Below, piece after piece: positions 1 through 64,000 of a stretch of DNA of 64,000 bases. The position numbers and the translations under genes are program-made. The notes beneath the pieces are model-generated. The model did no database searches, was not told where the DNA came from, and saw only the letters and a program-made list of their open reading frames with translations. Within the stretch, counting starts at the first letter, position 1. Every line of letters starts with the position of its first letter. The stretch comes from Bacteroidales bacterium (lineage in GTDB: Bacteria > Bacteroidota > Bacteroidia > Bacteroidales > F082): assembly GCA_017553625.1 (NCBI GenBank), contig JAFZKP010000027.1:1-64000 (forward strand). The letters are read 5' to 3'.

Positions 1-166
1 GGCATACAAAATTTTAGACAGCTGTGTAGCTTGCGGTACTTGCATCGACGAGTGCCCAGTCGGCGCTATTTCAGAAGGTAGCATCTATTCAATCAACGCT
101 GATAACTGCGTTTCATGCGGCACATGCGCAAGCGTTTGCCCGAACGAAGCAATCGTTGAGGACTAA
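1..166 (+). CDS. 2x[4Fe-4S] ferredoxin, 5' end just outside window
   Basis: Small bacterial-type ferredoxin, a cytosolic electron carrier for anaerobic redox enzymes. The frame from base 2 reads AYKILDSCVACGTC and ends with TAA at 164-166. Two CxxCxxCxxxCP cluster-binding motifs are visible, CVACGTCIDECP and CVSCGTCASVCP, each ligating one [4Fe-4S] centre. The first base of the window is G, consistent with an ATG whose A and T lie just off the edge, giving about 55 residues, the normal length for this family. Only the start codon seems to be missing. A strong hairpin follows, so it is probably monocistronic or last in its unit. Confidence 0.95.
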   Translation, partial: AYKILDSCVACGTCIDECPVGAISEGSIYSINADNCVSCGTCASVCPNEAIVED

Positions 167-194
167 TAGAAATCACACAGATTATTGAAAACAC

Positions 195-222
195 GTAGGG
201 GCGAATCATTATTCGCCCCTAC
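195..222. terminator. Bidirectional hairpin terminator between ferredoxin and GH2 gene
   Basis: Perfect 12-bp stem: GTAGGGGCGAAT (195-206), loop CATT, ATTCGCCCCTAC (211-222), followed by a T-rich run. It sits between two converging genes (ferredoxin ends at 166, the glycosidase at 228), so it can serve both. The GTAGGGG...CCCCTAC arms resemble the palindromic repeats elsewhere in the window, so it may be a repeat copy used as a terminator. Confidence 0.8.
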
Positions 223-227
223 ATTTT

Positions 228-2060
228 TTATTTGAAATAATTTGAAATCTTCAGGTTTATCTCGCGAATCCGCTGTTCGTTCAGTTTAATCACCTCCCTA
301 TCGTATGTCATCAAACCGTTCAATTCCACCTCGCAGTCTGTGGTTTGGGTGTAAACCGCTGCCGAGAAGCCGCGTGGAATCAAATTAAGAAGCTTGTTAG
401 CGTATTCCACGTATGTGTCGGTGACTTTTTCTTCTGTGTCATATTCCACATAACCCCAGCCTTTTGACGGGACCCATGTGTGTCCCTCAATTTTGCGACC
501 GATTCCGCCATATTCGCCAAGAACGTTGGCACGTGATGCATCGTAGAAATACATTTCCGGGTCAGGATAGTTGTGAATATCCAAAATATCACCTACAGGA
601 TAATGGTTGCCGCCTGATGCAGGATTCACTAAGCGTGACGGGTCGTAAGTCTTGGTCCACTCAACGATTTCTGGGGTTTTGAACTGTCCCCACGACTCAT
701 TGAACGGCACCCAAACGCCAATCGAAGGCACGGAATAGAGATAATCGATGATTTCTTTCCATTCTTTTTTGTAAGTAGCTTCAGATTCTGGCGTTCTACG
801 GCTCAATGCACCGTCGAAATATCTGTCTGTGACCCAGCCCGGACCGCGACCGCCCGACGGCATGTCCTGCCACACGATGATTCCCAACCGGTCGCAGTAG
901 TAATACCATCTGGCTGGCTCTACTTTCACATGCTTGCGAATCATGTTGAAACCGAAATCCTTAGTTTTCTGGATATCATATTCCAAAGCCTCGTCACATG
1001 GAGCGGTGTAGAGACCGTCACACCACCAGCCCTGATCGAGCGGACCGAACATGAAAATAGGCTCGTTGTTAAGCATCAGACGCACAATGCCGTTCTCGTC
1101 TTTTGCAGTGCTGAACTTACGCATCGCAAAGTAACTTACAACATCATCAACAGTCTTATTCCCTTTATACACAGTCACTTCCATATTATAAAGGAAAGGA
1201 TTATCCGGCGACCAAAGTTTTGAATCGACAGGCATTGCCACTTCAACAGCTTCGCCATTTATCGACTGACCTTTACTAACAATTCTATGAAACCCTCTAT
1301 CATTTTCGGTCGCTTCCTTTACAGTTACTTCCACTCTTAAATCAGAGGATGCATTGACAATTTCAGGAATCACTGTAACTGTATGATTATCAATATCAGG
1401 GATGATTTTCAGGTTATCGATATATGTCTCATCGACCTCCTCAAGCCACACAGTTTGCCATATTCCCGTGACAGGTGTATACCAGATTCCATGAGGTTTC
1501 ACATGTTGCTTGCCGCAAGGCTGTTCGCCTTCATCGGTCGGGTCCCAAACACGCACTTTCACAACATTATTTCCTTTTTTCTTCAAAGCATGAGTGATAT
1601 CAAAAGTGAAAGGCGTGTAGCCGCCAGTATGCGAGCCTACTTTTATGTCGTTCACCCAGACAACGCATTTCCAATCGACAGCTCCGAAGTGCAACAAAAG
1701 GTGATCTTTCTTATCAACCAACGAACCGTCAAATTCACGTTGATACCAGAGTTCATTGTCTTTCCCGACATATTTCTGCACTCCCGACAGTGACGATTCG
1801 ACGCAGAAAGGCACCAGAATCTTGCCGTCAAACTCACCAATGTTATTTTCTCCTTTCGGGCGAATGGCATAATCCCATAAACCATTGAGGTTCTGCCACA
1901 TAATTCTATACATCTGCGGACGCGGATACTCCTGCCAAACGTTTTCAGGTGTGACTTCCGAAGCCCAGCGAGTCTTTAAACTATCTCCCGCTGGAGCATA
2001 TTGAGCCATTGCCAACTGATTGACAATTAGGCAAATAGCAAATAACAATGATTTTTTCAT
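228..2060 (-). CDS. Glycoside hydrolase family 2 protein (beta-galactosidase/beta-glucuronidase-like), secreted
   Basis: 610 residues. A signal peptide (MKKSLLFAIC, cleavage near AMAQ-20) is followed by the GH2 order: jelly-roll sugar-binding domain (about 50-210), immunoglobulin-like domain (about 215-320) and TIM barrel (about 325-600). The acid/base is the NE pair in VPFNESWGQF (Asn454-Glu455) and the nucleophile is probably Glu516 in LGEYGG. The enzyme should hydrolyse a terminal beta-glycoside with retention, in the periplasm or outside the cell. The substrate cannot be fixed from sequence. It starts three bases after the DUF2490 stop, so it is probably the last gene of the MarR-led operon. 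Its link to polyphosphate genes is unexplained. Confidence 0.9.
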   Translation of the reverse strand: MKKSLLFAICLIVNQLAMAQYAPAGDSLKTRWASEVTPENVWQEYPRPQMYRIMWQNLNGLWDYAIRPKGENNIGEFDGKILVPFCVESSLSGVQKYVGKDNELWYQREFDGSLVDKKDHLLLHFGAVDWKCVVWVNDIKVGSHTGGYTPFTFDITHALKKKGNNVVKVRVWDPTDEGEQPCGKQHVKPHGIWYTPVTGIWQTVWLEEVDETYIDNLKIIPDIDNHTVTVIPEIVNASSDLRVEVTVKEATENDRGFHRIVSKGQSINGEAVEVAMPVDSKLWSPDNPFLYNMEVTVYKGNKTVDDVVSYFAMRKFSTAKDENGIVRLMLNNEPIFMFGPLDQGWWCDGLYTAPCDEALEYDIQKTKDFGFNMIRKHVKVEPARWYYYCDRLGIIVWQDMPSGGRGPGWVTDRYFDGALSRRTPESEATYKKEWKEIIDYLYSVPSIGVWVPFNESWGQFKTPEIVEWTKTYDPSRLVNPASGGNHYPVGDILDIHNYPDPEMYFYDASRANVLGEYGGIGRKIEGHTWVPSKGWGYVEYDTEEKVTDTYVEYANKLLNLIPRGFSAAVYTQTTDCEVELNGLMTYDREVIKLNEQRIREINLKISNYFK

Positions 2061-2063
2061 GCT

Positions 2064-2807
2064 TTAATGTTTAAATTTCCAGCCAAGACCGAAATAAACA
2101 GTCCTGATTTGGTCGGATTCAATATAAATATCTCTGTAATCCCTAACAAAAACTGACAGATACTGGCGTCTCGTCAAGCGGTAGTCGACATTTCCTACAA
2201 GTAATATGCTTTCAAGAAACAGATCTTTATCCTTATTTTCGGCAATCAGCTCGCCAGAAACACCATAGCTCCATCTCGAGTTTCTCTCATGATATTCAAC
2301 CGAAAGCCTGTTACGCCACGCATGCTGCATCTTGTAGTTGTAATAGCCAGTCGTCTCATCATGCATCATCATCTGATAACGTGTACGGAAAGAGAATTCC
2401 CAGTTCCTATAGTCATATTTATAAGTAAAATGGGCTGAAAAACGGTATCTGTTACGATAGAGATGTTTGCCAGTATATTTGTTGATATAATCAAAGGCGA
2501 CACCCATCTTAAGACCTTCCAAGAGTCTGTATTTCTTTAACTTATAATCCAATCCGAATGATGTTTTCGAACGTGAATACTGTGAGAAATCATTGTCGAA
2601 GCGCAGGTCTTCCTTCACGTTGACATCCCAAAACCTTCCGAAGGAGTGTTGGTATTCCGCCGTTATCATGCCGCCGAAATCGGTTGAGTTTTGCGCGGTT
2701 GCAGAATTGGATATCAACAAAAACAATATAATTGCGACCGTATAGACGCGCCATGGCACGTCTCTACAACTATGTTGCAATTTTAATATATGATTTTTCA
2801 AAATCAT
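2064..2807 (-). CDS. DUF2490 family outer-membrane beta-barrel protein
   Basis: 247 residues. After a hydrophobic signal segment ending near ATAQ-39, the protein is alternating aromatic/polar beta-strands ending in WKFKH, typical of a small DUF2490 barrel in the outer membrane. Function unknown. The ATG overlaps the upstream DUF4956 stop (ATGA), so the two are translationally coupled. The N-terminus is odd: before the hydrophobic core come about 12 residues (CRDVPWRVYTVA) encoded by an inserted palindromic repeat at 2740-2767, so the signal peptide has been extended or remodelled by the repeat. DUF4956, VTC and DUF2490 genes together suggest a surface or polyphosphate-linked module, but no mechanism is evident. 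Confidence 0.8.
   Translation of the reverse strand: MILKNHILKLQHSCRDVPWRVYTVAIILFLLISNSATAQNSTDFGGMITAEYQHSFGRFWDVNVKEDLRFDNDFSQYSRSKTSFGLDYKLKKYRLLEGLKMGVAFDYINKYTGKHLYRNRYRFSAHFTYKYDYRNWEFSFRTRYQMMMHDETTGYYNYKMQHAWRNRLSVEYHERNSRWSYGVSGELIAENKDKDLFLESILLVGNVDYRLTRRQYLSVFVRDYRDIYIESDQIRTVYFGLGWKFKH
2740..2767. repeat. Palindromic repeat inside the DUF2490 signal-peptide region
   Basis: Imperfect 28-bp palindrome with arms GTATAGACGCGCCA and TGGCACGTCTCTAC, two mismatches in 14, centred on CCATGG. Same family as the copies at 58491 and 58830. Read on the minus strand in the gene frame it encodes CRDVPWRVY just before the hydrophobic core. Confidence 0.85.
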
Positions 2808-3529
2808 TGAAAATCTTTTAATTTCGTAATGTTATTGATGGTGTTTTGCGTCTTTGAAAAAGGTTTGTATGTCACCTTCACAAACGCTACATCACGCAGA
2901 AAATCGATATGTCCGATCTCAACCTCAGTGATGTCAAGACCGGTGCGCTCCTTCAAATCGGCAATGAGTTCATCCTCGCGACCGTGTTTCGCATTTTCAA
3001 TCTTATCGTAAAGGATGATTTTCGTGTCAGTGCGTCTCGATGCGAGGATATTGCTCTCAAAAAGCCAAATCGAAATGATGAAAAGGGCGTTTGTGACAAG
3101 CAGCTCGATATAGCTCACTGTCAGCGCCAAACCGTTAATGATGGAGATTCCGATGATTATGAAAAGATAAGTCATCTCTCGCACTTTCAGTGTCTCCGTT
3201 CGGTATCGTATCATTCCAAAAATAGCGAAAAGTCCCAAAGCGAAGCTTATCGCCATCTTCATGTTGTCCATCTGGATGATGAGAAGGAAAATCGTCACCG
3301 CGAAGAGCATGAATGTGAAATAATAGTCATTGCGGCGGCTTTTCGGGTAGTAGAAACATCTCACTATAACCCAGCACACCAGAAAATGGAATGCGAAACG
3401 TAGTAATAGCGTCCACAGGCTGGTCATGTCGACGAGCGGCACGCCGAGGAATCCCGATTCAAAAGCGTCACCACCGAACTCGCGCGCGATGTCGGGGTCA
3501 AAGTTCTGCATTGTCTGTAATAAAAGCAT
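2804..3529 (-). CDS. DUF4956 family membrane protein
   Basis: 241 residues. Hydrophobic segments at about 38-58, 68-85, 90-106 and 120-158 give roughly four to five membrane spans, followed by a soluble C-terminal domain of about 75 residues. The MIRYRTETLKVREMTYLF stretch is typical of DUF4956. In many bacteria this family sits beside VTC-type polyphosphate polymerases, and here it directly follows one. It may be a membrane partner of polymer synthesis or transport, but that is inference. The start at 3529 overlaps the VTC gene by 32 bases; an alternative Met at 3511 also overlaps. The stop overlaps the next start (ATGA). Confidence 0.85.
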   Translation of the reverse strand: MLLLQTMQNFDPDIAREFGGDAFESGFLGVPLVDMTSLWTLLLRFAFHFLVCWVIVRCFYYPKSRRNDYYFTFMLFAVTIFLLIIQMDNMKMAISFALGLFAIFGMIRYRTETLKVREMTYLFIIIGISIINGLALTVSYIELLVTNALFIISIWLFESNILASRRTDTKIILYDKIENAKHGREDELIADLKERTGLDITEVEIGHIDFLRDVAFVKVTYKPFSKTQNTINNITKLKDFQ

Positions 3530-4301
3530 ATTCTCTAAGTTTTTTCAATTTTTCAAGTTTCATTATCTTTTTCTTAAACCTGTTCTGTTTAAGATTCTTA
3601 TCTGTCAAAGCCCTGCCGATGCAATATTTGCTGATGCTGAACGGCTTGACTCTCAATTCGAAAAGCGTTTTCTGGAAAACCGACTCACAACGTCCGTCAC
3701 GTTTCAGCTCCATGATGACGAGTGGCGCGATGCCTTCCTCGTTGCCGTTCTCGAAGTTATGGAATCTCACGTTGAAATCAATCGTGATTCTCTCAGTTTT
3801 GCCCTTGTTGACTACCGTGATTCTGTCAAATGAGGTCGACATTTTCTTCACAAAACCGTCAAAATCATAATCCGGAAGCTGGTTCTCGACAAAATCGCGG
3901 ACTGCAGGGTCGGATTTTAGGTCGGCGAAGACGTTCTCCCCCACTTCTATGCGTTTCTTTTTCGTGCGCCCGTGGTTGTTTTTATGCTTCACCTCGCAAA
4001 AATAGCTGCCGGTGTCGACATAGTTTCTCACACGCAGCTTGTCGCGCTTCAGCTTCTTGTCCTGATGAATGATATACATGTGATTATCAAGGGTGTCGTA
4101 GTAAATGCTGTCGTAAGCGGCGATGCGCTTCCCCTCGATTTCCTGGACGTAATAGTCATCTTTTATCAGCGAAAACAGCCTTGCCACGGTGAGGTCGTCA
4201 GCGACATATTTCGTGTCGACACGGTTCATCAGCTTCACAGCGCTCATCTCGTCGAGGCTGATTGGCGACATCTTTTGCAATATGTCATTGACGGGTTCCA
4301 T
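3498..4301 (-). CDS. VTC-domain polyphosphate polymerase-like protein
   Basis: 267 residues covering the VTC tunnel domain, the catalytic part of yeast Vtc4 that makes polyphosphate from ATP. Visible signs are MNRVDTKYVAD near the N-terminus, the DKLRVRNYVDTG strand with its Arg residues, the acidic/basic FCEVKHKNNHGRTKKKR strand (ExK metal- and phosphate-binding pattern) and VIMELKRDGR. The Lys/Arg-rich C-terminal tail may bind polyanion. There is no membrane span, so membrane coupling probably comes from the adjacent DUF4956 protein. Its ATG overlaps the preceding stop. The family is well defined; polymerase activity is inferred. Confidence 0.88.
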   Translation of the reverse strand: MEPVNDILQKMSPISLDEMSAVKLMNRVDTKYVADDLTVARLFSLIKDDYYVQEIEGKRIAAYDSIYYDTLDNHMYIIHQDKKLKRDKLRVRNYVDTGSYFCEVKHKNNHGRTKKKRIEVGENVFADLKSDPAVRDFVENQLPDYDFDGFVKKMSTSFDRITVVNKGKTERITIDFNVRFHNFENGNEEGIAPLVIMELKRDGRCESVFQKTLFELRVKPFSISKYCIGRALTDKNLKQNRFKKKIMKLEKLKKLREYAFITDNAEL

Positions 4302-4729
4302 TATCTGAAAATCAGCTCATACTCCTTCACCGACTCGAGTTTTCCGTTCGGATAATAGTTGTATTGCCGTTTCTTGCTGCCGTCTTCGTTGTATTCGTAT
4401 TTCTTGATGCGCGTCACTTTGTCGCGGTCGTTGTATTCTATCTCGCGAAGCACTTTCGAAGCAGGGTCGAGCGGGTCGACGTATTCGCTCACCACGCGCG
4501 ATTTCTGTCCGTAGGAAGCATATTCAATCTCCTCGATTTTCCTTCCGAGAGAATCGTATGTCGTGACATGGTCCAAAAAAGCCTGTTTTGAGCCGTTGGA
4601 TGTATTCCATTCCTTGATTGTCAATCCTTTACGTTTTTGACGCTTTATCAAAGTTTCAGGAGTGACCTGTTGCGAGAACGCCGGAATCACAAGCGCCATC
4701 AAAAAAGAAAAAACCAAAAATCTTTTCAT
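4301..4729 (-). CDS. Small secreted protein with toxin_MORN/antitoxin-component-like repeats, function unknown
   Basis: 142 residues from the ATG at 4729. The open frame reaches 4747 but begins there with TTG, and the ATG directly before a signal peptide (MKRFLVFSFLMALVIPAFSQ) is preferred. The mature part has repeating strands such as YDSLGRKIEEIEY, KVLREIEYNDRDKVTRIKKYEYNEDGSK and YYPNGKLESVKEYE, the pattern of periplasmic repeat proteins in Bacteroidetes related to MORN/YD-type repeats. I do not recognise a specific function. Its stop touches the VTC start (TAATG), placing it firmly in the MarR-led operon. Confidence 0.7.
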   Translation of the reverse strand: MKRFLVFSFLMALVIPAFSQQVTPETLIKRQKRKGLTIKEWNTSNGSKQAFLDHVTTYDSLGRKIEEIEYASYGQKSRVVSEYVDPLDPASKVLREIEYNDRDKVTRIKKYEYNEDGSKKRQYNYYPNGKLESVKEYELIFR

Positions 4730-4747
4730 CACAAATATTTTTACCAA

Positions 4748-5461
4748 TTAAACTTGTACACGTACAACGAATGTGGTGTCCGGTTCCATTTCAATTATTT
4801 CGCCCGCATTCTCAATCTTGAGAGTCTCAATCAACGGAGAAGGGACTTCTGACGAGTTTTCGGTGAATGTAAACACCTCATAGTCACCAGGTTGCAGCTT
4901 CTGGAAAGCAAAAACGCCGTCCAAGCCGACGCGCACATCGTCGAAATGATAAGTGTCGCCGTCTTTTCTGATATAGACACGCTGCTCGTAAGCCCAGCCT
5001 TGTCCGCGATAGGTGTCGTTATGGAAATACATCGCATAGACCTTGCCTTTCACGATGGAGGTTCCGTAAGCTTTTCCCGTGTGGATATAAATCGTCGGGA
5101 CATTGCCAGTTTCACCTTTTCCTATTGAGACAGAGGCGGTTACAGGAATTTTCTCGCCAGACGGAAGCGTGGAATAAGAAAAAACGGTGTAGTTTCCTTT
5201 TGTCAGATATTTAAATTTATAAAATCCTTTATCGTCAGTCTCGACATCGTCGCCGTAGAAATCGGAATCGCCGTAAACGATGAAAACGTCAGTTTTTGCG
5301 GCATCCATGGTGTCGGCAGGAAGCGTATAGTCGTCATCAGGATGGTTAATAAGTTTGACATAACCCTGGACGGCACCTGTTCCGCCCTCGCCCTCGTTCT
5401 TGTTGCATGAAGCAAAAAACAACAGGCTAATGCATAATAATCCAATAAATCTGATTCTCAT
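4748..5461 (-). CDS. Lipoprotein with carboxypeptidase-regulatory-like/SdrD-B folds
   Basis: 237 residues. A signal peptide with a lipobox (LLFFASC, lipidated Cys19) predicts anchoring in a membrane by Lgt/Lsp processing. Two beta-sandwich repeats follow: GAVQGYVKLINHP...DKGFYKFKYLTKGNYTVF and IVKGKVYAMYFH...LDGVFAFQKLQPGDYEVFTF. The motif gly-x-F-x-F-x-x-L-x-x-G-x-Y is characteristic of CarboxypepD_reg or SdrD-B modules, which usually bind or display rather than catalyse. It lies two bases after the MarR gene and 18 bases upstream of the small secreted protein. No enzyme motif is visible. Confidence 0.75.
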   Translation of the reverse strand: MRIRFIGLLCISLLFFASCNKNEGEGGTGAVQGYVKLINHPDDDYTLPADTMDAAKTDVFIVYGDSDFYGDDVETDDKGFYKFKYLTKGNYTVFSYSTLPSGEKIPVTASVSIGKGETGNVPTIYIHTGKAYGTSIVKGKVYAMYFHNDTYRGQGWAYEQRVYIRKDGDTYHFDDVRVGLDGVFAFQKLQPGDYEVFTFTENSSEVPSPLIETLKIENAGEIIEMEPDTTFVVRVQV

Positions 5462-5463
5462 AA

Positions 5464-5895
5464 TTATTTCCCTTCAAGATTGTTTATCAGCTTTTTCATT
5501 ACGTTTACATAAGTGTCAAGTTCTTGGTTATCAATGCCTTTTACAACATCATTCATAAAGTTTATCGCCACTTCAGTTGTGATTTTCTCCAGTGCCAAAC
5601 CCTCATCGGTAAGCTCGATTTTGTTGATTCGACGGTCGTTTTTATCCACCACACGTCTCACGAGGTTCTTCTTCTCCAAAGAATCGATGATTTTTGTGAC
5701 CGAATTTTTGTCTTTTTGGATGATATTGGCGATGTTTTGCTGTGAAAGCGACTGTTGCTCCCATAAAATATCAAGCACAAGATATTGTTCCGGCGTGATA
5801 TTTATCCCGTTTTCCTGAAGCTTGTCAAAAAAATATTTTTTGATCCTCGAATTGAGGATATTCACACAAACCGCTATTTCCTTAATGAGCATCAT
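5464..5895 (-). CDS. MarR family transcriptional regulator
   Basis: 143 residues with the MarR winged-helix plan: N-terminal dimerisation helix (1-35), QYLVLDILWEQQSLSQQNIANIIQKDKNSVTKIIDSLEKKNLV as helix-turn-helix with recognition helix (about 38-80), the wing RRVVDKNDRRINKIELTDEG with the conserved D-x-R-x-x-x-I/L pattern (about 81-100), and C-terminal dimer helices. It is the first gene of the operon running to the GH2 gene and lies just downstream of a good promoter, so autoregulation of a lipoprotein/VTC/DUF4956 operon is the natural inference. The ligand is unknown. Confidence 0.9.
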   Translation of the reverse strand: MMLIKEIAVCVNILNSRIKKYFFDKLQENGINITPEQYLVLDILWEQQSLSQQNIANIIQKDKNSVTKIIDSLEKKNLVRRVVDKNDRRINKIELTDEGLALEKITTEVAINFMNDVVKGIDNQELDTYVNVMKKLINNLEGK

Positions 5896-5919
5896 AAGGT
5901 TTAAATGTTAATCTCACGG

Positions 5920-5951
5920 CAAAAATAGTGATTTTTTGGAATAATACCAAA
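5920..5951 (-). promoter_or_regulatory. Bacteroidetes-type promoter for the marR operon
   Basis: On the minus strand the -33 box TTTG (5948-5951) and the -7 box TATTTTTG (5920-5927) are separated by 20 bases, the spacing expected for the Bacteroidetes primary sigma factor. The marR ATG lies 25 bases downstream of the -7 box. Confidence 0.75.
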
Positions 5952-5960
5952 ATTTTTTGA

Positions 5961-6785
5961 TTATTTCTTTTTTATCGGGCTTTCTGGTTCTTTTGCCATC
6001 AGTTTATATTCGCACCATTCGGAAAAATTCGGCATTGCGAAGGTGAAGAATTTCGTGATTTTTCCAACTGGAGTGAGAAGCATCTCATTTTTACGGAATC
6101 TAAGTCCGTAAGCCAGCCTTTGCGCCACACGTTCCGCCGTCATCATCTTTTTCTCATCACGAGGTGTCATGCCTTGAGGTGTGCCGTCGGCAAGAAGTGC
6201 CTTGCTTCTGATGTTTGAAGCGGTGAATCCAGGAGCGAACACCATGACATGAAGTCCGTCGTAGCGGTGTTCCACCCGCAAGGTGTCGAGGAATCCCCTG
6301 ATGGCAAATTTAGAGGCGGAATAGCCTGTTCTGCCTGGCAATCCGAGATACCCGGCAGTGGAAATCACACCTACGACACTGCCTTTCGACTCCAGAAGAT
6401 AAGGCAGAGCGTATTTTGTGCAATAAACTGTTCCCCAGAAATTGGTATCCATCAAACGTTTTATGACATCAAGGTCAAGGTCGACGAACTTTGCGCGCAT
6501 CGAAATTCCAGCGTTGTTGACGAGGATGTCGATGTGGCCGAAGGTCTCAATAGTCTTTTGAATCAGGTTCTTGCAGTCCTCTTCCACCGTCACGTCTGTC
6601 TTGACGCACAACACCTTTTCAGGGTCAGGCATGTCTTTCCTAATCTCCTCAAGTTTCTCGACAGAACGTGCCGCCATCACCACCTTGGCATTCAGCGAAG
6701 CGAACAAATTAGCGGCAGCCAGCCCGATTCCAGAGCTGGCTCCCGTAATAATTATAACTTTGTCTATAAAATATTTGACATTCAT
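5961..6785 (-). CDS. Short-chain dehydrogenase/reductase, candidate 3-ketosphinganine reductase
   Basis: 274 residues of a classical SDR. NAD(P)-binding TGASSGIG (14-21), NNAG (90-93) and catalytic Ser142, Tyr155 and Lys159 (YSASK) are all present, with an extended C-terminal tail (FFTFAMPNFSEWCEYKLM) like membrane-associated family members. The start lies two bases after the stop of the serine palmitoyltransferase-like gene, so the two are one transcript. That arrangement suggests reduction of 3-ketosphinganine to sphinganine, the second step of sphingolipid synthesis. The SDR fold is certain; the substrate is inferred from the neighbour. Confidence 0.85.
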   Translation of the reverse strand: MNVKYFIDKVIIITGASSGIGLAAANLFASLNAKVVMAARSVEKLEEIRKDMPDPEKVLCVKTDVTVEEDCKNLIQKTIETFGHIDILVNNAGISMRAKFVDLDLDVIKRLMDTNFWGTVYCTKYALPYLLESKGSVVGVISTAGYLGLPGRTGYSASKFAIRGFLDTLRVEHRYDGLHVMVFAPGFTASNIRSKALLADGTPQGMTPRDEKKMMTAERVAQRLAYGLRFRKNEMLLTPVGKITKFFTFAMPNFSEWCEYKLMAKEPESPIKKK

Positions 6786-6787
6786 AC

Positions 6788-8047
6788 TTAAAGAATAGCC
6801 ATCTTAGGCATTTCAGGATTGTCGTACTTGCCTGCCGCGAGTTTTTCCTTAATCTCTTTGAATGCGTTCAATGTGTAATCCACGTCTTCGAGAGAGTGAG
6901 CCGCCGTCGGGATGATTCTGAAGATAATCATGCCTCTCGGGATGACAGGATATGTCACGATGGAACAGAAAATCTTGTAGTTGGTGCGCAAATCAAGGGC
7001 GATCCAAGCGGCTTGCACCTCGTTGCCAGGCAGGAAGATAGGTGTCACGCACGCCTCTGCCGGTCCGATTTCGAAGCCGAGGTTGCGGAAACCGTTCTGC
7101 AAGGTACGTGTCACGGTCCAAAGTTTCTTACGGAGCTCGTCACCTTCAGCGCTGCGGATGATTTCAAGACGTTTCAAGCAGCCTTCCACGATAGGCATCG
7201 GCAGTGACTTGGCGTACATCTGTGAACGCATGTTATATCTCAGATAATCAATGACATACTTTGGACCTGCCACGAAGCCGCCGATGATAGCCATCGACTT
7301 GGCGTAAGCACCGATGTAAATGTCTATCTCGTCCATCACGCCGAAATGCTCTGATGTGCCGCGGCCTGTAGGACCCATGCAACCGAATCCGTGAGCGTCG
7401 TCGATGAGGATGCGGAAATTGTATTTCTTCTTGAGAGCCGCAATCTGGTCAAGGATACCGAGAGCGCCAGTCATTCCGAACACGCCTTCAGTGATGAGAA
7501 GGATGCCGCCACCGGTCTTCTTTACCACTTCTGTGGCACGCTGCAACATCTTCTCGCAGCTGACGATATCGTTGTGTTTGAAGTGGAACGACTGTCCCAT
7601 GTGGAGACGTTTGCCGTCGATGAGGCAGGCATGAGCCTCGGCGTCGAACACAATGACGTCGTTGCGAGTGCAGAGGGCATCTATTGTCGAGACGATACCC
7701 TGGTAGCCGAAGTTAAACTCGTAAGCGTCCTCTTTGCGTTCAAAATCAGCGAGTTCGCGTTCAAGACGCTCGTGCAGACGTGTATTACCGCTCATCATTC
7801 TGGCACCCATAGGATAAGCGAGACCCCAGCGTGCAGCAGCTTCAGCGTCCACTCTCCTCACCTCTGGATGGTTGGCGAGACCGAGATAGTTGTTCAAGCT
7901 CCAGCACAACACGTCAACACCGTTGAAACGCATGTGTGGTCCGAGTTCGCCTTCCAGACGCGGGAACGCGAAATATCCGTGAATGCGGTCCATATACTGC
8001 CCGATAGGACCACCAGAATCGTGAGCTATTCTTTCAAAAATTTCCAT
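6788..8047 (-). CDS. spt: Serine palmitoyltransferase-like alpha-oxoamine synthase (PLP)
   Basis: 419 residues. Fold-type I PLP enzyme of the alpha-oxoamine synthase family, which condenses an amino acid with an acyl-CoA and releases CO2. Cofactor residues are visible: His139 (DAEAHACLIDG, stacks on PLP), Asp217/His219 in LIDDAHGFG and Lys250 in GAYAKSMAIIGGF (Schiff base). The family also includes KBL, BioF and HemA. The pairing with a candidate ketosphinganine reductase, and the known abundance of sphingolipids in Bacteroidetes, favour serine palmitoyltransferase. The ATG at 8047 fits a divergent promoter at 8073-8080. Family certain, exact substrate probable. Confidence 0.82.
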   Translation of the reverse strand: MEIFERIAHDSGGPIGQYMDRIHGYFAFPRLEGELGPHMRFNGVDVLCWSLNNYLGLANHPEVRRVDAEAAARWGLAYPMGARMMSGNTRLHERLERELADFERKEDAYEFNFGYQGIVSTIDALCTRNDVIVFDAEAHACLIDGKRLHMGQSFHFKHNDIVSCEKMLQRATEVVKKTGGGILLITEGVFGMTGALGILDQIAALKKKYNFRILIDDAHGFGCMGPTGRGTSEHFGVMDEIDIYIGAYAKSMAIIGGFVAGPKYVIDYLRYNMRSQMYAKSLPMPIVEGCLKRLEIIRSAEGDELRKKLWTVTRTLQNGFRNLGFEIGPAEACVTPIFLPGNEVQAAWIALDLRTNYKIFCSIVTYPVIPRGMIIFRIIPTAAHSLEDVDYTLNAFKEIKEKLAAGKYDNPEMPKMAIL

Positions 8048-8072
8048 TTTGTATGAGTTTTGTTTTGTCTCG

Positions 8073-8080
8073 CAAAATTA
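8073..8080 (-). promoter_or_regulatory. -7 box upstream of the spt-like gene
   Basis: TAATTTTG on the minus strand, matching TAnnTTTG, 25 bases upstream of the ATG at 8047. No clear -33 TTTG at the expected distance. It is divergent from the box at 8158-8165 in the same 133-bp intergenic region. Confidence 0.55.
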
Positions 8081-8157
8081 GTAAAAATATTTACAGTAAA
8101 TACATATTTGCATTTTTTATTTTCAACAAAAAAATTAAAACACATCATAATTTTTAA

Positions 8158-8165
8158 TATCTTTG
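8158..8165 (+). promoter_or_regulatory. -7 box for the SDR-VOC operon
   Basis: TATCTTTG matches TAnnTTTG. The ATG at 8181 is 15 bases downstream, so the leader would be only about 8-10 bases. This supports the ATG at 8181 over the TTG at 8163, which lies inside the box. Confidence 0.6.
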
Positions 8166-8180
8166 CGTGATTTTTCATCT

Positions 8181-8972
8181 ATGATAGACTTAAAAAATAA
8201 AAACGCCCTCGTAACCGGTGCCAGTTCAGGCATCGGAGCAGCAATAGCACGCCGCCTCGCCAAGGAGAAATGCAACCTCTTCCTCACTGGACTGGGCGAG
8301 TCGCAGCTGCAGGAGACGAAGGAGATATGCGAGAAGGAAGGCATCAGCGTTTTTTACAAAGAATGTAACTTTGCCGAGTTCGAATCGATAGACGAACTCG
8401 TGAAAACCATAAAATCAACGGGCTTCAACATCGATTTGTATGTTCTTAACGCCGGCATCTCGCAACGCGACCGCGGATTAGAGACTGACTTCGCCATCGA
8501 CCAGAAGATAATGCAGGTGAACTACTGGAGCAGTGTTTATCTCATCAAGCAATTCAAGGACGAGATATTGGCTTCAAAACAGGTCAACATTTCGGTAACG
8601 ACTTCATTAGCAGGGCTTTTCGGTTTTCCGTTAAGGACTTCTTATTGCGCCTCAAAACACGCTTTGTTCGGATTCTTCGAGTCACTCGACCTCGAATATC
8701 CTAACATTCACGTCACTTTCCTCATCCCCGGACGCATCAACACTCCTATAAGCAAGAGCGCACTGATGGGCAACGGCGAGAAATACGCAAAGATGGACCC
8801 GGGGCAAGCCAAAGGGCTTGATGTGGACAAGGCGGCAGCACGCGCTGTCAAGGCGATAAAAAAACAGAAACACCGCAAACTCATCGGCAAAGGAGAGCTT
8901 CTCATGGCATATATTAATAGGTATATCCCATGGCTTTATTACAAAATCGCAAATAAAATTTCCCCAACATAA
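8181..8972 (+). CDS. Short-chain dehydrogenase/reductase
   Basis: 263 residues counted from the ATG at 8181; an in-frame TTG at 8163 overlaps the promoter and is rejected. SDR signatures are TGASSGIG (12-19), NAG (90-92), and catalytic Ser142, Tyr155 and Lys159 (YCASK). The C-terminus carries a hydrophobic patch (YINRYIPWLYYKIANK) suggesting membrane contact, as in DHRS7-like lipid reductases. It is divergent from the sphingolipid pair and coupled to the next gene by a TAATG overlap. A role in lipid metabolism, perhaps a second keto-lipid reductase, is inference from fold and position. Confidence 0.82.
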   Translation: MIDLKNKNALVTGASSGIGAAIARRLAKEKCNLFLTGLGESQLQETKEICEKEGISVFYKECNFAEFESIDELVKTIKSTGFNIDLYVLNAGISQRDRGLETDFAIDQKIMQVNYWSSVYLIKQFKDEILASKQVNISVTTSLAGLFGFPLRTSYCASKHALFGFFESLDLEYPNIHVTFLIPGRINTPISKSALMGNGEKYAKMDPGQAKGLDVDKAAARAVKAIKKQKHRKLIGKGELLMAYINRYIPWLYYKIANKISPT

Positions 8973-10042
8973 TGAAGAAAGAAAAAGAGAAAGTTATCTG
9001 TGGAATACAGCAGGTCGGAATCGGAGTCGAAGACCTCATGACGGCTTGGAAATGGTACAACCAGAATCTTAACATTGAAATTCCAATGGTTGACGACGAA
9101 GGTGTCGCGGAACGCATGCTTCCTTATACCGGAGGCAAGCCACAACCGAGACACGCCATCCTTGCCATTTCACAGCGCGGCGGCGGAGGACTGGAGATTT
9201 GGCAGCCTAAAGGACGCCAGGTGGTTTATCCTAAAGAGCCTCTGCGCCTCGGCGATTACGGCATCAACATCTGCAAGATAAAAGCCAAAGATGTGAAAGC
9301 CGCATGTAACTATTTCATTGACAACAGCATAGAAGTATTGAGCAAGATAAGCATCTCCCCTCTCGGACTTGAGCATTTCTACATGAAGGACCCATGGGGA
9401 AATATTTTTGAGATCGAGCAAGACGACTATTGTTTCATCAATGCCGACAAGCTCACTGGAGGCTCAAACGGCGTGGTGATTGGAGTGTCTGACATGGACA
9501 AATCCATCGAGTTCTACAGCAAACTCATTGATTACGACATCGTTGCATACGACAAAACCGATGTTTTCGACGATTTCTCAGATTTGCCTGGTGGAAAATG
9601 CAAGATACGCCGTGTTGAGCTGAAACGCTCGAAACCAGTCTGCGGTCCGCTCAGCGATTTGATGGGGAACTCACATATCGAACTGGTTCAAAACCTTGAG
9701 ATTGAAGGACATAAGACGCTCGAAGGCAGATGGTGGGGCGACCCCGGATTCATCCATCTTTGTTTCGATGTCCGCAATATGGACTTGGTGCAGAAAGCGG
9801 CGAAGGAACTGGGTCACGACTTCGTGTGCGACAGCGGCGACAACTTCGACATGGGCGACGCCAACGGACACTTTACATACGTTGAAGACCCAGACGGAAC
9901 GCTCATCGAGTTTGTCGAGACATTTAAAATCCCTGTAATAAGGAAGCTGGGAATTTCAATAAACCTTAAGAAAAGAGACGACTACAAGCCGTTGCCGAGA
10001 ATCATTACAAAGGCACTGCGGTTTATGAAAGTGGAATTTTAG
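8972..10042 (+). CDS. Two-module VOC family protein (glyoxalase/dioxygenase fold)
   Basis: 356 residues with two vicinal-oxygen-chelate modules. Module 1 (about 10-150) starts GIQQVGIGVEDLMTAWKWYNQNLN and ends HFYMKDPWGNIFEIEQD. Module 2 (about 165-318) starts VVIGVSDMDKSIEFYSKLIDYD and ends FTYVEDPDGTLIEFVETF. The DP-x-G-x-x-x-E endings supply the usual metal-binding Glu in each module, and GFIHLCFDV in module 2 supplies His. Such proteins bind a divalent metal and act as lyases, epimerases or extradiol dioxygenases, but the reaction cannot be assigned. Coupling to an SDR suggests a shared, possibly lipid, substrate. A terminator follows. Confidence 0.8.
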   Translation: MKKEKEKVICGIQQVGIGVEDLMTAWKWYNQNLNIEIPMVDDEGVAERMLPYTGGKPQPRHAILAISQRGGGGLEIWQPKGRQVVYPKEPLRLGDYGINICKIKAKDVKAACNYFIDNSIEVLSKISISPLGLEHFYMKDPWGNIFEIEQDDYCFINADKLTGGSNGVVIGVSDMDKSIEFYSKLIDYDIVAYDKTDVFDDFSDLPGGKCKIRRVELKRSKPVCGPLSDLMGNSHIELVQNLEIEGHKTLEGRWWGDPGFIHLCFDVRNMDLVQKAAKELGHDFVCDSGDNFDMGDANGHFTYVEDPDGTLIEFVETFKIPVIRKLGISINLKKRDDYKPLPRIITKALRFMKVEF

Positions 10043-10072
10043 TTAGGAGTTAGAAGTTTTTTATAAAAAAAT

Positions 10073-10098
10073 AAGCGCGAAATGAACATTTCGCGCTT
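10073..10098. terminator. Bidirectional terminator between VOC gene and ompH
   Basis: Perfect 12-bp stem AAGCGCGAAATG (10073-10084), two-base spacer, CATTTCGCGCTT (10087-10098), flanked by an A-run on the left and T-run on the right, so it can stop transcription from both converging genes. Confidence 0.88.
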
Positions 10099-10120
10099 TT
10101 AATTTTAACTGCTAACTTGA

Positions 10121-10630
10121 TTAGAGTCCCAATTTTTTCTTCACGTCGGCAGTGATGTCGATAGCGCTGTCGCCGATTGAGAGGACAACTGTCTTTTCAA
10201 ACACGTATGCCAGACCTTTTGCCTTCAAAACGTCGTCGATAGCGGTCTTGATCTTGTCAAGCATAGGCTTTGAAAGCTCTTCCTGCTTTGCAGCGAGGTC
10301 AGCCTCTGCACCAGCCTGGAACTCCTGGATTCTGCTCTGGAGATCCATGATTTCCTTTTCTTTTGACTGACGGAGGATATTCGACATTGTGGCTTCATTT
10401 GCCTGATAGTCTCTCAACTTGCTCTGATATTCTGTTGCCATTGCCTGAAGCTGTGCCTGAAGTTCGCTGTAATAAGCCTGCAAATCCTGCTGGATTTTTG
10501 CTCCTTCCGGCATCATGTCAATGATTGCTTGTGAGTCAACATAACCGATTTTCTGTCCCTGTGCGTTAGCTCCATAGCTTATGCCGAGTGCCAACACAAA
10601 CAAAACCAATACTTTAGCTAATTTTTTCAT
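10121..10630 (-). CDS. OmpH/Skp family periplasmic chaperone
   Basis: 169 residues. A signal peptide ending near YGANAQ-24 is followed by QKIGYVDSQAIIDMMPEGAKIQQDL, the standard OmpH/Skp entry strand, then a long amphipathic coiled coil (about 45-125, rich in Gln, Ala, Leu and Glu) and a C-terminal beta segment. Skp trimers hold unfolded outer-membrane proteins for BamA. It is the second of two tandem ompH genes downstream of bamA, the usual Bacteroidetes order, and a separate promoter lies in the 84-base gap before it. Confidence 0.92.
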   Translation of the reverse strand: MKKLAKVLVLFVLALGISYGANAQGQKIGYVDSQAIIDMMPEGAKIQQDLQAYYSELQAQLQAMATEYQSKLRDYQANEATMSNILRQSKEKEIMDLQSRIQEFQAGAEADLAAKQEELSKPMLDKIKTAIDDVLKAKGLAYVFEKTVVLSIGDSAIDITADVKKKLGL

Positions 10631-10663
10631 TTTTATTTAATTTAATTTTAATCTATTTTCGTG

Positions 10664-10697
10664 CAAAAATACTATTTTTTTTCATTAACAGGTCAAA
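10664..10697 (-). promoter_or_regulatory. Promoter for the distal ompH gene
   Basis: On the minus strand -33 TTTG (10694-10697) and -7 TATTTTTG (10664-10671) with a 22-base spacer, 33 bases upstream of the ATG at 10630. It lets the distal chaperone be made independently of the bamA operon. Confidence 0.65.
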
Positions 10698-10714
10698 TAA
10701 TTTAATATTTGGCA

Positions 10715-11353
10715 TTATTTCTTCTCGCCTCCGTCTTTCGGTGTCCTCGGTGACGACTTGCCGCCTCCGCCACTGTTTGATGCTGTGTTGGCAGCACGCT
10801 TGCGGTCGGCACGGCGCACCGTTTGCATCACATTGCCGATCTCATCAAGCACGTCATCGCTGATGTCGAACTTGTCGTTGCAGAACAAAATCGTTGTGCC
10901 GGCAGCCTTGTCAAAAACGAAAGAGTAGTTCTTGACTTGCGCGATTTGTGTGATGGCATTGTAAATCTTCTCCTGAATCGGCTGAATGAGCTCCACACGT
11001 TTTGTAAACAACTCCCCTTCCGGTCCGTAATACTGCATCTGAAGAGCGGTCAGCTCCTGTTCCTTGGCAGCGATGGCGTCTTCCTTTTTCTTCTTCATGT
11101 TGTCAGAAAGAAGCACCGATTCCGTCTGATACTCGCGTTGCATCTGGTCGAGCTTGTCACGCAAAGCCTTCAGTTCCTTCTGCCATTTCACCGACAGCTG
11201 GTTTATTTCCTCCTGAGCGTCGCCATATTCAGGAATATTCTGGAGAATATAATCTGTGTCGACGTATGCTATTTTTTGATTTCCCTGGGCGTTAGCTGCT
11301 GAAACGCCAAGAATCATAAAGAAAGCGAGCAATAATAATGTTTTAGTTTTCAT
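10715..11353 (-). CDS. OmpH/Skp family periplasmic chaperone with Gly/Lys-rich tail
   Basis: 212 residues. Signal peptide MKTKTLLLLAFFMILGVSAANAQ, then QKIAYVDTDYILQNIPEYGDAQEEINQL (OmpH entry) and a long coiled coil (about 45-130). Unlike its paralogue it ends in a low-complexity basic tail, SNSGGGGKSSPRTPKDGGEKK, which may contact the cell wall or LPS. It starts 29 bases after the bamA stop and is almost certainly co-transcribed with it, consistent with chaperone delivery to the BAM machine. Role by family; the tail's function is unknown. Confidence 0.92.
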   Translation of the reverse strand: MKTKTLLLLAFFMILGVSAANAQGNQKIAYVDTDYILQNIPEYGDAQEEINQLSVKWQKELKALRDKLDQMQREYQTESVLLSDNMKKKKEDAIAAKEQELTALQMQYYGPEGELFTKRVELIQPIQEKIYNAITQIAQVKNYSFVFDKAAGTTILFCNDKFDISDDVLDEIGNVMQTVRRADRKRAANTASNSGGGGKSSPRTPKDGGEKK

Positions 11354-11382
11354 ATCAATTTATCTTTTAATTCAAAATCATT

Positions 11383-14040
11383 TTAGTCAATTGAGCCGCC
11401 TATTGAGAAGTGGAACTGGCTTCCTGCGGCGTCGCTTGCGCCAGGCACCTCGTCGAAACCGTAGCCCCAGTCGAGACCGAGCATACCGAACATCGGCAGA
11501 TAGATTCTCACGCCGAGACCTGCTGAACGGTAGAGGTCGAACGGGTTGAACTTGTCGAATCCGAGCCAGCAGTTACCTGCCTCCACGAATGTCAGGGCGA
11601 AGATGGTCGCCGACGGGTTCAAGGTAAGAGGATAACGGAGCTCCATCGTATATTTCGCGAAGATATTACCGCCCTCGTTACTGTTCAGCGTATATGTCGG
11701 GGTCAATGCGGTGTTGGCGTAGCCTCGCATACCGATAAGCTCACGTCCGTCGAAGTTATACGAGCCGGTGAGTCCGTCGCCGCCGAGGCAGAAACGCTGG
11801 AATGGCGTGACACCTATAGCAGGGTTGTAATAGCCGAGCAAACCGAAGCGGGCACGTGTCATGAGGACGAGCTTGTCGGCAAGCTCAGTGTACATCGCCG
11901 CCTTGAACTTCCATTTATGGAACTCAACCCAATGGAATTTCGCGTCCTCACGCTCATCGACATCGGAATATTCCTTGTCATAATCGACAGGGTTGAAGAT
12001 AGAATATGGTGGCGTAACCTCAAGAGACAGAACGAATTCCGAGCCATAACGAGGATAAATCGGGTGGCTGGTGGAGTTACGTCCGAATGTAATGTTATAT
12101 CCGATAAGGTTGAAATCGCCGTTACCCGTTCCGAAATTGAAAATCGACTTATAGTTGCTGAGCGAATAACGAATCAAATTGATGCCGTTGTAAAGTGTGA
12201 AAAAGTCATCAGGCCATTTGAGACGTGTTCCGATACCCGCGGAGATACCGGTCTGGCGGAAATAACCAGTAACGGTTGTGTAAATGTTCTTATAAGCCGA
12301 ATGATACACCGACACCGTCAATGAGTTCGGGCGTTTGCCGCCGAGCCAAGGCTCAGTGAACGTCACGCCGTAGTTGATATAAGTCGTTCCGTAGGTTTGA
12401 ATCCTGAACGATAGCTTTTGTCCGTCGCCAGAAGGTATCGGGCGCCAAGCGTCTTTTTTGAGGAAGTTCCTCAGCGACACGTTGTTGAGGTTCAAGCCCA
12501 AAGAAAGCATGAGTCTGTTATAGCCCCAGCCTGCCGAAAGCTCAATCTGGTCGTTCGGTGTCTCTTCCACGACGTAGTTGATGTCGACGGTGCCGTCAGC
12601 CGGGTCCGGCTTGATGTCAGGCGTCAGCTTCTGGGCATCGAAATACTGCAAAGCCGAGAGCTCGCGTATGGTTCTGATGATGTCGCTGCGGCTGTAGAGC
12701 TGTCCAGGGCGCGTGTACATCTCACGGATAATGATGCGGTCGTTGGTCTTGGTATTACCCTTCACCGTCACACGTTTGATGGTCGCCTGATCGCCCTCCG
12801 ACATCCTCATCTCTATGTCAATGGTATCGTTTTCTACTCTAACTTCAACAGGATCAACGCGGAAGAAAAGATAACCGTCATCCATATACAACGAAGATAT
12901 ATCGTAACCGCCTTCGGTGTAATTGAGGTTTTTCTCAAGAAGCTCCTGATTGTAAACGTCGCCTCTTCTGATTCCGAGCACTTTGTTAAGGGTAGCGGTG
13001 TCGTATTTTGTGTTACCAACCCACGTTATATCTCCGAAATAATATTTGTTTCCTTCATAAATATCAAGGCTGATGCCAATATTCCTGTCATCCATAACGT
13101 AGACGGAATCCTTTACAATCTTCGCGTCTCTATAGCCTTTCTCATTGTATTTCTTGATGATAAGCTCCTTGTCAGACTCGAAATTATTTTCATTATAACG
13201 CGACGCCTTGAAAATCCTTGGGCGGATATTCTCAGTGAAATACCACACCACTTCTTCTTCAGCTTCAACAGGTCTTAATGTCACAAGATCCCAGATGGTG
13301 TTGACGAAAGATGCTCCAAGCGGTCTCAGCGGGTCGAATTTGCCTCTGCGCTTTGTCTCCTTCATAGCCGAACGCACCTGAATATCGGTAAGGACTTCAT
13401 TGTTGTTGACAACAATCTCGCCGATGCGAACCTTATGCTTTTTATCAACATTTATTATGATTGAAACGTAATTATCCATTGTGGTGTCAGGCACCGGTGT
13501 CATCTTGACTTCAGTGTTCAGGAAGCCTTTTTCAGCAAAATAATCCTTGACAATCTTTTTCGTCTTGTTGTAGGTGTGTTCTGTCGCCACGTCGCCGCGG
13601 GTCAGGTTGATTTTCTTTCTCAGATCCTCCGCCTCAGATTTCTTTACGCCTTTGAAAGAGAACTTGCTGATTCTCGGGCGTTCTTTCATGTCAATATTCA
13701 GGAATATTTTTCCTGCAACTTTTTGAGTATAAGTGATTTGAATATCTTCAAAGAGACCTTGTTCCCATAATTTCCTGATTGCGTCGGTAATCTTGTCTCC
13801 AGGAACCTTCACCGTCATTCCGACACGCAGTCCAGATAGCATCACCACCACAGCAGGGTCGACAAACTCCACGCCTGTCACCGTGATACCTCCGATTTCA
13901 TATTCCCGAGGGAACGAGTAGTCTACATCAGAAAGGTCGTTTCCGACTTGTATTTGTGCTGTTGCGACTCCGTTTGTCATGATGGAGACCCAGCATAACA
14001 TTACGGATGCAAATATTAAAAACCTTTTCAAAAAAGTCAT
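11383..14040 (-). CDS. bamA: BamA, outer-membrane protein assembly factor
   Basis: 885 residues from the ATG at 14038-14040. The frame is open to 14088, but that extension overlaps uppS and the ATG at 14040 begins a proper signal peptide (MTFLKRFLIFASVMLCWVS...VATAQ). Five POTRA domains are suggested from about 35 to 470 by repeated G-x-x-x-F motifs (EIGGITVTGVEFVD, ISKFSFKGVKKSEAE, KVRIGEIVVNNNEVL, YYFGDITWVGNTKYDT, ATIKRVTVKGNTKTND). The C-terminal 16-strand barrel (about 500-885) carries Omp85 signatures such as RLGGDGLTGSYNF-like FCLGGDGLTGSYNFDG and a terminal strand ending in IGGSID. It inserts beta-barrel proteins into the outer membrane. Sits in the conserved uppS-bamA-ompH order. Confidence 0.95.
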   Translation of the reverse strand: MTFLKRFLIFASVMLCWVSIMTNGVATAQIQVGNDLSDVDYSFPREYEIGGITVTGVEFVDPAVVVMLSGLRVGMTVKVPGDKITDAIRKLWEQGLFEDIQITYTQKVAGKIFLNIDMKERPRISKFSFKGVKKSEAEDLRKKINLTRGDVATEHTYNKTKKIVKDYFAEKGFLNTEVKMTPVPDTTMDNYVSIIINVDKKHKVRIGEIVVNNNEVLTDIQVRSAMKETKRRGKFDPLRPLGASFVNTIWDLVTLRPVEAEEEVVWYFTENIRPRIFKASRYNENNFESDKELIIKKYNEKGYRDAKIVKDSVYVMDDRNIGISLDIYEGNKYYFGDITWVGNTKYDTATLNKVLGIRRGDVYNQELLEKNLNYTEGGYDISSLYMDDGYLFFRVDPVEVRVENDTIDIEMRMSEGDQATIKRVTVKGNTKTNDRIIIREMYTRPGQLYSRSDIIRTIRELSALQYFDAQKLTPDIKPDPADGTVDINYVVEETPNDQIELSAGWGYNRLMLSLGLNLNNVSLRNFLKKDAWRPIPSGDGQKLSFRIQTYGTTYINYGVTFTEPWLGGKRPNSLTVSVYHSAYKNIYTTVTGYFRQTGISAGIGTRLKWPDDFFTLYNGINLIRYSLSNYKSIFNFGTGNGDFNLIGYNITFGRNSTSHPIYPRYGSEFVLSLEVTPPYSIFNPVDYDKEYSDVDEREDAKFHWVEFHKWKFKAAMYTELADKLVLMTRARFGLLGYYNPAIGVTPFQRFCLGGDGLTGSYNFDGRELIGMRGYANTALTPTYTLNSNEGGNIFAKYTMELRYPLTLNPSATIFALTFVEAGNCWLGFDKFNPFDLYRSAGLGVRIYLPMFGMLGLDWGYGFDEVPGASDAAGSQFHFSIGGSID

Positions 14041-14044
14041 TTTC

Positions 14045-14791
14045 TTACTTTTTAATTTGTTCACTTGTCTTTCCGAACCTGCGTTCACGCTTTTGATAAT
14101 CGATTATCGCCTCATAAAGATCTTCCTTGGAGAATTCAGGCCAGTATTTCTTTGTAAAATACAGCTCCGAATAGGCTATCTGCCAAAGCAGGTAGTTGCT
14201 GATCCTCTCCTCGCCGCTTGTGCGGATAAGAAGGTCGGGGTCGGGCATTCCAGCCGTTGCCAAATGATTGTTTATCAACGACTCATCAACATCTTCAGGG
14301 TTTATCTTCCCTTCTTTGACTTCCGTTGCAATGTCTTTCACCATCTTCGTCAACTCCCAGCGGCTTGAATAGCTGAGACACAATGTCAGCGTCATGCGGG
14401 TATTGTTTTTCGTGTTGTCGATGGCATACATCAAAGCGTCGTACTGTGATTTCGGGAGACGTTTCAAATCGCCGATTGCATTAAGGCGTATATTATTATC
14501 GTTAAGTGTCTTAAGTTCATTTTTCAAAGCATTGGCGAGCAACGACATCAGAGCGTCGACCTCAAATGAAGAGCGGTTCCAGTTCTCCGTTGAGAAAGCG
14601 TACAAAGTAAGATATTTGACGCCGAGTTCTGCACACGCCTCGGTGGTGTTACGCACCGCGTCGACGCCATGCTGATGCCCGAAGACACGCATTTTACCCT
14701 GTTGTTTCGCCCAACGTCCGTTCCCGTCCATGATGACGGCTATATGTTGTGGAAGACGTTCTGCTATTATCTTATCTTTAAGGCTCTCCAT
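14045..14791 (-). CDS. uppS: Isoprenyl transferase (undecaprenyl diphosphate synthase)
   Basis: 248 residues. Cis-prenyltransferase that builds the C55 lipid carrier for cell-wall and surface glycan synthesis. Diagnostic motifs are [15 protein letters not shown] (catalytic Asp in MDGNGRWA near residue 22), [24 protein letters not shown] (replacing the common NYGGR-type segment) and [23 protein letters not shown], which binds isopentenyl diphosphate. Length is normal for the family. It lies three bases after the porin-like gene stop and four bases before bamA, so it is in the same operon. Confidence 0.96.
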
Positions 14792-14794
14792 CTT

Positions 14795-15658
14795 CTAATA
14801 ATATTTAAACGATTTGTTTTCACCCGCGTCGCAAACTGATTTCTTCGGCACGACAAACTTATAAACCAAGGAGACATTAAGGTATCCGAACCAGTCATTG
14901 TTATTTTTGTTGCCTCTTTGGATATATTTTATTTTATTGGCGCCGGATTCATCCGTCGTAAAACCTGTCGGATCGCTGTAATGCACAAACGGCTGGTCTT
15001 CCGCATCGTCGTAGGTCGGATAATAAGCGTGGCAATCGTCGAGCCAGTCGGTGAAGGTCATGTCCATCCTCCATTCAAAAGCGATGCCCGTTCTCTTAGT
15101 AAGGCTGTATTTCACTCCCACTCCAAAAGGTATCGATGCGGAGATTTTGTTGTATTTCTTTGTCCCGTCAGCGATTCCCCTTTCGTAATCGACATCAGTG
15201 AGCACCCTGCAAAGCTCTGTGCCGTCCTCCGCCTTCGGGTTAAATGTAAATACGGAAATCCCGCCAAAAATATACGTGGACCAATATGTTCGTCCGCTTC
15301 CAGTAAAATAATCCAGGAAATTAAACTCCGCTATCAGGGCGAAGTCGTTCACATTTGTCTTAAATGAAAGTCCGCGTTCCGGGCGGTATTTTGCGACAGC
15401 GTCGCTGCCAGCCAATGGCAGGTACGAATAAGCAAAACGGAAAGCCCATCTGGTGTTTTCATAATATCTGAACACCAAGCCACCGCCCAGACGGCTCTGA
15501 CTAAACGGCTTGTTCGGGTTGATGTCGCCCATGTAATAAGACAATCCAGCCGAGGCACCCACTTCATAAATCTGCGCCTTGGTCTTCAATGCAGCGCCAA
15601 AAAGCCCCAGCAAAAGGGCAATTGTCGCAATCAAATAAAACCTCTTACAGCTCTTCAT
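14795..15658 (-). CDS. DUF6089-type outer-membrane beta-barrel protein
   Basis: 287 residues from the ATG at 15658. The frame is open further to 15694, but the first 12 residues (RNVRKDKR) are not signal-like and overlap a promoter. From Met at 15658 a signal peptide (MKSCKRFYLIATIALLLGLFG...KAQ) leads into IYEVGASAGLSYYMGDINPNKPF, the recognisable start of the DUF6089 family that sits between nadK and uppS in many Bacteroidetes. Alternating strands and aromatic girdles (FRYYENTRWAFRFAYSYL, YLNVSLVYKFVV) predict a small barrel. Conserved synteny suggests an envelope role; no activity is known. Confidence 0.85.
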   Translation of the reverse strand: MKSCKRFYLIATIALLLGLFGAALKTKAQIYEVGASAGLSYYMGDINPNKPFSQSRLGGGLVFRYYENTRWAFRFAYSYLPLAGSDAVAKYRPERGLSFKTNVNDFALIAEFNFLDYFTGSGRTYWSTYIFGGISVFTFNPKAEDGTELCRVLTDVDYERGIADGTKKYNKISASIPFGVGVKYSLTKRTGIAFEWRMDMTFTDWLDDCHAYYPTYDDAEDQPFVHYSDPTGFTTDESGANKIKYIQRGNKNNNDWFGYLNVSLVYKFVVPKKSVCDAGENKSFKYY

Positions 15659-15682
15659 CCGTTTGTCTTTTCTTACATTTCT

Positions 15683-15699
15683 ACAAAAGTACAAAAATA
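15683..15699 (-). promoter_or_regulatory. Two overlapping -7 boxes before the DUF6089 gene
   Basis: Minus-strand TATTTTTG (15692-15699) and TACTTTTG (15683-15690) both match TAnnTTTG, 24-33 bases before the preferred ATG at 15658. They suggest an internal promoter driving DUF6089-uppS-bamA-ompH separately from nadK. Confidence 0.55.
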
Positions 15700-15730
15700 C
15701 AATATTTTTTTGAAACGATTGTATTTTTTT

Positions 15731-16609
15731 TTAATTTCTGACATCGTTACCCCAAAGAAGTTTCTTCCTGATAGCTTCAAAGAAATCTTTCCCCGGCAAT
15801 TTAACCATATTGAAGCAGAAATCAGCCTTTTTCACTTCAAGTTCTAACGTCCTGTCAACCAATTTAGTACGAGAGTCAAGACTAAGGTCGTAGGCATCAC
15901 AGCGTCCGTCGACTTTTATCTTCACCACACTTTTGTCTGATATAACGACGGGACGTACGCTTAAATTGTGTGCGGAGATAGGAGTTATCAAAAAACTGTC
16001 ATTATTTGGCGCCACAATAGGTCCGCCCGCGCTCAGCGAATAAGCCGTGGAGCCCGTTGGTGTCGCCAGAATGATACCGTCAGCCCAATACGTATTAAGC
16101 AGTTTGTCATCGACAAAAACCTGTATCACGATGAGGCTGCTGCCGTCTTTACGCATGACACTCAACTCGTTAAGGGCAAAATTTATGCCTTTGAAGCGAC
16201 CTTCCTCTCCCACGAGTTCGAGCAGCGAGCGCTTCTCCACTTCGTAATTCCCGTTCAGAATCATATTCACCGCATCAAGAGTCTCCTTTGAAGAAACACT
16301 TGACAGGAAACCCAGTCGGCCCATATTGATTCCGAGCACAGGGATACCCGTGTCGCGCACGAACTCCAACGAATCGAGCATCGTTCCGTCGCCGCCGAAA
16401 GAGAACAACACGTCTGCCCTGCCCTTCAGCTGTTCATAAGAGTTAAAAGCGTGAAATTCAACATCTTCCGAAGCGCATCTTTTGATGTCGCTCAAAAAGC
16501 CAGAATACACGACAATCTCAGTGCCGGCGTTTTTCAAAACGCTCAAGACTTCTTTCACAAGTCCGTCATAATCAGGGCCGAACCCTCTTCCGTACAAGGC
16601 TATTTTCAT
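15731..16609 (-). CDS. nadK: NAD kinase
   Basis: 292 residues. Phosphorylates NAD to NADP in the cytosol. The GGDGT motif (FSFGGDGTMLDSLE, about 71-84) carries the catalytic Asp; NE in FALNELSVMRKDG (about 146) and the TPTGSTAYSLSAGGPIV segment (about 184-200) bind NAD and complete the site. Length is normal for bacterial NadK. It starts 18 bases after the Omp85-like gene stop and belongs to the conserved block of envelope genes. Confidence 0.97.
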   Translation of the reverse strand: MKIALYGRGFGPDYDGLVKEVLSVLKNAGTEIVVYSGFLSDIKRCASEDVEFHAFNSYEQLKGRADVLFSFGGDGTMLDSLEFVRDTGIPVLGINMGRLGFLSSVSSKETLDAVNMILNGNYEVEKRSLLELVGEEGRFKGINFALNELSVMRKDGSSLIVIQVFVDDKLLNTYWADGIILATPTGSTAYSLSAGGPIVAPNNDSFLITPISAHNLSVRPVVISDKSVVKIKVDGRCDAYDLSLDSRTKLVDRTLELEVKKADFCFNMVKLPGKDFFEAIRKKLLWGNDVRN

Positions 16610-16627
16610 AATAACAAGTTTTTCATA

Positions 16628-18040
16628 TCATATCGGAGCCACGAGATGCACAAAGAACCCCGTTTCCCCAAGTCCGTTAATACCATATTCGAGGCGCAGC
16701 ACTTTGTCGTAATAAGTGACAAAATCGATGCCGACGCCCGTGCCGTATATCCATTCGTTTGCGATTCTCGTTGAAAAATTCTCAGGTACAATAACATCCC
16801 AAGTGCATCCAAAGTCGAAAAACAAATTGGCATACAAAGCAAGATGAATCTTCCCGAACCTGTCGTTTTTTATCAGTGGAAGATGCTTCGTGACAGGCTT
16901 TAAGATTTCAAACTTCAAATTGTTCTTGAAAATCGTATAATTCTGTGCGTCAACGACATACAAGTCGTAAGCCCTGACATAATCGTTGCCATAGCCGAAA
17001 CCTTGCGACAAGAAATAAGGCGACATCTTGCTGTCGGATATCTTTGTCGTGATGTTCGAAGCCCAATAAAACCTGCCAACCACCGGCGTGTACCAGTCAG
17101 CCGTGATTTTACCGTAGAACAAATCCGGCGAATAGTCAAACAAGCCAACACCAACTTTCGTTAATTCAAGCTCGAGATAATGGCCGTCGAGAGGATAGTT
17201 GTGGTCATCGCGATAGTCGTTTTTAAATATTGCCGACAACGTAATGTATTGGAAACGAGTCCCCTCCGGATTCGCAAAATCAGGATTTTTCACCGCGAGG
17301 CTGTCGTTAAACAACCTGTTGTCGTATCTCGCCTGCAAAAACAGTTTGTTTCGGTAACCGAACCTGTAATATGGCATCAAAAACGCATAAAACGACTCGT
17401 GAGCGTAGTCATCCTCTCCGTCAAAATACTTAATCCTGTCATTTTCAGTGATATACGCCAGTTCTCTGTTACGAATCAAGCCCGATGACAACTTAACTCC
17501 AAGTCTCTGTCTTTTTGTAAGATACGGGATATCATAAGTAACGCCAAAATTCTGGTTGTATCCGCCAATTATCGTAAGGTCGAGCTCATGTTTCAGACCC
17601 CAAAGGTTACGATAGACGAGGTCGAAGCCATAGCTCAAACGCGTAATCTTATCGGCGTCATACCATGATTTCAGGTTTCTGTCAGCGTATGCCAGATAAG
17701 GGATAGGCCACAGATACCAACGCTCCACCATGGTGATAGTCAGCACTTTATGATTCTCGTCAACGTCAAGCCAGTCGAAGTCGACGAAATTAAAAAGCGT
17801 GGTGTTAAGAAGGTTTTCACGGCTCTCTTTGATTATTTCGTCGGCAATTGCCGCATTATCCCCGCCAGTTCTAATGGTGTCGCCTTCATGGAAAAGCATC
17901 TCCCTGAATATCGTGGACGGTTTTGTGATTTTATTGCCGACAAGATTTATTTTCGAGACGATGAAATAACCGTCCTCATTCTGCTGCGCAAATGACGCGA
18001 CAGAACAAAGGAGAAAGAATATCACCATCAGTTTTCTCAT
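16628..18040 (-). CDS. Omp85/BamA-like outer-membrane protein with N-terminal POTRA-like domain
   Basis: 470 residues from the ATG at 18038-18040. The open frame reaches 18163, but the added 41 residues overlap rsgA and are not signal-like, while Met at 18040 begins MRKLMVIFFLLCSVASFAQ. One POTRA-like domain (YFIVSKINLVGNKITKPSTIFREMLFHEGD, about 25-115) precedes a barrel of alternating strands to the C-terminus, ending LGETGFFVHLVAPI. This is much shorter than BamA and resembles short Omp85 relatives that may transport or assemble a restricted client. Two bases separate it from the rsgA stop, so it is co-transcribed. Confidence 0.82.
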   Translation of the reverse strand: MRKLMVIFFLLCSVASFAQQNEDGYFIVSKINLVGNKITKPSTIFREMLFHEGDTIRTGGDNAAIADEIIKESRENLLNTTLFNFVDFDWLDVDENHKVLTITMVERWYLWPIPYLAYADRNLKSWYDADKITRLSYGFDLVYRNLWGLKHELDLTIIGGYNQNFGVTYDIPYLTKRQRLGVKLSSGLIRNRELAYITENDRIKYFDGEDDYAHESFYAFLMPYYRFGYRNKLFLQARYDNRLFNDSLAVKNPDFANPEGTRFQYITLSAIFKNDYRDDHNYPLDGHYLELELTKVGVGLFDYSPDLFYGKITADWYTPVVGRFYWASNITTKISDSKMSPYFLSQGFGYGNDYVRAYDLYVVDAQNYTIFKNNLKFEILKPVTKHLPLIKNDRFGKIHLALYANLFFDFGCTWDVIVPENFSTRIANEWIYGTGVGIDFVTYYDKVLRLEYGINGLGETGFFVHLVAPI

Positions 18041-18042
18041 AA

Positions 18043-18951
18043 TCAATCGTCCATCATGTTGCAATAGTTCGCATACCGCCAGTCGGCTATAACATGTTGC
18101 TCCACAGCGTTTTTTATGGCGCAGTGAGGCTCGTGCAGATGCGTGCAGTTGTTGAAACGGCATTCGTGCATCAGCGCTCTCATTTCCGGAAAACGCTGTG
18201 CAAGCGTCTCTTTTTCCAAATCGAAGAGGGCGAACTCTTTAATTCCCGGAGTGTCAATGATATAGCCGCCGAAGCACAGCTCGTACATCTGTGCAAACGT
18301 CGTCGTGTGCTTGCCTTTTTCGTGAACCTCGGAAATCTCACCGACACGAATATCCAAATTGGGGTCAAGCCTGTTGACAAGCGCCGACTTTCCAACACCC
18401 GAATGACCAGAAAACATGCACAGCTTGTCCTTCATCAAGGTTTGAAGCCTTTCACAGTTATAACCCGTTTTGGCAGAAACCATAAACGACTGGTAGCCGA
18501 TTTTATTATAAACCTCCATCAGGCTTTCCGCCAATGCGTTCTGTTCCTCGTCATAAAGGTCGCATTTGTTGAATACTATCACCACCGGGATATGATAAGC
18601 CTCCGCTGTCACAGTAAACCTGTCAATAAAACCCGTAGATGTCCTCGGTTGCGCCACTGTAGCCACGAGTATTGCCAGGTCGACATTCGCCGCGATAATA
18701 TGCGATTCTTTTGAGAGGTTCACAGATTTGCGCACGATGACGTTGTTGCGCGGCAAAATCTTGTTTATCACGCAAGTGTCCTTATCGCGTTCATTCTCAA
18801 AACTCACGAGGTCGCCGACCGCCACAGGGTTCGTAGTTCGCATACCGTCAAGGCGCAGCTTGCCTCTCAAACGGCACTGCGACACCTTTCCGGCATCGTC
18901 GCGAACGTCATACCAGCTTCCTGTTGATTTGATAACTCTCCCTATCGGCAT
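18043..18951 (-). CDS. rsgA: Ribosome small subunit-dependent GTPase RsgA
   Basis: 302 residues from the ATG at 18949-18951; an in-frame TTG at 18975 lies in the promoter box and is rejected. RsgA matures the 30S subunit. The order is an OB fold (PIGRVIKSTGSWYDVRDD...), then a circularly permuted GTPase with G4 (VFNKCDLYD), G1 (MFSGHSGVGKSALVNRL) and G3 (IIDTPGIKEF), then a zinc knuckle of the Cys-x4-Cys-x-His-x5-Cys type (CRFNNCTHLHEPHC). All key residues are present. It is followed by the Omp85-like gene with a two-base gap. Confidence 0.96.
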   Translation of the reverse strand: MPIGRVIKSTGSWYDVRDDAGKVSQCRLRGKLRLDGMRTTNPVAVGDLVSFENERDKDTCVINKILPRNNVIVRKSVNLSKESHIIAANVDLAILVATVAQPRTSTGFIDRFTVTAEAYHIPVVIVFNKCDLYDEEQNALAESLMEVYNKIGYQSFMVSAKTGYNCERLQTLMKDKLCMFSGHSGVGKSALVNRLDPNLDIRVGEISEVHEKGKHTTTFAQMYELCFGGYIIDTPGIKEFALFDLEKETLAQRFPEMRALMHECRFNNCTHLHEPHCAIKNAVEQHVIADWRYANYCNMMDD

Positions 18952-18972
18952 CTTTGCTCTGAAAAAACGGTG

Positions 18973-18980
18973 CAAAGGTA
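18973..18980 (-). promoter_or_regulatory. -7 box for rsgA
   Basis: Minus-strand TACCTTTG (TAnnTTTG) 21 bases before the rsgA ATG at 18951, in the 58-base gap after dprA. It implies a second transcription start for the rsgA-to-ompH block. Confidence 0.6.
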
Positions 18981-19009
18981 CATATTTTTATTTAATTATA
19001 ATAAAAACA

Positions 19010-20107
19010 TCACAACTTTTGATAACGTTTTCCGGGAAGAGCAGTGAGGACACCATCAAACTCGAGCGACAGCAGCACGGACGCTATTTTTGAAGGCGAC
19101 AAATCAGTGCCGACGATGATATCGTCAAGATGAACGAGGTTATCACCCGCAAACACATCCATCACTTTCTGTTCATCTTCGCTGAAATCGCGAAACATGC
19201 GCAACTGCTTGGGTATCACTTTGTTATCCACATCCCATCGCATCACGTAGCGTATGTCGGCAGCTGTCGTCAGCAAGTTGGCTTTGTTTATCTTTATGAG
19301 CTGGTTGCAGCCCTCGCTGTAAATGTCGCCTACTCTCCCCGGTATCGCGAACACCTCACGGTCGTAAGAGTTGGCGATTTCAGCCGTTATCATCGCCCCG
19401 CCTTTCACGGCGCTTTCAACGACAACAAGGCAGTCGACCATTCCTGCGACAATCCTGTTTCTTTTTGGAAAGTTTTCCTTATCTGGCTTAGTCCCGCTTA
19501 CAAATTCTGTTAAAACACCTCCTTTCTCTAACATGTTAATTGACAATTTCCTGTTTTCCGCCGGATAGATAGTTTGCATCCCGTGTCCCAGCACACCCAC
19601 AGTAGCAAGGTCATATTTCAAAGCGGCTCTATGCGCCACGGAGTCGACTCCATAGGCAAGACCGCTGATTATCAGCACATTATCAGACGACAAATCTTCA
19701 ATAATCCTTTCAGCGGTACATCTCCCATAGTCCGTAACATTGCGCGTCCCGACAACGCCGACAACCTTCGAAACGTTGAGGTCGGCAGCACCTTTATAAT
19801 AAAGCATCATGGGGCTGTCGTGGCAATGCTGGAGCCGCTTCGGATAATCCTGATCAAGATAAAACAACGCTTTGACACCATTCTTCTCAAGAAAACGAAT
19901 CTCCTCCTCCGCCCTATTCATAACATCCTGATTGACAATACTTTTGATGGTATAATCCCCCACTCCAGGAATCTGCGACAAAGCTTTTTTCTTCTCACAA
20001 AAGACAGCCTCGGCGCCTCCGCAGTAAGCGACCAACTTCTTACCGTTAACATCTCCTATTCCGGGGACAAGCGTAAGAGCGATTTCATATAGTTTTTGAT
20101 TTGTCAT
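19010..20107 (-). CDS. dprA: DNA-processing protein DprA
   Basis: 365 residues. Loads RecA on incoming single-stranded DNA during transformation. Order: helix-hairpin-helix/SAM-like N-terminal region (LVPGIGDVNGKKLVAYCG, IPGVGDYTIKSIV, about 12-60), a Rossmann-like DprA core (about 80-290) with VVGVVGTRNVTDYGR, ISGLAYGVDSVAHRAAL, PAENRKL, PKRNRIVAGMVDCLVVVES and GGAMITAEIANSYDREVFAIPG, and a C-terminal winged helix (about 300-365). Full length and intact. Its presence says little about natural competence, since dprA is widespread. Confidence 0.96.
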   Translation of the reverse strand: MTNQKLYEIALTLVPGIGDVNGKKLVAYCGGAEAVFCEKKKALSQIPGVGDYTIKSIVNQDVMNRAEEEIRFLEKNGVKALFYLDQDYPKRLQHCHDSPMMLYYKGAADLNVSKVVGVVGTRNVTDYGRCTAERIIEDLSSDNVLIISGLAYGVDSVAHRAALKYDLATVGVLGHGMQTIYPAENRKLSINMLEKGGVLTEFVSGTKPDKENFPKRNRIVAGMVDCLVVVESAVKGGAMITAEIANSYDREVFAIPGRVGDIYSEGCNQLIKINKANLLTTAADIRYVMRWDVDNKVIPKQLRMFRDFSEDEQKVMDVFAGDNLVHLDDIIVGTDLSPSKIASVLLSLEFDGVLTALPGKRYQKL

Positions 20108-20111
20108 GCTG

Positions 20112-20119
20112 CAAAATTA
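20112..20119 (-). promoter_or_regulatory. -7 box for dprA
   Basis: Minus-strand TAATTTTG, only four bases before the dprA ATG at 20107, implying an essentially leaderless message if used. Divergent from the box at 20212-20219. Confidence 0.45.
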
Positions 20120-20211
20120 CAAATTATTTTGATACGCACAACATTGATTTTCAAAAATTTATGTTAAAATTTTTTAACAATTACAAAAGAGCACACTATT
20201 GAAATTTTTAT

Positions 20212-20219
20212 TATATTTG
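20212..20219 (+). promoter_or_regulatory. -7 box for the glycosyltransferase-lgt operon
   Basis: TATATTTG, an excellent TAnnTTTG match, 14 bases before the TTG start at 20234, so the leader is about 7-9 bases. The -33 element is not obvious. Confidence 0.6.
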
Positions 20220-20233
20220 CAAAAAATATTTTT

Positions 20234-21325
20234 TTGGGAAAGAATATTCTGATATGTCCGTTAGACTGGGGATTGGGTCATGCAACCCGTTGTGTGCCAA
20301 TCATTAGAGCCTTGAGCAGTCAAGGTCACAAGGTGATTATTGCCGCCGACCAAGGTCCCCTCGCGTTTCTGCAAAGGGCATTTCCCGACATGGAATTCAT
20401 CAAGTTTCCTGGATTCATGCCTACATACAGCAGAAGAAACACGCAGGTTTTCAAGATGGCAGCATCATTCCCTGTAGCGTTAAGATGTTTCAAAAGAGAC
20501 CACAAAACCATCGAATCTATTGTGAAAAGCTTTGGCATCGACGTTGTGATTTCCGACAACCGTTTTGGCTGCTGGAGCGAACAGGTTCACTCGGTTTTCA
20601 TCACGCATCAGCTTCATATTCAAATACCTAAGGTCTGGAGATGGACAAATCCGCTAATCAGCATTTTCAACAACAGCTACATCAAGAAATACGATGAACT
20701 GTGGATTCCAGACGAGGAAAACGCACCTTCGTTGGCAGGCGCGCTTTCACATCCCGCAAACGTGAAAATCCCGACATCGTATATTGGAAATTTAAGCCGT
20801 TTCAAAGCTGATTATCAACATCATACGGAAAAATACAACAAATATCTCGTGATTCTCTCTGGTCCCGAACCGCAAAGATCGATATTTGAAGACATCGTGA
20901 TTAAGCAGGCGCAAGAAACCAAAGACAACGTATTGATTCTCAGGGCAAAACCTGATTCTCACGATTTGTTGAACGACGTCCCGGAAAACGTCAGCGTTTT
21001 CAATCATGTAGACGACGAGATGTTTGTGAAGCTGGTGGAAAGCGCAGAACACATCATCTGCCGCGGTGGTTATTCCTCGCTCATGGACCTCGTGCGACTT
21101 GGCAGAAACGCCTATCTCGTGCCAACACCCGGACAGACGGAGCAGGAATATCTGGCAAGGCATCTCAGTAAAACCGGATATTTCAACTGGTGCAAACAGT
21201 CTGATTTTCAATTACATAAAGTCAGCGTACCAGATGTTTCGATAAGAGAAAAATACAGAGACAACGAAAATAGAATTGAAGATTTCATTAAGAATTGGAG
21301 TAAAAGCATATATAAAGAATCTTAA
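20234..21325 (+). CDS. MurG-like (GT28-type) glycosyltransferase, TTG start
   Basis: 363 residues. Starts KNILICPLDWGLGHATRCVPIIRALSSQGHKVIIA, the nucleotide-sugar transferase fold of MurG/MGDG-synthase-like enzymes, with the C-terminal donor-binding loop HIICRGGYSSLMDLVRLGRNAYLVPTPGQTEQEYLARHL (about 275-313). It may glycosylate a membrane lipid or surface glycan; the acceptor is unknown. No in-frame ATG lies near the conserved N-terminus. The only usable initiator after the promoter box is TTG at 20234, unusual for this window. It is followed 14 bases later by lgt, which suggests co-transcription. Confidence 0.8.
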   Translation: MGKNILICPLDWGLGHATRCVPIIRALSSQGHKVIIAADQGPLAFLQRAFPDMEFIKFPGFMPTYSRRNTQVFKMAASFPVALRCFKRDHKTIESIVKSFGIDVVISDNRFGCWSEQVHSVFITHQLHIQIPKVWRWTNPLISIFNNSYIKKYDELWIPDEENAPSLAGALSHPANVKIPTSYIGNLSRFKADYQHHTEKYNKYLVILSGPEPQRSIFEDIVIKQAQETKDNVLILRAKPDSHDLLNDVPENVSVFNHVDDEMFVKLVESAEHIICRGGYSSLMDLVRLGRNAYLVPTPGQTEQEYLARHLSKTGYFNWCKQSDFQLHKVSVPDVSIREKYRDNENRIEDFIKNWSKSIYKES

Positions 21326-21339
21326 AAATTATTAACATC

Positions 21340-22173
21340 ATGATATTGAATACTGTCGTTTGGGACGTAAACCCATATATTTTCACGTTTCCGGAGAAGT
21401 TTCCGTTGTTAGGCGGGAGACCTGTGGCATGGTACGGACTGCTTTGGGCGATGGTGTTTGTCGTCGGTTATTATGTCATGCGGAAAGTCTACCGCAAAGA
21501 AGGCCTCAGCGACGAGCTTCTCGACAAGCTCACGATGTACATGCTGATTGCCAGCGTCGTTGGCGCCAGACTTGGGCATTGCCTGTTTTACGAACCCGAG
21601 TATTATATCTCAAACCCGATAAAATTCCTTTACATCTGGGAAGGCGGTCTCGCCAGTCACGGAGGCGCAATAGGAATACTTCTCGGGCTGCTTCTTTATT
21701 CAAGAAAAACCAAGATTTCATATCTTCACATCCTTGATTTGATTGTCATTCCCGTTGCAATAGGCGGGGCTTTCATCCGTTTGGGAAACCTTATGAATTC
21801 TGAGATTTACGGTTGCGAGACGACATTGCCCTGGGGATTCAAATTCGTCCGCGACTGGGCACCGGGCACACCTCTCAACGTGATTCCCGCCTGCCATCCG
21901 ACACAAATTTACGAGGCGCTCGTCTGCGTCGCCGTTTTTGCCGTTCTGATGTATCTGTTTTTCAAAAAAGACTATGCCAAGAATCGCCCGGGATTCCTGT
22001 TCGGACTGTTCTGCACTGCGGTTTTCGGCTCAAGAATACTCATTGAGTTCATCAAACTGCCACAGGTGGAATTTGAGAACTCAATGGTACTTGATATGGG
22101 ACAATGGTTAAGTATCCCGTTTGTTATCGCCGGAATCTATTTTTTAGTTAGAGGTAAGGCAAAAAACAGTTGA
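21340..22173 (+). CDS. lgt: Prolipoprotein diacylglyceryl transferase
   Basis: 277 residues. Inner-membrane enzyme that transfers diacylglycerol from phosphatidylglycerol to the lipobox Cys of prolipoproteins. About seven membrane spans are visible. Family signatures are VAWYGLLWAMVFVVGYY, WEGGLASHGGAIGILLG (conserved His), GGAFIRLGNLMNSEIYG and CHPTQIYEAL. The length is normal. It is co-directional with the glycosyltransferase. The last 26 bases overlap the 3' end of the convergent DUF2723 gene. Confidence 0.96.
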   Translation: MILNTVVWDVNPYIFTFPEKFPLLGGRPVAWYGLLWAMVFVVGYYVMRKVYRKEGLSDELLDKLTMYMLIASVVGARLGHCLFYEPEYYISNPIKFLYIWEGGLASHGGAIGILLGLLLYSRKTKISYLHILDLIVIPVAIGGAFIRLGNLMNSEIYGCETTLPWGFKFVRDWAPGTPLNVIPACHPTQIYEALVCVAVFAVLMYLFFKKDYAKNRPGFLFGLFCTAVFGSRILIEFIKLPQVEFENSMVLDMGQWLSIPFVIAGIYFLVRGKAKNS

Positions 22174-25100
22174 GATAGTCATCAACCTTCTTGTTAAGTT
22201 CCTCCTGAATCTCATAGCGTTTATTACGCTTTGCGTTTTCCGCCATCGTGTTTACAAGTGAAAGGTCATCATGGATGTCATCCTTGTAATATTCAATGAA
22301 TTTAGGCTTGAGATTCTTGTAGTAATCAAGATTCTCCACTGCGTTTGCCACGATTTTCTTTAGGACCGCATCGCCTTTCTCCATCGCACCGGCGCGATAA
22401 TAAATCTCCGGGAAATATCCTTCATAATAGAAAGCGTACGGCAACTTCTCATCCGGGAAGAACTCCTGGCATTTGTCGAGAACCTCTATGGCTTCTTCAT
22501 TTCTCTCACGGTTGACGAGAGCCTGTGCCAGACGCATGTAAGCCATTTTCACGAAAGTGATATTACGTGAGCTTTCCGGGTCGACAGTAATATCAGGATC
22601 GTTGAGATTGCCCCAGCGCGACTTGTTGACGAGGAGGTCGTAAGAGCCGTCGATGAACACGCCACCTGCACCTTTATAATATTCAGGTGCGAGAACCGGC
22701 ATGAAGCGATGCGCCAGACCCTCCTGATGCAGATACTTGTCAATGCCGAGGATGTTTGAGATGTCGTTCAAGCTGGTGAAATAAACGCATCTCTCCCAAT
22801 TGTTGGTAGCCATGAAGTCAAGAAGCATCAGCTCGTTCTTAATAAGATAATCCACCTTGTCAGGGATTGTCCAGACGATTTCATCGACGATCTGGTCTTT
22901 CATGCTTTCAGGAACGATGCCGTTTGCCACCACTTTCTCCTTGTCGACGGTGATTTTCAGCTTCCTTGTCGGGAAATAATCCACTTTCTCGCCCATTCCG
23001 TTAGTGCCTTTGGTGCGCGGGTTGTCGCTTTTCACAAACTCGATGGCGTCTTTGAGCTCGACAGGACCTTCGATGACATTCTGAATCGAGACCTGCTCAT
23101 GAACTCCGTTGTCGTACTGAGACGGTGTGAGCGAGAGAGGCATCTTCTCTGATTCGTAAATCTTACGTCCCATCTGATGCACATACCAATATCCTGACGA
23201 CAGCATGAAATTGCAGACGCGTACATCGGTGCGGTAGCCTTCCACCTCCTGGACGTACCAAAGCGGGAAAGTATCGTTGTCGCCACGCGTGAAAATCACA
23301 GCGTTTTCTGGCAGATTGGTGAGATAGTTCTTACCCCAGTCGAGAGCCGATGTCTTGCCAGAGCGGTTATGGCCTTCCCATCCTTGAGCCGCCATCAGAA
23401 TTGGCACGAACAGACATGCTGCAGTTGCAATATAAGCTGCAACATTCTGATTCTTAACGACTTTGTTCAATCCTTCAATAACACCAAGCACGCCAAATCC
23501 CATCCATATCGCGAAAGCGTAGAAAGCGCCGGCGTATGAATAGTCACGTTCACGCGGCTGGTAAGGAGTCTGATTCAGATACATGATGATGGCGATACCT
23601 GTCATAAAGAAGAGCAGGAAAACCACCCAGCAGTTCTTCGGGTCTTTTTTCAACTGATAGAACATGCCAACGAGACCGAGTATCAAAGGCAGGAAGTAAT
23701 ACTCCGTATGAGCTGGACTCTGCATCGAACGTGGCAGGTCTTTCTGGCTGCCAAGGCGCGGATTGTCGATGAATCCGATGCCACTGACCCAGTTGCCATT
23801 TTCGATTTCCCCCTGTCCTTCCGTGTCGTTCTGACGACCGACGAAGTTCCACATAAAGTAACGCCAAAACATCCATCCGCATTGATAATCAAAGAAGTAA
23901 CGCATGTTTTGACCAAAAGTAGGAATCATCACGCGTTCTTGAGTGCCGTTCGGACGTTTCTGTGTGGTCACACGCATCTTTGACTTGTCAATATAACGCT
24001 CGTAAGTGCTTGTAAATGTTTTCTTTGAGCCGTTCCACATACGCGGGAAAAGCGTCATCACATTATCATCATAGATGTATTGTCCTGGGTTTTTCGCTAT
24101 CTCAACGTATTTGCCTTTCTGGTGGTCCTTATAATATATAGGTGTACCTTCGGTCATGTCGTAAGGCTTCGCCGTATAATAAGCACCGTAAACGATAGGC
24201 CAGCTTCCATACTGCTCACGTTTCAGATACGACAGCATCGAAACCGCGTCTTTGGGCTCGTTTTCATTGATAGGCGTATTGGCATTGGCACGAATCACAA
24301 GCATAAAGAACGAGGAATATCCTATTAGGATAAACATAAACGAAAGGATAGCGGCATTCAAGACCGGTTTGTTAACCTTTGCAGTATACCATAATCCCAA
24401 GATTATCAATGCAATAATCAAAACAAAATAGAATATCGTACCAAAGTTGAACGGCAGTCCGAGAGAGTTGACAAAGAACAACTCGAATTTTCCGGCGAGG
24501 GAAACGATGGCAGGAATCAGTATCACCTGGATGAAACCGACGAGCACAATCGATATGATTCCGGCATAGACGAATCCCTTCCAGGAAAACTTGTATTTCT
24601 TGAAGTAGACAACATAAACAATAGCTGGAATCGCCAACAAATTAAGGAGATGCACGCCGATAGAAAGACCGATGATATAGGCGATAAGAATCAGCCAGCG
24701 GTAATGATTCGGCTCGTCAGCGACCTTTTCCCATTTGAGAATCGCCCAGAAAGTGACGGCGGTGAGGAACGACGACATTGCATAGACCTCGCCTTCCACG
24801 GCGTTGAACCAGAAAGAATCTGTGAATGTGAATGCCAATGCACCGATTGCAGATGCTGCAAGGACAGCAAACTCATTTTTCCAAATCTTCTGCGCAAGCA
24901 TCGAGATTGTCCAGAAAAGGAACAAAATCGTGAAGCTTGAGCAGAGGCACGACATGATGTTTACCATCATTGCCACCTTGGTGACGTCACCGAAAGCAAA
25001 CAGCGTGAAGAACCTGCCGATGAGCTGGAACAAAGGTGCTCCTGGCGGGTGACCCACCTGAAGTTTAAATGCTGTTGAAATGTATTCACCGCAGTCCCAC

Positions 25101-25195
25101 CAGCTTACAGTAGGCTCCATGGTGAGAAAATAGACGATTGTCGCGATGGCAAAAACGCACCAACCGACAATGTTGTTTAGCTTTTTGAAACTCAT
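22148..25195 (-). CDS. DUF2723 family polytopic membrane protein (protein O-mannosyltransferase-like)
   Basis: 1015 residues from the ATG at 25193-25195; the frame extends to a TTG at 25210. The N-terminal half has about 11-12 membrane spans and the DUF2723 signature FLTMEPTVSWWDCGEYISTAFKLQVGHPPGAPLFQLIGRFF (about 23-63), whose acidic DxGE pocket resembles GT-C mannosyltransferases. A soluble part follows (about 640-1015) with RGDNDTFPLWYVQEVEGYRTDVRVCN and TPR-like helices at the end. Eukaryotic TMEM260 belongs to the same superfamily, so O-glycosylation of secreted proteins is a fair hypothesis. A -7 box lies at 25219-25226. The 3' end overlaps lgt. Confidence 0.88.
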   Translation of the reverse strand: MSFKKLNNIVGWCVFAIATIVYFLTMEPTVSWWDCGEYISTAFKLQVGHPPGAPLFQLIGRFFTLFAFGDVTKVAMMVNIMSCLCSSFTILFLFWTISMLAQKIWKNEFAVLAASAIGALAFTFTDSFWFNAVEGEVYAMSSFLTAVTFWAILKWEKVADEPNHYRWLILIAYIIGLSIGVHLLNLLAIPAIVYVVYFKKYKFSWKGFVYAGIISIVLVGFIQVILIPAIVSLAGKFELFFVNSLGLPFNFGTIFYFVLIIALIILGLWYTAKVNKPVLNAAILSFMFILIGYSSFFMLVIRANANTPINENEPKDAVSMLSYLKREQYGSWPIVYGAYYTAKPYDMTEGTPIYYKDHQKGKYVEIAKNPGQYIYDDNVMTLFPRMWNGSKKTFTSTYERYIDKSKMRVTTQKRPNGTQERVMIPTFGQNMRYFFDYQCGWMFWRYFMWNFVGRQNDTEGQGEIENGNWVSGIGFIDNPRLGSQKDLPRSMQSPAHTEYYFLPLILGLVGMFYQLKKDPKNCWVVFLLFFMTGIAIIMYLNQTPYQPRERDYSYAGAFYAFAIWMGFGVLGVIEGLNKVVKNQNVAAYIATAACLFVPILMAAQGWEGHNRSGKTSALDWGKNYLTNLPENAVIFTRGDNDTFPLWYVQEVEGYRTDVRVCNFMLSSGYWYVHQMGRKIYESEKMPLSLTPSQYDNGVHEQVSIQNVIEGPVELKDAIEFVKSDNPRTKGTNGMGEKVDYFPTRKLKITVDKEKVVANGIVPESMKDQIVDEIVWTIPDKVDYLIKNELMLLDFMATNNWERCVYFTSLNDISNILGIDKYLHQEGLAHRFMPVLAPEYYKGAGGVFIDGSYDLLVNKSRWGNLNDPDITVDPESSRNITFVKMAYMRLAQALVNRERNEEAIEVLDKCQEFFPDEKLPYAFYYEGYFPEIYYRAGAMEKGDAVLKKIVANAVENLDYYKNLKPKFIEYYKDDIHDDLSLVNTMAENAKRNKRYEIQEELNKKVDDYLNCFLPYL

Positions 25196-25218
25196 TTTTA
25201 CATTTTTCAATTAAACTG

Positions 25219-25226
25219 CAAAAATA
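25219..25226 (-). promoter_or_regulatory. -7 box for the DUF2723 gene
   Basis: Minus-strand TATTTTTG, 23 bases before the ATG at 25195, consistent with choosing that ATG. No convincing -33 box. Confidence 0.55.
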
Positions 25227-25307
25227 GTCAAAAATTGTTAATGAAATCCATTTTTCTTGATTTAAAATATTTTTTTAACAAAAGTTATATCGTATTGAAA
25301 AAATGTG

Positions 25308-25315
25308 TATTTTTG
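25308..25315 (+). promoter_or_regulatory. -7 box for tRNA-Gln
   Basis: TATTTTTG followed by C, matching TAnnTTTG, 24 bases upstream of the mature tRNA 5' end. It may also drive rimP-nusA-infB by read-through. Confidence 0.6.
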
Positions 25316-25339
25316 CACCCGCATTCAGAAATGGAATGA

Positions 25340-25410
25340 TGTCGAGTGGTGTAATGGCAGCACTGCAGATTTTGGTTCTGCCTGTCAAGGTTCGAATCCT
25401 TGCTCGACAA
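25340..25410 (+). tRNA. tRNA-Gln (anticodon TTG)
   Basis: 71 bases fold as a tRNA. The acceptor is TGTCGAG (25340-25346) with CTCGACA (25403-25409), discriminator A at 25410. The D arm is GTG...CAC. The anticodon stem is GCAGA/TCTGC with loop TTTTGGT, so the anticodon is TTG (reads CAA/CAG, Gln). The T-loop is TTCGAATCC. CCA is not encoded, as in many Bacteroidetes tRNAs. Confidence 0.96.
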
Positions 25411-25430
25411 CATAAGGAAAGAGATGAAGG

Positions 25431-25458
25431 CCTGCTACGGAATGTAACAGGTTTTTTT
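25431..25458 (+). terminator. Terminator after tRNA-Gln
   Basis: CCTGCTAC (25431-25438), loop GGAAT, GTAACAGG (25444-25451), one internal mismatch, then seven T. It ends 13 bases before the rimP ATG, so it may terminate the tRNA or attenuate read-through into the operon. Confidence 0.65.
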
Positions 25459-25471
25459 ATTGTAAAAGAAC

Positions 25472-25933
25472 ATGATAGCAAAAGAACAAATCATCAGTTT
25501 GGCGGAAGAAGCCATGAAAGACACGGACCGTTATGTCGTCAACGTGTTGATTCACAAGGACAATGTCATTGAGCTTTTCCTTGACGCTGACAGCTCGGTG
25601 ACCATCGACGACTGTGTGGCAGTGAGCAACTACATCAACGAGAAACTCGACAGGGACGTTGAGGATTACGAGTTGAGCGTGTCGTCGGCAGGCATCGACG
25701 AGCCTCTTCTCAAGATGAGACAGTATAAGAAATACATCGGCAAAGACCTCGTCATCACCGACAAGGAAGGCGTGAAAAAGATGTACAGATTACTGTCATT
25801 CGACGACTTGAAGCTTGAAGTCGAGGAAGCCGAAGCCAAGAAATACGGCAAGCTGACAAAAATCATCTATCATGACGCTTCAACATTGGAAATAAATAAT
25901 TTAAAAGAAGTCAGACCATATATTAAATTTTAA
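25472..25933 (+). CDS. rimP: Ribosome maturation factor RimP
   Basis: 153 residues. Needed for 30S maturation. An N-terminal alpha/beta domain (IISLAEEAMKDTDRYVVNVLIHKDN...LFLDADSSVTIDDCVAVSNYINEKLD) contains the family hallmark EDYELSVSSAGIDEPL (about 63-78), and an SH3-like C-terminal domain follows (YIGKDLVITDKEG...LEINNLKEVRPYIKF). It leads the classic rimP-nusA-infB operon, one base before nusA. The length is normal. Confidence 0.96.
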   Translation: MIAKEQIISLAEEAMKDTDRYVVNVLIHKDNVIELFLDADSSVTIDDCVAVSNYINEKLDRDVEDYELSVSSAGIDEPLLKMRQYKKYIGKDLVITDKEGVKKMYRLLSFDDLKLEVEEAEAKKYGKLTKIIYHDASTLEINNLKEVRPYIKF

Positions 25934-25934
25934 A

Positions 25935-27179
25935 ATGGACACACTTAACTTAATCGACACCTTCTCCGAATTTAAGGAGTTTAAGAACATCGACCGCGAG
26001 GCCATGATGCACATTCTGAGCGACGTGTTCAAGGCCATGCTTGCCAAGAAATACGGCAGCGACGAGTATTTCGACATCATCGTCAACATCGACAAGGGCG
26101 ACCTCGAGATTTACCACAACCGAACGGTTGTCGAGGACGGCGCTGTCGAGGACGAGCTTGCAGAAATAGCATATTCCGACGCAATAAAAATCGAGCCTGA
26201 TTTTGAAGTCGGTGACGATGTTGCGGAAGTCGTTGACATTCACAGCTTCGGCAGAAGAGAGATTTTGGCTATCCGTCAGAACCTCCAGACCAAGATAATG
26301 GAATATGAGAAAGAGAACATCTATCAGAAATACAAAGACAAAGTCGGTGAAATCGTGAACGCCGAGGTCTCACAGGCTTGGCGCAAGGAAATCATCGCAG
26401 TGGACGAAGACGGCATCGAGCTCGTTCTGCCTAAGGCGGAGCAGATTCCTGCCGACATCTACAAGAAAGGCGAGAGCGTGCGCGCTATCGTGAAGAGCGT
26501 CGAGAACAAAAACGGCTCACCTGTCATCACATTGTCAAGAACATCCGAGATATTCCTGCAGCGTTTGTTCGAGCAGGAGGTTCCTGAGGTCTACGACGGT
26601 CTCATCACCATCAGAAAAATCGTCCGCGAGCCAGGTCAGAGAGCCAAGATCGCTGTCGAGTCATACGACGACAGAATCGACCCTGTTGGCGCATGCGTCG
26701 GCATGAAGGGCTCACGTATCCACGGCATCGTGAGAGAGCTTCGCAACGAGAACATCGACGTCATCAACTTCACTACGAAACCAGAGCTGTTCATCAGCAG
26801 AGCATTGAGTCCGGCAAAAATCACCTCCATCAACATCAACGAGGCCAAGAAACTCGCCGAGGTGTACATGGAGAACGACCAAGTCAGCCTCGCCATCGGC
26901 AAGGGCGGCTACAACATCAAACTCGCAGGAAAACTCACAGGCTACGACATCGACGTTTACCGTAATTCAGACGAAGTAGACATGGAAGACGACGTCGACC
27001 TGAAGGAATTCAACGACGAAATAGACGACTGGATCATCGATTCATTGAGAAGAATGGGCTGCGACACCGCAAAGAACGTCCTCGCATACACACCAGAGGA
27101 AGTCGCATCACGCGCAGACCTCGAAATCGAGACAGTGAACGAGGTGTTCAAGATTTTGCAGGCGGAGTTCGCAGAATAA
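25935..27179 (+). CDS. nusA: Transcription termination/antitermination factor NusA
   Basis: 414 residues. Binds RNA polymerase and modulates pausing, termination and rRNA antitermination. Order: NusA N-terminal domain (1-125), S1 domain (about 135-200, VGEIVNAEVSQAWRKEIIAV...RAIVKSVENKNGSPVITLSRTS), KH1 and KH2 (about 230-345, including DPVGACVGMKGSRIHGIVRELRNENIDVI and VSLAIGKGGYNIKLAGKLTGYDIDV), then a short helical C-terminal domain with a helix-hairpin-helix-like segment (about 360-414). The second gene of rimP-nusA-infB. Confidence 0.97.
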   Translation: MDTLNLIDTFSEFKEFKNIDREAMMHILSDVFKAMLAKKYGSDEYFDIIVNIDKGDLEIYHNRTVVEDGAVEDELAEIAYSDAIKIEPDFEVGDDVAEVVDIHSFGRREILAIRQNLQTKIMEYEKENIYQKYKDKVGEIVNAEVSQAWRKEIIAVDEDGIELVLPKAEQIPADIYKKGESVRAIVKSVENKNGSPVITLSRTSEIFLQRLFEQEVPEVYDGLITIRKIVREPGQRAKIAVESYDDRIDPVGACVGMKGSRIHGIVRELRNENIDVINFTTKPELFISRALSPAKITSININEAKKLAEVYMENDQVSLAIGKGGYNIKLAGKLTGYDIDVYRNSDEVDMEDDVDLKEFNDEIDDWIIDSLRRMGCDTAKNVLAYTPEEVASRADLEIETVNEVFKILQAEFAE

Positions 27180-27193
27180 TATCCATATTTCCC

Positions 27194-27222
27194 GTAGAGG
27201 GCAAGGCATGCCTTGCCCCAAC
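27194..27222. repeat. Palindromic repeat between nusA and infB
   Basis: The core GGCAAGGCATGCCTTGCC (27200-27217) is an 18-bp perfect palindrome inside GTAGAGG...CCCCAAC. A second small hairpin ATCCC-TTC-GGGAT follows at 27236-27248. There is no T-run after either, so inside the operon they look like an inserted repeat unit rather than a terminator. Confidence 0.75.
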
Positions 27223-27293
27223 TGGATGAGAAAAAATCCCTTCGGGATCAAAAACAAACAATAAAGATTATAAAGTTTTAACAATAAAAAATT

Positions 27294-30290
27294 ATGTCCG
27301 AAGAAGTTAAAAACATCAGATTATCAAAGGCTGCCAGAGAGTTTAACGTTGGCACGTCGACAATTGTGGAATTTCTTGCAAAGAAAGGCTTCAACATCGA
27401 CCCGTCACCGAACTCGAAACTCACGCCAGACCAATATGCCTTGGTTGTCAAAGAATATCAGGGCGAGAAAGAAGTCAAGAAAAACGCCGACCAGCTTGGA
27501 AACATAGCGTTCAAAGGCAAGACTATCACCGTTGAGACAACGGAAAAACCGAAAGTCATTGAGGAAGAAGAGGAAATCGTTTCCATCAAGACCAATATCC
27601 TTCAAAAAACCGAGGTAAAAGAGGAGAAAAAGACCATTGAGGCAGAGAAAAAAGAGGAGAAAAAGGTCGAGGTCAAGAAAGAAGCCGAGGTCAAGAAGGA
27701 CGAGGTGTCTAACAAAAACGACAAGCCTAAGGAAGAAAAGCCGAAAGAAGACAGCGTGAAGGATGCCATCAAGCTGAATGTTGTCGGAAAAATCGATTTG
27801 GACGGAGGCAAGAAAGCCAAGGAAAACAAGGGTAACGGACAGCCCGGAAACAATGGCAAGAAAGAAGAGAACAAGCAGCAGCCCAAGGTGGACAACACTG
27901 CCAAGCCTGCACAGAACGTGAAACCCGCGCAACCTGTCCAGCAGAAACAGCAGCCAAAGGCAGAAAAACCGTCCCAGCCTGCGCAGCAGGCTCCACAGGT
28001 ACAGCCGAATCAGGACGCGACAAACGAAGCGGACATCAACTTCATCCCTACCAAGTTCAAGAAACTGGAAGGTCCTAAGATTGTCGACAAGATAGAGCTT
28101 CCTGTCGAGCACAAGCAGAAAGGCAAGCAGCCTATAGCCTCATCTGGCGACGAGAAATCTTCGAAGGACAAGAAGAAAAAACGCAAACGTATCGGCAACA
28201 GCCCTGTCAACCCCAACGAGGTGGCAGGTCAGGACAAGCCGAAAGACAACAAAGGCGGCAAGGGTCAGGGCGGCAAACCGCAAGGTGGCAAGCCACAGGG
28301 CGGCAAGCCAGGCGACGAGAAACGCAAAGACCGCGACCGCTTCAAGAAAGGCAAACAGCCTATCATTGATGAAAAGCCCGAGTTCACTGATGAAGACATC
28401 CAGAAACAGATAAAAGAGACGATAGCGAGACTATCGCCACTCGGAAAGTCGAAGACATCAAAGCACCGCCGCGAGAAACGTCACAACATCCAAAACGAGC
28501 TTGAGGAGGAAAGAATGCACGAAATGGAGGAGCAGAAAGTCCTCAAGGTCACGGAGTTCGTCACCGCCAATGAGTTGGCAACCATGATGAACATCCCTGT
28601 GACCAAGGTCATCGCCACCTGCATGAGCCTGGGAATGTTCGTTTCCATCAACCAGCGTTTGGATGCTGAGATTCTACAAGTCGTGGCAGAGGAATTCGGC
28701 TTCAAGATCGAGTTCACGAGCATCGACGTTCAGGAGGCTTTGGCAGAAGTCGACGAGCCTGACAATCCGGAAGACCTCGTACCGAGAGCGCCGGTCGTCA
28801 CCGTCATGGGACACGTCGACCACGGTAAGACCAAGCTCCTCGACTTCATCAGAAGCACCAACGTGGTGGCTGGCGAGGCCGGAGGTATCACACAGCACAT
28901 CGGTGCATATGAAGTCAGGACGAGTTCAGGCAAGCGCGTGACGTTCCTCGACACCCCTGGTCACGAGGCGTTCACCGCCATGCGTGCACGTGGTGCCAAG
29001 ATTACCGACGTCGCCATCATCGTGATCGCCGCTGACGACAACGTGATGCCGCAGACCGTCGAGGCTATCAACCACGCACACGCCGCCAACGTGCCTATCG
29101 TGTTCGCAATCAACAAGATAGACAAGCCTACGGCAGACCCGCAGAAGATTTACAGACAGCTTGCCGACATGAACATCCTCGTCGAGGAATGGGGCGGCAA
29201 GGTGCAGTCACAGGAGATTTCGGCAAAACAAGGTATTGGTGTCGACGAGCTGCTTGAAAAGGTGCTTCTCGAAGCTGAGATGCTCGACCTCAAAGGCAAC
29301 CCGAACAGATTGGCGAAAGGCACCATCATCGAGTCGGCACTTGACAAAGGACGCGGTTACGTGGCAAAAGTTCTGGTTCAGGACGGAACATTACGCGTCG
29401 GCGACATGGTGCTTGCAGGCACGACATACGGCAAGGTGAAAGCCATGTTCAACGAGCGCAACCAGGCCTTGAAAGAGGCTGGTCCTTCCACCCCATTGCT
29501 GCTCCTCGGCTTGAACGGAGCGCCACAGGCTGGCGACAACTTCAACGTCATGACCGACGAGCGCGAGGTGAAGACCATCGCCAACCGCCGTCAGCAGCTG
29601 CAGCGTGAGCAAGGCATCCGCACCCAGAAACACATCACCCTTGATGAAATCGGACGCCGCATCGCCATCGGCGACTTCAAAGAGCTCAACATCATCGTCA
29701 AGGCTGACGTGGACGGCTCTGTGGAGGCGTTGTCAGACTCATTGCTGAAACTATCGACAGAAGAGGTTCAGGTCAACATCATCCACAAGTCGGTGGGAGC
29801 TATCAGCGAAGCGGATATCATGCTGGCATCGGCATCGAACGCCATCATCGTGGGCTTCAACGTGCGCCCGACGATGCAGGCGAGAAAGATTGCGGAACGC
29901 GAGCAGATCGACATCAGACTCTACTCCATCATCTACACCGCCATCGAAGAAATCAAGGCTGCTATAGAAGGTATGTTGTCGCCTGAGATTCAAGAGGTTG
30001 TGACATGCAACATCGAGATTCGTGAGGTGTTCCACATCAGCAAGGTCGGAAATATCGCAGGTTGTATGGTTCTCGACGGCAAGGTCAACCGTCAGACGAA
30101 GATCCGTCTCATCCGTGACGGCATCGTGGTTCACACAGGCACACTCGGCTCACTGAAACGTTTCAAAGACGACGTGAAAGAGGTTTCTGCAGGCTTCGAA
30201 TGCGGCTTGAACATCGAGAACTTCAACGACATCAAAGTCGGAGACATCATCGAAGGATACCAGGAGAAAGAAGTTAGCAGGAAGCTGTAG
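27294..30290 (+). CDS. infB: Translation initiation factor IF-2
   Basis: 998 residues. GTPase that delivers fMet-tRNA to the 30S subunit. An N-terminal IF2_N-like domain ([29 protein letters not shown], about 7-35) is followed by a long low-complexity Lys/Glu/Gln/Pro region with [14 protein letters not shown] repeats (to about 380), a second IF2_N ([29 protein letters not shown]), then the G domain with G1 GHVDHGKT (506-513), DTPGHEAF and NKIDKP, and beta-barrel/C-terminal initiator-tRNA-binding domains. Full length; the long disordered linker is common in Bacteroidetes. Third gene of its operon. Confidence 0.97.
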
Positions 30291-30346
30291 TTTAGAGTTT
30301 AGAGTTTAAAGTTTAGAGTTTAAAGTTTAAAGTTTAGAGTTTAGAG
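30291..30346. repeat. 7-bp tandem repeat directly after the infB stop
   Basis: Eight consecutive units of TTTAGAG or TTTAAAG (pattern G G A G A A G G at the variable base) directly follow the infB TAG. This is a slippage-prone minisatellite in the infB 3' untranslated region. Confidence 0.9.
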
Positions 30347-30348
30347 TG

Positions 30349-30373
30349 GAGTGGAAACTTCACTCTTTTTTTT
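30349..30373 (+). terminator. Terminator after infB
   Basis: GAGTG (30349-30353), loop GAAACTT, CACTC (30361-30365), then a run of eight T. A short stem but a classic U-tract. Confidence 0.7.
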
Positions 30374-30403
30374 ATAAAATCGTTTTAATTTTGTTAAATT
30401 TTG

Positions 30404-30411
30404 TATTTTTG
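30404..30411 (+). promoter_or_regulatory. -7 box for the T9SS cargo operon
   Basis: TATTTTTG (TAnnTTTG) 22 bases before the ATG at 30434. Confidence 0.6.
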
Positions 30412-30433
30412 CACATTGATTAAATCATTTATC

Positions 30434-31495
30434 ATGAAAAAGTTAGTTTTATTAATATTGATATTTCTTGCGACAAGAGTCTCGTATGCGGGAAGCATCT
30501 TGTTTGACAGTTTCGAATATGCCAATCATGACGGCGAGGTGCCTATCGGCTGGGTTTGTGACGACAACTCATGGATTTGCGGGTATCTCGACAAAGACCA
30601 CAACCGTCACGCGCACACCGGCAGTTGGTACGCACACACCAACAACACCGAATCGTGGATGTTCATGCCTATGAATATGAACGTCCAATTGAGATACCGT
30701 TTCACACTTTGGGCAATATCAGACGGCGAGTACCAATTGGAGATTTGGGCTGGCAACGAAGCCAATAGCGGTTCGATGACACAGCTCATGCTATCAGAAA
30801 CGGTCAGCTGCTGCAGCTATGAACAGTTCTCCGCCTACGTCGAGGAGATTGCGGACAATTATGAATATTTCGGCATTCATGCTGTGTCAAACAACAGCGA
30901 CAATATTCTCACCATCGACGACCTCAACGTCGACATGGTTGACAAATACGGGATGCTTTGCACGCCAGCAAGTCTGGAGACTCATTTGATGCCAGGCACA
31001 CAAGCGAGTTTCTATTTCAAATTCACCAATACCGGATACGAACCTCTGACTGTCTACATCAATCCTTATTCGGAGTATTTCACCGACATCCATATCATGG
31101 CTAACGGCGTTGAAGGGCCGACATTCCCAGCTGAGCCTAACGAAGTCGTTGAAATCAGCGGTGTCGCGACATTGCTTCCAGGAGTCGAAAGCGGCTCGCT
31201 GACCTGGATCGACATCCTGTTCACCCTCGATTGCGGATGCGCCACGTCGATGTTCACTTTGTGGGCTACCGCTGACAGCGATGCGACAGACGAGGTTTTC
31301 TCTGAGTTAAAAATTTATCCAAACCCTTCAAAGGGAAATGTGACGATAGAAGGCAATGGCAATTTGACCATCACCAACATGCTCGGACAAATTGTTTTAG
31401 TTAAAGAAATCGTTGATAAAAAGACGATTACACTTGACAAGGGTATTTATTTTGTAAAAATTGGAGAAAAGACTGAAAAAGTCATGGTCAGATGA
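30434..31495 (+). CDS. Secreted protein with T9SS type A sorting domain, function unknown
   Basis: 353 residues from the ATG at 30434; the open frame begins earlier at 30401 but only this Met precedes a signal peptide (MKKLVLLILIFLATRVSYA). The N-terminal part (ILFDSFEYANHDGEVPIGWVCDDNSW..., about 20-180) resembles a cleaved-adhesin or carbohydrate-binding jelly roll, a beta-sandwich follows (about 185-285), and the C-terminus ends in the Por/T9SS sorting domain (LKIYPNPSKGNVTIEGNGN...GIYFVKIGEKTEKVMVR). It should be exported by the Type IX system and anchored at the surface or released. The stop overlaps the next start (ATGA). Confidence 0.8.
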   Translation: MKKLVLLILIFLATRVSYAGSILFDSFEYANHDGEVPIGWVCDDNSWICGYLDKDHNRHAHTGSWYAHTNNTESWMFMPMNMNVQLRYRFTLWAISDGEYQLEIWAGNEANSGSMTQLMLSETVSCCSYEQFSAYVEEIADNYEYFGIHAVSNNSDNILTIDDLNVDMVDKYGMLCTPASLETHLMPGTQASFYFKFTNTGYEPLTVYINPYSEYFTDIHIMANGVEGPTFPAEPNEVVEISGVATLLPGVESGSLTWIDILFTLDCGCATSMFTLWATADSDATDEVFSELKIYPNPSKGNVTIEGNGNLTITNMLGQIVLVKEIVDKKTITLDKGIYFVKIGEKTEKVMVR

Positions 31496-33474
31496 AAAAA
31501 ATCATTTTTATAGTTTTTGTTTTCCTACTTTCATCATTTGTAAAAGCGCAGAATTTCACGGACAGCAACCTGCCTATCGTCATCATCGAGACTGACGGCG
31601 GCGTTGCCATTCCCGACGAGCCTAAAGTGTTGGCTAACATGAAGATAATATGGCATCAGGACGGGTCACGCAACTATCTTTCTGACGCCAACAGCCCTGA
31701 GTTTCTCAATTATGACGGACGCATCGGCATCGAGATTCGCGGAAGCTCATCGCAGATGCTTTCAAAGAAGCAATACGGTCTCGAAACGCTTCAAGCCGAC
31801 AACGTCACAAACAACAACGTCAGCATCCTCGGCATGCCTAAGGAAAACGACTGGGTTCTCAACTCTCTCGCCTACGACCAGACAGGAATGCGTGATGTCA
31901 TCTCATACGAATTGTCAGAAAAACTCGGGCAATACGCGCCACGGCGCGTCTATTGTGAGGTGATGATAAACGGCTCATACAACGGACTTTATGTCTTTAT
32001 GGAAAAGATAAAAGCCGACGACGGGCGTGTCAACATTGACAAAGACGGCGGCTACATCACCAAGGCTGACAGAGCCGACAACGGCGACCCTGCGGCGTGG
32101 ACGATGCAAAGCTATGGCGGAGGATGGTGGGGCGGCTCAAGCACCACTTTCGTGCATCATTATCCAAAACCCGAAAACATCACGACAGAGCAGCACAACT
32201 ACATCAAAAGCGTGTTTTTTGACTTCGCCGACCAGGCAAACAGCCATAACACCTCGATAACCAACGGAATCCCGAGCATCATCGATGTCTCCACTTTCGT
32301 CGATTTCATGATTATCGGCGAGTTCTCTTCGAATGTGGATGTTTATGAGTTAAGTACGTTTTTCCATAAAGACAACAAAGGCAAGCTGCGTGCAGGTCCG
32401 TTGTGGGACTACAACCTCGCATATGGTCATGACGAGTTCGGAGACCGCAGCCGTTATGATGTCTGGCAGTTCAACAACAACGACAACAACGGTCCGAAAT
32501 TCTGGAAAGACATCTTCGACACTGACATGTTCAGATGCTACTTTGCGAAACGCTGGTTTGAAGTGACTTCAGAAGGTAATCCATTGGATTACAATTTGAT
32601 ATGCAACCGCATGGACGAAATTGACGAATGGATTGCCGAAGGTATCGACCGTGACAACCAACGTTGGCACAAGATGCAGCAGCACGCGTCTGAGGTTCAG
32701 GCGATGAAGACATGGATGCAACAGAGAATCAACTGGTTAAACCAGAATATCGGCTCGTACGCCAGCTGCGACGATGTTGAATTACCACCACTCGTCATCT
32801 CCAGGATTCACTATCATCCTATGGATGTCGACAGCATCAACGGCAACCGGCTTGAGTTCATCCAAATCAACAACAATGGCGATGAGGATGTCGACCTTAC
32901 TGGCATCTACCTCCGCGAGTTGGGTGTCACGTACAATTTCCCGGCAGGCTCGCATCTCGCAGCCCGTGACTCTCTCGTATTATGTTCTGACTCATTGACT
33001 TACGTTGATTTTTACAATCACACTCCTTTCGGACAATATGAGCGAAAACTCTCAAACAAAGACGAGAACATCGTCCTTGCCGACGCTTGGGGTAACGTCA
33101 TCGATGAGGTTCATTATTTCGACAGCGAGCCTTGGCCTATTGAGCCTGACGGCAACGGTTCATTCCTGCAACTCGTTGATTTAAATGCAGATAACAGCCT
33201 TCCGGAAAACTGGATTGCCGGCGTTTTTTATGACAACATCAATGAGATTTCGGAAAGCAACATTATTGTTTATCCAAACCCGTCGCGAAATATCGTTCAC
33301 ATCATTTCGGACCAGACACTCGTTTCAGTAGAAATTATTGACCTTTCCGGAAAAACCGTAGCAAAAACCACTGAAAACACTGTCGATGTCTCAAATCTTC
33401 CGAATGGTTTTTATTTCTTAAAAATCGACAACGGAAAAGCCGTCACTGCAAAGAAGATTTCGGTGGCGCATTAA
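31492..33474 (+). CDS. CotH kinase family protein with lamin-tail domain and T9SS sorting domain
   Basis: 660 residues. Signal peptide MKKIIFIVFVFLLSSFVKAQ; CotH domain (about 70-420) with GIEIRGSSSQ, DWVLNSLAYDQTGMRDVISYEL, YNGLYVFMEKIKADDGRVNID and GPLWDYNLAYG (about 301-311); a lamin-tail/LTD beta-sandwich (about 430-580, PLVISRIHYHPMD...NRLEFIQINNNGDEDVDLTGIYL); and a C-terminal T9SS sorting domain (NIIVYPNPSRNIVHI...FYFLKIDN). CotH proteins of spore coats phosphorylate proteins using an atypical kinase fold. Secreted Bacteroidetes versions are common but their substrates are unknown. Translationally coupled to the preceding cargo protein, which could be its partner. Confidence 0.88.
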   Translation: MKKIIFIVFVFLLSSFVKAQNFTDSNLPIVIIETDGGVAIPDEPKVLANMKIIWHQDGSRNYLSDANSPEFLNYDGRIGIEIRGSSSQMLSKKQYGLETLQADNVTNNNVSILGMPKENDWVLNSLAYDQTGMRDVISYELSEKLGQYAPRRVYCEVMINGSYNGLYVFMEKIKADDGRVNIDKDGGYITKADRADNGDPAAWTMQSYGGGWWGGSSTTFVHHYPKPENITTEQHNYIKSVFFDFADQANSHNTSITNGIPSIIDVSTFVDFMIIGEFSSNVDVYELSTFFHKDNKGKLRAGPLWDYNLAYGHDEFGDRSRYDVWQFNNNDNNGPKFWKDIFDTDMFRCYFAKRWFEVTSEGNPLDYNLICNRMDEIDEWIAEGIDRDNQRWHKMQQHASEVQAMKTWMQQRINWLNQNIGSYASCDDVELPPLVISRIHYHPMDVDSINGNRLEFIQINNNGDEDVDLTGIYLRELGVTYNFPAGSHLAARDSLVLCSDSLTYVDFYNHTPFGQYERKLSNKDENIVLADAWGNVIDEVHYFDSEPWPIEPDGNGSFLQLVDLNADNSLPENWIAGVFYDNINEISESNIIVYPNPSRNIVHIISDQTLVSVEIIDLSGKTVAKTTENTVDVSNLPNGFYFLKIDNGKAVTAKKISVAH

Positions 33475-33506
33475 GCATTTCTGACTTCAAATTCTTTTAA
33501 AAAAAA

Positions 33507-33538
33507 CTTGCAATCTATTGAATTTTTTAATATTTTTG
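33507..33538 (+). promoter_or_regulatory. Promoter of the aryl-polyene-type cluster
   Basis: -33 CTTG (33507-33510), 20-base spacer, -7 TATTTTTG (33531-33538). The first gene has an AGGAG Shine-Dalgarno-like site at 33563-33567, six bases before its ATG, unusual here and suggesting strong initiation. Confidence 0.65.
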
Positions 33539-33573
33539 CAAGTTTGAAGAATATTGGTTTTTAGGAGTGTTTT

Positions 33574-35112
33574 ATGATAACTTTCAAAGAAAGAATAACT
33601 CTCGACGAAGTAGAAAAAGTTCTGTATTCAGGCGAAAACATTGAGGTTTCCGAAGAATGGCTCGCGCGTGTTGAGGCTTGTTACCGTTTTTTGGAAAAAT
33701 TCGCTGCCGAAAAAGTCATTTACGGCATCAATACGGGCTTCGGTCCGATGGCACAATGGCGCGTCGACGACCGTTATCTCACTGATTTACAATATAACAT
33801 CATTCGCAGCCATGCCACTGGCGCAGGCGAACCGTTAGACGACGTTTACGTGAAGTCGGCGATGATTGCAAGACTTGGGACAGTGCTTCAATGCCGTTCA
33901 GGAGTGCACACGGATGTCGCTAAGTTATTGATTTCGTTCATTAACAACGAGATTTACCCATTCATCCCGATGCACGGCAGCGTTGGGGCGAGCGGCGACC
34001 TCGTACAGCTGGCACACATAGCGCTCTGCTTGATAGGCGAAGGCGAAGTGCATTACAAAGGCGAATGGCGTAAGTCGGCAGATGTGATGAAACAACTCGG
34101 ACTCATTCCGCTGAAGATGCACATCCGCGAAGGCTTGAGCATCACCAACGGCACATCTGTGATGACGGGCATCAGCGTGGTGAACCAGCTACATGCCGAG
34201 AATCTGCTCGACTGGGCTACTTTGGCAGCCGTTTGGATGAACGAGATAGCCGCTTCGTTTGACGATTACATGTCGGAAGGCGAAAACGCTCCGCGTCGTC
34301 ACGAGGGACAACAGGTGATGGCACGCAGGATGCGCGAACTCTCGGAAGGTTCGCAATGTTTGAAGAAACGCGCTCATGAGCTATACGACTACGGACATAA
34401 AGATGTTAAGGTGTTTGAGCATAAGGTTCAGGCTTATTATTCTTTGCGTTGCACGCCGCAGATTCTCGGTCCTATCTACGACACCTTGCAAAACACACGT
34501 CAAATCATTGAAGATGAACTTAATTCGGCATGCGACAACCCTATCGTCGACCCGGATTCGCAATACGTTTATCATGGTGGAAACTTCCACGGCGATTACA
34601 TATCGTTGGAGGAAGACAAGGTCAAGATTGCTTTGGTGCGTCTCTGCATGACGGCTGAACGACAGCTCAACTACCTGTTCCATGATCGCATCAACGGCAT
34701 CTTGCCTCCGTTCCTCAACCTCGGGACGCTCGGTCTGAACTACGGAATGCAGGCGTGTCAGTTCACTGCCACCTCGACAACCGCTGAGTGTCAGACACTT
34801 GCGATGCCTAACTACGTTCACAGCATCCCGAACAACAACGACAACCAGGACATCGTGAGCATGGGCACCAACACCGCTTTGATTTGCAAGCAAGTGGTCG
34901 AAAACTGCTTCCAAGTGATGGCGATACAGTACATCGCTTTGGCGCAGGCAACAGACTGCCTGAAAATTGCCGACAAGCTCTCCCCCACTTCGCGTAAGGT
35001 TTACGACAAGATTCGTGAGATGGTGCCGCTCTTCATCGAAGACACGCCGTTCTACAAGGACATCGCAAACGTTGAAAACTATTTGAAAACCACTAAATTG
35101 AACTTGAAATAA
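33574..35112 (+). CDS. Tyrosine ammonia-lyase-like aromatic amino acid lyase (HAL/PAL/TAL family)
   Basis: 512 residues. MIO-dependent lyase that removes ammonia from an aromatic amino acid. The MIO cofactor triad Ala139-Ser140-Gly141 is in HGSVGASGDLVQL, and Tyr50 (VIYGINTGFGP) is the catalytic Tyr loop. The selectivity pair is Ser79-His80 in IIRSHATGAGEPL. From memory, the Flavobacterium johnsoniae enzyme shown to be a tyrosine lyase has closely similar segments (VIYGVNTGFGPMAQ, RSHSSGTGKPL, YHGGNFHGDYISLE, HSIPNNNDNQDIVSMGTN), all matched here. With the polyketide genes behind it, the best reading is 4-coumarate supply as aryl starter. HAL activity is the alternative. First gene of the cluster. 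Confidence 0.87.
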   Translation: MITFKERITLDEVEKVLYSGENIEVSEEWLARVEACYRFLEKFAAEKVIYGINTGFGPMAQWRVDDRYLTDLQYNIIRSHATGAGEPLDDVYVKSAMIARLGTVLQCRSGVHTDVAKLLISFINNEIYPFIPMHGSVGASGDLVQLAHIALCLIGEGEVHYKGEWRKSADVMKQLGLIPLKMHIREGLSITNGTSVMTGISVVNQLHAENLLDWATLAAVWMNEIAASFDDYMSEGENAPRRHEGQQVMARRMRELSEGSQCLKKRAHELYDYGHKDVKVFEHKVQAYYSLRCTPQILGPIYDTLQNTRQIIEDELNSACDNPIVDPDSQYVYHGGNFHGDYISLEEDKVKIALVRLCMTAERQLNYLFHDRINGILPPFLNLGTLGLNYGMQACQFTATSTTAECQTLAMPNYVHSIPNNNDNQDIVSMGTNTALICKQVVENCFQVMAIQYIALAQATDCLKIADKLSPTSRKVYDKIREMVPLFIEDTPFYKDIANVENYLKTTKLNLK

Positions 35113-35840
35113 TGAAATACGCTCTCATCACCGGCGCTTCACGCGGCTTGGGCAAGGCTGTTGCCATCCGCCTCGCAAAAGACGGCTTTTCGGTGATTAT
35201 CAATTATCAATCGAACAAAGAAGCTGCAGAAGACACCTTGAAGCAGGTGCAGGAACTCGGCGGAACAGGTGAGCTTTTGCCGTTCAATGTCGCTGACCCA
35301 CAAGCTATTGAGGCAGCACTCGAAGGCTGGCAGAACGCCCATCCCGACGATTACATCTCCGTTTTGGTAAACAACGCTGGAATCCGCAAAGACAACCTCA
35401 TGATTTTCATGCAGGACGAGGAATGGAACAAGGTGCTCGACACCACCCTCAACGGATTCTTTTACATCACTCGCCGTCTGTTGAAAGAGATGATGATGCA
35501 TCGCAAAGGACGTGTCATCAACATGGCGTCGTTGTCAGGAATCAAAGGGCTTCCGGGACAGGCAAACTACTCCGCGGCGAAGGCAGCGCTCATCGGAGCG
35601 ACAAAGGCCCTCGCACAGGAAGTGGCGGCGCGGAAAGTGACCGTCAACGCCATAGCACCGGGCTTCATCGCAACGGACATGACGAAAGAACTCAACGAAG
35701 ACGAGCTGAAGAAGCTCATCCCTATGGGACGCTTCGGAAAACCCGAGGAAGTGGCAAGTCTGGTGTCGTTCTTAGCTTCCGACGAAGCATCATACATTAC
35801 CGGACAAGCAATTTCAATAAACGGTGGACTTTACACTTAA
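35112..35840 (+). CDS. fabG: 3-oxoacyl-ACP reductase (FabG/ApeQ-like)
   Basis: 242 residues. SDR with the NADPH loop TGASRGLG (7-14), NNAG (87-90) and catalytic Ser140, Tyr153 and Lys157 (YSAAK), plus the FabG C-terminus SFLASDEASYITGQAISINGGLYT. It would reduce the beta-keto group after each ketosynthase condensation. It is coupled to the lyase by TAATG. It is the only ketoreductase visible in the cluster, so it probably serves all elongation rounds. Confidence 0.9.
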   Translation: MKYALITGASRGLGKAVAIRLAKDGFSVIINYQSNKEAAEDTLKQVQELGGTGELLPFNVADPQAIEAALEGWQNAHPDDYISVLVNNAGIRKDNLMIFMQDEEWNKVLDTTLNGFFYITRRLLKEMMMHRKGRVINMASLSGIKGLPGQANYSAAKAALIGATKALAQEVAARKVTVNAIAPGFIATDMTKELNEDELKKLIPMGRFGKPEEVASLVSFLASDEASYITGQAISINGGLYT

Positions 35841-35851
35841 AAAACAATACT

Positions 35852-36406
35852 ATGAAAAAACTGTTTCTTATTACGATTTTGCTGTTAATGACAGCGAGTG
35901 TCTTTGCCCAGGAGCAGGAGGCTAAAGTTCGTATTCCAAGCGGATATCAGGGTTTTTTCGAATATGGTAACACCTATCTCTTCGATGATAATCCGAGTCT
36001 GATGAACTTTTCGACGACTCATGGTTTCTATATGAATGGACATACTTACGTTGGAATTGGTATTAGTATAGATACGAAATACTTACTATTCTTATTGCCG
36101 ATATATGGCAATGTTCGATATGTTTTCAATAATAACAGAGTTGTTAGTCCTGTGGTAGGGCTGCGTTTGGGTTGTTTTGATACAAAAACTGTTGGTTTTT
36201 ATGGTGACCTTACAATAGGTTTACGTTTTGCCACCAAGCGCGACTTTGCAATATCTTTCCTAATATCAGGAACTCATTATAATGGTGTATATTTTAGATA
36301 TCGTCATCCTTATACGGATGAATATGGTATAGATCATATGGAACGTTGTTGGGGTTCTAGGAATAACCTAACTGGCATTTCGTTAAGACTTGGGATTGAA
36401 TGGTAA
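35852..36406 (+). CDS. Small outer-membrane beta-barrel-like protein, AT-rich insertion in the cluster
   Basis: 184 residues from the ATG at 35852; the frame is open back into fabG but only this Met precedes a signal peptide (MKKLFLITILLLMTASVFAQ). The rest alternates strands and turns (FFEYGNTYLFDD, GFYMNGHTYVGIGISIDTKYLLFLLPIYGNVRYVF, FYGDLTIGLRFATKRDFAISFLISG, ISLRLGIEW), fitting an 8-stranded barrel. I recognise no family. Base composition is visibly more AT-rich than the genes on either side, with many ATA, TTA and AAT codons, so it may be a later arrival. It could help place or move the product in the outer membrane. Confidence 0.7.
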   Translation: MKKLFLITILLLMTASVFAQEQEAKVRIPSGYQGFFEYGNTYLFDDNPSLMNFSTTHGFYMNGHTYVGIGISIDTKYLLFLLPIYGNVRYVFNNNRVVSPVVGLRLGCFDTKTVGFYGDLTIGLRFATKRDFAISFLISGTHYNGVYFRYRHPYTDEYGIDHMERCWGSRNNLTGISLRLGIEW

Positions 36407-36419
36407 TTTTTGATTAGTT

Positions 36420-37646
36420 ATGGCAAGAAGAGTAGTCATCACCGGCATGGGAATTTGGTCATGTCTGGGCAAAAATAAAGAAGAAGTCAGCATGGCGTTA
36501 CGCGAAGGCAAGTCGGGCATCGGAGTCGACCCTCAGCGTATCGAATACGGCTATCGTTCGCCACTGACGGGCATCGTGGAGAAGCCACAGCTCAAAGGCA
36601 AGCTCGACCGCAAGCTCCGCATGTACCTCGCCGAAGAAGGCGAATACGCTTATATGGCAACGCTTGAAGCATTCGAGCAGGCAAAAATCAACGAGGAATA
36701 CCTCCTGAACAATGAAATCGGTGTGCTTTTCGGCAACGATTCTTCTGCGAAAGCGGTCATCGAATCACACGAAATTGCTTTGGAGAAGAAAGACACCACT
36801 TTGATTGGCTCGGCAGCGATTTTCCAGTCGATGAACTCCACCGTGACGATGAACCTCTCCACCATCTTCCACCTCAAAGGCATCAACATGACGATAAGCG
36901 CCGCCTGTGCAAGTGGTTCACACTCAATAGGATTGGGCGCATTATTGATTCGCAACGGTTTGCAGGACATGGTGCTTTGCGGCGGCGCTCAGGAGACGAA
37001 TTACCTCTCGATGGGCAGCTTCGACGGCATCAGCGCGTTCTCGACAAGAGTCGATGACCCTACAAAGGCATCACGTCCATTCGACAAAGACCGCGACGGA
37101 CTCATCCCAAGCGGCGGCGCAGCGGCATTGGTGCTCGAAGACTACGACCACGCCATCGCACGCGGAGCAACGATTCTGGCAGAAGTCTGCGGCTACGGAT
37201 TCTCGTCAAACGGCGAGAGCCATATCTCACAACCCAGCGAAGACGGCTGCTATCGTGCCATGACGCGTGCCATGAAAGAAGCAGGCGTTGAAGCAAAAGA
37301 CATCGACTACGTCAACGCCCACGCCACCTCGACACCGCAAGGCGACATGTTCGAGGCAATGGCACTGAAACGACTCTTCGGTCCTACTCAAACACCGATT
37401 TCATCAACGAAATCAATGACCGGACACGAGTGCTGGATGGCTGGCGCAAGCGAGATAGTCTACTCCATCCTCATGATGAAGGGCAAGTTCATCGCCCCGA
37501 ACATCAATTTTGAGAATCCAGACGAATATTCCGAAGGTTTAAATATCATCAACAAGACGACAGACAAAGAATTAGAAACTATCCTTTCCAACTCATTCGG
37601 TTTCGGCGGAACGAATAGTGCATTGATAATCAAGAAAATACATTAA
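36420..37646 (+). CDS. Beta-ketoacyl-ACP synthase, FabB/FabF-type (KS 1)
   Basis: 408 residues, full length. Thiolase-fold condensing enzyme for chain elongation from malonyl-ACP. The catalytic triad is complete: Cys163 in SAACASGSH, His301 in NAHATSTPQGD and His336 in MTGHECWMAGASE. The C-terminal SFGFGGTNSALI is typical. Compared with the other two active ketosynthases it is the most FabB-like, so it may start or extend the polyene. Thirteen bases after the small barrel gene. Confidence 0.9.
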   Translation: MARRVVITGMGIWSCLGKNKEEVSMALREGKSGIGVDPQRIEYGYRSPLTGIVEKPQLKGKLDRKLRMYLAEEGEYAYMATLEAFEQAKINEEYLLNNEIGVLFGNDSSAKAVIESHEIALEKKDTTLIGSAAIFQSMNSTVTMNLSTIFHLKGINMTISAACASGSHSIGLGALLIRNGLQDMVLCGGAQETNYLSMGSFDGISAFSTRVDDPTKASRPFDKDRDGLIPSGGAAALVLEDYDHAIARGATILAEVCGYGFSSNGESHISQPSEDGCYRAMTRAMKEAGVEAKDIDYVNAHATSTPQGDMFEAMALKRLFGPTQTPISSTKSMTGHECWMAGASEIVYSILMMKGKFIAPNINFENPDEYSEGLNIINKTTDKELETILSNSFGFGGTNSALIIKKIH

Positions 37647-37648
37647 AA

Positions 37649-38746
37649 ATGAAATTATTTCCAGGTCTCGAAAAAGCATATACCAAAGAACATAAAAGAG
37701 CCGGTGAAGCCCAAGAGATGGCGTATTTCATCGCTTTCGGTCCGATAATTTTCCAAGTTGGGAGACTGATGATAAAATTCGGCATCCTTGACATGCTTCG
37801 CGACAGCGACAAAGGCATGACTATGGCTGAAATAGCAGCAAAGACTGGACTTTCCGACTACGCCGTAAAGGTTTTGATGGAAGGCTCTCTCTGCATCGGA
37901 CTGGTGATTTTGGACAAAGAAACTGACCGTTTCACCATGTCGAAAACGGGATTTTTCCTCCTCACCGACCCTGCCATCCGCGTGAACATCGACTTCAACC
38001 ACGATGTAAATTACGAAGGTTGGTTCAAGCTTGAAGAGGCTTTGAAAGAAGGAAAACCTGCAGGTCTGGAGCATTTTGGCAGTTGGCCAACGATTTACGA
38101 AGGTCTGTCACAACTGCCTGCGGACGTGCAGAAAAGCTGGTTCGGATTCGACCATTTCTACTCCGACCACTCGTTCGACCAAGCACTGCAGATTGTGTTC
38201 AGCAACAAGCCGAAGACCTTGCTTGATGTTGGCGGAAACACAGGCCGTTGGGCGCTTCGTTGCGTCGATTTCGACGAGAACGTCAACGTCACAATCATGG
38301 ATCTGCCGCAACAGCTTGAGATGATGAAGAATTTCACAAAAGGCAAGAAAGGATTCGAACGCATCGACGGCTACGGCATCAACTTACTCGATGACAATCA
38401 ACAGTTTCCGACCAACAAGCACTACGACGTGATTTGGATGAGCCAGTTTTTGGATTGTTTTGGCGAGGATGAGATTTTGAGCATCGTGTCAAGAGCCGCG
38501 AAAATCATGGACAAGGACAGCCGTTTGTGCATCATGGAGACGTTCTGGGACCGTCAGAACTACCCTGCCGCCGCCTTCGCACTGACGATGACATCGTTGT
38601 ATTTCACAGCATTAGCTAACGGAAACAGCAAGATGTACCATTCAGATGACATGGAACGTCTTGTAAAGAAAGCAGGATTGGAAGTTGAGACGATTCATGA
38701 CGGTTTGGGACACGGGCATAGCATTATGGTTTGCAAAAAAATTTAA
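37649..38746 (+). CDS. SAM-dependent O-methyltransferase-like protein
   Basis: 365 residues. An N-terminal winged-helix dimerisation domain (about 35-110, MIKFGILDMLRDSDKGMTMAEIAAKTGLSDYAVKVLMEG) precedes a class I methyltransferase fold with motif I LLDVGGNTGRWAL (about 191-203), TIMDLPQQLEMM and DVIWMSQFLDCFGEDEI. This is the architecture of small-molecule O-methyltransferases (acetylserotonin or hydroxyneurosporene type). In aryl-polyene and flexirubin clusters such an enzyme methylates the aryl head. It follows KS 1 by two bases. The fold is certain; the position methylated is unknown. Confidence 0.85.
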   Translation: MKLFPGLEKAYTKEHKRAGEAQEMAYFIAFGPIIFQVGRLMIKFGILDMLRDSDKGMTMAEIAAKTGLSDYAVKVLMEGSLCIGLVILDKETDRFTMSKTGFFLLTDPAIRVNIDFNHDVNYEGWFKLEEALKEGKPAGLEHFGSWPTIYEGLSQLPADVQKSWFGFDHFYSDHSFDQALQIVFSNKPKTLLDVGGNTGRWALRCVDFDENVNVTIMDLPQQLEMMKNFTKGKKGFERIDGYGINLLDDNQQFPTNKHYDVIWMSQFLDCFGEDEILSIVSRAAKIMDKDSRLCIMETFWDRQNYPAAAFALTMTSLYFTALANGNSKMYHSDDMERLVKKAGLEVETIHDGLGHGHSIMVCKKI

Positions 38747-38747
38747 A

Positions 38748-38784
38748 GTTAGTCAGTTGTTCAGTTAGTCAGTTGTTCAGTTAG
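38748..38784. repeat. 16-bp tandem repeat upstream of the ACP gene
   Basis: GTTAGTCAGTTGTTCA at 38748-38763 is repeated exactly at 38764-38779 and followed by a partial GTTAG. It lies in the only sizeable gap (167 bases) inside the cluster. Confidence 0.9.
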
Positions 38785-38791
38785 ATTGGAA

Positions 38792-38815
38792 GTAGAGATG
38801 CGATTCATCGCATCT
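38792..38815. repeat. Palindromic repeat in the gap before the ACP gene
   Basis: Contains AGATGCGAT (38796-38804), TC, ATCGCATCT (38807-38815), preceded by GTAG. It belongs to the same GTAGAGA-type family as copies inside genes elsewhere. Further short hairpins follow (CGGG...CCCG near 38846-38858; CCGC-GCA-GCGG at 38891-38901). Confidence 0.75.
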
Positions 38816-38913
38816 AAAAGCCCGAAGGGGTGAAAGCAGTTAGCGGCGGGCGAAACCCGATGAAATATAGATAATAATAATAAACAAAATCCGCGCAGCG
38901 GTTACATAACAGT

Positions 38914-39156
38914 ATGAAAAGAGAAGAAATTGAAGCAAAAGTTAAAGAGTTCATGGTTGAGGACCTTGAACTCGACGAGGCAAAAATCACACCAGAGGCA
39001 CGTCTGAAAGAGGACATCGGCGTCGACAGCCTCGATTTCGTTGACATCGTGGTCATCGTCGAGCGCAAATTCGGTTTCAAAATCAAGACCGAAGAGATGG
39101 CTAACGTCAAGACATTCAGTCAGTTCTGCGACTATATCGAGAAGAAGACAGCCTGA
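38914..39156 (+). CDS. Acyl carrier protein (ACP 1)
   Basis: 80 residues. Four-helix ACP with the phosphopantetheine Ser39 in IGVDSLDFVDIVV. It carries intermediates of the polyene. It starts after a 167-base gap full of repeats, unlike its neighbours, which are coupled, so its expression could be set separately. The acyltransferase starts two bases after its stop. Confidence 0.92.
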   Translation: MKREEIEAKVKEFMVEDLELDEAKITPEARLKEDIGVDSLDFVDIVVIVERKFGFKIKTEEMANVKTFSQFCDYIEKKTA

Positions 39157-39158
39157 TA

Positions 39159-40052
39159 ATGGCGAGTGGACTGCAACATAACGAATGGTCGGGAAAGACG
39201 GGCGGACTGCCTTGGATGCAGCGTTCGCTAATCGTCATGTTCCGTGTGTTGCCGCTGTGGCTGCCCTACGGCGTGATGGCGTTGGTGGTGCCTTTCTATA
39301 TGATTTTCAACAGGAAAGGCTTCAAAGCGATGTATCAGTTTTTCAGAAAACACCTCGGCTACAGCAGATGGAAATCGTTTTGTAAGGTCTACGCCAACCA
39401 TTTCCGATTCGGTCAGATAATTTTAGACCGTTTCGGCGTGTATGCAGGTAAAAAATACACCTTTGTCACTGATGGTCAGGAACTTATAGACGAGTTGGAG
39501 AGACAGCCAGAAGGATTCGTAAACTTGAGCAGCCATGTTGGAAACTATGAGATTGCAGGTTATTCTTTAAAACCCAAGTCAAAGAGATTCAACGCTTTGG
39601 TGTATGCTGGCGAGACCGCCACGGTGATGGAGAACCGTCAGAAGATGCTTTCGCAGAACAACATGAGCATGATTCCAGTGAAAGAAGACATGTCGCATCT
39701 GTTTTTGCTGAACAATGCCATCGACAACGGCGAGATTGTGAGCATGCCTGCCGACAGAATCTTCGGCTCCCAGAAAGCCGCCGAGTGCCGGTTTTTTGGC
39801 GAAAATGCGAGATTTCCCTTGGGCGCATTCGCATTGGCAGCTCAGAAAAACGTCTCTGTGCTCGTTGTATTCGTGATGAAATCAGGATATAAGAGTTATC
39901 ACGCTTACGTCCGTGAGATACAATGCGATAGAGAAGCCAAGATTCGCGAGCAGATGAGTCAAATGGCACAGAGTTTCGCTGACAATCTCGAGGAAATAGT
40001 CAGGAAATACCCGACGCAATGGTTCAACTATTTTGATTTTTGGAAACAATGA
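39159..40052 (+). CDS. LpxL/HtrB-like lysophospholipid acyltransferase
   Basis: 297 residues. An N-terminal membrane segment (SLIVMFRVLPLWLPYGVMALVVPFYMIF, about 23-50) precedes the lauroyl-transferase fold. The HX4E catalytic motif is His-Val-Gly-Asn-Tyr-Glu in SSHVGNYEIAGY (about residue 125-130). Related proteins (ApeD-type) occur in aryl-polyene clusters and probably transfer the finished acyl chain from ACP to a lipid acceptor at the inner membrane. Its stop overlaps the next start (ATGA). Confidence 0.85.
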   Translation: MASGLQHNEWSGKTGGLPWMQRSLIVMFRVLPLWLPYGVMALVVPFYMIFNRKGFKAMYQFFRKHLGYSRWKSFCKVYANHFRFGQIILDRFGVYAGKKYTFVTDGQELIDELERQPEGFVNLSSHVGNYEIAGYSLKPKSKRFNALVYAGETATVMENRQKMLSQNNMSMIPVKEDMSHLFLLNNAIDNGEIVSMPADRIFGSQKAAECRFFGENARFPLGAFALAAQKNVSVLVVFVMKSGYKSYHAYVREIQCDREAKIREQMSQMAQSFADNLEEIVRKYPTQWFNYFDFWKQ

Positions 40053-40486
40053 GAAAAATCGAGGACATAACGCTAAGCGAGCTTCTGCCGCAACGACCGC
40101 CATTCGTGATGATTGACAGGTTGGTTTCATGCGACGATGTGTTTGCAGTGACCGAGTTGACCGTTCGCAAGGATAATATTTTCGTTGAAGATGAACGACT
40201 TACGTCATCAGGACTAATTGAAAACATTGCCCAGACATGCGCTGCGAGAATCGGTTATCTCAACCTTAACGCGGGCGGCACTGTGAAAATCGGCGTCATC
40301 GGCGCAATTAGCAACCTCGACATCATCAGGACTCCGAAAGTGGGCGAAAAACTTGAGACAACGATAGAATTAATCAGCGAAGTGTTTCAGATGACATTGG
40401 TTGAATCAGTGATTAGAATTAACGGTGAGGAGATAGTCCGCGCCAACATGAAAATAGCGTTAACCGACATAGAATCAAAGGATTAA
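40049..40486 (+). CDS. ApeP-like hotdog-fold dehydratase
   Basis: 145 residues; starts at the ATG overlapping the previous stop, not at an upstream TTG. A single hotdog fold begins ITLSELLPQRPPFVMIDRLVS, like FabZ/ApeP proteins. The central helix is SSGLIENIAQTCAARIGY with Glu58 retained, but the HFPGxP segment carrying the catalytic His of FabZ is missing. ApeP-type dehydratases also have the GIE-x-x-AQ pattern without HFPG. It should dehydrate 3-hydroxyacyl-ACP to build conjugated double bonds, perhaps with the ApeI-like protein at 45560. Confidence 0.78.
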   Translation: MRKIEDITLSELLPQRPPFVMIDRLVSCDDVFAVTELTVRKDNIFVEDERLTSSGLIENIAQTCAARIGYLNLNAGGTVKIGVIGAISNLDIIRTPKVGEKLETTIELISEVFQMTLVESVIRINGEEIVRANMKIALTDIESKD

Positions 40487-40487
40487 C

Positions 40488-41606
40488 ATGATAGTCTGCG
40501 TTTCACATAACATCATCTCGCCACTCGGCACCACCTCAGCGGAAAACTACGCGGCGGTGAAGTCGGGCAAGTCGGCTTTGCGCAAATACGACGGACTTTG
40601 GGGCTTGCCAGAGCCTTTCGTTGCTTCTTTGCTTGACAGAAAAGCATACGCAGACGAGAAGTACACCATTGACGAAAGAATCGTAATTGATTCAATATCA
40701 ATAGCTTTAAAAAATACTGACATCGATGCGACATCAAAAAAGGTGCTTTTCATCATCTCAACGACAAAAGGAAATGTCTTTTTGCTTGACAAAAATGAAA
40801 ACGGTTTCCCGAAAGAGCGAGTTCGCCTTGGCATGATGGCGCGTCAGATTACAAAGCATTTTCACAATCCAAACGAGCCTGTCGTGGTGTCAAATGCTTG
40901 TATCTCGGGCGTTTGTGCCCAGATTGAAGCGATGAGATATTTGGAAAGCGGCGAATACGATTACGTCATCGTTTGCGGCGTTGATGTGCAGTCGGCATTT
41001 ATAGTGTCTGGTTTTCAATCGTTTAAAGCGCTTTCACCTGACGAATGCAAGCCTTTTGATGCAAACAGACAAGGTCTTAATTTAGGCGATGCAGCGGCTA
41101 CGATTATTTACACAAAGAAAGATAAAGTCAATGAAAATGAATGGGTTGCGTGCCGTGGAGCAATAAGAAACGACGCCAATCACATTTCAGGTCCATCGCG
41201 AGTGGGCGAAGGCAGTTTCAGAGCATTGAGAATCGCTTTAGGCGACCTTGAACCTGAAAAAATCGCCTTCATCAACGCTCACGGAACGGCGACGTCATAC
41301 AACGACGAGATGGAGTCGATAGCCATCGAAAGAGCAGGATTATCAGGCGTTCCCGTCAATTCACTGAAAGGTTATTACGGCCATACGATGGGCGCGGCTG
41401 GCGTGCTTGAGACCATACTCTCCATGCAAGCCGTCGACGATCATAACATCTTGGGTACCAGAGGCTTCGACACTATAGGCGTGACTCATCCTTTGGATAT
41501 TTCAAATCAAAACAGAGCAACCGAAAAACGTGCTTTCATCAAGCTTTTATCTGGATTCGGCGGCTGCAACGCGGCATTGCTCATGGCGAAAGGAGGTCTG
41601 CAATGA
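40488..41606 (+). CDS. Beta-ketoacyl-ACP synthase (KS 2), short form
   Basis: 372 residues, somewhat shorter than FabF. Condensing enzyme with Cys138 in VVSNACISGVCAQ, His265 in NAHGTATSYNDE and His299 in GYYGHTMGAAG, so catalysis should be intact. It starts two bases after the ApeP-like gene and its stop overlaps the next gene (ATGA). The immediate partner is a ketosynthase-like fragment, so KS 2 and that protein may form a heterodimer. Confidence 0.87.
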   Translation: MIVCVSHNIISPLGTTSAENYAAVKSGKSALRKYDGLWGLPEPFVASLLDRKAYADEKYTIDERIVIDSISIALKNTDIDATSKKVLFIISTTKGNVFLLDKNENGFPKERVRLGMMARQITKHFHNPNEPVVVSNACISGVCAQIEAMRYLESGEYDYVIVCGVDVQSAFIVSGFQSFKALSPDECKPFDANRQGLNLGDAAATIIYTKKDKVNENEWVACRGAIRNDANHISGPSRVGEGSFRALRIALGDLEPEKIAFINAHGTATSYNDEMESIAIERAGLSGVPVNSLKGYYGHTMGAAGVLETILSMQAVDDHNILGTRGFDTIGVTHPLDISNQNRATEKRAFIKLLSGFGGCNAALLMAKGGLQ

Positions 41607-42154
41607 TAAAGCATCAGGTTTATATTTCGTCAAACGAAGTGTTAGTTGATGGTAATCCATTGACACACAACGAGAAAGGCTCGGCATTGCTGACCGAATT
41701 ATACAGAAACCACATAGGAGATTATCCGAAGTTTTTCAAAATGGATACTTTGAGCAAATTAGGATTCATAGCTTCGGAACTCCTTTTAAATACTGAAGGA
41801 AACAGAGATTTTGAACCTCGCGAGGACCGCGCTGTCATCTTCTTCAACAGAAACGCCTCCTTGCAAGCCGACACACATTATCAGTCGACGATACAGAATC
41901 CTGAAAATTTCTTCCCGAGTCCGGCGGCGTTCGTTTACACTTTGCCGAACATCGTGACTGGCGAAATAGCCATAAGAAACAAGTATTTCGGCGAGACATC
42001 ATTCATGGTGATTGATGACTACGACGAGAAAATCATTATGAAAAACCTCGAAAACGCTTTCCAAGACCCAATCACAAAAACCATCATCGGCGGCTGGGTC
42101 GACTGCAGCGACGAGGAACATTTTGAAGCAAGAATATTTTTAATGGAAAAATAG
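41603..42154 (+). CDS. Ketosynthase-like N-terminal-half protein without active Cys
   Basis: 183 residues, about half a ketosynthase. Segments PSPAAFVYTLPNIVTGEIAIRNKYFGETSFMVID and NLENAFQDPITKTIIGGWVDCS match, in order and spacing, the dimer-interface region of ketosynthases (compare SPTYFMQSTHNTISSLVAIQ...VGGHDE in the protein at 43614). The nucleophilic Cys is absent and there is no C-terminal half with the two His residues. It is not a broken gene in an obvious sense: both ends are coupled to neighbours and the frame is clean. It could be a structural or chain-length partner of KS 2. Confidence 0.65.
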   Translation: MIKHQVYISSNEVLVDGNPLTHNEKGSALLTELYRNHIGDYPKFFKMDTLSKLGFIASELLLNTEGNRDFEPREDRAVIFFNRNASLQADTHYQSTIQNPENFFPSPAAFVYTLPNIVTGEIAIRNKYFGETSFMVIDDYDEKIIMKNLENAFQDPITKTIIGGWVDCSDEEHFEARIFLMEK

Positions 42155-42162
42155 ATTTTATT

Positions 42163-42420
42163 ATGGACGAATTGATTTACACACTGAAACAGCAGATTAT
42201 CGAGGCTTTGAACCTCGAGGACATGAAACCTGAGGACATCGACGAAAACGCATCTCTATTCGGCGAAGGTCTCGGGCTCGACAGCATTGACGCTCTTGAA
42301 CTTATCGTGATGATGGAGAAAAACTACGGCATCAAGCTGAAAGACCCGACACAGGGCAAGGAGATTTTCAAGTCGGTGGCTGTGATGGCAGATTTTATTG
42401 CGAAAAACAGAACAAAATAA
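42163..42420 (+). CDS. Acyl carrier protein (ACP 2)
   Basis: 85 residues with phosphopantetheine Ser41 in EGLGLDSIDALELIVMMEK. Its GLDSID motif and acidic helix II differ from ACP 1 (GVDSLD), suggesting different partner enzymes, as with the paired ACPs of aryl-polyene clusters. It directly abuts KS 3, whose ATG follows its stop with no gap. Confidence 0.92.
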   Translation: MDELIYTLKQQIIEALNLEDMKPEDIDENASLFGEGLGLDSIDALELIVMMEKNYGIKLKDPTQGKEIFKSVAVMADFIAKNRTK

Positions 42421-43617
42421 ATGACGAATCCCATTCTGATAACGGGTTGCGGCGTCGTCTCGGCGATTGGGAACAACAAAGCGGAGACTTTGGAGTCCTT
42501 GCAGAACAACCGCTCTGGCGTTGGTGAGCTTGTCTATCTCAAGACCGAGCACAAGGAGTTTCCTGTCGGCGAAGTCAAGATGAGCGATGTGGAGATGCGT
42601 AAGCTGATGAATATCAGCGACAACGCCATCACAACACGCACCGCTTTGATGGGAATGATTGCGCTTGACGAGGCATTGAAAGACGCGAAAATCACGCCAG
42701 ACATGATTTCGAACATCGGTTTTATTTCTGGAACGACCGTCGGCGGAATGGACATGAGCGAGCAGTTTTACCTTGACTATGTCAACAACGAGAACCACAA
42801 GGAATACATTGCGGTTCACGACTGCGGCAGCTGTTCCGAGATGACCGCCGAGCACTTTGGCAAGTTCGCTTTCATCACTACTTTGTCAACGGCATGTTCG
42901 TCGGCAGCAAACGCTATCATACTGGGTGCCAACATGTTGCGCTGCGGCGAGGCAGACATCGTGGTCGTGGGCGGCAGCGAGTGTATCACCAAGTTCCATC
43001 TCAACGGCTTCAACTCGCTGATGATTCTCGACACCAATCCTTGCCGTCCGTTTGACGCGTCACGCGCTGGACTGAACCTCGGCGAAGGCGCTGCTTACCT
43101 CGTTTTAGAGACCGAAGAAAGCGCAAAACGGCGTGGAGTGAAAGCGCAAGCAATACTTTCAGGTTACGGCAACGCTTGCGACGCTTTCCATCAGACAGCA
43201 TCGTCACCTGACGGCGAAGGAGCCTACAGAGCGATGGAAGAAGCCTTACAACTCGCTGACATTCAACCAGATAAAATTGACTACATCAACGCTCACGGCA
43301 CTGGGACGCCAAACAACGACTTGAGCGAAAGCCAGGCTGTGAAACGCCTTTTCGGAGAAAATGTTCCACCGATGTCGTCAACAAAACCGTTTACCGGGCA
43401 CACCACGAGCGCGTCAGGCTCAATCGAAGCAGTGTTCTGCATCTTGGCATTGCAAAACGGATTCCTGCCAGTAAACTTGAACTGGTCGCAGCCGATGGAC
43501 GACGGCATAGTGCCAGTAAATCAATCAGTTAAGAAAGAGTTAAGACATGTATTGTGCAACGCTTTCGGCTTCGGCGGCAACGACTCGTCATTATTGATTT
43601 CAAAACCCGAGCTATGA
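42421..43617 (+). CDS. Beta-ketoacyl-ACP synthase, FabF-type (KS 3)
   Basis: 398 residues, full length. Cys159 in LSTACSSAANAI, His292 in INAHGTGTPNND and His327 in KPFTGHTTSASGS complete the triad; GEGAAYLVLETEESAKRRG and NAFGFGGNDSSLL are typical. Its stop overlaps the start of the Cys-less partner at 43614 (ATGA). That is the same layout as KS-alpha with chain-length factor in type II polyketide systems and ApeO/ApeC, so it is the best candidate for the main polyene-elongating enzyme. Confidence 0.9.
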   Translation: MTNPILITGCGVVSAIGNNKAETLESLQNNRSGVGELVYLKTEHKEFPVGEVKMSDVEMRKLMNISDNAITTRTALMGMIALDEALKDAKITPDMISNIGFISGTTVGGMDMSEQFYLDYVNNENHKEYIAVHDCGSCSEMTAEHFGKFAFITTLSTACSSAANAIILGANMLRCGEADIVVVGGSECITKFHLNGFNSLMILDTNPCRPFDASRAGLNLGEGAAYLVLETEESAKRRGVKAQAILSGYGNACDAFHQTASSPDGEGAYRAMEEALQLADIQPDKIDYINAHGTGTPNNDLSESQAVKRLFGENVPPMSSTKPFTGHTTSASGSIEAVFCILALQNGFLPVNLNWSQPMDDGIVPVNQSVKKELRHVLCNAFGFGGNDSSLLISKPEL

Positions 43618-44618
43618 TGGAAAAGAAAGAAATATACGTGCTTTCGGCGAAACAGATTTCCGTGCAACAGCCTTTGTGCGAGGACTGGATGACGCAATCT
43701 GTTGAATATCAAACGCCTTTCAACCGTTCCATCGACCCGAGTTTCAAGGATTACATCTCCCCTATCGAGGCTCGCCGCATGGGAAAGATTTTGAAACGTG
43801 CCATAGCGACATCTAAAGAAGCCATCAAAGCATCAGGTTTGGAGACTGTCGACGCCATCATCACTGGAACAGGCTACGGATGCATAGAGAATACTGAGTT
43901 TTTCCTCGAAGCGCTCTCGAAAGACGGCGAACAAATGCTGAGCCCGACATATTTCATGCAATCGACGCACAACACCATCAGCTCGCTGGTGGCGATTCAG
44001 ACGAAAAACCATGGCTACAACGTGACTTACGCGCACAAAGGCATCTCATTTGACAGTGCCTTGCAGGACGCGTTTTTGCAGTTGCGCTTGGGCAAGATAA
44101 ACTCTGCCCTCGTTGGCGGTCACGATGAGTTGACACCAACGTTTTACAACATCTTGAAAAAAGGCGGCATGATGGGTCAGGACGACGAGATGTGCAGCGA
44201 AGCAGCAGTTTCGGTGGTTTTAGGGACAGAAAAGCAGAATTCGCTTTGCAAATTATTGGATTTCAAGATGTTGCACAAACCAACAATTGAAAGATTAAAA
44301 TCAGTTGCAAAAGCTTTTCAAGCAGATTTCATCCTCACTGGAATAAGCGGAAACCATAATAGCGACAAGGCTTATTTGAATGAGTGCCATGAATTGTTTG
44401 GAAATGCTAAAATATTGAAATACAAGCATTTATTTGGCGAAAGCTTCACCGCATCAGGCATCGGATTTTATGTCGCTGCACAATGCCTGAAAGCAGGAAA
44501 AATTCCTGCAAATTTGTTTGTAAACCCATCTGAAATCATAGATAAAAAGCCATCAAAGATATTGGTTTTCAATCATTCTGATGGGAATAATTATTCATTA
44601 ACACTTTTGGAGGCGTAA
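43614..44618 (+). CDS. Chain-length-factor-like ketosynthase homologue lacking the active Cys
   Basis: 334 residues from the ATG that overlaps the KS 3 stop; a second Met at 43617 is also possible. The thiolase-like N-terminal half is clear (AIITGTGYGCIENTEFFLEAL, SPTYFMQSTHNTISSLVAIQTKNHGYNVTY, SALVGGHDELTPTF), but where active ketosynthases have Cys it reads YAHKGISFDSAL, and HGT/GH motifs are replaced by ILTGISGNHNSD and FGESFTASGIGF. It is therefore probably non-catalytic, a chain-length factor pairing with KS 3 (ApeC-like). Confidence 0.75.
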   Translation: MMEKKEIYVLSAKQISVQQPLCEDWMTQSVEYQTPFNRSIDPSFKDYISPIEARRMGKILKRAIATSKEAIKASGLETVDAIITGTGYGCIENTEFFLEALSKDGEQMLSPTYFMQSTHNTISSLVAIQTKNHGYNVTYAHKGISFDSALQDAFLQLRLGKINSALVGGHDELTPTFYNILKKGGMMGQDDEMCSEAAVSVVLGTEKQNSLCKLLDFKMLHKPTIERLKSVAKAFQADFILTGISGNHNSDKAYLNECHELFGNAKILKYKHLFGESFTASGIGFYVAAQCLKAGKIPANLFVNPSEIIDKKPSKILVFNHSDGNNYSLTLLEA

Positions 44619-44620
44619 TT

Positions 44621-44974
44621 ATGTGGAGACTGATAGGACTTGTGGCGTTGCAGACGTTTTTTCTCGCAGGAGGTCAGGTTTTGCTGAAGCTTGCGATGGA
44701 GAAACTCCCAAAATTTGAGTGGACATGGGCATATTTCAAAGCCGTTTTGGTCGACTGGTGGCTGCTCGCATGCGGCATCAGCTTCGGATTCGCGACGATT
44801 TTGTGGCTCTACATCCTAAAAAAATTCCCTTTCAGCCAAGCCTATCCCCTCACCAGCCTATCTTTCGTGTTCGGGATGATAGCAGCGTGGCTCGTTTTCG
44901 GCGAAGCGGTGCCGTTCTCGCGCTGGATCGGACTGATTCTCGTCGTCGCAGGTTGTTTTTTAATCATGAAATGA
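44621..44974 (+). CDS. Small EamA-like four-span membrane protein
   Basis: 117 residues with four hydrophobic segments (about 3-20, 38-65, 73-92, 98-116). GGQVLLKLAM near the start and the repeated FPFSQAYPLTSLSFVFGMIAAWLVFGE region match half-length EamA/DMT proteins such as ArnE/ArnF-type flippase subunits. It might flip a lipid-linked intermediate across the inner membrane, but transport is inferred. It lies between the chain-length factor and the LolA-like gene, at the boundary of synthesis and export genes. Confidence 0.78.
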   Translation: MWRLIGLVALQTFFLAGGQVLLKLAMEKLPKFEWTWAYFKAVLVDWWLLACGISFGFATILWLYILKKFPFSQAYPLTSLSFVFGMIAAWLVFGEAVPFSRWIGLILVVAGCFLIMK

Positions 44975-44975
44975 T

Positions 44976-45569
44976 ATGAAAAAGCTATATCTCATTGGTT
45001 TTATGTTACTTACAAGCGTTTTCAGCTTTTCGCAAACGCAAGAGGTTATAATGGAAACACTTACAAATGCAGCCGCGTCGATGCAGTGTATGAATTGCCG
45101 TTTCACACAACAGAAAACGATGGCGATGTTAGCTGAACCGACTGTGTCTGAAGGACTTATGGGTTATAACTCGCCAGATAAGATGCGTTGGGAATACACC
45201 TCGCCTTACTCCTTTGCACTTGTCGTGGATGGCGATAAAATAACCAAAATAACCGACGGAAACGAAGAACTTCTCGACGCGAAATCCGGAAGGATGTACC
45301 AGGGAATAGTGAATATCATCATGAGCAGCGCGACGGGCAAAAAACTCTTCGACAAAACGATGTTTAACGTTGATATTCAAGATGTTGGAGAATTTTGGAA
45401 AGCAGAGATGAAGCCTAAAAAACAAAACATGAAACGCATGTTCTCAATGCTGACATTCTATTTTGGAAAAACGGACAACATTATCAACAAAGTTGAGATG
45501 ACAGAGGCGGGCGGCGACATGACTACAATTCAGTTTTACGACATGAAAATCAACGAGTTATGCGACTGA
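44976..45569 (+). CDS. LolA-like outer-membrane lipoprotein carrier protein
   Basis: 197 residues. Signal peptide MKKLYLIGFMLLTSVFSFSQ, then the LolA half-barrel (CRFTQQKTMAMLAEPTVSEGLMGYNSPDKMRWEYTSPYSFALVVDGDKITKIT, about 41-95). LolA carries acylated molecules across the periplasm. Such a gene is a standard member of aryl-polyene clusters (ApeL type), where it probably ferries the lipidated polyene from the MMPL transporter to the outer membrane. Overlaps the next gene by ten bases. Confidence 0.86.
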   Translation: MKKLYLIGFMLLTSVFSFSQTQEVIMETLTNAAASMQCMNCRFTQQKTMAMLAEPTVSEGLMGYNSPDKMRWEYTSPYSFALVVDGDKITKITDGNEELLDAKSGRMYQGIVNIIMSSATGKKLFDKTMFNVDIQDVGEFWKAEMKPKKQNMKRMFSMLTFYFGKTDNIINKVEMTEAGGDMTTIQFYDMKINELCD

Positions 45570-45937
45570 CAGAAGGATTTTTCATCATTGAAAACGTTAA
45601 CGACACCGATAATGGTTTCGAGGCTGTTTTGTACACCAATCCGGAACATCCGATTTACAAGGCACATTTCCCAGGAAACCCAATAACACCTGGCGTTTGC
45701 ATAATCCAAGCAGCAGGAGAATTGCTCGAACAAAAACTCGGTTGCAAGCTTTATCTGAAAACCATTAAAAACATTAAGTTTCTGTCGGTGATAATCCCTG
45801 AAGAAGGCAAAAAAATAAAATATAGTTTTTCAAATATCGTTGAGGACGAAAACGGCAGCAAGGCACAAGTCGTTGTGAGTGACGACAGCAACGTCTATGC
45901 TAAAATATCATTGATTTTCAATCATGAACGACTCTAA
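45560..45937 (+). CDS. ApeI-like hotdog-fold dehydratase
   Basis: 125 residues. One hotdog fold with the FabZ signature AHFPGNPITPGVCIIQAAGELL: His36 is retained, but the glutamate expected 14 residues later is Gln50. ApeI-type proteins likewise keep HFPG but lack the Glu. Together with the ApeP-like protein (Glu, no His) it should remove water from 3-hydroxyacyl-ACP; the pair may work as a heteromer or as two separate enzymes. It overlaps LolA upstream and the glycosyltransferase downstream. Confidence 0.8.
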   Translation: MRLTEGFFIIENVNDTDNGFEAVLYTNPEHPIYKAHFPGNPITPGVCIIQAAGELLEQKLGCKLYLKTIKNIKFLSVIIPEEGKKIKYSFSNIVEDENGSKAQVVVSDDSNVYAKISLIFNHERL

Positions 45938-46676
45938 AACATCAAAAATCTGCATGGTGATGCCGACCTACAACAACGACGGCACTCTGCGTGATGTCGT
46001 GGAACGTGTTTTGCGGTTCTGCGAAGATGTTATTGTCGTAAACGACGGATGCACAGACACTTCCACCGAAATTTTGTCATCTTTTAGCGATAAAATCACC
46101 GTTGTCGATTACGGAAAGAACCGCGGCAAAGGCTACGCTTTGAAACAGGGTTTCAAAAAAGCCATAGAACTCGGCTTCGATTATGCAATTACGATTGATT
46201 CGGACGGACAACATTTTCCAGAAGATATTCCATTGTTTATCAATGCGTTAAAGCGACATACAAACGCTTTGATTGTCGGGAGCCGCAACTTGAACGAGGA
46301 AAACATGCCAGGAAAGAACACTTTTGCAAACAAGTTTTCCAATTTCTGGTTCAAGATTCAGACCGGCATCAATTTACCCGACACACAAACAGGTTTTCGT
46401 CTGTATCCGCTGAAAAATCTGCCGAATCTGAGTTTTTTGACCTCTCGTTACGAGGCAGAACTCGAGCTTTTAGTTGGAGCGGCATGGCGAGGAACCGACC
46501 TGATACCGATTAAAATAAACGTGTTTTATCCTAAAGCCGAGGAACGCGTTTCGCACTTTCGTCCATTTTGGGACTTCCTGAGAATCAGTGTGTTAAACAC
46601 GTTTTTGTGTATTTTGGCGGTGGTTTACGGATTGCCTTCAAGGCTAATCAGAAAAGCGAGGAGGCACCATGACTAA
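45924..46676 (+). CDS. Family 2 glycosyltransferase (DPM/DPG synthase-like)
   Basis: 250 residues. The GT-A fold begins MVMPTYNNDGTLRDVVERVL and has VIVVNDGCTDTS, GKNRGKGYALKQGF and the metal-binding TIDSDGQHFPED (about 90-101), like polyprenyl-phosphate mannose or glucose synthases. A weak hydrophobic C-terminus (LNTFLCILAVVYGLPSRL) suggests membrane association. Aryl-polyene clusters carry a GT2 domain (ApeJ region), so it probably adds a sugar to the lipid anchor or carrier. Overlaps both neighbours by 8-14 bases. Confidence 0.85.
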   Translation: MNDSKTSKICMVMPTYNNDGTLRDVVERVLRFCEDVIVVNDGCTDTSTEILSSFSDKITVVDYGKNRGKGYALKQGFKKAIELGFDYAITIDSDGQHFPEDIPLFINALKRHTNALIVGSRNLNEENMPGKNTFANKFSNFWFKIQTGINLPDTQTGFRLYPLKNLPNLSFLTSRYEAELELLVGAAWRGTDLIPIKINVFYPKAEERVSHFRPFWDFLRISVLNTFLCILAVVYGLPSRLIRKARRHHD

Positions 46677-49600
46677 GTTTTTCCTTAAAATATACGATTT
46701 TATGTCGGGAAAGAAGGCTTTGTCGATAGTTTTATTGTTGACAATCACTGCATTATGCATTATTTCTGCCTTAAAATTGGATTATAAGGAAAACATAGCC
46801 GACTTCCTGCCATCCGACCCTGAAAAGGAAAAATACACTTCGGTTTATGAGGATTTGAGCAACCAAGGGCAAATCACAGTCATCTTTTCCGACAACGACA
46901 TGGACGAGCTGATGAGTGCCTTGGATGACTTTGAAAGCAATTGGCACGAATTAGACACCACATTGTTAGTCAATGATTTACGTTGTAAAGTCAATGATGG
47001 TTTGGTCTTCGATGCCATTGATTTCATAAGAGAAAACCAGCCATTGTTTTTGACTGACGACGACTACAAACGCATGGATTCTCTTCTTTCCGAGCCCGAT
47101 TACGTTGCCACATGCATGCAAAACATCAAGCGGATGCTGGCTTTCCCGACAGCGAGCATAGTCATCGAAGGCATAAAAGCCGACCCATTGAACCTGTATT
47201 CGCCTACGCTTCAACGACTTACGTCATTGAACGCCACCGAAGGCTATCGCGTTGAAGATGAATATCTTTTCAACGAAGCTGGCAATAAGGCTTTTGCATT
47301 CTTCTCCTCACCTTTTTCGGGCAGCGACACCAAAAACAACGCCGTTTTGGTCAATTTGATGGAAAAAGTCATCGATTTCACATCAGAAAGCCATCAAGAT
47401 GTGAAGATTTCGGCAGTTGGAGCACCAACGATTGCCGTCACCAACGCGCAACAGGTTAAAAATGACAGTTTTCTCTCCATCGCGCTTGCCATCGTATTGA
47501 TTTTCAGTATTTTGATGTTCACGATGGCAAGAAAGCGCAACCTTCTGTGGTTGGGAATCTCAATAATGTTCGGTTGGATTTTCGCTCTCGCAGTGATTGC
47601 GTTGTTCAAGACAAGCATTTCAATCATCGTGGTGGGCATAGGCTCAGTAATTGTTGGCATTGCCGTGAATTATCCGCTTCACTACCTCGACCACATCAAG
47701 CAGGAGCCGAATAAACGTGAAGCGTTGAAGGACGTGATTCAGCCTTTGGTAATCGGAAACATCACCACGGTCGCGGCGTTTGCATGTCTTATCTTCGTGA
47801 AAGCGGAGGCGATGCATGACCTCGGGCTCTTCGGCGCACTGATGCTCATCGGGACGATTCTTTTCGTGATGATTTTCCTGCCATTGTTCGCCGTGTCGCC
47901 AAAGAAAACACACAAACTTTTCGTCGACAACGGGAGAGAACAGTCAGAAAAATGGCGTAAAATCAAATTGTATGCTTTCTGGCCGTTAGTCATTATCACA
48001 TTGATACTCAGTTATTTCAGCAGCGACACATCATTCGATTCCGATTTGCACAACATCAATTTCATGACTGAGCAGCAAAAAGAAGATTTGGCACTTTTGA
48101 ACGAGTCACTAAATAAGGATGGCGAAACGGATTTGATTTATGTGGTGGCGGAAGGAAAGGATTTACAGGAGGCTTTGGCTAAAAATGAGGTTATAATTAA
48201 TAATTTTGAGACGGATTTTTATCCGTCTCTACAATCCGTTTCAGGACCAAATGACCTGCTACCATCTATTGAAAAACAGCAGCATTCGCTTGAAAAATGG
48301 GCTGATTTTTGGAAAAGGCACGCAGATATTGCAGAAATTGCAGAAAAAGAAGCTGTAAATGCAGGATTTACTGCAAATGCATTCTCAACTTTTACGCATA
48401 ATATTGACAAACAATACGTTACAAAATCAACAAACGAGATGGGAGCCTTGACGGAGTTGTGCAAAACGTACGCTTTACAGCACGATTCACTGACTCGCAT
48501 CGTGAATTTTGTGCGCGTTCCCATTGAGAAGTCTGAACCCATGAAACAGCAGTTGCGACAGGCATTGCCGGAGAATTCCTTTGCCTTCAGCATCAGCGAC
48601 GTGGGAAATAACCTCGTATCTGCATTGTCGGATGACTTTGACTACATTTTATACGTCTGCAGCATTGTGGTTTTCTTCTTCCTCTGCCTCTCTTTCGGTC
48701 GTCTTGAACTCGCAATCTTAGCGTTCCTGCCACTCACCGTGGGATGGGCTTGGATATTGGGAATCATGAGCTTAAGCGCGATAAAATTCAATATCGTAAA
48801 CATCATTCTGGCGACATTCATCTTCGGTCAAGGCGACGACTACACCATTTTTATAACAGAGGGTTTGCTTTACGAATACACTTACGGCAAAAAAATGCTT
48901 AAAAACTATCGAAACAGCGTGATTTTGTCAGGAATCCTGATGTTTATCGGCATCGGAACGCTGATTTTCGCGAAGCATCCTGCGATGAAATCGTTAGCTG
49001 AAGTGGCAATCATCGGAATGGCAACCGTCGTTTTCATGGCGTGCTACCTGCCTCCTATCGTTTTCGGGTGGCTCACCAGGAAAAAAGGAAAGCTGCGCGA
49101 GGTTCCGCTTACGCTGAAACGTATAATCTATACCACATTAACGCTGCTCGTCTTCTTCATTGCAGCCTTCGTCATCGTCACGCCTTTGACGTTGATTTAC
49201 ATAGTGTTATATCCAAGAACGAAGAAAAAACGTTATCGTTACCACCAGATGATTTGCGTTTTCATGCGCATTGCCTTGAAACTGCTTCCTGACGTTAAAT
49301 TCAGCCTTGAAAATAAGTTTGGCGAGAGATTTGACAAGCCTGCAGTCATCATCGCGAACCATCAGTCGCATCTTGACTTGTTGTGCGTCATGATGTTACA
49401 TCCGAAAGTGGTGCTGCTGACGACAGACTGGGTCTGGAAAAACCCGATTTATGGTGTCATCATCCGTTTCGCGGAGTTTTATCCAGTTTCCGACGGCTAT
49501 GATAAAAACGTTGAACGCCTGCAAAGTCTTGTGAGACGTGGCTATTCCGTGGTTGTATTCCCTGAAGGCACGCGTTCTGTTACAGGCGAAATCATACGTT

Positions 49601-50190
49601 TCCACAAAGGCGCTTTCCAACTCGCGCAAGCACTCAACATCGATATTTTGCCTGTTTTCATCCATGGCGCACATGATGTGATGCCGAAAAATGACTTCGT
49701 TTTGCGCGAAGGCAAACTGCACGTGGAAATCGGGCAAAGGATGTTGGCGGGCGAAGTTAATTCAATTGAAACCAATGCTTTAAGAACGCATTTCCACGAA
49801 TTTTACATCAAGCATCTTGAAGAAATCAGAAAAGAACGCGAAGATGTCGATTATGTTTTGCCTTTCGTTAAGTACAAATACATTTACAAAGGCAACGATG
49901 TTGAACGGGCTGTTATGGTAAGTCTAAAGAAATTCAAGGCTCACTCCAAAGAGTTTAACATATTGAATTACAATAGTATAGCTATAACAAACAGCGGTTA
50001 TGGAGAACTTGCCCAGACAATAGCCTTGCTTCATCGAGATACACAGATTTACGCGTTTGAAGCCAATGAAGACAAGTTTTTAATAGCGACACATACCAGT
50101 AATATCCCAGAGAATTTGCATTTCGTAAAAGACGGAAAAGAGCTTGAAAAATGCGATTATATAATTGATTGTCAATCATTTTTAAGATGA
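46669..50190 (+). CDS. MMPL/RND transporter fused to a PlsC-type acyltransferase
   Basis: 1173 residues. Residues 1-810 form an MMPL exporter: one span (about 17-37), a periplasmic loop, five to six spans (about 265-430), a second loop with an in-frame palindrome at about 514-522, and six more spans (about 660-800). Two further spans (about 815-860) lead to a lysophosphatidic-acid-type acyltransferase with NHQSHLD (Asn897-His898-x4-Asp903) and FPEGTRS (964-970). The last 110 residues (YKGNDVERAVMVSLKKFKAHSKEFNIL...) are unassigned. In related clusters transporter and acyltransferase are usually separate; the fusion suggests acylation coupled to export. Its stop overlaps the next start. Confidence 0.88.
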   Translation: MTKFFLKIYDFMSGKKALSIVLLLTITALCIISALKLDYKENIADFLPSDPEKEKYTSVYEDLSNQGQITVIFSDNDMDELMSALDDFESNWHELDTTLLVNDLRCKVNDGLVFDAIDFIRENQPLFLTDDDYKRMDSLLSEPDYVATCMQNIKRMLAFPTASIVIEGIKADPLNLYSPTLQRLTSLNATEGYRVEDEYLFNEAGNKAFAFFSSPFSGSDTKNNAVLVNLMEKVIDFTSESHQDVKISAVGAPTIAVTNAQQVKNDSFLSIALAIVLIFSILMFTMARKRNLLWLGISIMFGWIFALAVIALFKTSISIIVVGIGSVIVGIAVNYPLHYLDHIKQEPNKREALKDVIQPLVIGNITTVAAFACLIFVKAEAMHDLGLFGALMLIGTILFVMIFLPLFAVSPKKTHKLFVDNGREQSEKWRKIKLYAFWPLVIITLILSYFSSDTSFDSDLHNINFMTEQQKEDLALLNESLNKDGETDLIYVVAEGKDLQEALAKNEVIINNFETDFYPSLQSVSGPNDLLPSIEKQQHSLEKWADFWKRHADIAEIAEKEAVNAGFTANAFSTFTHNIDKQYVTKSTNEMGALTELCKTYALQHDSLTRIVNFVRVPIEKSEPMKQQLRQALPENSFAFSISDVGNNLVSALSDDFDYILYVCSIVVFFFLCLSFGRLELAILAFLPLTVGWAWILGIMSLSAIKFNIVNIILATFIFGQGDDYTIFITEGLLYEYTYGKKMLKNYRNSVILSGILMFIGIGTLIFAKHPAMKSLAEVAIIGMATVVFMACYLPPIVFGWLTRKKGKLREVPLTLKRIIYTTLTLLVFFIAAFVIVTPLTLIYIVLYPRTKKKRYRYHQMICVFMRIALKLLPDVKFSLENKFGERFDKPAVIIANHQSHLDLLCVMMLHPKVVLLTTDWVWKNPIYGVIIRFAEFYPVSDGYDKNVERLQSLVRRGYSVVVFPEGTRSVTGEIIRFHKGAFQLAQALNIDILPVFIHGAHDVMPKNDFVLREGKLHVEIGQRMLAGEVNSIETNALRTHFHEFYIKHLEEIRKEREDVDYVLPFVKYKYIYKGNDVERAVMVSLKKFKAHSKEFNILNYNSIAITNSGYGELAQTIALLHRDTQIYAFEANEDKFLIATHTSNIPENLHFVKDGKELEKCDYIIDCQSFLR
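48208..48229. repeat. In-frame palindrome inside the MMPL gene
   Basis: Perfect 9-bp stem GAGACGGAT (48208-48216), TTTT, ATCCGTCTC (48221-48229), followed by TAC. In the reading frame it encodes ETDFYPSLQ in the second periplasmic loop. The ...CGTCTCTAC end matches the repeat family seen elsewhere. Confidence 0.75.
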
Positions 50191-53159
50191 AAAAGTGCAT
50201 CATCATAGGAAGCGGCTTGGGTGGTCTTTCCACTGGTGTCATCTTGGCGAAAAACGGCTACGATGTCACCATTTTGGAGCAGGCGAACCAAATCGGAGGC
50301 TGTTTGCAATGCTTCCAACGTGATGGTGTGAAGTTTGAGACCGGCATGCACTTCATCGGCAGCCTCGATGACGGAAAAGTGCTTTCAAATTATCTTAACT
50401 ATTTGGAAATCAAGGATAAAATCGTCGTAAATCCTCTTGACAAAAACGCATACGACATCGTTTCTCTGAACGGCGAGCGTTTTTCATTTCCAAACGGACG
50501 TGAGGCTTTCATCGAGCATTTTTCAGAGCGTTTTCCAAATCAACGCGAGAATCTTATTCAATATTGCGATTTGGTCGAGCAGGTTGCCGCATTGTCACCC
50601 TTCCGCGATTTGAAGCTCCTCGACGACAACAGTTTTTTCAAGAGTAACGAACTGTTATTCAAGAGTTTAAACGAAATAATCGACTCCACAATAACCGACC
50701 CGCTTTTGCGAAATGTTTTGGTCGGCAATATCTCACTTTATTCGGCCGAGAAAAACAAAACGCCGTTTGCTGTGCATGCTTTCATCTTTGATTTCTACAA
50801 CAACGGCGCATATCGTATCGTCGGAGGCAGCGATGCCATTGCTAAAGTATTGAGTGATAATATTTTACATTACGGCGGACATATTCTCACACGCCAAAAA
50901 GTGACACAAATTGTCATTGAAAACAAGGTCGCGATTGGCGTAAAAACCGAAAACGAAGACTTTTATCCTGCCGATGTCGTGATTTCCGACATAAATCCAA
51001 AGCAACTCATTGATATTGTTGATGATACAGTCTTTAACGAAGCTTATAAATCAAGAATTAGGGACATAAGAAACACTTCATCTGTATTCTCTTTGTATCT
51101 GCGTTTCAAAGATGAAGCGATGCCGTATCTTAACTCTAATTTCTATGGTTTTCAATCAGTTACGCCATGGGAAATGAGCGGCAAAGTCGATGAGAAATGG
51201 CCCAACGGTTATCTTTACATGCATCATTGCCATGAGAAAGAACCGATATTCGCGAAAAGTGGAGTGATTTTGTCATACATGTCAATTGACGCAATGGACA
51301 AGTGGAAAGACACCACAATTGGTCACAGAGGCGCTGATTATGAACGATTTAAGCATGATATGGCGGAACGATTGTTGGACGTTGTGGAAAAAGATTTTCC
51401 TGGTTTGAGAGATTCCATTGCCGACTATCACGCAGCCACGCCTCTCACCTACCGCGACTACACCTCCACGCCCGACGGCTCGATTTACGGTCTCGCAAAA
51501 GACGTGAACAAAGGCATAGCAGGAAGAGTTTCGTATAAAACAAAGGTGCCGAATCTTTTCCTTGTTGGTCAAAACATCAACTCACACGGCATGCTCGGCG
51601 TACTCGTCGGGACGATGACTGTTTGCTCGCAACTCATTGGAGAACAAACGGTTAAGCAACAGATGATTGAAGCCAACCGTAAGACCACGCTAATCATCGG
51701 AGGCGGTCTCGGCGGTCTCGTGACTGGTGCTCTTCTCACAAAAGAAGGCCATAAAGTGACCGTTTTGGAGAAAAACAGCATTATCGGTGGCGGATTGCAG
51801 TCGTTTTACAGGCACAATGTGGAGTTTCCAACAGGAATGCACATTTTCGGAGGCTTCAACGAAGGCGGAAATCTTAAGCAAATATTTGATTATCTTGACA
51901 TTACAGACAAATTACAGCTTCAACCAACTGATGACGACGCCTGCGATGTTGTGACAATTTCAGAAGACAATGCCACATATTTTTTACCGAAAGGCAAGGA
52001 AAACCTGATAGATTATCTTTCAAAAATTTTCCCTGACGAGGCTGAAAATATCAGAAATTACATAGAAAAACTGTTTGAATTGTCGCAAGAGGAAGACCTT
52101 TTTTATATTCGTGAAAGCTCGCCTGAACCCAATTTCACATCTCTTTCAGAAGACTTCCTAATGCCTTATAACTCTTTGATTGACAAATACATAAACAATC
52201 CAAAACTCAAGAGGCTGATGGGTTATCTTAGCCCACTTTTCGGTGGCGTTGAAAACATGACACCTGCGTTTTTAAATGCACTTCTGAGCGTTTTGCACAT
52301 CAATGGGACGTTCCAGTTTACGGGAGGCAGTCAGCAGATGGCGGATTTACTTAAAGAAGTGATTGAAGATGGCGGCGGAAAGGTCATCGCAAACGAGGAA
52401 GTGGCTAAAATAAACATTGAGAATCATTTAGTTTCAGAGGTTATGACCAAAAAAGGCAATTCATATACCGCCCAAAACTACATTTCAGATGTTCATCCCG
52501 ACGTGCTTTTAAAACTTGTCAGCGAAAACGCTTTCCCAACAGCTTTCAAAAAACGTCTGCGTTCGATTCCTGAGTCTTCTTCAAGTTTCAAAGTTTATGT
52601 AAAATTTAAGAAAGACACTTTCCATTACATAAATCATGCAAGTTATATCATTGATAATCAAAAAGAATGGCCACAAGGTCTGATGTATGTGACACCTCCG
52701 GTAGAGAATCAGGGAGAGTTTGCCAATACGATGATTATCATTAGCATGATGAGTTTTGACGAAGTAAGACGGTGGGAAGACACGAAAACAGGGCATCGTG
52801 GCGAGGATTATGAGCGTTGGAAACAACAAATGACTGATAAATTGCTTTCACGAATGGAGCAGATTTATCCAGATTTCCGCAGCAGCATTGAGTTTTCGTT
52901 TGCCTCCTCCCCTCTCACCATCCGCGATTTTTACGGCAACAAAGAAGGCTCAAACTACGGATTCCAAAAGGACAGCAACGACCTCATGCTTTCGCAAATG
53001 TCAGTATTTACAAAGGTTAAGAATCTCTTCCTCACAGGACAGAATGTCAACATCCACGGATTCTGCGGTGTTTCTTTGACAGCGATTCAGACTGCCGAAG
53101 CACTCGTCGGACATAACGAAATCGTTAGAAAAATCAATAAAATTTGTCAAAGTAATTAA
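50187..53159 (+). CDS. Tandem-fused FAD-dependent oxidoreductase (phytoene desaturase-like, two complete copies)
   Basis: 990 residues from the ATG overlapping the previous stop. Two full-length CrtI/retinol-saturase-like proteins lie head to tail. Copy 1 is residues 1-492 (CIIIGSGLGGLSTGVILAKNGYDVTILEQ...GGCLQ) and copy 2 is 493-990 (TLIIGGGLGGLVTGALLTKEGHKVTVLEK...GGGLQ). Both contain RIVGGS/FTGGSQ-type substrate strands, the DxxP-like ISDINP/ISDVHP and a C-terminal NLFLVGQNINSHGMLG / NLFLTGQNVNIHGFCG FAD site. Both look intact. The family desaturates or saturates isoprenoid and polyene chains. Here it probably acts on the polyene or its precursor. In related clusters the copies are separate genes; the fusion resembles a heterodimer made covalent. 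Confidence 0.87.
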   Translation: MKKCIIIGSGLGGLSTGVILAKNGYDVTILEQANQIGGCLQCFQRDGVKFETGMHFIGSLDDGKVLSNYLNYLEIKDKIVVNPLDKNAYDIVSLNGERFSFPNGREAFIEHFSERFPNQRENLIQYCDLVEQVAALSPFRDLKLLDDNSFFKSNELLFKSLNEIIDSTITDPLLRNVLVGNISLYSAEKNKTPFAVHAFIFDFYNNGAYRIVGGSDAIAKVLSDNILHYGGHILTRQKVTQIVIENKVAIGVKTENEDFYPADVVISDINPKQLIDIVDDTVFNEAYKSRIRDIRNTSSVFSLYLRFKDEAMPYLNSNFYGFQSVTPWEMSGKVDEKWPNGYLYMHHCHEKEPIFAKSGVILSYMSIDAMDKWKDTTIGHRGADYERFKHDMAERLLDVVEKDFPGLRDSIADYHAATPLTYRDYTSTPDGSIYGLAKDVNKGIAGRVSYKTKVPNLFLVGQNINSHGMLGVLVGTMTVCSQLIGEQTVKQQMIEANRKTTLIIGGGLGGLVTGALLTKEGHKVTVLEKNSIIGGGLQSFYRHNVEFPTGMHIFGGFNEGGNLKQIFDYLDITDKLQLQPTDDDACDVVTISEDNATYFLPKGKENLIDYLSKIFPDEAENIRNYIEKLFELSQEEDLFYIRESSPEPNFTSLSEDFLMPYNSLIDKYINNPKLKRLMGYLSPLFGGVENMTPAFLNALLSVLHINGTFQFTGGSQQMADLLKEVIEDGGGKVIANEEVAKINIENHLVSEVMTKKGNSYTAQNYISDVHPDVLLKLVSENAFPTAFKKRLRSIPESSSSFKVYVKFKKDTFHYINHASYIIDNQKEWPQGLMYVTPPVENQGEFANTMIIISMMSFDEVRRWEDTKTGHRGEDYERWKQQMTDKLLSRMEQIYPDFRSSIEFSFASSPLTIRDFYGNKEGSNYGFQKDSNDLMLSQMSVFTKVKNLFLTGQNVNIHGFCGVSLTAIQTAEALVGHNEIVRKINKICQSN

Positions 53160-53175
53160 ATGTTTCGTATATTTG
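53143..53175 (+). promoter_or_regulatory. Internal promoter before the radical SAM gene
   Basis: -33 TTTG (53143-53146), 21-base spacer, -7 TATATTTG (53168-53175): a textbook Bacteroidetes promoter that overlaps the end of the oxidoreductase gene. It would let 53208-58174 be transcribed separately from the core cluster. Confidence 0.78.
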
Positions 53176-53207
53176 TAGTTTCTTTTTAGGATTAGAGATT
53201 ATATTAG

Positions 53208-54533
53208 ATGGAAACTATAAAGCTGAAACTGATTTACCCGAAATGGAACAAGCTTCCAGGGCAGACAACTTTCAATTTACCGCCTCACGGACCCGTGGCT
53301 TTTGCCGCCACCTTGCCGGAATATGTCGACATTTCTTTCACCGACGAGAACGTTGAACCCATTGATTTTGATGAGGAATGCGACCTCGTTGCTCTCTCGA
53401 TGATGCTCACCACGCAGGTGAAACGCGGCTGGGCTATCGCCGATGAATATCACAAAAGGGGCAAAAAAGTCCTTGCAGGGGGCATCTCAACCATGCTTCA
53501 TGCAGAAGAGATGGTGAACCATGTCGACAGCGTGTTTTTGGGCGAGTCGGAAGGCCGCTCGGAGCAGGTCATTTTGGATTGGAAAAACGGCTGTTTGAAG
53601 AAGATTTACAACTACATGGGCAACCAACCTGACATCGCGCTGGTTGGTCCGTGCCGCCGTGACCTTTACAAACGCGAGCTCTACAACCACAAAGGCGTGC
53701 AGATGGTAGACCTTTTCCATGCGAGCCGCGGATGCCGTTTCAGCTGCTACCCTTGCGCCGTGTCGTACCTCGGCGGTCGTAAGTTCCGTCCGCGCCCGGT
53801 CGACAAGGTAGTGGAAGACATGGCGGGCATCGACAACAACCGTCTGTTTATCGTCGATAACTCATTGGCACAGAACAAGGAATGGGAGAAAGAACTGTTC
53901 ACCGCCATCGCGCCTTTGAAGAAAAAATGGATTAGCCACACCATAGAAGACGACCCGGAGATTCTCGACCTCGCCTCAAAAGCCGGTGCATGGTACGTGT
54001 ATCAAGCCGTTTACGACACATCAGAGTACATCAAGGAACGTGTGAAACGCTATCATGACTACGGCATCGGGGTGGAAGGAACGATTTTGTTCGGGCTTGA
54101 TAATCAGACAGAAGACGACATCAAACGCCTCATCGACTTCCTTGGCGAGATTGATTTGGATTTGGCGGAATTCACCATTTTCGCACCATTCCCGCACACC
54201 AAAGGCCACGACGATTTGTTAAGACAAGGCAGAATCTTCGACTTCGACTGGGATCATTACAACGCCGGACAAGTCGTGTATCAGCCGAAAAACATGTCAC
54301 CTGAGAAGCTGCAGGACCTTTACGATTACGCGTGGAAGAGTTTCTATGCAAGCGAGACGCAGGAATCGAAGATGTTCCGCCTGTTCTGCAACGTGGCAAT
54401 GCGCGAGATGGAAGAAGGCACATATCGTCCGCGCGACAGAAGGCTGATAAACAAGTCATTTGGTCGTGATGTTGATAGAAGCGTACGAAATGTGAACGTC
54501 AGGACAGAAAATCAACAATTGAAATTGAATTAA
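53208..54533 (+). CDS. Radical SAM enzyme with N-terminal B12-binding-like domain
   Basis: 441 residues. The N-terminal Rossmann-like domain (about 25-150, DISFTDENVEPIDFDEECDLVALSMM...KKVLAGGISTMLHAEE) resembles cobalamin-binding domains, but the DxHxxG motif that ligates B12 is not seen. The radical SAM core follows with Cys176-x3-Cys180-x2-Cys183 (GCRFSCYPC) for the [4Fe-4S]-SAM cluster. Similar enzymes act on lipids or hydrophobic carriers (HpnJ/HpnR, ladderane clusters). The substrate is unknown; a modification of the polyene chain is possible. It is set apart by its own promoter and is coupled to the following orphan protein. Confidence 0.85.
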   Translation: METIKLKLIYPKWNKLPGQTTFNLPPHGPVAFAATLPEYVDISFTDENVEPIDFDEECDLVALSMMLTTQVKRGWAIADEYHKRGKKVLAGGISTMLHAEEMVNHVDSVFLGESEGRSEQVILDWKNGCLKKIYNYMGNQPDIALVGPCRRDLYKRELYNHKGVQMVDLFHASRGCRFSCYPCAVSYLGGRKFRPRPVDKVVEDMAGIDNNRLFIVDNSLAQNKEWEKELFTAIAPLKKKWISHTIEDDPEILDLASKAGAWYVYQAVYDTSEYIKERVKRYHDYGIGVEGTILFGLDNQTEDDIKRLIDFLGEIDLDLAEFTIFAPFPHTKGHDDLLRQGRIFDFDWDHYNAGQVVYQPKNMSPEKLQDLYDYAWKSFYASETQESKMFRLFCNVAMREMEEGTYRPRDRRLINKSFGRDVDRSVRNVNVRTENQQLKLN

Positions 54534-54534
54534 G

Positions 54535-54897
54535 ATGAAAGTATCACCAGAATATTATGATGAGATTTTCCCGTTCAAGGGCGAATGGGACATGGAATCG
54601 TCTTGTGGATTGAAAATCAGAGAGATAAACGGCAAAAAATACGTCATCGTGACGGAATTGTATCAAGACAATCCAGGGACTTCGGTGACTTACGCAGGCA
54701 AAAAACTCGCCGACCAGATTTGCGAGGCGAAGGATCTAAAGCTGGAAGACATTGTGTATCTTGAATGTACGCCGAACACCAATTCCAAGCTGTCATTTTA
54801 CGACGAGGAATATTTCCAAGTTGATTTCTTTGCAGACATGCAGCACAAATACCGTCAGCTTTCGAAAGAAGAAGTGATGAATATCTTGGGCAGATAA
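54535..54897 (+). CDS. Uncharacterised 120-residue protein between radical SAM and hydrolase genes
   Basis: 120 residues, soluble, no signal peptide or membrane span. Sequence features: KVSPEYYDEIFPFKGEWDMESSCGLKIREINGKKYVIVTELYQDNPGTSVTYAGKKLADQICEAKDL, then EDIVYLECTPNTNSKLSFYDEEYFQVDFF and a basic C-terminus. It looks like a compact alpha/beta domain that may bind a partner. I recognise no family. It starts one base after the radical SAM stop and shares a base with the next gene start, so it is probably a partner or accessory of the radical SAM enzyme. Not long enough to be an enzyme of known type. Confidence 0.6.
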   Translation: MKVSPEYYDEIFPFKGEWDMESSCGLKIREINGKKYVIVTELYQDNPGTSVTYAGKKLADQICEAKDLKLEDIVYLECTPNTNSKLSFYDEEYFQVDFFADMQHKYRQLSKEEVMNILGR

Positions 54898-55757
54898 TGT
54901 TAAAGAAATCATTGATATTCAGTTTGTTAGTCATTCTTGCCGAAACCATTTCCGCACAAGAGACCGTTGCTTTGTGGCAGGGTCAAAAAGTGAGACACGG
55001 CGAGCAAGTGACTTTGACTCCGTTTTTGGCGGATAACAATGAAAACGGAATATCAATTATCGTTTGTCCTGGAGGCAGTTACTTCTGGCTCGACGATGTC
55101 AACGAGGGTGAAGAAGTGGCGGAATGGCTGCAAAATCAAGGCATTTCAGCGTTTGTGCTACGTTACAGAGCTGCTGGCTTCGGGGCGTTTTTCTGGCATC
55201 ACAGAAGGATTTTCAGAGGAAAACAGCATCCCGACATGCTTGAAGACGCACAACAGGCAATACAATATGTGAAAGAGCATTCCGAAGAGTATAAAATTGA
55301 CCCTAACAGATTGGGAATCATCGGGTTCTCTGCCGGAGGACATCTCGCCATGATGACGGCGTGCTTTTCCGATAAGGAAGACCAGCCGGCATTTGTTGGC
55401 GCGATTTACCCCGTCGTGACGATGAACGCGCCGTATGTCCATGAACGCTCGCGTCGCGCCTTGCTCAGTGAACGCAAGCAAAACAACCAAACGATGCGCG
55501 ACTCATTGTCAATGGAAAAACACATCCCTGACAACTGTCCTCCTGTGTTTGTCATAAACTGCGTCGACGACGAAACCGTTGATTATCACAACTCTATGCT
55601 TCTCGACTCGGCTCTGACGGCGAAAAAAATTGAACACAAATACATTCAATATCAGACTGGCGACCACGGCTTCGGCGTAAGCGAGGTGTTTGGAACTGAA
55701 GAAAGCAGACAGTGGAAACATGAATTTTTAAAATGGCTTAAAGAAATAAAGTTATAA
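54897..55757 (+). CDS. Secreted alpha/beta-hydrolase (esterase/lipase-like)
   Basis: 286 residues. Signal peptide MLKKSLIFSLLVILAETISAQ, then a BD-FAE/Aes-like esterase fold: oxyanion region VCPGGSYFWL (about 54-63), nucleophile Ser in GFSAGGH (about 142-148), Asp in NCVDDETVDYH (about 222) and His in TGDHGFG (about 260). It is predicted to be periplasmic or exported and could cleave an ester such as an acyl intermediate or a mature lipid. The cluster position suggests lipid-ester work, but a general carbohydrate esterase cannot be excluded. Confidence 0.82.
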   Translation: MLKKSLIFSLLVILAETISAQETVALWQGQKVRHGEQVTLTPFLADNNENGISIIVCPGGSYFWLDDVNEGEEVAEWLQNQGISAFVLRYRAAGFGAFFWHHRRIFRGKQHPDMLEDAQQAIQYVKEHSEEYKIDPNRLGIIGFSAGGHLAMMTACFSDKEDQPAFVGAIYPVVTMNAPYVHERSRRALLSERKQNNQTMRDSLSMEKHIPDNCPPVFVINCVDDETVDYHNSMLLDSALTAKKIEHKYIQYQTGDHGFGVSEVFGTEESRQWKHEFLKWLKEIKL

Positions 55758-55766
55758 TTCAACAAT

Positions 55767-57065
55767 ATGAATATCAATGATATAGAATACAAATCCGTTG
55801 AGGAGATAAAAGCATTTCAGGAAGGTTTGCTTCATGAGGCGTTGGCATATCTGCAGGCTAATTCGCCGTATTATCAGCGGATGTTCAAGAGCTACGGCAT
55901 CAACATTGAAAAGATTCGTCACATTGAGGATTTGGTGAAGATTCCGTTCACTGAGAAGAAGGATTTGCAGCTGTTCAACGACGAGTTTTTATGCTGTCCG
56001 AAAGCAAAAATCATTGATTACATCACCACTTCTGGCACACTTGGCGACCCTGTGACGTTCGGATGCACCGAGAAAGACCTGCAACGTCTGGCATTCAACG
56101 AGAAGAAATCGTTTGAGTGCGCAGGCGTGAAGCCAGGCAATATCGTCCAGCTGATGACGACACTCGACAAGCGTTTCATGGCGGGACTGGCTTATTTTCT
56201 TGGGCTTCGCGAGCTCGGTGCCGGCGTGATACGTGTCGGAAACGGCATCCCGGAGCTGCAGTGGGACACCATCAAGCGCATAAAGCCCGACACCATCATG
56301 TGCGTGCCGTCGTTCATACTTAAACTCATCCAATACGCTGAAGACCATGAAATTGACTACAAAAACAGTAGCATACGCCGCATCATAGGCATAGGTGAAG
56401 GTCTTCGCGACCAGAACTTTGACCTCAACCTCCTTGGCAGGAAAATCAAGGAGAAATGGGACGTGCAGCTGTTCGCCACTTATTCCTCGACAGAGATGGG
56501 CGCCACATTCTCGGAATGCGAGTACGGATTGGGCGGTCACGTGCATCCTGAGCTGATAATAGTAGAAATCATTGGCGAAGACGGACTTCCGGTCCCCGAC
56601 GGTCAACCTGGCGAGATTGTGGTGACCACACTCGGCGTGGAAGGCATGCCGTTGCTGCGTTTCCGCACTGGCGACATCGCTGCTAAGATTGTTGAGCAAT
56701 GCAGATGCGGACGCAACTCCTACCGCCTCACCCCTCTCGTGGGACGCAAAAACAACATGATAAAACTCAAAGGCACGACACTGTATCCGCCAGCGATAAA
56801 TGACGTTTTGGACAACACCGAATACGTTGAGAACTACGTGATTGAGGTGCGCCAGAGCGAAGCGGGAACCGACGACGTGATTGTGAAAATCGGATTGAAA
56901 TACCAGCCCGATTTTGAGGTGGTAAAAGAGCTGAAAGACAGCTTCCGCTCACGCATCAGAGTAGCACCACAGATTGAAGTGCATCCCGTTGAGGAGATTC
57001 AGAAGATTAATTATCCGGCAAAGAGCCGTAAACCCATAAAATTCATCGACTTAAGAAACAAATAA
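55767..57065 (+). CDS. Phenylacetate-CoA ligase (PaaK)-like adenylating enzyme
   Basis: 432 residues. ANL-superfamily enzyme that activates a carboxylate with ATP. The P-loop-like IDYITTSGTLGDPVTFGCTEKDL (about 88-110), YSSTEMGATFSECEYG (about 236-250), GEIVVTTLGVEGMPLLRFRTGDIA (about 290-312) and the C-terminal lysine in KINYPAKSRKPIKF are present. PaaK-like ligases load aryl acids. Here it can activate 4-coumarate from the ammonia-lyase and pass it to an ACP, the starter step of aryl-polyene synthesis (ApeH-like). A one-base overlap (TAATG) couples it to the next gene. Confidence 0.86.
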   Translation: MNINDIEYKSVEEIKAFQEGLLHEALAYLQANSPYYQRMFKSYGINIEKIRHIEDLVKIPFTEKKDLQLFNDEFLCCPKAKIIDYITTSGTLGDPVTFGCTEKDLQRLAFNEKKSFECAGVKPGNIVQLMTTLDKRFMAGLAYFLGLRELGAGVIRVGNGIPELQWDTIKRIKPDTIMCVPSFILKLIQYAEDHEIDYKNSSIRRIIGIGEGLRDQNFDLNLLGRKIKEKWDVQLFATYSSTEMGATFSECEYGLGGHVHPELIIVEIIGEDGLPVPDGQPGEIVVTTLGVEGMPLLRFRTGDIAAKIVEQCRCGRNSYRLTPLVGRKNNMIKLKGTTLYPPAINDVLDNTEYVENYVIEVRQSEAGTDDVIVKIGLKYQPDFEVVKELKDSFRSRIRVAPQIEVHPVEEIQKINYPAKSRKPIKFIDLRNK

Positions 57066-58174
57066 TGGCTAATTTCGACGACATAAGACCCTATAACGCC
57101 GACGAGCTTCCAGCCGCCATGCAACGCATCGCCGACAGCGAGCTGATTCCGTCGATTGCAAACTACCTGATGCCAGGCGCAGATGCCGAGATATTGCGCA
57201 ACAGACTTCGTAATATAAAGAACATCAAAGAGTTACAAGTTGGATTTTTAAAAGAAGTCATTGAGATTCTGTTAAAAAAGACCACTACGCAATTCGACTG
57301 GTCGGGATTGGAAAACATCAAAGAGAAGAAGCCGTATCTGTTTGTGTCGAACCATCGTGACATTGTGCTTGACGCGATGTTTCTGCAGTATATCTTGAAC
57401 GCCGGAGGCCACAACACCTGCCAAATCACTTTCGGAAGCAACCTCATGGAACACCCTCTCGTCGTTGACTTCGGCAAAGCGAACAAGATGTTCCGCATTG
57501 AGCGTGGCGGCAACAGGATGGAGTTTTACAACAACCTGATGCACACCTCAGACTACATGCGCCACGTCATCACCGAGGAGAAGGAGTCTGTGTGGATTGC
57601 GCAGCGCAACGGGCGCACCAAAGACGGCATCGACGCCACCGACCCAGCCATCATCAAGATGTTTTGGATGAGCCGCCGCGATGACAAGGTGAAATCATTG
57701 GCAGAGCTGAACATCGTTCCTGTAGCGGTGTCATACGAGTGGGAATCATGCGACAAGCTGAAAACACTGGAGCTTTACGCGACTAAGGTAAACGGAAGAT
57801 ACGAGAAACGCCCTGGCGAGGACCTCAACAGCATCCTCACGGGCATCATGCAGCCGAAGGGTCATGTGCACTTCCACATCTGCGAACCAGTCACCGAGGA
57901 CGACTTGCTCAGAATGGACAGCAACCCTGGCGACTATTTCAACAACATCGCAAAACTCATGGACGAGCGCATCAACGCAGGCTACATGGCAATGCCTAAT
58001 AATTTCATTGCCAACGACTTACGCAGCGAATCAGACAAATACGCAAGCCATTACACAGAACAGCAAAAAGCCGATTTCTTGCAATACATGAAGTGGATTG
58101 AGGTATATAAAGACCTCGACCAGGCGCTTTTACGCGATATTTTCTTGGGAATCTACGGAAACTCAGTGAGATAA
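57065..58174 (+). CDS. Acyltransferase (PlsC/LPLAT superfamily, variant motif), last cluster gene
   Basis: 369 residues. The acyltransferase block I is FVSNHRDIVLD (about 93-103). The conserved His97 and Asp103 are five residues apart instead of the usual four, so the catalytic geometry may differ or Asp99 may act. Block II/III-like segments follow: NKMFRIERGGNRM (about 140-152) and QRNGRTKDGIDATDPAI (about 180-196). It could transfer the activated aryl or polyene chain to a glycerolipid. It is coupled to the ligase. It ends two bases before the stop of the convergent transglutaminase-like gene, with no visible terminator between. Confidence 0.8.
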   Translation: MANFDDIRPYNADELPAAMQRIADSELIPSIANYLMPGADAEILRNRLRNIKNIKELQVGFLKEVIEILLKKTTTQFDWSGLENIKEKKPYLFVSNHRDIVLDAMFLQYILNAGGHNTCQITFGSNLMEHPLVVDFGKANKMFRIERGGNRMEFYNNLMHTSDYMRHVITEEKESVWIAQRNGRTKDGIDATDPAIIKMFWMSRRDDKVKSLAELNIVPVAVSYEWESCDKLKTLELYATKVNGRYEKRPGEDLNSILTGIMQPKGHVHFHICEPVTEDDLLRMDSNPGDYFNNIAKLMDERINAGYMAMPNNFIANDLRSESDKYASHYTEQQKADFLQYMKWIEVYKDLDQALLRDIFLGIYGNSVR

Positions 58175-58176
58175 GG

Positions 58177-60585
58177 CTATTTCAAGACGTTCAACAGTTG
58201 CTCGCCGAGACCGATTTGATAACCCTTCGCCTCAAACACCTTCTCATCTTTTTCGTTGAGAATCATGAAAACAGGCAGATTGTCTGTGGGAATATCCTTA
58301 TTGATTTCAAAAACAATGTTTTGAGGTAACTCATTGAATTTCTTTGATTTAAAATTATTCAGACTTTCATTGTCCTTGAAAATGAATGTCATTTTTCCAT
58401 TCCATTCCTCGAATTTTCCTTTTAAAATCGAGATGTCCTGCATGGCGTGGGTGGTCGGTTCGCTGCCAGCGTCAAGGTAGGCGACAATACGTAGAGACGT
58501 GCCATGGCGAGTCTCTACAATGGGTTGACGCATTTCCATTTTAATCGTCGTCGTTTCGCCGCTTTCTATCCTAAAGAAATACAACCTGTTAAGAACGCTG
58601 CCGTCGGCGAGACGCAGTCCACAACTCAAGACGTAATAACCAGGGTCGAGCGTGATTCCGCCACCAACCATCATCTGCGACAATGTCATTCCCACGTCCA
58701 TTCCAGGGTCCATCGCATCGTATGCAAGGAGGTCGAAAGTATTGCCGTTGAAATTCTTTATCGAGAAATGGGTATAATAACGAGGGTCGTCATCGCCCTG
58801 ATAATCAACCACCAACGTGCCTGGTTTTTGTAGAGACGTGCCATGGCGCGTCTCTACATCAATCCATTGATTATCAAAATATTGCACCTTCCCTGTCACA
58901 GGGTCAATCCTTGATGGGATGCCAGATGTTCTTGCCAACGCCACGAAGAAAATGTCGCGTGAATGCGAATCAGTGACGCGCGAACGCATCACGCCTGCAG
59001 GCGACATCGGGATTCTGCGGACGTTCAAATCATCACGGATTGAAATGCTGTCGCGGACAAAACCAATGATTTCATTAATATTATCAAAATGTATTAATTG
59101 CGTACGGTATGGGCGCAGCATTTCATTGGAAACGCGGGGATTTACAACATATTGGTAATAGAAATCGTCAGTAATATCGAGAGACGCTATGAATCGCGTC
59201 TGTACAATGGTATCATTATGACACGTATTATCAATACAATCGATTAGGACATCAATCGTCACGTCACGTAAATCTTTGTCAGTCAGCACGTTCAATATTT
59301 TGTACGCCTCCTCTTCTTTCCCCTTCCATCTCGCATAATCAATGAAATCCTTGATTGTCTGGCAATTACCCCATGACTTCTCCAACAAACCAATGTCATA
59401 ATCGCCGACGCAATTCTCATATTTATTCAATTCGACATGGAAATTACGCACAAAATCCTCATATTTCAGGCGTTCGTCATTTTTGACGCGCATTTCGGCA
59501 GAAACGTCAGGGATGCGGGCGTTTTCAATGGGAGGAATGATGTCGAAATCGTAGGATTCGATGTCGTTGGAGACGCGATGAATCGCATCTCTACGCAGTT
59601 CTATCGTAATTTTTTCAACCGAACCTATTTTCAGAACCTCAAACCCGAATTTCCCATCTTTCGACGCGTAGACCATCATGGTGCCCAAACCGGCTGTCAA
59701 CCATGTGCCACCTTTTTTATCTGTATATTTCGTGGCTACAGTGTTATATTCCGAATAATTGTAAATCTTGAAATCTACACGTGCGTTTGGGACTGCTTTT
59801 CCTTCATTATCAACGACTTTTACATTCAGTTTCGCCGTCTCCGCATAGTTGCCGATAACGTTTATCTCGGTGTAATTCACTGTCCTGTCGATGACTTCTT
59901 CGGGACCGTCGTAATCGCCGAAAACGCGAGTATGCACTAACAACGCGCGTGAAGCAGGAGCGTTGAACCAGCCCAAATCAAGCACCGGCTCAGGCTCGCA
60001 GGCACCCAAAAAATGCCATTTGCCGTCGACCCACGCCTCCACCCAGGCGTGATTGTCGTCGCAGTGAGCCCAACGCGGCACATAAACTTGCCTTGCAGGG
60101 ATGCAGACTGTTCGCAGCGCCGCCACCAACAGCGTCGACTCCTCACCACAGCGTCCCCACGAGGTCTTGATGGTCGCCATCGGGGAACTCGTTCTGGAAT
60201 CAGAACCTTTGTAATTGACTCTCTCATGACACCAATGGTTGACTTCCAACACAGCGTCATACATCGACAAATCCTTGACTCTATCACGCAATTCCTCATA
60301 ATAAACCATTCTGAACTCGTCAAGATTCTCGTTGTTTACTCGAATCGGCAGCACAAAATGCTTGAACTCGCGCTCAGGAACAGATTTCCCCCACGGCAAC
60401 TCTTCTTTTGCCTTGAAAGACGCTTTGATATTTCTCAAAAAATAGTCTTCTGTATAATCAACGGCATCACATGAAGGCATTGAAGCAGATAAAAACTTCA
60501 ACGCTTTTTGCTCTTTTTGCAATTGATTGTTAGAACAAGATGTTGCTAATAAGGCGACTGCTAAAAGTAGTAATAATTTTTTCAT
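58177..60585 (-). CDS. Transglutaminase-like lipoprotein carrying four in-frame palindromic insertions
   Basis: 802 residues. Lipobox ALLATSC (lipidated Cys17). Transglutaminase-like domain (about 90-230) with Cys146 in SWGRCGEESTLLVAALR and His179 in DDNHAWVEAWVDGKWHFLGACEPE; the third catalytic residue is not clear. A beta-sandwich (about 255-330) and a second transglutaminase-like part (about 540-660) follow. Bacteroidetes homologues are surface lipoproteins of unknown role. Four repeat-derived peptides interrupt it: RRDAIHRV (about 331-340), VQTRFIASLD (about 461-470), VETRHGTSLQ (about 577-586) and VETRHGTSLR (about 690-699). The frame stays open through all four. The start overlaps the ATP-grasp stop (ATGA). 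Confidence 0.83.
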   Translation of the reverse strand: MKKLLLLLAVALLATSCSNNQLQKEQKALKFLSASMPSCDAVDYTEDYFLRNIKASFKAKEELPWGKSVPEREFKHFVLPIRVNNENLDEFRMVYYEELRDRVKDLSMYDAVLEVNHWCHERVNYKGSDSRTSSPMATIKTSWGRCGEESTLLVAALRTVCIPARQVYVPRWAHCDDNHAWVEAWVDGKWHFLGACEPEPVLDLGWFNAPASRALLVHTRVFGDYDGPEEVIDRTVNYTEINVIGNYAETAKLNVKVVDNEGKAVPNARVDFKIYNYSEYNTVATKYTDKKGGTWLTAGLGTMMVYASKDGKFGFEVLKIGSVEKITIELRRDAIHRVSNDIESYDFDIIPPIENARIPDVSAEMRVKNDERLKYEDFVRNFHVELNKYENCVGDYDIGLLEKSWGNCQTIKDFIDYARWKGKEEEAYKILNVLTDKDLRDVTIDVLIDCIDNTCHNDTIVQTRFIASLDITDDFYYQYVVNPRVSNEMLRPYRTQLIHFDNINEIIGFVRDSISIRDDLNVRRIPMSPAGVMRSRVTDSHSRDIFFVALARTSGIPSRIDPVTGKVQYFDNQWIDVETRHGTSLQKPGTLVVDYQGDDDPRYYTHFSIKNFNGNTFDLLAYDAMDPGMDVGMTLSQMMVGGGITLDPGYYVLSCGLRLADGSVLNRLYFFRIESGETTTIKMEMRQPIVETRHGTSLRIVAYLDAGSEPTTHAMQDISILKGKFEEWNGKMTFIFKDNESLNNFKSKKFNELPQNIVFEINKDIPTDNLPVFMILNEKDEKVFEAKGYQIGLGEQLLNVLK
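58491..58518. repeat. Palindromic repeat, in-frame copy 4 of the transglutaminase-like gene
   Basis: Arms GTAGAGACGTGCCA and TGGCGAGTCTCTAC, two mismatches, centred on CCATGG. Encodes VETRHGTSL on the minus strand. Confidence 0.9.
58830..58857. repeat. Palindromic repeat, in-frame copy 3 of the transglutaminase-like gene
   Basis: Arms GTAGAGACGTGCCA and TGGCGCGTCTCTAC, one mismatch, the best-preserved copy. Encodes VETRHGTSLQ. Confidence 0.92.
59178..59205. repeat. Palindromic repeat, in-frame copy 2 (decayed) of the transglutaminase-like gene
   Basis: Arms CGAGAGACGCTAT and ATCGCGTCTGTAC, nine of thirteen positions paired. Encodes VQTRFIASLD. Centre is GAATC-like rather than CCATGG, the second subtype. 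Confidence 0.75.
59567..59594. repeat. Palindromic repeat, in-frame copy 1 of the transglutaminase-like gene
   Basis: Arms TTGGAGACGCGAT and ATCGCATCTCTAC, ten of thirteen positions paired; same subtype as 38792-38815. Encodes LRRDAIHRVSN. Confidence 0.8.
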
Positions 60586-61730
60586 ATAAATTCTGTCAAA
60601 TCAGAATTCAGTATTTCTTGCAATTCATTACGATGTGCCTTGTCAGTCTTCATGAAAAGGAATCCCCACACGCTCATCGCAGGATTTTGGATGTCGCGAG
60701 TCTCAACAACGCCATGGAAATGTTTCTTAATCTTTTCAAAATCAAGGGCTTTCGTCGTCTCGTATGGCTTGTCAAGTACAATAAAACTGAACACATCGTC
60801 TTCGATGCCGTTCCACATCGTGGCGTAATCCGGATGGATGCCTTCGAAGAACGCCTGTACCGGCAACAGACCACAGGTGTGACGTGTCAAGTCGTTGAGG
60901 CACATGCCTGCGAAACGCAACGGATTGACCTCAATCGGGATGGCCTTGCCGGAATTTTTGTCGACACGGAACTCAACGTGCATCGGGAAGTTGCGTAGAT
61001 TCAACACGCTGTTCAAGTCAATCAAAAACTGGTTGAACGGGCCGTAATTTTTCTCAAAAATCTCCTTGCTCATGCAGTAGAGACGGTCGCTGACATCGGT
61101 CTCCGACTTGAAGATATGATGGAAGATATTGATAATGTTAGGTTTACCATCTTTATCATAATAAGCGTCGACAGCGTATTCCTCACCTTGAATGAAATCC
61201 TCAAGCACGAACTTGCCGCTCTTCACGACAGTGTCAGGAAACACAGCGCATTGTTTGGCAAAGTTCTTGTCAATGTCATCCAAAGCGGCATTCCACTCTT
61301 CCTTGCTGCGAACGATGTACACACCCACGCTGAGGAATCCGACTGCCGGTTTTATAACCAAAGGCAATGGCAATTCATCTGGATTCAGCGAACGCAACTC
61401 ATTCATTTCCACTTCTTTATAGTAGAAGTCAGGGAAAATCTTGGCGCAGATCTTACGGAACTCCGCCTTGTCTTTCACAATCTTCACCTTCTCAATGAGC
61501 TCCGAGCCGGCGAGGTGCGGATACAGCCACACGAGGGCGTTTTCCGACACGGCGTAGAGCTTACCGGTTTGCTGGTATTTTGCCACGAACTCGTTGTCGT
61601 TCAGCAGATTAAGATTATGTCCCTGCTTCACAAGAAGCTCCGACATCTCATTTTTCAGCACTGCGATTTGCGATTTCTCCAGATATGACACTAAAGGTGC
61701 TGAAACATATGGTTTTTCGAGTATTATCAT
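60582..61730 (-). CDS. ATP-grasp domain protein, substrate unknown
   Basis: 382 residues from the ATG at 61728-61730. The open frame reaches 61802, but its first 24 residues (MSKTHYPIYPTLSVAQCGVL...) are encoded by a palindromic repeat and are not a real N-terminus. ATP-grasp signs: N-terminal Rossmann-like part (ILEKPYVSAPLVSYLEKSQIAVL), LPLVIKPAVGFLSVGVYIV with ATP-binding Lys (about 132), VLEDFIQGEEYAVDAYYDKDG (about 187-206), MHVEFRVDKNSGKAIPIEVNPLRFAG with metal-binding Glu and Asn (about 258-280). It ligates a carboxylate to an amine or thiol using ATP. Coupling to the transglutaminase-like lipoprotein suggests a peptide or wall-related substrate. Not assignable further. Confidence 0.82.
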   Translation of the reverse strand: MIILEKPYVSAPLVSYLEKSQIAVLKNEMSELLVKQGHNLNLLNDNEFVAKYQQTGKLYAVSENALVWLYPHLAGSELIEKVKIVKDKAEFRKICAKIFPDFYYKEVEMNELRSLNPDELPLPLVIKPAVGFLSVGVYIVRSKEEWNAALDDIDKNFAKQCAVFPDTVVKSGKFVLEDFIQGEEYAVDAYYDKDGKPNIINIFHHIFKSETDVSDRLYCMSKEIFEKNYGPFNQFLIDLNSVLNLRNFPMHVEFRVDKNSGKAIPIEVNPLRFAGMCLNDLTRHTCGLLPVQAFFEGIHPDYATMWNGIEDDVFSFIVLDKPYETTKALDFEKIKKHFHGVVETRDIQNPAMSVWGFLFMKTDKAHRNELQEILNSDLTEFI

Positions 61731-61746
61731 GTTTTTCTTTTTTAAG

Positions 61747-61777
61747 ACCCCACACTGCGCTACGCTTAGTGTGGGGT
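61747..61777. repeat. Inverted repeat upstream of the ATP-grasp start
   Basis: Perfect 10-bp stem ACCCCACACT (61747-61756) and AGTGTGGGGT (61768-61777), with a nested GCG-CTA-CGC hairpin in the loop. It lies in the 78-base gap between purA and the ATP-grasp gene, with no T-run on the minus strand, so it looks like a dispersed REP-like element. Confidence 0.8.
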
Positions 61778-61787
61778 AAATAGGATA

Positions 61788-61804
61788 GTGTGTCTTCGAC
61801 ACAC
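61788..61804. repeat. Second hairpin between purA and the ATP-grasp gene
   Basis: GTGTGTC (61788-61794), TTC, GACACAC (61798-61804), a perfect 7-bp stem four bases from the purA stop. With the inverted repeat beside it, probably one compound repeat unit. Confidence 0.7.
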
Positions 61805-61808
61805 GTGG

Positions 61809-63098
<1,290 letters not shown>

Positions 63099-63109
63099 TT
63101 AACGAGGTG

Positions 63110-63117
63110 CAAATTTA
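63110..63117 (-). promoter_or_regulatory. -7 box for purA
   Basis: Minus-strand TAAATTTG (TAnnTTTG), 23 bases before the purA ATG at 63086 and within the 39-base gap after the RelA/SpoT gene. Confidence 0.55.
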
Positions 63118-63125
63118 CGAAATTT

Positions 63126-64000
63126 TCAGCTCCTCTTCCCCACTCGCTCAACTTTTTTCACAAGGTCGAGACTCTTTATCTTATCTATAAGATTTTCAAG
63201 GGTTTTGAGGTTGTTGACATAAACCGACACCGTCGCCACCACCATGCCGCCTTCGATTTTCATCTCCATAGCCTGCATGTCGAGTTTCTCCTGGTTTGTG
63301 ATGGTGTCAAACAATGTAGCGCCAAATCCCATCTTATTGACTGCCAATATTTTAAGTTTTGCCAAGAATGCGAAATCGTCGCCAAACTGAAGGTGTGCCT
63401 TGACGATGCTCTCGCCGTATCGCGACATCAGTTTCTGAGCCTCGGGGCAGTCGGGATGATGTATCTGTATCGGTTGGCCGGGCAGTTGTATCGCCACGAC
63501 GTCGTCGCCCGGAATCGGGGTGCAGCAAGTGGAGATGACATATCCCGAGACGTTGTTTTCCCCAGATTTCTCTCCATTTTTGCGTTGTGACGACGGTCGT
63601 ACCAGACCAAGGGTGAGGTATTTCACAAGATATTCCGACCAGCTCGCTTCGTCTTTCTTCAGGCAATTCTCCACATCCTGCCGTCCGATTTTGCGTGTAG
63701 CCACATAATAATACAGGTCGTTGCGGTTGGAGAGGTTGAACTTCTCCGCGAGATAATTGCGGTTCTGCTTGCTGAAGTCGATTTTCGCGTGGTCGAAATA
63801 GTCTTTCAGCATCGCCTTGCCCTTGTCTTTGAATGCCTTACGGAAATCCTTGATGCCGTTTTTGAGTCGGCTCTTGGCGCCTGATGTTGCGAGATAGTCG
63901 AACCATTTCTCCTGCGGTTCCTGAAACTCCGACGTTATCACCTCCACCTGGTCGCCCATCTTAAGCTCTGTTTGTATCGGCGACAGTTTCTTATTGATGT
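63126..64000 (-). CDS. RelA/SpoT family (p)ppGpp synthetase/hydrolase, C-terminal part; 5' end outside window
   Basis: At least 291 residues; the frame stays open to base 64000 and continues beyond. It begins inside the TGS domain (INKKLSPIQTELKMGDQVEVITSE), followed by the helical region (PQEKWFDYLATSGAKSRLKNGIKDFRKAFKDKGKAMLKDYF), the zinc-finger/conserved-Cys segment GYVISTCCTPIPGDDVVAIQLPGQPIQIHHPDCP and a C-terminal ACT domain (AFLAKLKILAVNKMGFGATLFDTITNQEKLDMQAM...). These make up the regulatory half of a Rel-type stringent-response enzyme. Catalytic domains are off the edge, so hydrolase or synthetase status cannot be judged. Confidence 0.95.
   Translation of the reverse strand, partial: INKKLSPIQTELKMGDQVEVITSEFQEPQEKWFDYLATSGAKSRLKNGIKDFRKAFKDKGKAMLKDYFDHAKIDFSKQNRNYLAEKFNLSNRNDLYYYVATRKIGRQDVENCLKKDEASWSEYLVKYLTLGLVRPSSQRKNGEKSGENNVSGYVISTCCTPIPGDDVVAIQLPGQPIQIHHPDCPEAQKLMSRYGESIVKAHLQFGDDFAFLAKLKILAVNKMGFGATLFDTITNQEKLDMQAMEMKIEGGMVVATVSVYVNNLKTLENLIDKIKSLDLVKKVERVGKRS

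Follow-up and report, generated by a model that had tools for sequence, protein, structure and literature searches.

A flexirubin-type aryl-polyene gene cluster of a Bacteroidales bacterium with a radical SAM/orphan gene pair and without recognised dialkylresorcinol genes

Within the 64-kb stretch of DNA analysed here (the window), gene calling places a cluster of 24 genes at 33574-58174. All of them lie on the + strand, with intergenic gaps of at most 13 bases except for 167 bases before the gene at 38914 and 48 bases before the gene at 53208. Gene calls and family models bear out the preliminary description of this DNA, which had counted about 24 co-directional genes of named families, most of them overlapping or within 15 bases of each other. 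A promoter-like TAnnTTTG motif is found at 33531 and at 53168, and 20 such motifs occur on the + strand of the window.

The cluster opens with genes for an FlxA-type tyrosine ammonia-lyase, as previously proposed for the starter enzyme (33574..35112; NF053541, 836.8 bits, cut-off 700; ASG at residue 139), an FlxB-type ketoreductase (35112..35840; NF053542, 413.2 bits, cut-off 340), a small protein that by eye is secreted or outer-membrane-like and has no Pfam or NCBIfam match (35852..36406), ketosynthase 1 in the FlxC position (36420..37646) and an FlxJ-type methyltransferase (37649..38746; NF053543, 596.3 bits, cut-off 560). They are followed by acyl carrier protein 1 (38914..39156; PF00550 and ACP subfamily models, DSLD), an LpxL-like acyltransferase (39159..40052; PF03279, 63.2 bits), an ApeP/FabZ-like dehydratase (40049..40486), ketosynthase 2 (40488..41606), a short Cys-less protein of 183 aa (41603..42154), acyl carrier protein 2 (42163..42420; PF00550, DSID; NF006617, 84.9 bits, cut-off 70), ketosynthase 3 (42421..43617) and a Cys-less chain-length-factor-like ketosynthase (43617..44618). 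Further downstream are an EamA/ArnEF-like small membrane protein (44621..44974; PF00892, 41.3 bits; ArnF model 50.7 bits, below cut-off), a flexirubin-type periplasmic carrier, LolA2 (44976..45569; NF053544, 152.9 bits, cut-off 125), a FabA/ApeI-like dehydratase (45560..45937), a family 2 glycosyltransferase (45924..46676; PF00535, 76.4 bits) and an MMPL/RND exporter fused to a PlsC-type acyltransferase (46669..50190; PF03176, PF01553). A fused flavoprotein, a radical SAM enzyme, an orphan protein and a hydrolase, discussed below, precede an FlxY-type 4-coumarate:CoA ligase (55767..57065; NF053551, 701.5 bits, cut-off 520) and a second PlsC-type acyltransferase (57065..58174; PF01553, 39.8 bits; no NCBIfam match).

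Inspection of the translations confirmed that the Cys and His motifs are intact in the three ketosynthases described earlier as active (SAACAS, NAHATST and GHECW in the first; SNACIS, NAHGTAT and GHTMGA in the second; STACSS, NAHGTGT and GHTTSA in the third), all of which match PF00109 and PF02801. The best solved relatives of ketosynthase 3 are FabF chains, with 6qsp_A further down the match list. Two more proteins had been called Cys-less and ketosynthase-like. This fits the 43617 protein, which carries STHN at the position of the Cys motif and is KS-like by PF13723 and PF00109. For the 183-aa protein, which has no match in Pfam or NCBIfam, a KS-like nature, possibly that of a truncated ketosynthase or chain-length factor, is plausible: a profile built from 19 orthologues matched first the repetitive designed protein 8g8i (E 7e-5), with no stretch passing alone, and next 6kxd_B, a 'Ketosynthase' (E 0.01, 18.6 bits). 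Both dehydratases score below the ApeP/ApeI cut-offs. The 40049 protein reaches 16.5 bits with PF22817 (cut-off 27) and 32.4 bits with fabZ (below cut-off) and is 34% identical to a dehydratase of the Flx cluster in genome G222, and the 45560 protein reaches 22.7 bits with PF22818 (cut-off 28.5) and passes PF07977 (28.4 bits, cut-off 23).

Two related genomes, G101 and G185, each carry 23 of the 24 genes in identical order, so that the order is not due to chance and the 25-kb cluster is genuine. The small gene at 35852..36406 is present only in the window's genome among those compared and had no tblastn match in the compared loci, only some of which extend to that position. This gene and the lack of a match in the window to a thioesterase-like gene common in relatives would suit a decayed cluster whose product has been lost, but the open frames, the retained active-site motifs and the order conserved in the two relatives make decay highly improbable.

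The family of the cluster is indicated by five proteins, FlxA, FlxB, FlxJ, FlxY and LolA2, which pass curated NCBI cut-offs. The order of the ketosynthase, chain-length factor, ACP and dehydratase core genes is common, with local moves, to G106, G165, G304, G480 and other Flx clusters, and the window order also matches Flx clusters in which darAB lies between the LpxL-like acyltransferase and KS2 (G222, G304 and G480). Because five curated Flx models are passed and the genes follow the order of Flx clusters, the earlier assignment to the flexirubin-type (Flx) aryl polyenes is supported at the level of sequence. FlxY is the sole adenylating enzyme among the 24 cluster proteins, so an ApeH with a 4-hydroxybenzoate starter is not part of the cluster. 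A phosphopantetheinyl transferase, reported earlier to be missing, is indeed absent from the window; this is right for the window only, because such a domain lies on contig C12 of the same genome, which rules out its loss at the genome level.

The double oxidoreductase (50187..53159; PF01593) carries two GxGxxG sites and consists of two homologous halves, 35% identical over 480 aa. As judged from these halves, it is a fusion of two carotenoid-desaturase/isomerase-like genes that are found unfused in other Flx clusters; the CrtI-like pair occurs as separate tandem genes in G178, G106 and the locus L235. The preliminary description called the protein a double oxidoreductase and listed it as an extra. 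A foreign addition is ruled out by the tandem pair in G106 and L235 and by CrtI-like matches in 9 of the 19 loci that have the lyase and lack the radical SAM gene (3/9 at class level and 6/10 at order level), several of these loci being incomplete.

DarA and DarB make the resorcinol partner of flexirubin. Across the whole 64-kb window, tblastn gave zero matches for DarA, DarB, DarG and DarH, which agrees with the earlier remark that the first two are missing there. Taken alone, their absence from the window says little, because darAB of Chitinophaga pinensis is also located away from flxA-Y (PMC3992019, in the part available). DarA and DarB, which together in a genome would mark a flexirubin proper, were also not found in the draft genome of the window or in the near-complete relatives G101 and G185, with DarB judged by sequence identity. 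The window's genome being 86.7% complete, the argument is carried by G101 (99%) and G185 (100%). The DarA query had no match in G000, G101, G178, G034 and G148 and a single weak one in G185 (110 aa, E 9.5e-5). The examined KAS III loci of G000, G101, G185, G034 and G148 are 21-31% identical to DarB, compared with 48% for the control G141; a second KAS III match of G185 (605-aa frame) was left out of this comparison. The KAS III gene of G000 sits in a fabH-fabF-fabZ run. In a sample of genomes from the order, DarA is missing from 19 of the 36 with an FlxA-like lyase and present in 17, the weak matches of G185 and G106 being scored as absent. The lyase clade that contains the window comprises 14 rows (SH-aLRT 100), 12 of them dar-less.

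An ordinary flexirubin, with a plain dialkylresorcinol ester as product and resorcinol supplied by unrecognised or unassembled genes, would agree with the draft state of the window's genome, with the 17 DarA-bearing genomes and with the unlinked darAB of C. pinensis (PMC3992019, same part). We consider it rather unlikely in view of the missing DarA in G101 and the short weak match in G185, the KAS III loci examined in both, which are not DarB-like, and the lack in the window of DarG and DarH, which accompany darAB in G222, G304 and G480. The best explanation, which we regard as probable, is that this is an aryl-polyene cluster of the flexirubin type from which the dialkylresorcinol (dar) half is missing.

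The true addition to the Flx cluster, as far as gene content indicates, is a block of three genes. The first encodes a radical SAM enzyme (53208..54533; PF04055, 30.5 bits, cut-off 29.5) with a B12-binding-like N-terminal part (PF02310, 24.4 bits against 32.1), the second an adjoining orphan of 120 aa with no family match (54535..54897), and the third an esterase-like alpha/beta-hydrolase, secreted by eye (54897..55757; PF20434, 84.3 bits; AxeA1/PaeX models below cut-off). Among 80 named loci, which were picked by radical SAM similarity and many of which end at contig ends, the orphan is found in 80, always adjoining the radical SAM gene, the esterase in 75, the CrtI-like protein in 75, MMPL in 72, FlxY in 67, and DarA and DarB in 0. 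An alignment of 40 orphan sequences has 36 invariant columns, and CxxxCxxC, which together with the PF04055 score indicates a radical SAM core, is present in 80/80 orthologues. The radical SAM orthologue occurs in 0/24 lyase-bearing genomes of the phylum sample and is absent from 24/36 of those in the order sample; the Flx cluster of G106 stops without the block. Among the 198 genomes of the order sample, 18 have the orthologue, 36 the lyase and 12 both (Fisher p 2e-6, a test that ignores shared ancestry; the lyase tree shows at least 6 changes of the radical SAM gene). The stretches fetched for G141 and G027 show no Flx gene near the radical SAM gene, and Caecibacteroides pullorum AN421 (L235), recorded as a strain and not a MAG, has the block and lacks FlxA in its genome and FlxY in its locus. 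The pair had also been listed as extra, which holds against other Flx clusters; within an Flx subfamily it is, on the evidence of 80/80 loci chosen by that gene, a recurrent part. A simple replacement of dar by the radical SAM gene was ruled out, because 7 of the 18 genomes with this gene carry DarA, and G129 has both, with DarA between the lyase and the radical SAM gene.

A sequence search against solved structures gave one match for the radical SAM enzyme, 6fd2, 'apramycin biosynthetic oxidoreductase 4' (E 1.6e-5), which we take to be AprD4; the AprD4 NCBIfam model is named diol-dehydratase. DxHxxG is found in 0/80 orthologues, and solved members of the cobalamin radical SAM class are described as binding without a histidine ligand (PMC13331322, in the part available). 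Such enzymes are predominantly linked to methylation (PMC13142503, in the part available), and the radical SAM protein could be a C-methylase whose target is the aryl ring, the polyene or the anchor. This assignment is doubtful, as FlxJ could already supply the ring methyl, the B12 domain is under its cut-off and the sole structural match points to the dehydratase-named family. A similar mix of gene types has reportedly been proposed for ladderane synthesis, where ketosynthase, CrtI-like and B12-radical SAM genes would jointly make a cyclised lipid. Cobalamin radical SAM enzymes are indeed proposed for ladderane rings (PMC13142503, same part), but the ladderane B12-radical SAM model TIGR04072 gives 34.9 bits against a cut-off of 360, on which score this reading was set aside, and FlxA, FlxJ and FlxY indicate an aryl starter; we regard a ladderane-like lipid as most improbable.

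Judged from the protein families, the dar-less flexirubin-type pathway would start with the deamination of tyrosine to 4-coumarate by FlxA and the formation of its CoA ester by FlxY. The chain of the aryl-polyene acid would be extended by the type II ketosynthases with the two ACPs, the FlxB reductase and the two dehydratases, its ring methylated by FlxJ, and the polyene isomerised or adjusted by the fused CrtI-like flavoprotein. Because no DarA or DarB was found, we assume that the acid forms no ester with a dialkylresorcinol. Instead, the LpxL- and PlsC-type acyltransferases, possibly together with the family 2 glycosyltransferase, may attach it to a different lipid or a glycolipid, and it would then be exported to the outer membrane via the MMPL protein and LolA2. 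The radical SAM enzyme and the orphan might, as a guess, perform an oxygen-independent tailoring of the polyene or its anchor. The likely product is a polyene acid that is primed with coumarate, methylated on its ring, attached to a lipid other than a resorcinol and transported to the outer membrane. It may be a new variant within a known pigment family, because the known resorcinol genes are lacking and a radical SAM enzyme is added. More tentatively, gut Bacteroidales could make a new class of aryl-polyene lipids in which another lipid replaces the resorcinol and the radical SAM enzyme, together with a dedicated 120-aa partner, alters the polyene or anchor by ring formation, dehydration or methylation at an unactivated carbon. 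Under anoxia, it would thereby fill a role that oxygen-dependent enzymes may have in flexirubin producers living aerobically.

Our literature search, based on the available parts of the sources, found no product or gene-level description for a gut Bacteroidales cluster of this kind, and no paper joining flexirubin, radical SAM and ammonia lyase, none doing so by title among the matches listed. In a survey of rumen genomes (PMC8241843), aryl polyenes are the second most numerous class (2,800 of 14,814 clusters), and some of those from Prevotella are differentially expressed. The rumen aryl-polyene clusters likely come from the same host group as the window, and the part of the survey available has no gene-level or chemical description of them. 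The flxA-flxY genes of C. pinensis, whose FlxA and FlxY were assayed, and the F. johnsoniae cluster share with the window the TAL starter enzyme, the 4CL-type FlxY, five putative ketosynthases, reductases, dehydratases, LolA, a glycosyltransferase, an acyltransferase and an exporter (PMC3992019, in the part available). In contrast to these, DarA and DarB were not found in the window's genome, DarG and DarH were not found in the window, and the CrtI-like pair is fused in the window; the radical SAM enzyme, the orphan and the esterase are not named among the flexirubin genes in that part of the source. The E. coli apeA-R cluster likewise shares KS proteins, two ACPs, two dehydratases, a ketoreductase, a methyltransferase, acyltransferases, a LolA-like carrier and an RND transporter, and a membrane lipid is the proposed anchor of its polyene (PMC8253772, in the part available). 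Its starter is 4-hydroxybenzoate, loaded via the acyl-ACP synthetase ApeH, whereas the window would use coumarate via FlxA and FlxY. The comparison separates Flx clusters that have dar from those that lack it and singles out the conserved radical SAM/orphan pair as the candidate for an added step, for which a matched set is available in G101 and G185, with the block, and G106, without it.

The cluster at 33574-58174 comprises 24 genes, all co-directional. Intergenic gaps are at most 13 bases, apart from those preceding ACP 1 (167 bases) and the radical SAM gene (48 bases). The window covers the first 64 kb of its contig (C26), which belongs to a draft genome of 2.47 Mb that is 86.7% complete. 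The preliminary description had listed an unusual gene set of aryl-polyene/flexirubin type, and nearly all of its items were confirmed by Pfam families and motifs: the cluster proteins were assigned to the expected families, the three ketosynthases (KS) contain the Cys and His motifs, and both ACPs contain the serine motif. NCBIfam provides models with curated cut-offs for several flexirubin (Flx) genes, and five cluster proteins scored above them, namely FlxA (836.8 bits, cut-off 700), FlxJ (596.3, cut-off 560), FlxY (701.5, cut-off 520), FlxB (413.2, cut-off 340), and LolA2 (152.9, cut-off 125). FlxA and FlxY of Chitinophaga pinensis have been shown to yield 4-coumarate and 4-coumaroyl-CoA (PMC3992019), and lolA2 is part of the flexirubin operon of Flavobacterium johnsoniae (PMC11885536). 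The gene order TAL-KR-KS-ACP-AT-DH-KS-short KS-like-ACP-KS-CLF-LolA-DH-GT-MMPL-CrtI-FlxY (TAL, tyrosine ammonia-lyase; AT, acyltransferase; CLF, chain-length factor) is common to the order-level genomes G106, G165, G021, G108, and G093, among others, with local moves and losses, and is partly kept in class-level genomes.

Small local differences were also observed. FlxB and KS1 are separated by a gene (35852-36406) for a protein of 184 aa whose N-terminus is signal-like; it had no match in the compared loci holding both neighbours. Locus L276 encodes a different secreted-looking protein of 198 aa between KS1 and the methyltransferase. Unlike the window, which has no gene between LolA and the ApeI-like dehydratase, loci L235 (1867-2322) and L281 (2152-2622) encode a protein of ∼150 aa there, reminiscent of lolB2, which neighbours lolA2 in F. 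johnsoniae (PMC11885536). Among lyase relatives lacking the radical SAM gene, the nearest (G003, 74%) has the esterase and FlxY, and no match to KR, KS1, dehydratase, LolA, MMPL, or CrtI in the stretch fetched.

In G222, G304, and G480, DarA and DarB, the makers of flexirubin's dialkylresorcinol partner, are located between the LpxL-like acyltransferase and KS2, together with DarG and DarH (DarB, DarG, and DarH were named by NCBIfam; DarA, without NCBIfam match, by its position beside DarB). In the window, by contrast, the acyltransferase is followed at this place by a dehydratase and KS2. No match to DarA, DarB, DarG, DarH, the ABC genes, or the thioesterase was found within the whole 64-kb window. 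The DarA query had no match in the window's genome, G101, G178, G034, and G148, and a weak one of 110 residues in G185. Proteins with PF08541 number one in the window's genome, where it sits in a fabH-fabF-fabZ run, one in G101, and two in G185, with no match in G178; identity to DarB was 21-31% at the loci examined in the window's genome, G101, G185 (one of its two proteins), G034, and G148, compared with 48% in the control G141. An FlxA-like lyase (E ≤ 1e-120, a threshold missed by the split lyase of G046) occurs in 36 of the 198 genomes of the order sample, and DarA in 17 of these 36 (5/13 and 12/23 in two sets), leaving out the weak matches of G185 and G106. On the lyase tree (59 rows plus the HutH outgroup), a 14-row clade including the window had an SH-aLRT of 100 by a quick method, and 12 of its 14 members lack dar. 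The best explanation, which we consider probable, is a flexirubin-type aryl-polyene cluster without its dar half, the absence of DarB resting on the loci examined. An ordinary flexirubin cluster, drawing its resorcinol from unrecognised or unassembled genes, appears improbable.

The dar-less cluster contains a block of a radical SAM gene (53208..54533), an orphan 120-aa protein (54535..54897), and an esterase (54897..55757). The radical SAM protein has some match in 78 of the 198 order genomes, with at least 64% identity in 18 and at most 39% in the remainder among the matches listed; in the phylum sample, the 24 genomes with the lyase yielded no orthologue and one paralogue (30%). Lyase and radical SAM gene occur together in 12 of the 198 (Fisher p = 2e-6, in a test that ignores kinship), and the latter requires at least six changes on the lyase tree. 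A scan of named genomes gave at least 535 relatives, of which the best 80 were kept as loci. Where stated, their sources are mostly ruminant (goat, yak, buffalo, deer, sheep), and also horse; many records (RUG, UBA, and SRR names) state none, and one is named as a strain, Caecibacteroides pullorum AN421. The orphan adjoins the radical SAM gene in all of these best 80 of at least 535. With counts lowered by contig ends, the 80 loci hold the esterase in 75, CrtI-like genes in 75, MMPL in 72, FlxY and the last acyltransferase in 67 each, a DarH-like gene in six, and DarA, DarB, or DarG in none. G106 has an Flx cluster without the block, with two CrtI-like genes followed by FlxY, 7 bases from its longest frame. 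Three genomes count against a strict one-operon rule: within the stretches fetched, the radical SAM gene has no Flx neighbour in G141 and G027, and its sole such neighbours in G129 are DarA and the lyase.

Several further settings were noted. In contigs G156:C13 and G046:C43, the radical SAM gene and orphan belong to a different polyene-type cluster, which includes a KS/CLF pair, a DarH-like gene, and a gene that by eye resembles a sulfotransferase. The orthologues in L247, L249, and L273 have an in-frame stop within the aligned part, and L260, which holds the cluster, comes from a record titled 'Clostridiales bacterium', probably mislabelled.

FlxY was not seen in 13 of the 80 loci; in two of these (L224, L265), the sequence stops too soon. 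An FlxA lyase above the cut-off occurs in none of the genomes with the other 11 (L235, L251, L255, L267, L272, L274, L275, L276, L279, L281, L282), versus 13 of 16 FlxY-bearing genomes tested (Fisher p = 3e-5; 27 of the 80 loci, in genomes of unstated completeness, FlxY being sought inside loci only). Thus, lyase and ligase tend to come or go together while the block remains, which suggests that the radical SAM step is independent of the coumarate starter, and the 11 cases should use a different starter unit. In C. pullorum, the last acyltransferase is followed (L235:13738-16437) by another MMPL/AT-like gene (33%), a protein of 75 aa that looks ACP-like by eye, and an adenylating enzyme of 438 aa, which scored above no curated cut-off among the 25 models listed; this region is perhaps another starter loader. 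Downstream of the clusters in L274 and L281 are aromatic amino acid synthesis-like genes (by eye).

Judged from the protein families, coumarate would prime a chain extended by the type II system, followed by ring methylation and LolA/MMPL export. The reaction of the CrtI-like pair, fused in the window (50187..53159), is a guess, since its top-scoring models, carotenoid desaturase and isomerase, all fell below cut-off. The radical SAM orthologues share CxxxCxxC (80/80); in the window's protein, the B12-binding match scored below cut-off, and sequence comparison with solved structures gave one relative, 6fd2. The polyene acid may be handed to a lipid by the LpxL- and PlsC-type acyltransferases and GT2, and a comparable transfer has been proposed for the aryl polyenes of E. 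coli (PMC8253772). No gene-level description of dar-less Flx clusters with the radical SAM/orphan block was found in the part of the literature searched; the flexirubin-type cluster family is already known, and aryl-polyene clusters have been counted in bulk in a rumen survey (PMC8241843).
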